Assembly: GCA_017961365.1 (NCBI GenBank)
Contig: JAGCXI010000034.1
Span: 1 to 32,680, forward strand
Source: Clostridia bacterium
GTDB taxonomy: Bacteria > Bacillota > Clostridia > Christensenellales > CAG-1252
DNA length: 32,680 nt
Reading direction: 5' to 3'
A program made the translations under genes and the position numbers. The stretch's first letter is position 1, and the number at the start of each line of letters is the position of its first letter. Below the pieces are notes generated by a model that was not told the DNA's origin, searched no databases, and saw nothing but the letters and a program-made list of their open reading frames with translations. Positions 1-32,680 of the stretch are shown one piece after another.

Positions 1-134
1 ACGATGCCGACGATCTGTAAGATGAAGACCATCTCGGGCGCGCCCACGCTTAAAGCGATGAGCGTCGAGATCACAGTCGCCGCCAACACCGCGATGAATG
101 CAGCTATCACAAAGAAAAATTTAGTCCCTTTCAT
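1..134 (-). CDS. Membrane protein, N-terminal fragment (cut by window edge)
   Basis: This is the 5' end of a gene that continues beyond position 1. The 44 visible codons begin MKGTKFFFVIAAF and are strongly hydrophobic: a stretch from about residue 5 to 28 looks like a transmembrane helix or uncleaved signal anchor, and a second hydrophobic stretch starts at about residue 33. There is no lipobox cysteine in the visible part. The ATG at 134-132 is preceded by a good Shine-Dalgarno (GGAGG). It follows the 768-aa cysteine-cluster gene by 35 nt on the same strand, so it probably belongs to the same transcription unit. Too little is present to name a family. The membrane location is inferred from hydrophobicity only. 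Confidence 0.7.
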   Translation of the reverse strand, partial: MKGTKFFFVIAAFIAVLAATVISTLIALSVGAPEMVFILQIVGI

Positions 135-169
135 ATCTTCCTCCGATAGAACACAATCCTTGATGCTTA

Positions 170-2476
170 TCAAATAATCTCATTTTTAACGTCTTCCTGC
201 CATTTTCCGAATGCCTTCTCGCCTTTTCTCGTAAGGACATAACGCTTCAAGCCGGAGAGACCTTTCTTGTCTTTATAAATGATGGCGCCGCGCATCGTCG
301 ACCATCTGCCGCGATTCTCTTCCTTACGCACGGCGCAAATATCGTCCGTATCGTGCGTATTCGGCAAGATCGTGACGGCTTCGTTCTTTTCCTTGATGTC
401 GAAATACAAGCCGCCGCAGATCTTACAGATCGAACAGCTTTGGATCGAAGTGATGCGGATGAGATCACGATTCTTTCCGTCCAAGGAGACCGCGCGGGAG
501 AGCTTCTCCGCGAAGCTCTTCAAAAGGTCGGCAAGCTCTTTCTTGAGAGCGTCGATGAACGCGACCTTCTTCTCCTCCGAGAATCCTTCCGTAAAGCGCG
601 CGAGAACGCTCGGCGCGATGATGTCCGCAAGGGAGAGCGCCTTGACGCCGAAGTCACGCAGCGCATCCAAATTGGGCGTGCTCGCCCTATCATCCTGCAG
701 CTGCTTTTTCCTTTCTTCCCCAAGCGTCACGAGGAAAGGATCTTTCTCGATCCCTTTCTCCGCGCAATACGCCTCGATCAGGAAAGTGTCGAAAGGATCG
801 TTCATCGAGAGCGTCCAACTCTCCGCGAGCGCCTTTTTCTTCTCTTTGAGCGCTTGCAACGTGGGCGCCTTCTTTACATTCTTCTCCAAATAGTCGCTGA
901 AGAAGACGGAGATGCAAGCGGAAGCCGTCTCGTTCTCTGCGGCTCTCACGCCCTCTTCCCCGCTCTTTTGATAGGTGGAAAGGAAATCCTTCTTTTGGGT
1001 CGCATACGAAAGCGGAGAATAAGCCGCCACGACCTCTTTCGTCTTATGATTGATAAAGACCATATCGCGGTTGCGAAGGACGCGTGCATTCTCCTTGCCG
1101 CTATCCTCTTTGAACGCCTCGTCATAGAACCAATAGACACCCTCTTGGCAGGCGCAATAATCAGACATCCGGTCCTCTCCGGACTTCAGTCTGCCGAGCA
1201 CGCCCGCGTCGCTCGTATCGTCCCACTTATGCAAGAATTCTTTCTTGGGAAGGACAGAATAACCATAGAAGGCGGAGAGCTCCTCGATCTTGGAATAAGG
1301 ATAGAAACGCTGTCCGCAGAAGGGGCATTCCTCCGACATACAAGCGCGGCAGCCCACCGCATAACGGTATCCCGGCTTGTCGTCGCGGCTCTGCCCGATC
1401 GCCCGATACTCTTTTCTCCAGTTCGGATCTGCGAAAAGCTCCATATCCCTCTTGCCGTATTTATACCTTCCGCAAGAAGGCGTGGGGCATTTCAAGATAT
1501 TCTCCGTGGAGATCAGCGCCGGCTCATAGACAAAATACGCCGCGCCGTCGGTATTATCGAAATTCTTCTTAATGCTGAGAAGATTGCAAGTGTCCGGCTT
1601 GATCCTCGCATCGAACCTTGCGGGATATTTCTGTATCCTGTAATACTTCGAGGCTTCCGCCTTTACTCTCAAGACGCCGAAGATCTGCTCGCTATTCTCG
1701 AAGAAGGACTGCTTATTCAGCTTGAGATCCAACATCTCGACCATATGCCTGCGCACGCGGTTTTTCTCACGAAGCTCGAGCAAAGGTCCGATCCCCTCTT
1801 TCGAGGCATGCGCCGTCAACCATTTCTTGAAACGCGCATTGGCTTCGATGGCCTTATCATCCTTGCTCGCCTCGCGGATATCCACGGCGATGGCTTCGCT
1901 GACGATCTCCCCTTCGGACTCCGGATCCTTGAAATCACGATGTGCGGATCTCTGGAAACGGAAAGCCAAGGGGAAAGCCTGCTCTCTTCCGTTATCGTAT
2001 TTCGCCCTGCAATCGAAGACTTCTTCATAGCAATCGGGATTCTCTTCGGGATCCAGCCTTCCCGCGACGGTGGCATTCTGATCGATCCAAGCAGCGCACA
2101 TGCTCTTGATCTCGCTCTGCACTTCGCTGAGCTTGATCTCTTCCGGATCCTCCTTACAAGTCAAAGGGAGATAACGCAAAAGCTTATATGCGGCGCTTAG
2201 GAGCAGCTCCTTATTCTGCGCCTGCGTGATCAAGGGGAGCTCGCTGTCGTTGATACTCTCCAAAAACGCCATATTGTAATGCGTCTTCAGATCCACGACA
2301 TTGCTCTTCTCGGGATTCTCGGCGCCTTTATCTTCAAGATCGACGACCAAGTACTCCTCATTATTCAAACGGATCTTCAAGACGCGGTCATTTCTCGGAT
2401 CCGGTCTCTCGATGATCTCCAATACATGTTCTTCCGCCAACAACGTGGCTAACTGTACAACTCCGTTCTCTTCCAT
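170..2476 (-). CDS. Hypothetical protein with several cysteine (putative zinc) clusters, partner of the upstream helicase
   Basis: I do not recognise this 768-aa protein. It has no signal peptide or membrane segment and is probably cytosolic. Cysteine pairs fall in clusters: CPTPSC near residue 330, CRACMSEECPFC near residue 375 (CxxC-x4-CxxC), a CAC near 438, and CSICKICGG near 682. The second and fourth read like zinc-ribbon or treble-clef knuckles, so metal binding is inferred. Between them the protein is charged and of mixed secondary structure. The last 40 residues are basic (YVLTRKGEKAFGKW) and might be a small winged-helix-like tail, which is speculative. The ATG has a GAGGTGA ribosome site lying in the 12-nt gap after the helicase stop, so translation of the two is probably coupled. 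The context suggests a dedicated cofactor, nucleic-acid recognition subunit or substrate adaptor of the helicase. Confidence 0.8.
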   Translation of the reverse strand: MEENGVVQLATLLAEEHVLEIIERPDPRNDRVLKIRLNNEEYLVVDLEDKGAENPEKSNVVDLKTHYNMAFLESINDSELPLITQAQNKELLLSAAYKLLRYLPLTCKEDPEEIKLSEVQSEIKSMCAAWIDQNATVAGRLDPEENPDCYEEVFDCRAKYDNGREQAFPLAFRFQRSAHRDFKDPESEGEIVSEAIAVDIREASKDDKAIEANARFKKWLTAHASKEGIGPLLELREKNRVRRHMVEMLDLKLNKQSFFENSEQIFGVLRVKAEASKYYRIQKYPARFDARIKPDTCNLLSIKKNFDNTDGAAYFVYEPALISTENILKCPTPSCGRYKYGKRDMELFADPNWRKEYRAIGQSRDDKPGYRYAVGCRACMSEECPFCGQRFYPYSKIEELSAFYGYSVLPKKEFLHKWDDTSDAGVLGRLKSGEDRMSDYCACQEGVYWFYDEAFKEDSGKENARVLRNRDMVFINHKTKEVVAAYSPLSYATQKKDFLSTYQKSGEEGVRAAENETASACISVFFSDYLEKNVKKAPTLQALKEKKKALAESWTLSMNDPFDTFLIEAYCAEKGIEKDPFLVTLGEERKKQLQDDRASTPNLDALRDFGVKALSLADIIAPSVLARFTEGFSEEKKVAFIDALKKELADLLKSFAEKLSRAVSLDGKNRDLIRITSIQSCSICKICGGLYFDIKEKNEAVTILPNTHDTDDICAVRKEENRGRWSTMRGAIIYKDKKGLSGLKRYVLTRKGEKAFGKWQEDVKNEII

Positions 2477-2488
2477 TTTCTCACCTCA

Positions 2489-5400
2489 TTATTCTACGCC
2501 GCAAGCCGAAACAAACTCGGAAATATCATCTTTGATGGCAGCCGTAAGCTCTTCCACGGCGCCGTCCTCGATGATCCTCGCCATATTATTGAGACGCATC
2601 TGGACTTGCTTGCAAAGATGGATATAGATCGCCAATAAATGATAAAGATATTTATTCACGATATCATTGTAAATGCTGAAGATGGAGGGCTCGCTGAGCG
2701 TCACGTCCTCCGACGTGCTCCACGCCGTCGTTTCGGAGAGGAAGTCCGCGATCGCCGTCTTTTGCTCTTTGGTCAAAACCTCCAAATAATCCGCGGCTTC
2801 CGACTTCGCGCTTTCGTCACTCTCGATGACCGCAGGACCATGCGCCCGACGGACTTCCTTCTTGAGCATCTCGCCGCTCATATACGCGCGAATGGCGTTA
2901 TACAAAAGCTTCAAGCTGTCGTCGTCGTCCTCCTGCTCGAAGAAGGCGGTGGTATTTGCCGTGTGAAGACGATCCGAGATCGTGGAAATGACCTCATTCG
3001 TCTTCGCATCTTTCTTATTCTTAAAGAAATTCAAGACATAGCCTGCGATGTCAAGGAAGAAATGCTGATAATAAAGGAAGCGAAGATCATTCTCGATGAC
3101 GCTCAAATTACTGAGCTTTTCATAAGATTGATAGACGAAGGGGTCCGACGGATCCTTTAAGTCGTCGAAGATGAGCTTCAGACAATAATCCTTTTTCGCA
3201 TCCGATCCGCCCTTGAACGAGGCTTTCTTATCCGCGGGGATCTCCCAGATCAGGCTGGACGCCATATCCTTGAAAATATTCTGCAATTTCTGAGAAAGCG
3301 TTCTCGCTTGATTCTCGATATGCTTTTCGAGCGTGTACCAAACCACGCCGTTCTCCTTCGGCGCGTCGCCTTTTTGATAAATGCAACGGTCGTATTTCTC
3401 CTGCCCGTTTTCCGTCACGTAACGGAAATGGAGGGAGCTCTCCATCTCTTTGCGAATCGTTTCGTTGAGGAGGGTCTTGAGCTCTTTTTCGTCCTTCTTG
3501 CCGATGCTCTTCAGCTTCGCCTTGACGAAATCATAGAACTGCGCGACGCCTTCGCCTTCCGCATGATCCGAAATGATCTTATACGCCGACTCGAGCTCGG
3601 AGACGATGGAATCGAAAGAGGAAAGATTTTCCTTCTCCGCCACGGGGAAAGAGACGATACCCGTCGTATCACCGTTCCAACGATTAAAGAGATGCAAGCC
3701 GTTCGCAAGGAAGGAGGTGGAGAATCCGCTCCAGTCATTGAGCGGCGTGAAAGCGTAGATATAGATATCGCGGTCCAAAGCGTTGTCTTGCTTGACACGG
3801 TCGATACGTCCGATACGCTGCTCCATCGCCAAAGGACTGTGCAAGATGTCGAAATTCACAAGGTGTGTCGCCATCTGCAAGTCCACGCCTTCTTCGTACT
3901 TTCCGGCGGGAACGACGACCAAGACGTCGCCTTCATTCTTGAGGTCCTTGACATCATGCGAAATGGTCCAGCCCGGCCAAGTATAGGGCTTATGTCCGTA
4001 CTTATGCTTATATTCTTCCTCTTTATGAGCGTTCTTCTCTTTTTCCGCGGTAGCGCGTTCCTCGAGGAGCTTCTCATAGAGGAGGTCATTGATCTCGTCC
4101 TTCGTGAAGACCAAGATCTTATACGTGCCTTTCTTCCTCTTGATCTTTACGCCTTCCATCCCGTCCGGATCGAAAAGATTGATGAGCATATGCATACGGC
4201 TGAGGAAATAATCCGGCAAGCCGCTCTGTCTCTTATTCACATAGCTGTACAATCCCGCCATCCCGTCGTCGATGACTTCTTTATAGACGTAATTCGCGAT
4301 CTCTTCTTTATAAGCGCGGATCGCCTGCTGTTTCTTATCCTGAAGCTCGATATTCGCCTCGTCGGAATTATATTCCTTCTCGATGCTCTCGATCTTCTTT
4401 TGCGCGCTCTTGATCCTTGCGGACCATTCGACGGCTTTCTCTTCCGCCAAAGCCTCCATATCCGATTTCTCGCGGAGCTTTGTCTTCTGGACGGTGGCGT
4501 CTCCTTCCGACAGGACACGCACGAGATTATTCATATTCACGCGCGCTACGTAATCGAAATAACGGTCACGGCGGCAGATATTGATGACGACGCCGTTTCT
4601 GCGGCTCCAAACCGGCATATTTTCCACGCCGTACTCCGCCTGCTTCTCCGGTTTCAAGAGCTTGAGCCAAGGCTCGGAGATATTATCCGTCTGGTGGCGG
4701 GTGGTACGGATGCCGAGCTTACCGTAACGATAACGCCAAGCGCTGAGACCCTCTTCGGAATTCACGAGCTCCTGAATGGTCTTGATCGGCTTATTATTTC
4801 GATCCACGAAACGGGACTCGAAATCCTTCCTATCCGCATTCAAATAATCGTAAACGAGGATCGCGATGGTATTATTATCGAGAATGCTCATCAAGGCACT
4901 TACGGTGTCGCTGTCCACGCTCTTATTGTACTCCGCTTGATATTTTTCGATCACGGAGGACCAAGTCTCGTCGAAATGATTGACTTTATAGAAAATAAGA
5001 TCCTCGGCGATATCGCGCATTCTCTTGATGGCGAGAGGATCGCCGACATACCCGATGATCTTTTTCCAAGCCGCGCTGTTGATGAAATAATATCTCATCT
5101 CGCTGATCAGATAACAGACGAGATCTTTACGCGTGATATAATTGAAAGTCTCCGCCTCGAGCTTTTCCATCGAATGGACTTTATTCTGCATAAGGGGATC
5201 CCCTTTCATCCTTTCTTCGATGGCGGACCGATTCTTGATGATGCTCTCGATCTGCGCGACGACCATCGTCATAATGGACTCGGCATTTTCGGCGAGCTTA
5301 TTATAGTCCAAGAACTGCGCGCCCTTCTTCGCCCCCGTGACCTTATCGAGATCGAAATCGAGATGCGAATCTCCGCCGCGGAGGAGATTCAAAAGATAAA

Positions 5401-6904
5401 AGTCGATCATATCCGACTTGATCGGCGTCGCCGTCATGAACATCTTTTGCTTTGCGTGATTGGCGAGGGTCAGGAGCTTCGCATAAAGGCAACTGCGCTT
5501 GACGAGATATTTATCCTTCACGCCGCTCGTGCCGTCTTTATCGAAGAGGGGGAAGAGATGATTTTTCTCACACGTGCTGTGATCCGCGCGATAATCACCG
5601 GGGTTCTTGCTCACCACTTCGATGTAATTATGCACTTCGTCCACGATCAACGTCGAGAAATGCATGTCCGTCAAAAGGTCGAAATAAGAGTATTTCTCCG
5701 CGAAATCTCCGTAAAGATACTGCAAGGCGGGATCGCTGTAATCGAATAACGCCCTGCCGAGCCAGAAAGCGCCGTCCTTCTTCTCATTGCCGACGATCAT
5801 CACGGAGAAAGTCTCGCGGATCTTCTGCGCGATGGAGGCGATCATGATACGTTTTTCCGTCGTGGAAAGCCTCTCGTCTTCCACCTTCTTCTTGATCCTC
5901 TTCTTGACTTCTTCACCGTACTTGGCTTTGCAGAAATTGAATTGAGACAAGATGCTGTTTTTCAGGAGCTGAATGCCCGTACATTTCGTCACGAGATCCA
6001 CTTTCTCCGTCTTGGAGTAATAATCCGCGATCAAGGTGTAAACGCCGTTCTCGTCGATGGGATGCTTCTTCAGCCAATCTTCATATTCCGAATAAAGCGG
6101 GAGCGCGGGATAAGGCTTCCCGTCACGCGTGCGCGGCCATCTCTTATTCGTGGCGAGATCCGTGCAAATGGCTTTCACAAGCTGCGGAATAAGCTCTTTG
6201 TAAAAGGCGATGAGTGTCTTCTCGCTCATCACGCTGCGACCATGCGCTCTGCGCACGTTCTCGATGATATTCAAGATCTCTTTCTTCTCGAAAGCCGCCT
6301 GCACCATGCCGTCGAACGTACAGTCTTCTCCATTCGCGCTTGCGGGGAAAATATCCACGCCTTCCTGCTCCAATTTATCCGAGGCGTCGAAAAGCAAGGC
6401 GTTCAGATCCTCTTCGTCATTGACGACGACGATCTTGGGGAAAGACGCTTGCTTCGTCATCTTCCCGCTGAAAGAGACGTCCTCGTAATAATTACGCATG
6501 CCGAACTTGTCCGAAAGCTCTTTTTCCCATTTATACACCATCTTCGCGCTCGGCACCAAGATCAAAAGGGACTTCAATTCGTGCCTACAAGCAAGCTCGC
6601 TGATGATCATGCCGGCTTCGATGGTCTTACCCATACCGACTTGGTCGGACAGGATGCCTTTGCGCTCGAATTCATATACGAAATCTTTTACCGCTCTTTT
6701 CTGATAAGAGAAAGGCGAGAACGTGCCTTTATCCAGCACGAGATCGTTATAGCGATCGATCATCATAAGCTCTTTTTTATCATCGTCGAGCTTATTTAGG
6801 GCGCCTCCGATCTTATCCGCTTTTTCTTCCGTTATATAAGCGTCTTTCCCTTCAAAGACCAAGGATACGTCTAATTTTTTGCTTTTCTTCTCGTTCTCGG
6901 GCAT
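2489..6904 (-). CDS. SNF2/RapA-like superfamily 2 helicase-type ATPase, 1471 aa
   Basis: A large cytosolic NTP-dependent nucleic-acid translocase. Visible motifs, in order: a Q-like segment FSYQKRAVKDF (about 65-75), Walker A DQVGMGKTIEAG (about 87-98), Walker B DEVH (422-425), motif III TATP (491-494), motif V around AGKYEEGVDLQ (about 1008), and arginine-finger motif VI QRIGRIDR (about 1030). The VI and TIEAG sequences resemble the RapA/HepA and DISARM DrmD branch of SNF2-like proteins. About 320 residues separate motifs I and II, and about 510 separate III from V, so both RecA cores carry large insertions. A helical, charged C-terminal region of about 400 residues follows. No nuclease or methylase motif was noticed. 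The start has an AGGAGG-type site (GGGAGGA, 9 nt spacing). It sits 18 nt after a lipoprotein gene and 12 nt before the cysteine-cluster gene. Its function (defence, transcription recycling, other) is unknown. Confidence 0.9.
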   Translation of the reverse strand: MPENEKKSKKLDVSLVFEGKDAYITEEKADKIGGALNKLDDDKKELMMIDRYNDLVLDKGTFSPFSYQKRAVKDFVYEFERKGILSDQVGMGKTIEAGMIISELACRHELKSLLILVPSAKMVYKWEKELSDKFGMRNYYEDVSFSGKMTKQASFPKIVVVNDEEDLNALLFDASDKLEQEGVDIFPASANGEDCTFDGMVQAAFEKKEILNIIENVRRAHGRSVMSEKTLIAFYKELIPQLVKAICTDLATNKRWPRTRDGKPYPALPLYSEYEDWLKKHPIDENGVYTLIADYYSKTEKVDLVTKCTGIQLLKNSILSQFNFCKAKYGEEVKKRIKKKVEDERLSTTEKRIMIASIAQKIRETFSVMIVGNEKKDGAFWLGRALFDYSDPALQYLYGDFAEKYSYFDLLTDMHFSTLIVDEVHNYIEVVSKNPGDYRADHSTCEKNHLFPLFDKDGTSGVKDKYLVKRSCLYAKLLTLANHAKQKMFMTATPIKSDMIDFYLLNLLRGGDSHLDFDLDKVTGAKKGAQFLDYNKLAENAESIMTMVVAQIESIIKNRSAIEERMKGDPLMQNKVHSMEKLEAETFNYITRKDLVCYLISEMRYYFINSAAWKKIIGYVGDPLAIKRMRDIAEDLIFYKVNHFDETWSSVIEKYQAEYNKSVDSDTVSALMSILDNNTIAILVYDYLNADRKDFESRFVDRNNKPIKTIQELVNSEEGLSAWRYRYGKLGIRTTRHQTDNISEPWLKLLKPEKQAEYGVENMPVWSRRNGVVINICRRDRYFDYVARVNMNNLVRVLSEGDATVQKTKLREKSDMEALAEEKAVEWSARIKSAQKKIESIEKEYNSDEANIELQDKKQQAIRAYKEEIANYVYKEVIDDGMAGLYSYVNKRQSGLPDYFLSRMHMLINLFDPDGMEGVKIKRKKGTYKILVFTKDEINDLLYEKLLEERATAEKEKNAHKEEEYKHKYGHKPYTWPGWTISHDVKDLKNEGDVLVVVPAGKYEEGVDLQMATHLVNFDILHSPLAMEQRIGRIDRVKQDNALDRDIYIYAFTPLNDWSGFSTSFLANGLHLFNRWNGDTTGIVSFPVAEKENLSSFDSIVSELESAYKIISDHAEGEGVAQFYDFVKAKLKSIGKKDEKELKTLLNETIRKEMESSLHFRYVTENGQEKYDRCIYQKGDAPKENGVVWYTLEKHIENQARTLSQKLQNIFKDMASSLIWEIPADKKASFKGGSDAKKDYCLKLIFDDLKDPSDPFVYQSYEKLSNLSVIENDLRFLYYQHFFLDIAGYVLNFFKNKKDAKTNEVISTISDRLHTANTTAFFEQEDDDDSLKLLYNAIRAYMSGEMLKKEVRRAHGPAVIESDESAKSEAADYLEVLTKEQKTAIADFLSETTAWSTSEDVTLSEPSIFSIYNDIVNKYLYHLLAIYIHLCKQVQMRLNNMARIIEDGAVEELTAAIKDDISEFVSACGVE

Positions 6905-6922
6905 ATATATCTGTCCTCCCTC

Positions 6923-8806
6923 TTAATTCAAACTTCTCTCGACACGCGCGCCGGTTTCGTCCTCTTCCGTCACCCAAAACATGCCATCCTTCAAACGGAT
7001 CTTCGCATAACAAGACTTGGACACCATCGTCGCGTTATCTCCGATCAAAAGAACTTCGCAGATGATGTATCCGCCGTCTGAAAGAAGGTCGCTCTTTCCT
7101 AAATTTGCGGAACCGCTGTAATTTAAATTGGTAAATTCGCCGAACTCGGTTATGACTTCACCGTTCTCCGTCCCTTCCATATTCTTTTTGACGACGGCGC
7201 TCGCATTCCATTGCTCGGTGCCGACGGGCGTGGGATCCACGGTGAGACTTAAGAATATCTTGGAATCCTTGATCTCGATCTTTGCGCTACCCGTGCGCAC
7301 GGTGAAATCAAGAGGATCGCCGAGCGCGGAGCGGCATTCGACCTCGCCTGTCGTATACGCATAATAAGCGCGCGCGCTATGGGCGCCGCTCTTCGCGCCC
7401 CGCAGGAAATATTCATCCAGATCGGAAAGCAAGCCAAGCTCCTTTCCGTCCAAAATGATCTTGACGTCGGAGAGCGCTTCCGCGCCGCTTGCCGAGAGCT
7501 TGTCATTCGCAAGAGAGAGGGTCGGCGCTTCCACCGATTTTACCATCTTCGAAGCGGCGTTCTCCAGCCTTGCCTCCACGTTTTCTTCGGTGTAATAACG
7601 ATAAACGTCCACGGAAACGGTATAAGTCGTATTCGTCGGGAGCGTCGAGAGATCGCCGTTACGCAAGGAACGTCTTCCGCCCGCTTCGCTTGTGGAATAA
7701 AAATACTCCACGCGATCTTTTGTCTCATCCACGCCCGTCACCGTAGCTTGCAATCCTTCCAAGCTGAGCACGAGATCATCCGCGCTCGGAAGCGGCGCCC
7801 AAATGGCGTATAATTCCACGCGATTCACATCCGAATCATCGAAGCTGAAGGTCGCGCTCAAGGTGTAATCCAAAGTGTCCGCAACAAAAGTCCCCACCGT
7901 GGGCGACTTGCGATTCCAGCCGATATGAACGTATTTCCCGTAACGCTTGACATCCGCCTCATTTATGACGGAGATCTGATGGATCAGATCCGACAGGCAG
8001 ACCTCCTCCCCGTATTTCACGCTGCACTCCGAGCTGCCGCCCAAAGTGGAATAACGATTGTTATTATAGTTATAATCCATAAAAGCCAAAGTATAGCTTC
8101 CTCTTTCATAGTTAAAGAACAGCTTGCAAACGCCCGTCCTGTCATCCAAGAGATAATCTTTATCATTCAAGACCTCAACGGCAGAGGAGACGAAAGCATC
8201 CGCGTCGCTGATGCGGTTTCTGGAGGTGATGCCGGTGAATTCATAACCGGAATCTTTATTCCTCTTGGCGGTGACGTCGCGGATAAAGCCGTCGGGGAAA
8301 TGCTCGCCGTAAGCGATCTTGTCCAAAAGAATATTCGTATATTCGTATTCCTCGTCCTTCGGCTTCCCGTACACTTTGATCGTATATTCCTTCGGCGTGA
8401 AATGCGCGGCGATACGAACGGTGGACACTTCCCAATTCCAGTTCAAAAGCTTCGCGCGGTCATCGTCCGCGGACTTCCAAAGCTGACCGTCCTGCTCGGA
8501 CGTATAATCTTTTCCGTTCGGCGCCGTGAAAGTGTAATAATCGAAATCATAATGCGAGAGATCGTACTTGCGCAGCGTCAAGCTCTGCCCGTATTCGAGC
8601 GTATACTGCTTTTCAGTGTCCGCACCATCGATCGTGATGATGACTTTCGTCGTCGACTTGGGCGTGACGTCTTCACCGGAGGGCTCATTATTATTCACCT
8701 CGGGCTGTTCCTTGCCGCCGCACGCGACAAAGAGGCAAGAGAGAATAAGCATCGCCGCCACCGCAAAAATCATCAGTAAGGAAAGTTTCATGCCATTTCT
8801 TTTCAT
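6923..8806 (-). CDS. Lipoprotein with InlB-B/Listeria-Bacteroides-type repeats, 627 aa
   Basis: Surface lipoprotein. The signal peptide is hydrophobic from about residue 7, with a lipobox LFVAC (Cys29) followed by a Ser/Asn/Glu-rich linker, as expected for signal peptidase II processing and lipid anchoring. Residues of about 50-340 contain beta-rich units with the hallmarks of InlB B or Flg_new repeats: YTLAFMDYN, KYGEEVCL, GWNRKSPTVGTF and ELYAIWAP, where the GW-G and YAIW signatures are typical. From about 345 onward there are FN3-like beta segments and no LPXTG sorting signal. These repeats usually act as spacers or ligand-binding domains outside the cell. The start at 8806 has AAGGAG with 7 nt spacing, embedded in the end of the preceding lipoprotein gene (11-nt gap). 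It is the last and smallest of the four lipoproteins and directly precedes the helicase gene. Its ligand is unknown. Confidence 0.85.
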   Translation of the reverse strand: MKRNGMKLSLLMIFAVAAMLILSCLFVACGGKEQPEVNNNEPSGEDVTPKSTTKVIITIDGADTEKQYTLEYGQSLTLRKYDLSHYDFDYYTFTAPNGKDYTSEQDGQLWKSADDDRAKLLNWNWEVSTVRIAAHFTPKEYTIKVYGKPKDEEYEYTNILLDKIAYGEHFPDGFIRDVTAKRNKDSGYEFTGITSRNRISDADAFVSSAVEVLNDKDYLLDDRTGVCKLFFNYERGSYTLAFMDYNYNNNRYSTLGGSSECSVKYGEEVCLSDLIHQISVINEADVKRYGKYVHIGWNRKSPTVGTFVADTLDYTLSATFSFDDSDVNRVELYAIWAPLPSADDLVLSLEGLQATVTGVDETKDRVEYFYSTSEAGGRRSLRNGDLSTLPTNTTYTVSVDVYRYYTEENVEARLENAASKMVKSVEAPTLSLANDKLSASGAEALSDVKIILDGKELGLLSDLDEYFLRGAKSGAHSARAYYAYTTGEVECRSALGDPLDFTVRTGSAKIEIKDSKIFLSLTVDPTPVGTEQWNASAVVKKNMEGTENGEVITEFGEFTNLNYSGSANLGKSDLLSDGGYIICEVLLIGDNATMVSKSCYAKIRLKDGMFWVTEEDETGARVERSLN

Positions 8807-8817
8807 CGTCTGTCTCC

Positions 8818-9830
8818 TTATTCCACAACTTCTTCCACAATGTATTCCAACGTCGCAAACGCGGAATCAAGATAAATCAAATGCTCGAAAACGCCACCGA
8901 TCGCTTTGACCGAGACCGTATGCTTCCCTGCCTTGGTTTCATCGGAGATGCCGATCGTCGTGAGGAATTCATCCCCGCCGTCGACGGACGCTTTATACCC
9001 CGAAGCATGCTCGACGGACGCCCACGTGACGCTCCCGCTCGCCTTTTCCAAGGAAGGCGCGGAGAGCGTCTCCACGCGTATGGCGAAAGTCTCGGCATCG
9101 GAATCGAGATAGATCGTATTCGCATCCACGCTGCCGATGGCTTTGACATAGATCACGTGATCCCCCTCGCCGAGCTTGGACGCGTCGAAGCTGTCTGCGG
9201 AGCGGAAAGCATTGTTATCCGCCTTGGCTTTATAACCGCTCGCATGCGGAACAGGCGTCCAAGTGACGGTCGTCCCGCTCTGTGAAAGCGAAGGCTTGTC
9301 AAGCTTCACAACGTCTAATTCAAACTCAGCGGAAGCATCGGAATCGCGATAAAGGGTATATCCCGATACGCCGCCGAGCGCCTTGACCGAGATATTATAT
9401 TCTCCGACGTCCAGTCCGGAAACGTCGAACGACGTTGCGTTTCCTTGCGATTCGTCATTCATCGTCACGGCATACCCGAAGGCATTCGAGACATCATTCC
9501 AACGAAGCATCTTTTCCGCATCCAAGGCAAGCCCCGTCGGCTTCTCGAGCTTCGCTACGGTAAGATTAAAGGAAGCCTTCTCGGAATCAAGATACACCGT
9601 GCCGCCGGACACGCCGCCCACCGCTTTCACGGAGACGGGATGCGTTCCCACCGCGACGCCCGCGAGAGAATACTCTCGCTCGGAGATCCCCGCGGTCTGC
9701 GAATCGATCTTCACCTCATAAGAGAATGCGGAGGGGACTGCAGTCCAAGACAAGGAAGCGCCCAAGGTCAGGGCGGGCGTAGCGAGCTTCACGACGGAGA
9801 TCGCTTCGGAAGGAACGGAATCGAGATAAT
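8818..9830 (-). repeat. Tandem ~80-aa protein repeats at the lipoprotein C-terminus
   Basis: Four consecutive modules share the ending KAxGxVxxxxxYxDS. Visible examples are KAVGGVSGGTVYLDS, KALGGVSGYTLYRDS, KAIGSVDANTIYLDS and KAIGGVFEHLIYLDS. Measured at the conserved plus-strand hexamer GGAATC (the LDS/RDS region), the copies lie at 8863, 9100, 9340 and 9583, so the period is 237-243 nt. A more diverged fifth copy with YLDSVPSE lies near 9818. Copies differ at many bases, so they are old or diversifying duplications, not recent identical ones. Confidence 0.85.
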
Positions 9831-12800
9831 TCCCATCCTCATTTCGAGCAATGACACGCAAGGTATAAGCACCCGCTTGCAAAGCCTTCCAATTATAAGA
9901 AGGATCCGCCGTGTCCGCTTTATAAGCGTCGCCTGCCGTAATGATATACGTCACCGCAGAACTCACTTCGCTCCAACTGAGAGACTCATCTTTATTCTTC
10001 ACGATATTCGAGACCGTCGCAAGCTTCGTGACGGTGACGGACTCGGAAGGAACGGAAGGCAGACGGAACGCCGCGGGATCCCCGAGCTCGGAGACGCTGA
10101 TCACATACGTGCCTGCCGCAAGCATGGGATCGAAAGCCGCCTCTCTGACCGAATGCACGCCGCCGATCGCCGCATTAAAGGCATAGCGATATACGCCGTT
10201 CGTCAAGTCGTTATGCGCCCAAGTCAGCTTGGAGCTGTCCGTGACATCCCCTTTCGCCGATACGAAGGTCAAAGCCGTCGGCGTCACCGAACGGACGTAC
10301 GTGCGGACCGTCTTATCGGAATCCAGCGTAAGCTTCTCCGCAGTGCCCACCGCATAGATCGTACATTCGCCTTGCTCTCCCGAAGCAAGCTCGGCTAAAT
10401 AAGCGGCGGAAAGGCTCGTCGCGCTCGTCACGTCGGAGCGGTCGCTCGCGTGCGGGATCTTATTTATATAAGAATAGTTCTCGTATTTGTCACTGTTCGC
10501 AGCGTCATCCACGCTCCAACAAAGCGCGAAAGAATCATTCATCGTTATCGTCGGCGCCACGAGCTTATAGAAGCGCACGGTCTGCTCCGCCGAGGGGAGA
10601 TACGGGATGTACTGCCCATCGTATTTCACACCGTCGCCGTCGTCATCGTTATTGAGATACGCCGAGAAAGCATGCGTACCCGAGGCGAGCGAAGCGCTCG
10701 GAACGGCGTAAGTAAGGTCGGTCGCAGTCGAACCCTCTCTCGAAAGCACGGCGCCGTCAAGCGAATACGTATATTTATCCGTAAACGCTTTGCTGAAAGA
10801 GAGATCCACGAAGGCATCTGCCGTCGGCTTCCTGAAGGAAAGCTCGGGCGTCGCCTGCCTACGCACGATCATCGTGGAGACGTCCGTGGAATCAAGCGTA
10901 TTTTCGCCGTCGCCGAGCGCGCGGAAGACCAGCTTGTAATATCCCGCCGCGGCGAGATCCAAGACGCGCCGCCCCGCGCCGCCGTCCAAAGCGTACTGCG
11001 CGGTCTTATCGGAAAGATCGAGCGAGCGCGACTGATTCGCGGCAAGGACATAGCTCTCATCCAAAGCGTACTCTGCTTCCGCGGGATCGTTATCCGTCTT
11101 TTTGTAAAGAGCAAGCGCGACGCCTGCGGGACCTGCGGCGTAACCGTAGTCACTCATCGAGATCACCTGCGAAGCATAAGCGAGCGTCGGCTTCTTCAAG
11201 CGGACGACGGTGATGACCGCCGAGGCGGAATCAAAGACGGGGATCGTCGTATCTTCGCAATTCGCCGTCACCGTCAAGGTATGCGTGCCCGCTTCCGCGA
11301 GCTTTGCGATCGTATTATTCAAAGCATATTGCAAGGCAGAGAAATAGGTCGAAGAACCGCTGACTTCGATCTTATATCTCGTCGCGCCGTCGACGCTCTT
11401 TTTCACATGCAAGTAACTATCCTTGATCTCGAGCTCGGGCGCCGCAAGACGGGTCACGCGATAAATCGCGGGATCGGAAGCGATCGTGGCGGAATAGCCG
11501 GTCTGCATCGCCGCATTCACGATATGCACGACGTTCTCCCCCGCGCTGTAACTTGCGAGATTACTCTTCAGATTGATAAAGGTGTCGCTCTTGTCAAGAA
11601 GGAGCTCCGTCCCCGTCGAAAGCGAGTAACTGCAAGAAAGCCGCTCTCCGTCTGCGCCCACGCCAAGCGAGAGCCTTCCATTCGAAGAATATTCGCGGAT
11701 GTTCGGCGTCGCATTCTTATAGAAGGTCAGCGAGGCGTATTCGCCGTCGAGATAAAGCTCCGTATCGGACTCCATCTCCTCTTCCGCGTCCTCATCGTCG
11801 ATCATGACTTCGAGGTCCGAAACGGAATAACCGTAACTATACGCCACCTTGAAGGTATAGCCGCCCGCAAGGAGGCTCCCATTCGACAAGAAAGCGTCGT
11901 ACTCATAAGCATGCGCCTCATTCGTGAGGATCGTCTTCACGTAATCCGTGGGCGTCGTCGACGTCCCTTTGGAGAAGACCACGCTGTATTGATAAGTATT
12001 CGAGGGCTGCTTCCAAGCAACGCTCCCCGACGTGACGGTGAGAGGATTCTGCGAGACACTGAAATTCTCCGCCTTATGGATCTGCACGAGGACCTTATCG
12101 CTCGGCACGGCAAGGAAGTCGCCGTTCATCAAGCTGTCCTCCGCGCGGAGGGCGATGGTGGTGACGCGAGACTGGATGGCGGAAGAATTCTCCAAAACGT
12201 ATTTATTTCCGACGTACGGGAGGATGTCATTCCCCAACGTACAGCTATGAGAATAACTGCCGTCCGAAATGATCTCGATCTCGATGCGGTCGCGATCATT
12301 ATACTGCGCGCCGCCTTGCACGTGGCGGATGCGATAAGAGGGCTTTTGCAGCTTCAAGATCGTCTTGGTCTCGGAATATTTTCCCAAGCACCCCTTCTTT
12401 CTCGTCGTCTCGCCGTCGCAAACGATCGTAGAGCCGTAATTCTTCATGTCATTGCCCGTGACCGAGATGCGATACGTGCCGGAAGAGAGCGGATTTTGCT
12501 CCGTACCGAGGACATACAAGACCTTGCTGTCCACGCTCTTGAACTCCGCCTTTCCGTCTTTCTCCTGCCTCACCGTATAGACGGTATCGCCGCCGAGATG
12601 CGACCACGAGACATTGACCCCGACATTCGAATTCACCGAAACGACGGGAGCGTCCAATACATAAAGCCCCGTGATGCTCGCCCAACGGCTGAACGTATTT
12701 TTGGTTTGATAGATCGGCTTCACGTAAAGATCCACCATCGTATCCGCTCTGAGATTGCTCCCTTCTTCATAAAGCACCATCGGCTCGGAGGTGAAATCCA

Positions 12801-13887
12801 CGCGATCCGACCAAGGCGTGCCGTCCGTTGTCCCACGCAAATAATAGGAACAATTCTCGATATTATTCCAAGTGACGGCGCCTCCCGTCACGTCAAGCCC
12901 CGTAATGGGAGCATTCATCTTGACATTCACTTCCGCGACGTCTGCGGGCGCGATATAAAGCCTGCCGTCGGGATCCACGACGTTATCCGTCCCCATCGGC
13001 TCCACGCGCAGATTGAAAGCGCTGTCAAGCTGCGAGATCTCCGGGAAAGCAAGCTTCACTTTTCCCTGCCCGCCGCCGGGCGTCTCTTTGGGGGTGGTGC
13101 GTACGGCGGGTCTGCTGAGCTCATTCCCGTAATACGCCGTGACGACATAACCGAAAGAATTCGCCACTTTCGAGATGAGGATGCTTTCCTCCTTATCGTC
13201 ATACTCGATCTGCCCTACGGAGCCGAGCTTGCAAAAATCAATGGGGTCGCTCCAATAAGAATACGCCACATTCAGCTTGCCGTCCTCATAAGAAAGAGGC
13301 ACGGTCTCGCGAATGCGTACTTTATAAAGCTTGCCCGCCTCGAAATCATAAGTCATAGAAGCGCCGGAGACCGAGACAAAAGACTCCGCGCCATCCACCT
13401 GCAATGCGATCTCATATTGCGGATTCTTGGCGTTATCCGTCTGCTCCCAGCTGAGCGTGACAAGCCCGTCTTTCGTGATGGAAGCCGCCACGGACGCGCG
13501 CGCGATATCATTTAATTTATAAAAAGCAATGGGCTGGAGCACTTTCCATTCTCCGCCCTCATAATATTCCAAATTATATTCACAAGTCTCCGTGAAAGGA
13601 AGCGTCACGTAAGACATCCCCGCTTCTACGGAGATCACGTCATTCTGCCGCTTATCATAAAGCCGTAGCTGACGATACGGGATATTCTCCCAAGAGAATA
13701 CCAAGAGCCGCTCCGACGTCCTCGATGAGAGAGAATAAACGGGCGTGTCGGAAGAAGTATCTCCTCCTCCCGACGACTCACCCGGCTTATTCTTCCCGCC
13801 GCAAGCGGCAAGCGCCATAGTGACTGCCACTGCAAGGCAGATCACTATGGCGAGCAAAATAATTCTTGTCAGTTTTTTCTTTTTCAT
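8818..13887 (-). CDS. Giant FN3-like repeat lipoprotein, 1689 aa
   Basis: A predicted extracellular, lipid-anchored beta-repeat protein. It starts MKKKKLTRI, has a hydrophobic core and a lipobox ALAAC (Cys29), then a Gly/Ser/Asp linker. At least ten units show the pattern W-x-x-V-x-x-A-x-x-Y-x-V typical of FN3-like sandwich domains, for example LSWTAVPSAFSYEV and VTWASVEHASGY. The last roughly 330 residues are four clear tandem copies of an approximately 80-aa module. There is no catalytic motif, LPXTG or transmembrane tail. The ATG at 13887 is the only plausible start, because an in-frame TAA lies three codons upstream. It lacks a normal Shine-Dalgarno: the nearest AGGA lies on the far side of a GC-rich hairpin. 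It is the third gene of the putative operon, 57 nt after the previous lipoprotein. Binding to a glycan or host surface is a family-based guess. Confidence 0.88.
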   Translation of the reverse strand: MKKKKLTRIILLAIVICLAVAVTMALAACGGKNKPGESSGGGDTSSDTPVYSLSSRTSERLLVFSWENIPYRQLRLYDKRQNDVISVEAGMSYVTLPFTETCEYNLEYYEGGEWKVLQPIAFYKLNDIARASVAASITKDGLVTLSWEQTDNAKNPQYEIALQVDGAESFVSVSGASMTYDFEAGKLYKVRIRETVPLSYEDGKLNVAYSYWSDPIDFCKLGSVGQIEYDDKEESILISKVANSFGYVVTAYYGNELSRPAVRTTPKETPGGGQGKVKLAFPEISQLDSAFNLRVEPMGTDNVVDPDGRLYIAPADVAEVNVKMNAPITGLDVTGGAVTWNNIENCSYYLRGTTDGTPWSDRVDFTSEPMVLYEEGSNLRADTMVDLYVKPIYQTKNTFSRWASITGLYVLDAPVVSVNSNVGVNVSWSHLGGDTVYTVRQEKDGKAEFKSVDSKVLYVLGTEQNPLSSGTYRISVTGNDMKNYGSTIVCDGETTRKKGCLGKYSETKTILKLQKPSYRIRHVQGGAQYNDRDRIEIEIISDGSYSHSCTLGNDILPYVGNKYVLENSSAIQSRVTTIALRAEDSLMNGDFLAVPSDKVLVQIHKAENFSVSQNPLTVTSGSVAWKQPSNTYQYSVVFSKGTSTTPTDYVKTILTNEAHAYEYDAFLSNGSLLAGGYTFKVAYSYGYSVSDLEVMIDDEDAEEEMESDTELYLDGEYASLTFYKNATPNIREYSSNGRLSLGVGADGERLSCSYSLSTGTELLLDKSDTFINLKSNLASYSAGENVVHIVNAAMQTGYSATIASDPAIYRVTRLAAPELEIKDSYLHVKKSVDGATRYKIEVSGSSTYFSALQYALNNTIAKLAEAGTHTLTVTANCEDTTIPVFDSASAVITVVRLKKPTLAYASQVISMSDYGYAAGPAGVALALYKKTDNDPAEAEYALDESYVLAANQSRSLDLSDKTAQYALDGGAGRRVLDLAAAGYYKLVFRALGDGENTLDSTDVSTMIVRRQATPELSFRKPTADAFVDLSFSKAFTDKYTYSLDGAVLSREGSTATDLTYAVPSASLASGTHAFSAYLNNDDDGDGVKYDGQYIPYLPSAEQTVRFYKLVAPTITMNDSFALCWSVDDAANSDKYENYSYINKIPHASDRSDVTSATSLSAAYLAELASGEQGECTIYAVGTAEKLTLDSDKTVRTYVRSVTPTALTFVSAKGDVTDSSKLTWAHNDLTNGVYRYAFNAAIGGVHSVREAAFDPMLAAGTYVISVSELGDPAAFRLPSVPSESVTVTKLATVSNIVKNKDESLSWSEVSSAVTYIITAGDAYKADTADPSYNWKALQAGAYTLRVIARNEDGNYLDSVPSEAISVVKLATPALTLGASLSWTAVPSAFSYEVKIDSQTAGISEREYSLAGVAVGTHPVSVKAVGGVSGGTVYLDSEKASFNLTVAKLEKPTGLALDAEKMLRWNDVSNAFGYAVTMNDESQGNATSFDVSGLDVGEYNISVKALGGVSGYTLYRDSDASAEFELDVVKLDKPSLSQSGTTVTWTPVPHASGYKAKADNNAFRSADSFDASKLGEGDHVIYVKAIGSVDANTIYLDSDAETFAIRVETLSAPSLEKASGSVTWASVEHASGYKASVDGGDEFLTTIGISDETKAGKHTVSVKAIGGVFEHLIYLDSAFATLEYIVEEVVE

Positions 13888-13900
13888 CGTTATTTACTGA

Positions 13901-13919
13901 GGGGGCAGGTCTTGCCCCC
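13901..13919 (-). other. GC-rich hairpin in the 57-nt gap between two lipoprotein genes
   Basis: A perfect 7-bp stem GGGGGCA/TGCCCCC with a 5-nt loop lies 13 nt upstream of the ATG of the 1689-aa lipoprotein. On the transcribed strand it is followed by TCAGTAAATAACG with no U-tract, so it is not a standard terminator. An AGGA lies just upstream of the stem. The hairpin could stabilise a processed mRNA end, cause partial attenuation, or act as a structured spacer between the ribosome site and the start. Confidence 0.65.
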
Positions 13920-13944
13920 GTTCCTGATTTTTACGCTCCGAGAC

Positions 13945-16900
13945 TTATTCGGCTGCCGCAGCGGAGATCGTGCTTGCGGAAATACCCGGATCATAGATCT
14001 TGGTGATATACTGCGTGGAAGAGAAGGTATCCGACTGATTTCCGACCGCCAAGATATAGACCTTGATCATGATGTCGCCGTTATAATTCTTCACGTCTCT
14101 CTTATACGTCGCGACGATATCATAGATGTCATTCAAGATGTCATCTTCCTCCGCAGCCGCATCCTTATATTTGATGATGGCATTCTCGGACGTGATCTCC
14201 TCCTGTCTCACACCGACGCCGATAAGATCGCCACCGAATTCCAAGACCTCGTAATACATCCTGTACGTCGCATCCGCGATCCGATTCCAAGAAACGTCGA
14301 TATCATTTCCGTAAGACTTTTGGATCGTAATATCATTATCATTGACCTCGCCGAGGAACTTGACCGTTCCGGCATTTTGGAAAGCGGAAGAATAAACGTA
14401 CGTGCCGTAGTCATCGAAGTAATCACCGTGATGCGCGACGGAGATGGTCTTCGTGCCGACCTCACCCTCCGCAAAGACATAGGTATTGCCGTCGATATAG
14501 CGCATGATGCCGTCGCCGAGATCGAGGATAAAGCCATTGCCTCTATTCTGCGAATTCACTTCCAAGGCGACTTTTCCGCCGTCCATGAAGAAGCCGATCA
14601 GCGGCTTGCTCGGATTTTTCAGCGCGGGCACGTCATTCGTCTTCGTCGGCTGATAATAGACGTAAGTATCGGAATCCATCGTCTTCTCATTATCGCCTTT
14701 ACAGACGACGGTCACGATGGGATAAGGATATTCATCCGTGAACTTCGGATCCAAATAATAATATCCGTCCTCGGCGTTGTATTCATATCCTTCCGTATTT
14801 TCCTTGCTCTTCTCTCCATAGGTATATTTCTTTGCGAGAGAGACGGAGATCTCGTAAGAGCTCGCCACGCGCGGCTCGCCCGCATTTCCGCTACGATCAT
14901 ACGGCGTGTAAGACACAGGCTGCCATCTATAGGTGCTGCCATAGGTCTGCCAAGCGGCGTCGATGGTCGGAAGCTTCACAATACGCGTCCACTCATAACC
15001 TGCCACCACCTCGCCTTTCTCCAGGATCGCGGAGTCGGAGGTGAAATAGGTCTCGTTATCGCCCACGGAACGCACGTTGAAGAAATGTGCGCCGACGCCC
15101 ACGGAAGAGAGGTCAAAGCTCTGTCCCGTCACGACGCCGATCAAGATATTTCTGTCATAGACCTCGAAATCCGTCACGTTGATCTTATATTCGGGCATCG
15201 TCCATTTCAAGGAGCTGCCTTCCACGATGAGGTGGGTCGGAGGCGCAAGCTTGAAGAGCGGCTGCGTCGGCGTAGCGCCGGAGTCCATCGTGATGGGCTC
15301 GCCGTTTTCGAGATTTTTCCCGTGATTACCGATGGCATAGATATAGAAGACACAGCCTTCCTCGGTGAGGGAGAAAGCGGAGCCGTCCGTCTTATAGGTG
15401 AGACCTTCGAGCTTGACGGAATTTCCTTTCACGATGTCGTCCGTCGAGCCCTTCGGCGTCAGCTGGAAGACCTCCGTGCCTGCGCCGCCCGCTCTATTCA
15501 CCGTGATCTTATATCCGACCGCGCCGTACGTGGCGTCCCAAGTCAGCACCGTGCCGCCGTCGATGATGCGGACGTTCTCGGGGGTCTTGAGCTTACTGAG
15601 ATAATAAATGTTCGAGAAATCCGAGCTGATGACGACGCCGTCCTCGGGAACGAGCTCGCCGTCACCCACGCCTGCTTGGACGGTGAAGGACTTTGCGGAG
15701 CCTCTGTAAAGGACGCCGCGCGCGCTCACTCTCGCCAAATAGTCGCCGTTGCTGAAACGAGCGAGCGGAGAAGCCGCTGTGCTGAAGACGTCGTCGATGG
15801 CGCCATTCGCATACAAAGTGTATTGCTTCTCATGCTCCTCCATAAGATTCTCATAGTCCCAAACGTTCTCGTCCGTCCAGACCAGATTGCTGTCGTCGTC
15901 GATGGCGAGATCCTTCGGCGTGGCGAGCTTGCAGAGCTTGACCGTCATCGGAGCAAGCGAGCTCAAAGTGAGCTGACCGTTGATGATGGAATTCTCATTA
16001 AAGCTCATCGAACGCACCTGCAACGTGAAAGTCTTTTTCGCGGTCGAAGAAGGCGTCACAAAGGTGAATTCGCGATCGGTCGTGCCGCTGCTGATCGTCG
16101 TGCCGTCCAAAAGGAGCTGGTAATAGGAGTCATTGCCGCCGATGGTGTCGAAGGCGATCTTCAAAGCATAAGCGCCGTTCGCTTGATTCTCAAGGTCGGT
16201 GGCGGTGAGCTCCTCGGAGAGATAGAAATGACGGGGCGAGGGCAGTCTCGTAACGTGGACCGCATCCGACGGGACGCTATTCACGTACGCCGACTTTCCA
16301 TCCGTATTCACCCCGGCGAGGGTGGTGAGATAAACGTTATAATTCCCTTCCTCTTCAAAAGGATAGGAAGCGCAAAGGACGTCCTTCGCAAGATCCTGTT
16401 CGATGGTCTCGACGATCTCATTATTCGCATTGAGCTTCTCGACGGTGAAGCGGAAGCCGTCACCCTCCGGAACGTAATCCCAATAGAAGAGACCGTTATC
16501 GAATTTCAAGGTCTTGGCAGTAAGGTAATTTGCGGAGATACGCGCGGACCAATTCGTATAGACCGCGGCGCCTTTCACATTCGGCTTGACTCTGACCACG
16601 ATCTGATGGTTCGCCACAATGCCGAACTTATAAGAGGTGCCTTCTTCGACGAGATGCTCCTCCACGTCGGAGCCCGATCCGCCCTCCACGAGGACGTAAT
16701 AGGAATCTGCCACTTCATTCGCCCTCCATTCGACGCAATCTCCGTTAAAGCGGACGCCTTCCACCGCATCGAGATGGGAGACCACTTTCGGGTCGGAATA
16801 ACGGCTGCTCTGATAAAGATTCTCATCGGAGGAAGCGGCTTGGATGGAGATGCTCATACGGGCTCTCTTGGCGGCGTCCTCAAAGACATCGGGATAGGTC

Positions 16901-17634
16901 TGCTCAAGATTCAGCGCATTGACATGCACCGTCACCGCCGCATGCTCTTCGGGCGATCCGTCCGCCGCATACGTCGTAAGCTTTACGTTATACGTGGGAG
17001 CCATCTCCTCGAAGGAGACGGGAGCCCAAGTAAGATACGTGCCGTCATAAAGAGGCTGGGGCGGCGTGGCAAGCATCGTAAAGGAGACTTCCTCACTGTA
17101 CTTGCCGAAGACGTCCTTCGAGCCGACGAGATAAGGTCTCACGCGAAGACGGCTGATGCCCGTCGGCGCGGGATAACTCGACTCGTCGGTATCGATCTTT
17201 TCCTTATTGATCCAAACGAAATAACGAATGGTATCATCGGGATAAGCCGCCTTGAGGGAGGCATCGGACTCAGACCAATCATAATAACCGTCCTTCGCCA
17301 CGACCGTCACGACAGGCAGACACTTGAAGGAGCCGGTGATCGTGCCGATCTCCTTGCCCTTCTCGTTATAGACCTCGACGGATACGTCAAGATTCTCAGC
17401 CGCGTCATCGGGAACGGCGATCTCATAGGTCGTCCCGTCCACGTCCTGCTCTTCGCCGTTCACAAAGGCTTTGCAGACCGTATTCGCGATGGGGTTCGCC
17501 ACCATCAAGACGCCGTCTTTCACCGTAAGCGTGGTTTCTTTCAGAAGCTTGCTGTCGCAAGCGGTCAAGCAGACCGCGCAGACCAGCAACATTGCTATCA
17601 ATACAATACTTAATACTTTTTTCATACTATTCAC
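13945..17634 (-). CDS. Large FN3-like repeat lipoprotein, 1229 aa
   Basis: Predicted surface lipoprotein. MNSMKKVLSI is followed by a hydrophobic segment and a lipobox CLTAC (Cys26). The mature protein carries about eight FN3-like units marked by W-x-x-V and Y-x-V patterns, for example YLTWAPVSF, CVEWRANEVADSYYV and VLTWDATYGAVGYKI. Linkers resemble those in the neighbouring lipoproteins (KLATPKDL, KLKTPENV, KLAPPTHL), which suggests descent from one ancestral module. There is no sorting signal, enzyme motif or membrane tail; the C-terminus is Ala/Ser-rich (ISASTISAAAAE). The start has a GAGGTGA ribosome site at normal spacing, 18 nt after the stop of the first lipoprotein. A long open frame on the opposite strand over the same DNA has no start signals and is a codon-bias shadow. 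The ligand is unknown. Confidence 0.88.
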   Translation of the reverse strand: MNSMKKVLSIVLIAMLLVCAVCLTACDSKLLKETTLTVKDGVLMVANPIANTVCKAFVNGEEQDVDGTTYEIAVPDDAAENLDVSVEVYNEKGKEIGTITGSFKCLPVVTVVAKDGYYDWSESDASLKAAYPDDTIRYFVWINKEKIDTDESSYPAPTGISRLRVRPYLVGSKDVFGKYSEEVSFTMLATPPQPLYDGTYLTWAPVSFEEMAPTYNVKLTTYAADGSPEEHAAVTVHVNALNLEQTYPDVFEDAAKRARMSISIQAASSDENLYQSSRYSDPKVVSHLDAVEGVRFNGDCVEWRANEVADSYYVLVEGGSGSDVEEHLVEEGTSYKFGIVANHQIVVRVKPNVKGAAVYTNWSARISANYLTAKTLKFDNGLFYWDYVPEGDGFRFTVEKLNANNEIVETIEQDLAKDVLCASYPFEEEGNYNVYLTTLAGVNTDGKSAYVNSVPSDAVHVTRLPSPRHFYLSEELTATDLENQANGAYALKIAFDTIGGNDSYYQLLLDGTTISSGTTDREFTFVTPSSTAKKTFTLQVRSMSFNENSIINGQLTLSSLAPMTVKLCKLATPKDLAIDDDSNLVWTDENVWDYENLMEEHEKQYTLYANGAIDDVFSTAASPLARFSNGDYLARVSARGVLYRGSAKSFTVQAGVGDGELVPEDGVVISSDFSNIYYLSKLKTPENVRIIDGGTVLTWDATYGAVGYKITVNRAGGAGTEVFQLTPKGSTDDIVKGNSVKLEGLTYKTDGSAFSLTEEGCVFYIYAIGNHGKNLENGEPITMDSGATPTQPLFKLAPPTHLIVEGSSLKWTMPEYKINVTDFEVYDRNILIGVVTGQSFDLSSVGVGAHFFNVRSVGDNETYFTSDSAILEKGEVVAGYEWTRIVKLPTIDAAWQTYGSTYRWQPVSYTPYDRSGNAGEPRVASSYEISVSLAKKYTYGEKSKENTEGYEYNAEDGYYYLDPKFTDEYPYPIVTVVCKGDNEKTMDSDTYVYYQPTKTNDVPALKNPSKPLIGFFMDGGKVALEVNSQNRGNGFILDLGDGIMRYIDGNTYVFAEGEVGTKTISVAHHGDYFDDYGTYVYSSAFQNAGTVKFLGEVNDNDITIQKSYGNDIDVSWNRIADATYRMYYEVLEFGGDLIGVGVRQEEITSENAIIKYKDAAAEEDDILNDIYDIVATYKRDVKNYNGDIMIKVYILAVGNQSDTFSSTQYITKIYDPGISASTISAAAAE

Positions 17635-17652
17635 CTCATCTATTCACGCCTA

Positions 17653-20600
17653 TCAGCCGATCGTGAAGGTATGGTCTTGATATCCGAGGATATTAAAGAC
17701 ATTCGTTTCTTCATCACCATACGGTTTGATGCGAAGCGCAACATAGGTCTTATCGCTCGAAACGGGGATCAAGATGCCTTTATCTTTCGCGACAGACTCT
17801 TGCTTATCCATAGCCGGCGTCAGCGTCGTCAGGAGCTCTTCCAGCGTGGTGCCTTCGACATCCGCCGCATTGTAATAATAGAGCTTATAGTCAAATCCCG
17901 TCGCGCCGGACACGGGATCCACTTCGATCGCCGTCGTGCCGTCCGCCTTTCTGATATAACGCACGTCATAGCGCGTGATGAGCGGCAAGACGGTGAAAGT
18001 CGCCGCCACGCACTCATCGGAATCAAGATACCAATGCGTCCTATCCACTCTGTCGCCGGAGAGCGCGCGTACAACGACTTCGTACTCACCGGAAACGTCC
18101 ACGTTGATCTGCGCATTTCCGTTCTTCATATCCGCCGCGGAGAAGACATGCTCCACGCCGCCGATGCTGACGCCGTACTGCTTCGCCTGAAGCTCGACGC
18201 TGCTCTTGACCTTGATGACCACGACGTTTCTGCCGGGGAGGAACTCGACAGGCTCGAAATCCGCAGCGCTCAAAGCCGCGTGCTTGGTCAAGGTGGTAAT
18301 GGGGTACGTAGAGCTCAAGGAACGAATGGAGGTGAGGCCGTTATCGCCAAGGCCATAGACTTCCATCTCGATTTGATCTCCTTCTTCGCCGTAAATGAAG
18401 GGCTTGAAAGAATTATGCTCTTTCTGCGCGTAGATATAGGAATTCGAGCGCACAGTGCCGTCTTTCGAGATATATCTCACGACGACGCAGTAATTCGTAA
18501 CGTTGGTGTCGCCCGTCCAAGTGAGCTCGCCCGTCACTTCATTGCAAGCGGTCTCAGGCGTCTTGATGATCCTGATGGAGATCGCATTGCTCTCGTCGGA
18601 CTCGAACCAATACTCCGTGCCCGCCGCATTGACGGAATAATTCTTCTCACCTGCGTCATCCGGCTTCGCGACGACCGAGAAGCTATAGACATTAACGCCG
18701 TTATTCGTCTTGCCGTACAAAGTCTCCAAAGCGATCTCGCCGACGGAAACCTCCATGGGATCCGCATTCGGAAGGATGGTCACGGAAGGATCCGCCTTGG
18801 TGGTCTGTCCTGCGGAATTCTGAACGTTCGGGATGGCGGAAACGGGAAGCTTCGCCACTTCTTCAGAGCCATAGCTCAAGGAATACGCGCCCGCATTCTC
18901 CACGGAAGACCAAGTGATCTTACCGTCGGTCACCGTCGGAGTCTTCGGCGTCTCAAGCTTATAAAGCATGATCTGCGCGGAGAGATCGGAGGAGAGCACC
19001 GCCGCCTTATCCGCATCGGCCTGCAAGACGCCGCCGAGGGCGCGCACTTTGACCGTCGTGCCGGAGATCAGGATCTCGGAGGGTCTGACTTGATAAGTAT
19101 TCGCATTCGCGGACTCCGTCCTGCTGCCGAGGGACACCGCGTACTGCACAGCCTTAAAGCTGATGTCCGTACCCGTCGTGTCGATGACGCCCGCCTCCCA
19201 AGTCAGCGTATAGCCGTCCGTGGATTTATCCGTGATCGCAAGACCCGTCGGAGCGGCAAGCTTATAGAGATAATAAGGACTGGAATAGAAGCTCGAAACC
19301 TGAATATTGCCATTTCCTCTCGCCGCGACATAAAACTTATAAAGACCCGCCTCCAAGCCGCCGAAATCGGAAGTCGACGTGCCGAAGATGGAGCCATTCC
19401 TGACGAATTTATCGTCTCTGTCATAGATCACATAGCTGTAACCATTGGAATTCTCAACGGCGCTCCAAGTGATGACGCCCGCATTGCAGGACTGCACCTT
19501 CGGAGACGCAAGCTGATAGAGGAAGAACTTATTGTCCGCCGTGTCATTCAAGATAACGGTGTCGAAATCTCCTTCCACGTCGGTGACCGTAGCCGCCTTA
19601 CCTCTCTTGGAATTCTTCGCGATAAGGAGCTTATCCGCAAGATCGCTCTTGGCTTGCACTCTGATCCAATTCGTATTGGAAGCTTCGGCAGCGCCGGACG
19701 CCATCTCATAAGCAAGGTCGAAAGCGAAAGCATAGACATTACCGGTCGGCGTCGTATTCACCTCGAGATTCTTCACGGCGACGTCGCTATACGTGACTTC
19801 GACGCCATCCGCGTATTTCGGGAGATTATACGTCGCGGCGACGCGTCCCGAGACAAGCTGCTTGCCATCCTCGAAGACGGGCTCTTTGACATCTTCCGTC
19901 ACGAAAGTCACCGCGTCGATGGTCTGCAAGATGACGATACGGATGGGCTCGGAATATTCGGAGTCGGAATAAGGCGCTTTGCCATTCGACTTGACATAGA
20001 AATAATACTCGCCCGCCGCGGTCGTCGTCCAATTGAACATCGTATCCGTGAAGGTGTCATAACCGAGATCTTTCATCTCCTGTCTCGCGCTGGAAGTACG
20101 CTCTGCGTCCTTACAGACATAAACGCTATAGCTCGCAACGTCGTCGATGGGCGACCAGACGATATTCTTCGCGCTCTCATTGGAGCTCCAGGTGAGCACG
20201 GGCGCTTTGAAGAACTTCACCCTTCCGCCGTTATCCGCCATCGTCCATTCGGAGAAGCACTTGCCTTCATAACGGCTCGGCTTGACCATCACGTCGTACT
20301 CGATGTCCGGCTCGAAGCCGCCGAGAGAATTCTTCTCCGTGGTGACGATCTCCTCATGCCATACGCCGTCCGCCGTTCTGTATTTCTTATAGACTTCATA
20401 GACCGTGGCGTCACGATTCTCTTCCCAAACGATGCCGCCGTCCGCCGTGCGAACTCTTGCGATGGGGTCGAGATATGTAAAGGACTCGTGCGTCGGATCG
20501 GAATCAACGATATCCTTCGAAGGATCGCCGATCGCCGTGATCCTCACCCAGAAGGACTTATGCTCGTTCTCGTTATAATAGCCGCCCGCCGTGGGGAAGC

Positions 20601-21378
20601 CATCCTTATCTCTCTCAAAGAGAGCCACCGCAGGCTTATAAACGTACTGCGGCACTTCCACCTCTTCCGTCTTGCCTTCGAGCTCGACCAAGTACTTCGT
20701 GGCGTTCGGCACTTCGTCCCAAGTGATGAGCGCTCTCATCGTCATGGGGATCACGCCGTCGCCCTCATACGCGTCGTTATAACGGATATTCGTGGGCGCT
20801 TGCAAGATCGTGACTGTCTTTTTATTCGACCAGACACCGAAATGCTTGGCTTCCGTCACGAGCGGCTTGACGCGGAGAGACGCCTGATCGGTGTCGCCTT
20901 CGCAAACGGGCGCGAGAGACAAAGCCTCGGTATAGCCGGGGTACTCCGTGCCGTTCTGCTCGTAGACGTACTTGGTGATGCCCGAGACCGCAGCCCATCT
21001 GAAAGCGCCGTCTTCGAAGGTCACCGTGACGGGTCCGACCGCCGTAAAGGTCTCGGTCGTCGCTTCCTCGGCGTCTCTGTAGAACTTGCTATCCTCGTCC
21101 GCTTTTGCAAGCACCGAGATCTTCGCGTCCACAGCGACTTCGATGGCGTACTGCGTCTCCTGCGCCGTGTATGAAGCACCGTTGACGGTGACCTCATAAG
21201 AAGCGGCGTGCTTGACGGCATCCCAACTGATCAACTGCCCGTCATACGTGAGACTCTCGGCGTCGACCGCATCAAGCGCTTTTTTCTTGATGGAACAGCC
21301 GGCGAGAGCGCACGTGAGCACAACGAGACAGACGATCACTGCAACTATGATGATGCGTTTTGTCATTGCGTTTCTCAT
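17653..21378 (-). CDS. Large FN3-like repeat lipoprotein, first gene of the operon, 1241 aa
   Basis: Predicted surface lipoprotein. Starting at MRNAMTKRII, it has a hydrophobic core and a lipobox CALAGC (Cys28), followed by SIKKKALDAV. About ten FN3-like units follow, recognisable by W-x-x-V-x-x-A-x-x-Y patterns such as LISWDAVKHAASYEV, ALITWDEVPNATKYLV and KITWSSVENAGAYSL. A late HWYLDSDE segment matches the YLDSD signature of the repeat module in the 1689-aa lipoprotein. I chose 21378 over an in-frame start at 21447 because a perfect AGGAGG lies 6 nt upstream of 21378, and because the predicted transcription start (about 21441) makes 21447 impossible. As the promoter-proximal gene it leads the whole lipoprotein-helicase unit. 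No LPXTG motif or catalytic site was seen. A role in binding polysaccharide or host surface is plausible but not shown. Confidence 0.88.
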   Translation of the reverse strand: MRNAMTKRIIIVAVIVCLVVLTCALAGCSIKKKALDAVDAESLTYDGQLISWDAVKHAASYEVTVNGASYTAQETQYAIEVAVDAKISVLAKADEDSKFYRDAEEATTETFTAVGPVTVTFEDGAFRWAAVSGITKYVYEQNGTEYPGYTEALSLAPVCEGDTDQASLRVKPLVTEAKHFGVWSNKKTVTILQAPTNIRYNDAYEGDGVIPMTMRALITWDEVPNATKYLVELEGKTEEVEVPQYVYKPAVALFERDKDGFPTAGGYYNENEHKSFWVRITAIGDPSKDIVDSDPTHESFTYLDPIARVRTADGGIVWEENRDATVYEVYKKYRTADGVWHEEIVTTEKNSLGGFEPDIEYDVMVKPSRYEGKCFSEWTMADNGGRVKFFKAPVLTWSSNESAKNIVWSPIDDVASYSVYVCKDAERTSSARQEMKDLGYDTFTDTMFNWTTTAAGEYYFYVKSNGKAPYSDSEYSEPIRIVILQTIDAVTFVTEDVKEPVFEDGKQLVSGRVAATYNLPKYADGVEVTYSDVAVKNLEVNTTPTGNVYAFAFDLAYEMASGAAEASNTNWIRVQAKSDLADKLLIAKNSKRGKAATVTDVEGDFDTVILNDTADNKFFLYQLASPKVQSCNAGVITWSAVENSNGYSYVIYDRDDKFVRNGSIFGTSTSDFGGLEAGLYKFYVAARGNGNIQVSSFYSSPYYLYKLAAPTGLAITDKSTDGYTLTWEAGVIDTTGTDISFKAVQYAVSLGSRTESANANTYQVRPSEILISGTTVKVRALGGVLQADADKAAVLSSDLSAQIMLYKLETPKTPTVTDGKITWSSVENAGAYSLSYGSEEVAKLPVSAIPNVQNSAGQTTKADPSVTILPNADPMEVSVGEIALETLYGKTNNGVNVYSFSVVAKPDDAGEKNYSVNAAGTEYWFESDESNAISIRIIKTPETACNEVTGELTWTGDTNVTNYCVVVRYISKDGTVRSNSYIYAQKEHNSFKPFIYGEEGDQIEMEVYGLGDNGLTSIRSLSSTYPITTLTKHAALSAADFEPVEFLPGRNVVVIKVKSSVELQAKQYGVSIGGVEHVFSAADMKNGNAQINVDVSGEYEVVVRALSGDRVDRTHWYLDSDECVAATFTVLPLITRYDVRYIRKADGTTAIEVDPVSGATGFDYKLYYYNAADVEGTTLEELLTTLTPAMDKQESVAKDKGILIPVSSDKTYVALRIKPYGDEETNVFNILGYQDHTFTIG

Positions 21379-21384
21379 GTGAAT

Positions 21385-21390
21385 CCTCCT
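21385..21390 (-). promoter_or_regulatory. Shine-Dalgarno site fixing the first lipoprotein start
   Basis: AGGAGG on the minus strand, 6 nt before the ATG at 21378. It is the strongest ribosome site in the operon and decides between this start and the in-frame upstream one. Confidence 0.8.
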
Positions 21391-21448
21391 CTTTATTTTG
21401 AAGAACGGCGCGGCGAACGAAACTGTATTTTCTCCACGCCTTATCACG

Positions 21449-21477
21449 ATTATAGCATTGTCGTGAGTTATTTACAA
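21449..21477 (-). promoter_or_regulatory. Sigma-A-type promoter of the lipoprotein-helicase operon
   Basis: On the minus strand, -35 TTGTAA and -10 TATAAT are separated by exactly 17 nt, with an extended TGC before the -10. The predicted transcription start is near 21441, giving a leader of about 60 nt that ends in a strong AGGAGG site. It is a near-consensus housekeeping promoter. No other obvious promoter was seen in the short gaps downstream, which supports one long transcript. Confidence 0.8.
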
Positions 21478-21751
21478 CTGTTTTTGTCTAAAAAATCATG
21501 CATAGGAGAGGAAAAACTTTTCTTTTTTTTCTTCCCGCCGATCACAAGCCATATCGACATGCCTCACTCGCCGCGCGGCACTCGGCTATATATAATATAT
21601 AAAACGAATAAAATGGCGGTTCGCATCCAAAGAAAAAACAGCCGTTTCGTCACCTGCTATTGACCATATGAAAAGCCGGAAAACGCCCGTATTTCCCCAT
21701 CTTTTCGGCAATATTCGACCGTCTTGCGGCGGAGAAAAATGCGACAATTTC

Positions 21752-21764
21752 AACAATAATTGTT
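21752..21764. promoter_or_regulatory. Candidate operator, inverted repeat 1
   Basis: A perfect palindrome AACAAT-A-ATTGTT lies directly beside a second inverted repeat. Its size and symmetry fit a dimeric transcription-factor site. It lies about 120 nt upstream of the plus-strand -35 element. Which regulator would bind is unknown, because no regulator gene is in the window. Confidence 0.5.
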
Positions 21765-21781
21765 ATATGTATTTTACATAT
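21765..21781. promoter_or_regulatory. Candidate operator, inverted repeat 2
   Basis: A perfect 7-bp inverted repeat ATATGTA-TTT-TACATAT immediately follows repeat 1. It also overlaps the spacer of a weak potential minus-strand promoter (TTGCTT, 21791-21786; 18 nt; TATAAC, 21767-21762). A protein bound here could repress that promoter or activate the plus-strand operon. Confidence 0.5.
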
Positions 21782-21872
21782 CAAAAAGCAAATCATCGGA
21801 GCGATTTCCCGAGGAGCTCCCTCCTCTTTTATATTAGAAGACGCCGAAAAGCGAAATGAGAAAAATATCTGC

Positions 21873-21901
21873 TTGTCTCACGTTCGCGCGTGTGCTACAA
21901 T
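21873..21901 (+). promoter_or_regulatory. Promoter of the GH125-rhaBAD operon
   Basis: TTGTCT and TACAAT are spaced 17 nt apart, with an extended -10 TGC. The predicted transcription start is near 21908, giving a leader of about 36 nt to the ATG at 21944. The -10 lies inside an upstream in-frame extension of the first gene, which argues against the earlier start codon. Confidence 0.7.
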
Positions 21902-21943
21902 GATACTTGGCGCGGAGCACGATCTCCGCCGAGTGAGGCGACC

Positions 21944-23287
21944 ATGAAAGAATACATTACGAAAGGACAAAACGAAAAACTCAGTTCCCTCGACGCAGAG
22001 ATGAATAAGGAAGCTTTCCGCGATCTCGAAGAGGCGCTTTTACCCAAGCTCCGAGCGATCCCCGACGACGAGACGAGAAGAGTCTTCGAACAATGCTTTT
22101 TCAATACTCTCCGCACGACCGCTTTCTTCGAAGAAGACGGCAGCGTCTTCCTTCTGACGGGAGACATCCCCGCGATGTGGCTCAGGGACTCCGCCGCGCA
22201 GGTGATGCAATATCTTTTCTTTGCAGAGCGCTGCGAGAGCGTACGCCGCCTCGTCAAAGGACTTTTCAAAAAACAGATCTCTTTCATTTTGAAAGACCCC
22301 TATGCCAACGCATTCAACCGCACGGCGAACGGCAATGGGCATATCAACGATCTGCCTCTCCCCTTGCCCGAAGTCTGGGAGCGGAAATTCGAGCTGGATT
22401 CCCTCTGTTATCCCTTCTTCCTCGCTTGTAAATATTTCGAGAAAACGGGCGATATCACGATCTTCGAAGGGGATTTCAAGGCGGGCTTCGACACGGCGAT
22501 CCGCATCTTCAAGATCGAGCAACGCCACGCCGCGCTTTCGGATTATTATCACGACAGCGAATATCCGCCGAAACACGAGAAATTCGTGGGACGCGGCGGG
22601 AAAGTCCTCGAAAACGGGCTGGTTTGGTCCGGCTATCGTCCGAGTGACGACTGCTGCACGTACGGCTATTATATCCCCGGGAATATGTTTATCGTATCTG
22701 TGCTTTGCAAGCTCAAGAAGGTCTTTGACCTTCTCGGAGACGAAAAACGCGCCGCCGACTGTCTCTCCCTTTCGGAAGAGATCCGCCGCGCGCTCGACGC
22801 TTGCGCCGTGACGACGAGAGAGGGCAAAGCGATCTATGCCCTCGAAACGGACGGGCTCGGACATTACAACCTTATGGACGACGCGAACCTGCCGAACCTG
22901 CTTTCCCTGCCCTATATCGAATATCCTTATCTGGACGAAAAGGTCTATCGGCAGACCCGTGACTTCATTTTAAGCAAGAAAAATCCCTATTTCTTCGAAG
23001 GAAAGGCTATCTCCGGCATCGGCAGTCCGCATACCCCCGAAGGATACGTTTGGCCGCTTTCCCTCATCACGGAAGCTCTGACCTCGGAAGACTCGAAGCG
23101 CATTCGGGAGATCGTGGACATGCTCGTCCGCTCGACAGGCGGCACGGGCTATATGCATGAAGGCGTGCAGAAAGACGACGACACCGTCTTTACGCGTCCT
23201 TGGTTCGCTTGGGCGAATTCCCTTTTCTCCCAAATGGTCTTGACGAAATTCGATCTCCTTTTCCCCTGCGGGGAGGATCAAGAATGA
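21944..23287 (+). CDS. GH125-family exo-alpha-mannosidase (metal-independent type)
   Basis: A 447-aa protein matching glycoside hydrolase family 125 by its signature blocks: TGDIPAMWLRDSAAQV (about 72-88), YPFFLACKYFEKTGD, RPSDDCCTYGYYIPGNMF (about 232-249), GSPHTPEGYVWPLSL (about 360) and TRPWFAWANSLF (about 420). Family members are inverting exo-alpha-1,6-mannosidases. By analogy with the characterised clostridial enzyme, the acid is D235 or D236 and the base E406 (in YMHEGV), with similar spacing. There is no signal peptide, so it should act in the cytoplasm on imported mannosyl oligosaccharides. The start at 21944 has a GAGG site 5 nt upstream; an in-frame start at 21890 lies over the promoter and is rejected. 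Its stop overlaps the rhaB start (ATGA), so the two are translationally coupled. Pairing with rhamnose genes is unexpected. Confidence 0.88.
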   Translation: MKEYITKGQNEKLSSLDAEMNKEAFRDLEEALLPKLRAIPDDETRRVFEQCFFNTLRTTAFFEEDGSVFLLTGDIPAMWLRDSAAQVMQYLFFAERCESVRRLVKGLFKKQISFILKDPYANAFNRTANGNGHINDLPLPLPEVWERKFELDSLCYPFFLACKYFEKTGDITIFEGDFKAGFDTAIRIFKIEQRHAALSDYYHDSEYPPKHEKFVGRGGKVLENGLVWSGYRPSDDCCTYGYYIPGNMFIVSVLCKLKKVFDLLGDEKRAADCLSLSEEIRRALDACAVTTREGKAIYALETDGLGHYNLMDDANLPNLLSLPYIEYPYLDEKVYRQTRDFILSKKNPYFFEGKAISGIGSPHTPEGYVWPLSLITEALTSEDSKRIREIVDMLVRSTGGTGYMHEGVQKDDDTVFTRPWFAWANSLFSQMVLTKFDLLFPCGEDQE

Positions 23288-24654
23288 GCCGTTATCTCGC
23301 CGTGGATATCGGCGCCTCGTCGGGCAGACATATCGTCGCTTCCCTCGAGGGGGGACGCCTCGTCATGCGAGAGGTTTATCGCTTCCCCAACGGCGCGAAA
23401 GAGAAGAACGGAAGCCTCGTTTGGGACGCGGACGCGCTCTTTGAAGAGATCCTTACGGGACTGAAACGCGCCGATGAAGCGGGACTCCGTCCCGACTATG
23501 TCGGGATCGACACTTGGGCGGTGGATTACGCCCTTTTGGACGAGAAGGGCGAGCGCATCGGCGACGTCTTTTCTTATCGCGACAAACGCGGCGGCATCGC
23601 AGCGAAAGAAGCGCATGCGATCATTCCCTTTTCCTCTCTCTATGAAAAGACGGGGATACAATATCAGCCCTTTAATACGATTTATCAGCTTTTCGACGAT
23701 AAAAAAAGCGGAAAGCTCGAAAAAGCGCGCTCTTTTCTGATGCTTCCCGATTATTTCCATTACCGTTTGACCGGCGTGAAAAAGCAAGAATACACCAACG
23801 CCACCTCCACGGGAATGGTGAATGCAAAGAGCCATCTTTGGGACGAAGGGATCCTCTCCTCCCTCGGCTTCGACCCCGCCCTTTTTGGCGAACTTTCGGC
23901 GCCGGGGAGCATCGTGGGCGGCTTCAAAGAGGATATCAAAGAGCGTCTCGGCTATGACGCGACGGTCATCCTGCCTGCGACGCACGACACGGCGAGCGCC
24001 GTGCTTGCCGCGCCCATCCGAGGCAAAGCGCCTTACATTTCTTCCGGCACTTGGTCTCTCCTCGGCATCGAATCCTCGAGCGCGCATACCGACGAAAAGG
24101 CGCGTCTTTACAATTATTCCAACGAAGGAAGCCTCGAGAAAACCTTTCGATTCCAGAAGAACATTATGGGGCTTTGGATGATCCAAAACGTCAGGAAAGA
24201 GCTCAAAGAAGCTTATAGCTTCGCGGAGCTCGCCGCCCTTGCGAAAGAAAATCCGACGGACGCCGTCATCGACGTGAACGACGAAAGATATCTCGCGCCG
24301 AAAAGCATGATTGCGGCGATCGAAGAAGAGATCGGAAAAAGATCCGTCGGCGAGATCGCCTATTGCATCTTCAACAGTCTTGCGTTATCCTATAAAAAGG
24401 CGATCGACGAGCTGGAAAGCATGACGGGAGAAAAATGCGACCGTCTGCATATCATCGGCGGCGGCAGTCAAAACGCGCTTCTGAATAAACTCACCGCGGA
24501 GAAGACGGGGAAAACCATCGTCCTCGGCCCCACGGAATGTACGGCGATCGGAAACGTCGTCGCGCAGATGCTCGGCACGGGTGAGATCAAGAGCCTCGCC
24601 GAAGCAAGAAACATCATTGGGAAATCTTTTGAAATAAAGGAGATCAAACTATGA
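23284..24654 (+). CDS. rhaB: Rhamnulokinase
   Basis: A 456-aa cytoplasmic FGGY-family sugar kinase that phosphorylates L-rhamnulose to L-rhamnulose 1-phosphate with ATP. The N-terminal phosphate-binding DIGASSGR is at residues 8-15. The rhamnulokinase-type GIDTWAVDYALLD follows near residue 80, then TNATSTGMVNA, the HDTASAV block, SSGTWSLLG, and the C-terminal adenosine motif GGGSQNALLNKL (about 390). The length is slightly short of the usual 460-490 aa but all blocks are present. The start at MSRYLAVDIG was chosen over an in-frame upstream one because it has GGGAGGA 6 nt before it and overlaps the GH125 stop by 4 nt. It in turn overlaps rhaA by 4 nt. This is the second of four genes in a tightly coupled operon. 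Confidence 0.95.
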   Translation: MSRYLAVDIGASSGRHIVASLEGGRLVMREVYRFPNGAKEKNGSLVWDADALFEEILTGLKRADEAGLRPDYVGIDTWAVDYALLDEKGERIGDVFSYRDKRGGIAAKEAHAIIPFSSLYEKTGIQYQPFNTIYQLFDDKKSGKLEKARSFLMLPDYFHYRLTGVKKQEYTNATSTGMVNAKSHLWDEGILSSLGFDPALFGELSAPGSIVGGFKEDIKERLGYDATVILPATHDTASAVLAAPIRGKAPYISSGTWSLLGIESSSAHTDEKARLYNYSNEGSLEKTFRFQKNIMGLWMIQNVRKELKEAYSFAELAALAKENPTDAVIDVNDERYLAPKSMIAAIEEEIGKRSVGEIAYCIFNSLALSYKKAIDELESMTGEKCDRLHIIGGGSQNALLNKLTAEKTGKTIVLGPTECTAIGNVVAQMLGTGEIKSLAEARNIIGKSFEIKEIKL

Positions 24655-25895
24655 CAAGATACGAAAGTGCGAAAGAGATCTATCGATCTTTCGGCGTGGA
24701 CACGGAAAAAGCCTTGCTCCGCCTGAACGAGATCCCCATCTCCGTCCATTGCTGGCAGGGTGACGACGTGCTCGGCTTCGACGGCGCCGATTCGCTCTCG
24801 GGCGGCATCCAGACGACGGGGAATTATCTCGGGCGAGCGCGCACGCCGGAAGAGCTCTTGCAAGACATCGAAAAGGCATTCTCTTTGATGCCCGGAAAGA
24901 AGCGTCTCAACATCCACGCTTGCTATGCTTTTCTAGGGACTGACAAGGGACTTTTGGATCGTGACGCTTACAGCTATAAGCACTTTGAGCCGTGGGTGGA
25001 TTTCGCCAAAAAGATCGGCTGTGACGGCGTGGATTTTAACCCCACATTCTTCGCCCATCCGAAGATGAAAGACGGGCTTTCTCTCTCCTCTCCGGACGAA
25101 GCGACGCGCGCTTTCTGGGTGGAGCACGGCAAGCGCTCTTTGGAGATCGCCGCGGAAATGGGACGCGCTTTCGGCAAGCCTTGCCTGATGAATATATGGA
25201 TCCCCGACGGCTATAAGGACGTGCCCGCGGATCGTCTCGGCCCCCGTCTGCGTCTGAAAAAATCCTTGGACGAGATGCTGGAAAATTACGACAAAGAATG
25301 GGTGATTCCCGCCGTGGAGAGCAAAGTCTTCGGCATCGGCGTGGAGAGTTACACCGTCGGCAATAACGAATTTTATCAAAATTACGCCGCTTCGCGCGGG
25401 ATCTGCTGTCTCTTGGACAACGGGCATTATCATCCCACCGAGGTGGTCTCGGACAAGATCCCCTCTCTCCTCGCCTTCTATGACACCGTCGCGCTGCATG
25501 TCACCCGCCCCATCCGCTGGGACAGCGACCACGTGGTCTTATTCGAGGACGAGCTGAAAGAGATCGCGAAAGAGATCGTCCGCAACGACGCGACGGAAAA
25601 GGTCAAGATCGGGCTGGACTATTTCGACGCGTCGATCAACCGCATCTCGGCTTGGGTCACGGGTGAGCGCGCCATGCAAAAAGCGCTGCTTTACGCCCTC
25701 CTCCTCCCCAATGACGCGCTGAAGGCGCTCCAAGACGCGGGCGATTTCACGCAGCTTATGTACTGCCAAGAAAGAGTGAAGACCCTGCCTTTCGGCGACG
25801 TTTGGGAAGAATATCTCGCGCGCGCCGGAATGAAAGACGACTATTACACCGACGTTCTCGACTATGAGAAGAGCGTCCTCGAAAGGAGGAAATGA
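24651..25895 (+). CDS. rhaA: L-rhamnose isomerase
   Basis: A 414-aa cytoplasmic TIM-barrel aldose-ketose isomerase that converts L-rhamnose to L-rhamnulose. Diagnostic stretches are VHCWQGDDVLGFDG near residue 27, GGIQTTGNYLGRARTP, LDNGHYHPTEVVSDKI and HVTRPIRWDSDHVV. The metal ligands known from the E. coli enzyme (E234, D267, H294, D302, D304, D334) map with a constant offset of 11 to E223, D256, H283, D291, D293 and D323, so the active site looks intact. Length is normal (about 418 in E. coli). The ATG overlaps the rhaB stop (ATGA), and the Shine-Dalgarno AAGGAG lies inside the rhaB end. rhaD begins 1 nt after its stop. Confidence 0.96.
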   Translation: MTRYESAKEIYRSFGVDTEKALLRLNEIPISVHCWQGDDVLGFDGADSLSGGIQTTGNYLGRARTPEELLQDIEKAFSLMPGKKRLNIHACYAFLGTDKGLLDRDAYSYKHFEPWVDFAKKIGCDGVDFNPTFFAHPKMKDGLSLSSPDEATRAFWVEHGKRSLEIAAEMGRAFGKPCLMNIWIPDGYKDVPADRLGPRLRLKKSLDEMLENYDKEWVIPAVESKVFGIGVESYTVGNNEFYQNYAASRGICCLLDNGHYHPTEVVSDKIPSLLAFYDTVALHVTRPIRWDSDHVVLFEDELKEIAKEIVRNDATEKVKIGLDYFDASINRISAWVTGERAMQKALLYALLLPNDALKALQDAGDFTQLMYCQERVKTLPFGDVWEEYLARAGMKDDYYTDVLDYEKSVLERRK

Positions 25896-25896
25896 C

Positions 25897-26715
25897 ATGA
25901 AAGACATCTTGACGGCAAGCTTCGTCACCGAAATGCGCAAGACCACCGCGAATATGTATCGCCTCGGCTGGGACGAGAGGAACGGCGGGAATATCAGCTA
26001 TCTTTTGGACGAAAAAGAAGTCGGGGAATATCTCGACCTTACCAAAGTGATCCGCGAGATCCCGACGGGCTTCGACGCGAAGCCTCTCATCGGGAAGATC
26101 TTCATCGTGACGGGAACGGGTAAATATTTCAAAAACGTGGACGACGACCCCGAGACCAATCTCGGCATCGTCCGCATCAAGCAAGACGGCACGACCGCAG
26201 AGCTCCTTTGGGGATTCAAAGACGGCGGCAAATTCACTTCCGAATTCCCCGCGCATATGATGAGCCATATGGCGAGGCTGGAAGCGGACCCGAAAAACCG
26301 CGTCGTGATGCATTGCCACCCGACGAATCTCCTTGCGATGAATTATGTCCACGAGCTTGACGAAGCGAAACTTACCCACACGCTTTGGGAGATGTGCACG
26401 GAATGCATCGTCGTCTTCCCCGACGGCGTGGGCGTCCTCCCCTGGATGCTCTGCGGCACGAATGAGATCGGCGAAGCGACGGCGAAGAAGATGAAAGACT
26501 TCCGCGTGGTGGTCTGGGCGCTGCACGGCGTGTACGGCGCGGGCAAGGATATGGACGAGACCTTCGGGCTCATCGAGACCGTGGAAAAAGCCGCCGAGAT
26601 CTATATGCTCACCGCAGGTCTCCCCCTCCTCAACACCATCAAGGACGAGGATATGGTGAAGCTCGCAGAGCATTTCGGCGTGAAATACAGAAAAGATTTT
26701 CTCCATCTGAAATAG
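25897..26715 (+). CDS. rhaD: Rhamnulose-1-phosphate aldolase
   Basis: A 272-aa class II (zinc) aldolase that splits L-rhamnulose 1-phosphate into dihydroxyacetone phosphate and L-lactaldehyde, the last step of the pathway. Features: WDERNGGNISYLL near the N-terminus, a catalytic acid E116 in SEFPAH, zinc ligands H139 and H141 in MHCHP, a third ligand H210 in ALHGVYGAG, and GVLPWMLCGTNEIG. Positions closely match E. coli RhaD (E117, H141, H143, H212; 274 aa). The start follows AAAGGAGG by 7 nt; an in-frame upstream start inside rhaA is rejected. The gene ends the operon and is followed by a terminator region. No lactaldehyde reductase is in the window. Confidence 0.96.
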   Translation: MKDILTASFVTEMRKTTANMYRLGWDERNGGNISYLLDEKEVGEYLDLTKVIREIPTGFDAKPLIGKIFIVTGTGKYFKNVDDDPETNLGIVRIKQDGTTAELLWGFKDGGKFTSEFPAHMMSHMARLEADPKNRVVMHCHPTNLLAMNYVHELDEAKLTHTLWEMCTECIVVFPDGVGVLPWMLCGTNEIGEATAKKMKDFRVVVWALHGVYGAGKDMDETFGLIETVEKAAEIYMLTAGLPLLNTIKDEDMVKLAEHFGVKYRKDFLHLK

Positions 26716-26720
26716 ATAAG

Positions 26721-26752
26721 AAAAAAAGGATTTCCGACAAGACGGAAAGTCC
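26721..26752 (-). terminator. Intrinsic terminator for the ATP synthase-esterase operon
   Basis: Read on the minus strand, GGA(C)TTTCCG-TCTTGT-CGGAAATCC forms a 9-bp stem with one bulged base, followed directly by seven Ts. It lies just beyond the rhaD stop, inside the 3' region of the opposing operon. On the plus strand the A-run precedes the stem, so it should not act on rhaD. Confidence 0.75.
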
Positions 26753-26767
26753 CTTAAAAGCCCCTTG

Positions 26768-26796
26768 GAGTCCCTTGAAAACGAGGGACTCTTTTT
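26768..26796 (+). terminator. Intrinsic terminator for the GH125-rhaBAD operon
   Basis: GAGTCCCT-TGAAAACG-AGGGACTC is a perfect 8-bp stem followed by TTTTT. The T-run overlaps the stop codon (TAA, 26797-26795) of the convergent esterase gene. It lies beyond the minus-strand terminator, so the two transcripts overlap for about 75 nt. Confidence 0.8.
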
Positions 26797-27787
26797 ACAG
26801 GTTTTTTATGTGTTCGAGAAGGCGTTTCGCCGCAAGGGAATGCGTCTTCTTCCCGGGATGTCCCGCGCGGACGTCATCCTGAGAAGCGGCGCTCGGCGTC
26901 TCGAGACAAGTGACGCGAGGCGAAGCAAGCTCTCTCACGGCCGCCTTTGTCAGCTCGCCCAGCCCCGCATATTCGAAGAAGCCGTAAAAGAGAACGATCT
27001 TCGCCTCGGGATAGAGCGCGAGCAATCTTTTTATAAAAGCGAGAAAATGCTTGCGCACCTCCGCCCTCTCCTCTTTCTCCTTTTCCGCGGAGAGATCCGC
27101 AAGATAAGAAAAGTCATTCGTTCCGAGGGTCACGACGACGATATCGGGGGTGTAAGAAGAAAAATCCCATTTCGTTTCGTTGCGCAAAAGATCGACGTTC
27201 TCATAAAAATCGGGGATCGCATAGGGCGCGTATTTCGACTTATAAATCGGCCATCCGCCCGCCGCCGTCACGCAGTACGCTGCGCCCAAAGCCTTCGCCG
27301 TGAGATAAGGGAAGGCTTTCGTGAAATCCTGCTCCTTGGTCTTATACTCGCCGTAAGTCTCTTTCGCGAGCACGCCGAAACCCGTCGTGACGGAATCCCC
27401 TATAAACTCCAATTTCAGCCCCGCCTTTTCCTCTTTCGGCAGGAAAACGCCGTCCGTCTCGACGGATGCGAGGGCAAAGGCATTATTCGTGCTCTCCGTC
27501 AGCTTCACGATCTCGAAAGCATGCGTTCCCTGCGAGAGCGAGACGACGAGCGTTTTCTCGCCGCGCGGCAATCTATATCTCTTCGTTTTCCCGTCTACGG
27601 TCAAACGGACGTACGCATTCCTCCCCTTTTCCGCATAATCGCTCCAAAGGAGAAAAGAGAGCTTGCGCCCACGGAAGCGCCCGAAGAGGCTTGCGCCCGA
27701 AGCATTTAAAAACAGACGCCCGTCCCGAACGTAACGTCTGCCTTGCAAGGTAAATCTTTCTTCAAAAGCCGCGACTTCCGCCTTCAT
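26795..27787 (-). CDS. SGNH/GDSL hydrolase, CE2-like carbohydrate esterase
   Basis: A 330-aa probable cytoplasmic deacetylase or acyl esterase. The first roughly 120 residues form a beta-rich domain (RFRGRKLSFLLWSD, YVRLTVDGK). The catalytic SGNH domain follows, with block I FIGDSVTTGFG (nucleophile S132), block III TLGTNDFSY (near 220) and block V DVRAGHPGKKTH (candidate H310). This two-domain order and the GHPG motif resemble CE2 acetyl esterases, which remove acetyl groups from sugars. There is no signal peptide, so any substrate would be intracellular. The ATG lies 1 nt after the ATP synthase subunit D stop (TGAtATG), with only a weak GGAAG site, so it is probably translated by coupling. 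The functional link to the ATP synthase is unclear. It could equally belong with sugar use, since it converges on the rha operon. Confidence 0.85.
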   Translation of the reverse strand: MKAEVAAFEERFTLQGRRYVRDGRLFLNASGASLFGRFRGRKLSFLLWSDYAEKGRNAYVRLTVDGKTKRYRLPRGEKTLVVSLSQGTHAFEIVKLTESTNNAFALASVETDGVFLPKEEKAGLKLEFIGDSVTTGFGVLAKETYGEYKTKEQDFTKAFPYLTAKALGAAYCVTAAGGWPIYKSKYAPYAIPDFYENVDLLRNETKWDFSSYTPDIVVVTLGTNDFSYLADLSAEKEKEERAEVRKHFLAFIKRLLALYPEAKIVLFYGFFEYAGLGELTKAAVRELASPRVTCLETPSAASQDDVRAGHPGKKTHSLAAKRLLEHIKNL

Positions 27788-27788
27788 A

Positions 27789-28421
27789 TCAGTTTCTTCC
27801 GGCGATCATCGACTTCACCTTCATCAAACGGATGGTATTCGCGCGTTCCGCCTCGTCCAGTTTCATCGTGATATATTTGATGGTCTCTTTGAATTCGGGG
27901 ATCATCACGTATTCCAGAGCATTCACCCTTCGCCTGTTCTTTTCGATCTCGTCGGCGAGCATATTGCAGGTCTTTTCCACTTCGGCGAGCTCGATGAGGA
28001 GGGGCAAAAGCTCTCCCATCACCCCGATGCAATTATCAAGTTCGCCCGTCACCGTCGCGAAGCTATAGGGATAGGTTTCCCCTTTTTCCGTCGCTTCGAC
28101 CATAAAGCTCGGCACCTCCACACTCATCACGTTTTTGGAGCCGGAGGTCACTTTGACGCTCTTTCCGGGGACGGCGACAGCTTCTTCGATCTCCGCGTCC
28201 GTGGATACGGCGCGCGCGAGCATAAAGTCCGAAAGTACGCTTTTCAGCGCCTGCTCCGCTTCGGTGCGAAGCGCCACATTGCGCTTGATGAGGAGCATAA
28301 ACTGTCGGATCATCTCATCCGACTTGTCTTTCAAAAGTTTATGTCCCCGCGTCGCGGTCTTCAAGCGCCCTTTCAGGCGCGTAAGCTCCATGCGGGTGGG
28401 ATTTACTCTCGCCACAGCCAT
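27789..28421 (-). CDS. atpD: V/A-type ATP synthase subunit D
   Basis: A 210-aa central-stalk rotor subunit of the V/A-type ATPase. Recognised by the N-terminal VNPTRMELTRLKGRLKTATRG, typical of the family, followed by KLLKDKSDEM, and by the C-terminal RRVNALEYVMIPEF and TIKYITMKLDEAER. Both ends are the long antiparallel coiled coil that sits in the A3B3 hexamer. Length is normal (about 200-220). Its ATG overlaps the last base of the subunit B stop (TAATG), and a GGAAGAG site lies upstream inside subunit B. It is the usual last gene of such operons, but here an esterase gene follows after one nucleotide. Confidence 0.95.
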   Translation of the reverse strand: MAVARVNPTRMELTRLKGRLKTATRGHKLLKDKSDEMIRQFMLLIKRNVALRTEAEQALKSVLSDFMLARAVSTDAEIEEAVAVPGKSVKVTSGSKNVMSVEVPSFMVEATEKGETYPYSFATVTGELDNCIGVMGELLPLLIELAEVEKTCNMLADEIEKNRRRVNALEYVMIPEFKETIKYITMKLDEAERANTIRLMKVKSMIAGRN

Positions 28422-29806
28422 TATTTCTCTTCCGCCTTCTTATAATATTTATCGAGGTAAACGTCCTTGATACGTTTGAGCTCGGAACGGGGCAGGATCC
28501 CCAAAAGTTCCCAACCGATATCCAAGGTCTCCTCGATCGTGCGGTTCTTCTTGAAGCCCTGCGAAACGTAACGCTTCTCGAACTCTCCCGCGAACTTCGC
28601 ATAAAGTTTATCCACTTCCGTGAGAGCGCTCTCGCCGAGAATGGCGGCGAGCTCCTTGCATTCCTTTCCTCTCGCATAGCAGGCGAAGAGCTGATTCATC
28701 GTATCGGCGTGATCCTCTCTCGTCTTGCCCTTGCCGATGCCTTTATCCTTCAAACGGGAAAGGGACGGCAAAACGTCGATGGGGGGCACGACGCCGCGCT
28801 TATGCAGCTCTCTCGAAAGGATGATCTGCCCTTCCGTGATGTAGCCCGTAAGGTCGGGGATCGGGTGGGTCTTATCGTCCTCCGGCATCGTGAGAATGGG
28901 GATCTCGGTGATGGAGCCTTTGCTCCCTTTCAAGCGTCCCGCGCGCTCGTAGAGCGTGGCAAGATCCGTATAAAGATAGCCGGGGTATCCGCGTCTGCCG
29001 GGGACTTCCTTTCTCGCCGCGGACACTTCGCGGAGCGCCTCTGCATAATTCGTGATATCCGTGATGATGACGAGGACATGCATCCCTTTTTCAAAGGCGA
29101 GATATTCCGCCGCCGTGAGCGCCATACGCGGCGTCGCGATACGCTCGATGGCGGGGTCATTCGCGAGATTCATAAAGAGCACCGTGCGGTCGATCGCGCC
29201 CGTGCGCTTGAAGTCCTGAATGAAATAATCCGCTTCCTCGAAGGTGATACCCACCGCGGCGAATACCACGGCGAAATTTCCTTCGTCCGAGCCGATGACC
29301 TTCGCCTGCCTCGCGATCTGCGCCGCAAGATTCGCATGCGGAAGACCGGACGCGCTGAAGACGGGAAGCTTCTGCCCTCTGACGAGGGTATTCAAGCCGT
29401 CGATGGCGGAGACGCCCGTCTGAATGAACTCATCGGGATAGTCGCGCGCCGTCGGATTGATGGGCTGACCGTTGATGTCGAGATATTTATCCGCGAGGAT
29501 GTCGGGGCCGCCGTCCTTCGTCCTGCCGATGCCGTCGAAGACTCTGCCGAGCATATCCGCGGACACGCCGAGCTCCATGCTCTTGCCGAGGAAACGCGCC
29601 TTGGACGTGCTGATCTTCAAGCCTTGCGAATTCTCAAAAAGCTGGACGAGCGCCTTGTCCCCATTCACTTCGAGGACTTTGCCGCGGCGCATATTGCCGT
29701 CTTCCTGCCTGATCTCCACAAGCTCGTTATAGGTCACGCCGCTGACGCCTTCCACCAGCATCAAGGGACCCACGACTTCACGTATCGTTCTGTATTCTTT
29801 CACCAT
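28421..29806 (-). CDS. atpB: V/A-type ATP synthase subunit B
   Basis: A 461-aa non-catalytic nucleotide-binding-fold subunit that alternates with A in the cytoplasmic V1/A1 head. It has [13 protein letters not shown] at the N-terminus and, in place of a true P-loop, the degenerate [13 protein letters not shown] typical of B subunits. It also has [24 protein letters not shown] and [25 protein letters not shown]. Length matches the family (about 460). I start it at the ATG 29806, 2 nt after the subunit A stop, with AAGGAG upstream. A TTG at 29812 is too close to that site. It lies in the gene order C-F-A-B-D. Confidence 0.96.
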
Positions 29807-29808
29807 AA

Positions 29809-31572
29809 TCAAATCTCTCCTTCGGAAATAAGCGCCGCCATGGACTGCTTCAGATTCTCTTCAATGAGATCGAATTTCTCCATCTCGCTCTCGGGGATAT
29901 ACTTGCTGCGCCCGATCTCCTCTCTGACGGGAAGGGCGAGGATATCCTCGATATCCACCCTTTCCGCAAGGGCTTCTCTGCCGAGCTCGTCGGAGAGCAG
30001 GATCAAACGGAGCATCTTATGCTGTTTCTTTAAGGACGCATAGGTATCCACTTCGTGGAAAGCATTCTGATGGAGATAATCCTCGCGAATGGACTTCGCA
30101 GTCTCCATCGTCAAGCGATCCTCCTGCGAAAGCGCGTCCATACCCACGAGCCTGACGATCTCGTCGAGCGAGGCTTCCTCTTGCAGAATACGCATCGCCG
30201 CCGCGCGCTGCGTCTCCCAATCCGCGTCTACATTCGCGTCGAACCATTCATTCAATCTGTCGCTGTAAAGCGAATAACTCGTCAGCCAATCCACCGCGGG
30301 GAAATGTCTCTTATAAGCAAGCTGCGCGGAAAGCCCCCAGAAGACTTTCACAATACGGAGCGTCGCCTGACTGACGGGCTCGGAGAGGTCTCCGCCCGGA
30401 GGGGACACCGCGCCGATCGCCGTGATGGAGCCCGAGACATCCTCCGTCCCGAGGACTTTCACCATGCCCGCTCTCTCATAGAACTCCGCCAAACGGCTGG
30501 AAAGATAGGCGGGATAGCCTTCTTCGCCGGGCATCTCTTCCAATCTGCCGCTCATCTCGCGAAGCGCTTCCGCCCAACGGGAGGTGGAATCCGCCATGAT
30601 CGCGACGTTATATCCCATATCGCGGAAATACTCCGCAATGGTGATCCCCGTATAAATGGAAGCTTCACGCGCCGCCACGGGCATATCCGACGTATTCGCG
30701 ATGAGCACCGTGCGCTTCATCAAGGGCTCGCCCGACTTCGGGTCGATAAGGCTCGGGAATTCATTCAAAACATCCGTCATTTCGTTGCCGCGTTCGCCGC
30801 ATCCGATATAGACGATGATATCCGCGTCCGCCCATTTCGCGAGCTGGTGCTGAACGACCGTCTTACCGCTTCCGAAAGGACCGGGGACCGCCGCGACGCC
30901 GCCTTTCGCCACGGGGAAAAGCGTGTCAATGACGCGCTGACCCGTCACCATCGGCATATAGGGCGAAAGCTTCTCTTTAATGGGGCGCGCGCGACGCACG
31001 GGCCATTTCTGTAACATACGGACAGAGCGCTTGTCATCCTTCGTCTCGATGACCGCGATCTCTTCCACGATGGTCTTCTTGCCGCTCTCGACGGAAATAA
31101 TCTTTCCTTCCACGCCGTAGGGGACGAGGATCTTATGCTTGATGAGGCTATTCTCCTCCACGACGCCGAGGACGTCGCCCGCTTTGACAAGGTCGCCGAC
31201 CTTCTTCGTCGGAAGGAACTCCCATTTTCTCTCGTGATCCAAAGAATCCACTTGCAAGCCTCTGCCGATCCTTCCGCCCGAGAGATCTCTCATCTTGACG
31301 AGAGGACGCTGAATGCCGTCGAAAATGCTCTCGATGAGCCCCGGCGCAAGCTCGACGGAAAGCGGCTCGCCCGTGGAGACCACTTCTTCTCCCACGCCGA
31401 GACCGCTGGTCTCTTCATAGACCTGTATCGACGCTTTGTCGCCGCGCAGCTCGATGATCTCTCCGATGAGTCCCTCGCGGCTGACCTTCACGACGTCATA
31501 CATCTTGCTATCCGCCATATTTTCCGCTACGATGAGCGGTCCTGCGACTTTCACGATTCTTCCATTAGTCAT
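29809..31572 (-). CDS. atpA: V/A-type ATP synthase catalytic subunit A
   Basis: A 587-aa catalytic ATPase subunit of the head. The intact P-loop [17 protein letters not shown] lies near residue 230, followed by [32 protein letters not shown] and [19 protein letters not shown]. The A-type non-homologous insertion is present before the P-loop, and the length is normal (580-600), which separates it from F-type beta. GAGGAG lies upstream of the ATG, and the gene overlaps the subunit F end by 8 nt. Whether the enzyme moves H+ or Na+ cannot be judged because the membrane rotor gene is outside the window. It may act as a synthase or as an ATP-driven pump. Confidence 0.97.
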
Positions 31573-31903
31573 TTCCGTTCTCCTCTATTTGCAAAATATC
31601 CGTCCCGATCGCCTTTTCGACGTCCGCTTTGATGGAGCGCTTGCCGTATCCCGTGCTGCCCTTGGAAGAAGGGACGGGGATCACGGCGGGGAAGGCGCGC
31701 GTCTTATAACGCGCGAGCAAATCGGGCAGCGCTTCCGCAAGCTGCTCCGTAATAAATATGATGTCGTAATTGCGCGCGAGCAAACGGAGCTTCTCTCTTC
31801 CCTCCGCCTCATTCGCCACCGCGTAAGCATCCACGCCCACCGCTTTGAAGGCGAACACCGTATCCTGATCGCCCAGCGCCGCAATACTGCTTCTCTCAGA
31901 CAT
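31565..31903 (-). CDS. atpF: V/A-type ATP synthase subunit F
   Basis: A 112-aa small central-stalk subunit. It has the family pattern: the opening [23 protein letters not shown] is a Rossmann-like strand-helix start, then [37 protein letters not shown], and a C-terminal AIGTDIL that inserts beside subunit D. The start has a GAGGGA site lying inside the end of subunit C, which it overlaps by 8 nt. It overlaps subunit A by 8 nt as well. Confidence 0.93.
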
Positions 31904-32680
31904 AAAGTTCCCTCATTCTTACTTTGATCACTTCTTTATCCAAACCGTTATTGATCTTTGCGAAGATCAGGCGGACATTCTTGATCTCGCGCAGTTTCCC
32001 GAGATAAAAGCCGATGACCGCCGCAGGCGAAAACATATCATAGCGCGATTTTTTGATGGGATCGAGCAGCGCGTCGTCCACATACGCCTCGAACGCCGCC
32101 ACCCCTTCTTTCATCGCAGAAAGTGCGCCGCGATAGCACAGAGAAAGCGCGAGCTTATCCCCGCCTTCTTCCGCGCCGAACTCATAGATCTTTCGAACGT
32201 CTCGCAAAGAGACCTCCCCTTCTGTCACGAGCATATCATTGAAAGCGGCGACAGGCACAGCCGCCTTTTTCGCGCGATACGCCACGGCAAGATTCGTAAA
32301 ATCGGAAAGGCGGGTAAAATACGTCCGCACGACGGGATGCGCGGAGGAAATGCCGCGCATAACGGCTTTGAACATCGCCTTGTCCAATATAACGTCCGTA
32401 AAAGACGGGGTGAGACTCTCGCCGACCGAGCGTTTCTTGATCTCGCAAAAAGCCGCCGCCATCTCCTCGGGCAAAGGCGAATAATCCTCCTTTTCGAGGC
32501 ATTCTTCTATCTTCTTCGCTTCCGAAAGTCCGTCCGGCTTATACGCCTCCGACTTCGCCCCGAAATAATATTTCTTCGCGGCGACCTTCGCATTATGATA
32601 ATCATTCAAAAGAAGGAAGCGTTCGAGACCGTAGCCCGAAACCGCCGCGCTCTTGAAAAAGAGCGTAGCTTCGCGCTCCG
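31896..32680 (-). CDS. atpC: V/A-type ATP synthase subunit C (5' end outside window)
   Basis: The 3' part (about 260 codons) of the subunit that links the central rotor stalk to the membrane ring (d/AC39 family). The open frame runs off the window edge: reading in from 32680 gives REATLFFKSAAVSGYGLERF followed by LLLNDYHNAKVAAKKYYFG. The LNDYHN-K segment and the C-terminal VRLIFAKINNGLDKEVIKVR are typical of this family. A TTG within this stretch (32609) is not a start. Position before F and A fits the usual order, and I, K and E are expected upstream, outside the window. Confidence 0.92.
   Translation of the reverse strand, partial: EREATLFFKSAAVSGYGLERFLLLNDYHNAKVAAKKYYFGAKSEAYKPDGLSEAKKIEECLEKEDYSPLPEEMAAAFCEIKKRSVGESLTPSFTDVILDKAMFKAVMRGISSAHPVVRTYFTRLSDFTNLAVAYRAKKAAVPVAAFNDMLVTEGEVSLRDVRKIYEFGAEEGGDKLALSLCYRGALSAMKEGVAAFEAYVDDALLDPIKKSRYDMFSPAAVIGFYLGKLREIKNVRLIFAKINNGLDKEVIKVRMRELYV

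Follow-up and report, generated by a model that had tools for sequence, protein, structure and literature searches.

The window, the whole stretch of DNA analysed here (32,680 nt), is the entire contig C66 of a Clostridia bacterium draft genome (1.4 Mb, 75 contigs, 88% complete). On its minus strand, a promoter-like site at 21449-21477 (TTGTAA-17-TATAAT with an extended -10 TG, 10/12 consensus matches) is followed by seven same-strand genes separated, in order of transcription, by 18, 57, 11, 18, 12, and 35 nt, as the original prediction of a single-promoter operon had stated. The first four products are lipoproteins, also as predicted: P0006 (17653-21378, lipobox LAGC), P0005 (13945-17634, LTAC), P0004 (8818-13887, LAAC), and the 627-aa P0003 (6923-8806, FVAC). 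Next come a 1471-aa SNF2-family ATPase (P0002, 2489-6904), a 768-aa cysteine-cluster protein that is probably zinc-binding (P0001, 170-2476), and the first 44 residues (1-134) of a giant surface protein with five transmembrane helices (5TM), whose gene is cut by the contig end and continues on contig C67. With the C67 part included, the operon is well over 30 kb long.

P0006 probably starts at ATG 21378, giving 1241 aa, because the listed GTG at 21447 abuts the -10 box; an AGGAGG at 21390-21385 precedes this ATG. The start of P0005 is either GTG 17634 or ATG 17625. Several long ORFs on the plus strand (e.g., 13912-17613 and 10450-13515) were rejected as antisense shadows of the real genes. A divergent rhamnose operon lies at 21890-26715 (a GH125-like protein, rhamnulokinase, rhamnose isomerase, and rhamnulose-phosphate aldolase, named by eye), and beyond it SGNH hydrolase and V-type ATPase genes occupy the minus strand at 26795-31572.

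The four lipoproteins had originally been described as giant and FN3-like. This description fits P0006, P0005, and P0004, which are long repeat proteins with repeats that are FN3-like but weak by profile (E 3e-4 for the F2-pyocin fibre and 0.017 for FN3con); it does not fit P0003, which is not giant and in which no FN3 signal was found. Among 13 genomes of the genus, P0003 and full-length P0006 were present in exactly the three that carry the window-type SNF2 gene, with P0003 directly before the SNF2 gene in all three and absent from the other ten genomes. G001 and G008 were the only genomes with full-length relatives of P0006, which adjoin the rhamnose operon at the same chromosomal site. G001 had the window's order P0006-P0005-P0004 (88% identity for P0005, 90% for P0004) and its flank of GH125, rhamnose, and V-ATPase genes. 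In G008, P0005 was 43% identical with the order unchanged, and the P0006 and P0005 relatives adjoined GH125 and a rhamnulokinase relative. Against G001, dN/dS was 0.064 for the SNF2 gene; two lipoproteins had values of 0.17 and 0.28, and the metabolic and V-ATPase genes of the flank lay at 0.00-0.13. These values indicate purifying selection on the operon, with its surface proteins changing faster. With this SNF2 value and with conserved order and flanks, the operon is beyond chance. Of the subtypes of the system described below, only the window's own was seen to include the lipoproteins.

P0002 scored above the Pfam cut-offs for both PF00176 (30.6 bits versus 24.9) and PF00271 (24.4 versus 23.5), and its helicase motifs I, II, III, and VI (GMGKT 90-94, DEVH 422-425, TATP 491-494, QRIGRIDR 1029-1036) are intact and invariant in relatives. 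By these features P0002 is an SNF2-family ATPase of superfamily 2, in agreement with its first reading as an SNF2/RapA-like ATPase. RapA was the closest solved structure for the ATPase core (E 7e-36), and DrmD, DpdE, and BrxHI gave the best SNF2 matches among defence models. In the relative from G008, the SNF2 gene contains an in-frame TAG stop (L009:3038-3040), which may reflect a sequencing error, a pseudogene, or recoding. In P0001, ten cysteines (C376, C379, C384, C387, C441, C443, C681, C684, C687, and C714) are invariant in five relatives; zinc binding is predicted, as had been proposed. Its relatives in G149 and G363 are at 19-23% identity. An AlphaFold2 model of P0001 with four relatives had a mean pLDDT of 36, and we therefore make no fold or nuclease claim for this protein. 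Profiles recognised no nuclease in P0001 or P0002.

The last gene, first read as a truncated membrane protein, is indeed a membrane gene, but one that encodes the N-terminus of the giant 5TM surface protein. It resumes on contig C67 (G000:C67:47260-56466, minus strand) as a 3068-aa frame after a gap of ~9 residues. In the whole protein, of ~3,100 aa, five membrane helices at the N-terminus are followed by a short shared domain, after which come long extracellular repeats. C67 supplies genes below position 1, which the original prediction had proposed to identify by extending the contig: the rest of the giant gene is followed by a gene for a protein of ~1,870 aa that has BspA-type leucine-rich repeats (LRR) and three membrane helices, and then by genes for a 278-aa membrane protein with a HELGH motif and a small membrane protein. 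The HELGH protein (L160:10714-11550) may be site-2-protease-like, and no Pfam match was found for it. A relative of the giant protein was found at L008:1317-5516 (L008 is contig C84 of G001, equal in length and with a 100% identical protein), and the zinc-protein gene adjoins the giant gene in L008 and G008 also. Across loci, all giant proteins have 4-5 N-terminal helices and a common first extracellular domain; of two relatives with Pfam-recognised repeats, one has MBG repeats and the other Flg_new repeats.

To survey the distribution of the system, we used a profile of ten SNF2 proteins against 396 genomes of the order, a class sample (n = 391), and a phylum sample. In the order, the profile matched 40 of 396 genomes and 17 of 142 genera, a patchy distribution. 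Only G000 and G021, both members of this order, matched in the class sample, and the phylum sample yielded only ordinary SNF2 proteins of 465-621 aa. Contig ends left 36 loci intact (two further loci were cut), from 17 genera and at least six families; of these, 35 carried the SNF2 gene, the zinc-protein gene, and the gene for a giant with 4-5 transmembrane helices in this order on the same strand, mostly closely spaced or overlapping. This trio was not found outside the order in the class and phylum samples. It was equally tight in operons whose surface protein was only ~1000 aa. The identity of P0002 to SNF2 proteins of other subtypes fell to 18-28% (about 20% across types), which indicates that the gene order has been kept through long divergence. 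Chance adjacency of the trio is rejected by the genome survey together with the 35/36 loci. G149 and G363 have an additional gene, of ~850 aa, between the SNF2 and zinc-protein genes. The sole exception was G344, where the SNF2 gene (L033:7548-9869) is followed by a polynucleotide-phosphorylase-like gene, without the zinc-protein and giant genes, which may reflect translocation or misassembly.

The conserved unit therefore joins SNF2 ATPase, zinc protein, and 5TM giant protein, and not the helicase with the lipoproteins. When the adjacency of the originally predicted helicase and cysteine-protein pair was checked, the pair was constant and its partner was the truncated membrane gene in 35 of the 36 loci, but lipoproteins occurred only in the window's subtype. 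The outcome named as counting against the prediction, pairs usually found without lipoproteins, thus holds across the order but not within the window's subtype (three of the 13 genus genomes). Among viral contigs and phages, no relative of the SNF2 protein was found, and plasmids gave only generic SNF2 fragments covering at most 9% of the query among the matches listed, with no full match.

Four subtypes were distinguished by the genes that accompany the trio. Subtype (a), the window's, comprises the lipoproteins, SNF2 ATPase, zinc protein, giant, and LRR protein. Subtype (b), the commonest, has an Hsp70-like protein before the trio, and well-covered loci add further genes after it, including a helicase-nuclease and a Cdc48-type AAA protein. 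Subtype (c), seen in G149 and G363, has SPFH-zinc ribbon, ESCRT-III-like, and AAA proteins followed by the trio and an LRR protein. Subtype (d), in family f32, has trypsin-Sel1, SPFH, ESCRT-III-like, AAA, and zinc-ribbon LRR proteins followed by the trio. The Hsp70-like protein of subtype (b) matched DnaK by profile (E 8e-12) and belongs, by its Hsp70 nucleotide-binding domain, to the Hsp70/DnaK superfamily. In two genera, loci of this type occupy fixed positions beside housekeeping genes. One such operon encodes a 1500-aa SF1 helicase-nuclease (L117:2143-6645) that matched DUF4011 and REase_MTES_1575 and, among PADLOC models, PDC-S37 (4e-120) and Hhe (4e-54). The G363 operon of subtype (c) encodes a fusion of RuvB-like and TnsA-nuclease-like parts.

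Small helical proteins in several families (L030:3362-6474, L031:11075-13647, L125:2174-2749, and L126:9346-9930) lie beside SPFH-zinc ribbon and AAA genes and matched CHMP3, CHMP2a, and CHMP1b by profile (E 1e-5 to 9e-4). The CHMP3 match (E 1e-5) spans most of the length; the Pfam Snf7 score was 18.3 bits versus a cut-off of 27.3. By eye, these proteins end in MIM1-like helices. When a model of the small helical protein was compared by VIA-align, bMERB domains ranked above ESCRT-III, a mixed structural ranking, so that structure alone is no proof of ESCRT-III. The MIT-like domain of the AAA protein matched mostly designed TPR proteins, with weak matches to the VPS4 MIT domain (E 0.19-0.29). 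Taken together, these genes are candidate bacterial ESCRT-III-like clusters. They resemble the ESCRT-III/Vps4 machinery of archaea and eukaryotes in their CHMP-like small helical proteins with SPFH-zinc ribbon and AAA genes alongside; however, they occur in G149, G363, and the family f32 operons and are absent from the window's genome, where the ESCRT-III-like profile found none and an AAA search gave only a weaker, core-only match. In surveys, Snf7-type ESCRT proteins are reported to be essentially archaeo-eukaryotic, with a few bacterial exceptions (PMC11188069, PMC11237479). The candidate clusters in the sister operons are relevant to whether bacteria use Snf7-type membrane remodelling beyond the PspA family. 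The Hsp70-type operon also encodes a coiled-coil protein of ~240 aa that was considered as ESCRT-III-like, which neither a PDB profile search nor profile comparison supported; the AAA protein beside it resembles Cdc48 and not Vps4 in particular.

No named system with the operon's combination of genes had been known to the original prediction, and we found none. DISARM (DrmD), Dpd (DpdE), and BREX (BrxH) provide the nearest family models for the SNF2 core, but the DrmD and DpdE scores were a fraction of the curated cut-offs (NF038317, 97 versus 610 bits; NF038318, 49 versus 950; DpdE NF041062, 90 versus 500), and the other genes of those systems were unmatched in the operon. In particular, P0001 and P0003-P0006 had no match to the DISARM companions DrmA, DrmB, DrmC, or methyltransferase. 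RapA is the best solved-structure match of the core, but P0002 reached 63 of the 576 bits required by the NCBIfam RapA equivalog model (NF003426), and the gene context is unlike. Among open-licence papers, we found no description of an SNF2, zinc, and giant-surface-protein combination. The gene association appears new, a label that does not extend to the mechanism; we found no described counterpart of an SNF2 motor kept beside a giant surface protein through deep divergence.

For Zorya, it has been proposed that a membrane complex detects infection and brings in an effector of the nuclease type (PMC11890865). The window's system may be analogous to Zorya, though not a member, in having a sensor part embedded in the membrane, which in Zorya is proposed to engage an effector, helicase or nuclease, that acts on DNA (PMC11890865). 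In contrast to Zorya, with ZorA-ZorB and cytosolic ZorC/ZorD or ZorE, the membrane part here is a giant 5TM repeat protein, and no nuclease was recognised in the window's subtype. Among the operon proteins scanned, no PADLOC or Pfam match to a ZorA/ZorB-like pair was found (the window's own giant protein was scanned by Pfam only).

The nucleic-acid-type motor and the giant envelope protein are tightly associated, and this association is old and order-specific. We tentatively favour, with less than even confidence, an order-specific envelope system that couples the giant surface protein to the motor, as a membrane-tethered nucleic-acid conflict system analogous to Zorya, over an envelope machine. 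From the SNF2 family and the nuclease-containing partners in subtypes (b) and (c), we infer that the system acts on DNA, and from its architecture that it senses at the surface. The giant protein, with the lipoproteins and the LRR membrane protein in the window's subtype, would be a cell-surface sensor or barrier, and its membrane part would hold the zinc protein and SNF2 ATPase at the inner face. The motor would translocate along or strip entering DNA, e.g., phage or conjugative DNA. In the sister subtypes, nuclease-containing partners could degrade this DNA, and AAA, ESCRT-III-like, or Hsp70-like partners could remodel the assembly or the membrane. Kiwa likewise couples membrane sensing to a DNA-acting effector, and the system would work like Zorya or Kiwa with unrelated membrane parts. 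The constancy of the trio, the defence models as best SNF2 matches, the helicase-nuclease and RuvB-TnsA-like proteins of sister operons, the common N-terminal architecture of the giants, the patchy presence, and the faster change of the surface lipoproteins than of the SNF2 gene are consistent with this reading. However, the window's subtype has no recognised nuclease, three species of the genus share one site for the locus and the Hsp70 type is also fixed, unlike mobile defence islands, and no copy was found in viral contigs or phages and no full match in plasmids. Restriction to one order is also unusual for defence genes, and SNF2 ATPases act outside defence too, RapA being the closest solved structure. 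It is unlikely, in our estimate, that the whole is an undescribed surface-to-DNA system in which a giant 5TM receptor directs the SNF2-zinc motor and, in several subtypes, ESCRT-III-/Cdc48-like machinery and nucleases, so that entry would be sensed, DNA processed, and the membrane resealed.

The vertical inheritance at fixed sites and the purifying selection would also suit a housekeeping-type envelope machine, in which the cytosolic ATPases (SNF2, and Hsp70-like and AAA proteins in sister subtypes) fold, export, anchor, or recycle the giants or shape the membrane, with no role against foreign DNA. The Hsp70-like, Cdc48-type AAA, SPFH, and ESCRT-III-like partners point in the same direction, as does the share of the surface protein, which makes up most of the coding length. 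Yet nuclease genes (helicase-nuclease and TnsA-like) occur in sister operons, only about 10% of the order's genomes carry the system, and we know of no SNF2 ATPase that acts as a protein-export motor; we rate this explanation as somewhat unlikely. Two of the readings offered originally, a surface-exposed defence system with a membrane sensor and a surface machine with a cytosolic motor, are both plausible. Should the system sense envelope events and act on DNA, membrane-linked immunity in Clostridia would gain a new layout; as an envelope machine, the system would give SNF2 ATPases a new use.

The structural match to RapA and the great length of the operon would fit a surface-adhesion locus whose transcription is under the control of the RapA-like SNF2 protein and the zinc protein, which might recycle stalled RNA polymerase, or one in which these two proteins control phase switching. 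The low RapA equivalog score and the equal tightness of the trio beside ~1000-aa surface proteins make this improbable. Although the domain types come from unrelated processes, the third original reading, adhesion genes with a hitch-hiking and functionally unconnected defence pair, is very improbable, given that, in at least six families and at an SNF2 identity of ~20%, the pair and the surface protein stay together, and that P0003 and P0006 are confined to genomes with window-type SNF2. Elsewhere in the window's genome, contig C59 (L141:1-6659) encodes a further FN3-like lipoprotein of more than 2200 aa, related to P0006 near the N-terminus only.
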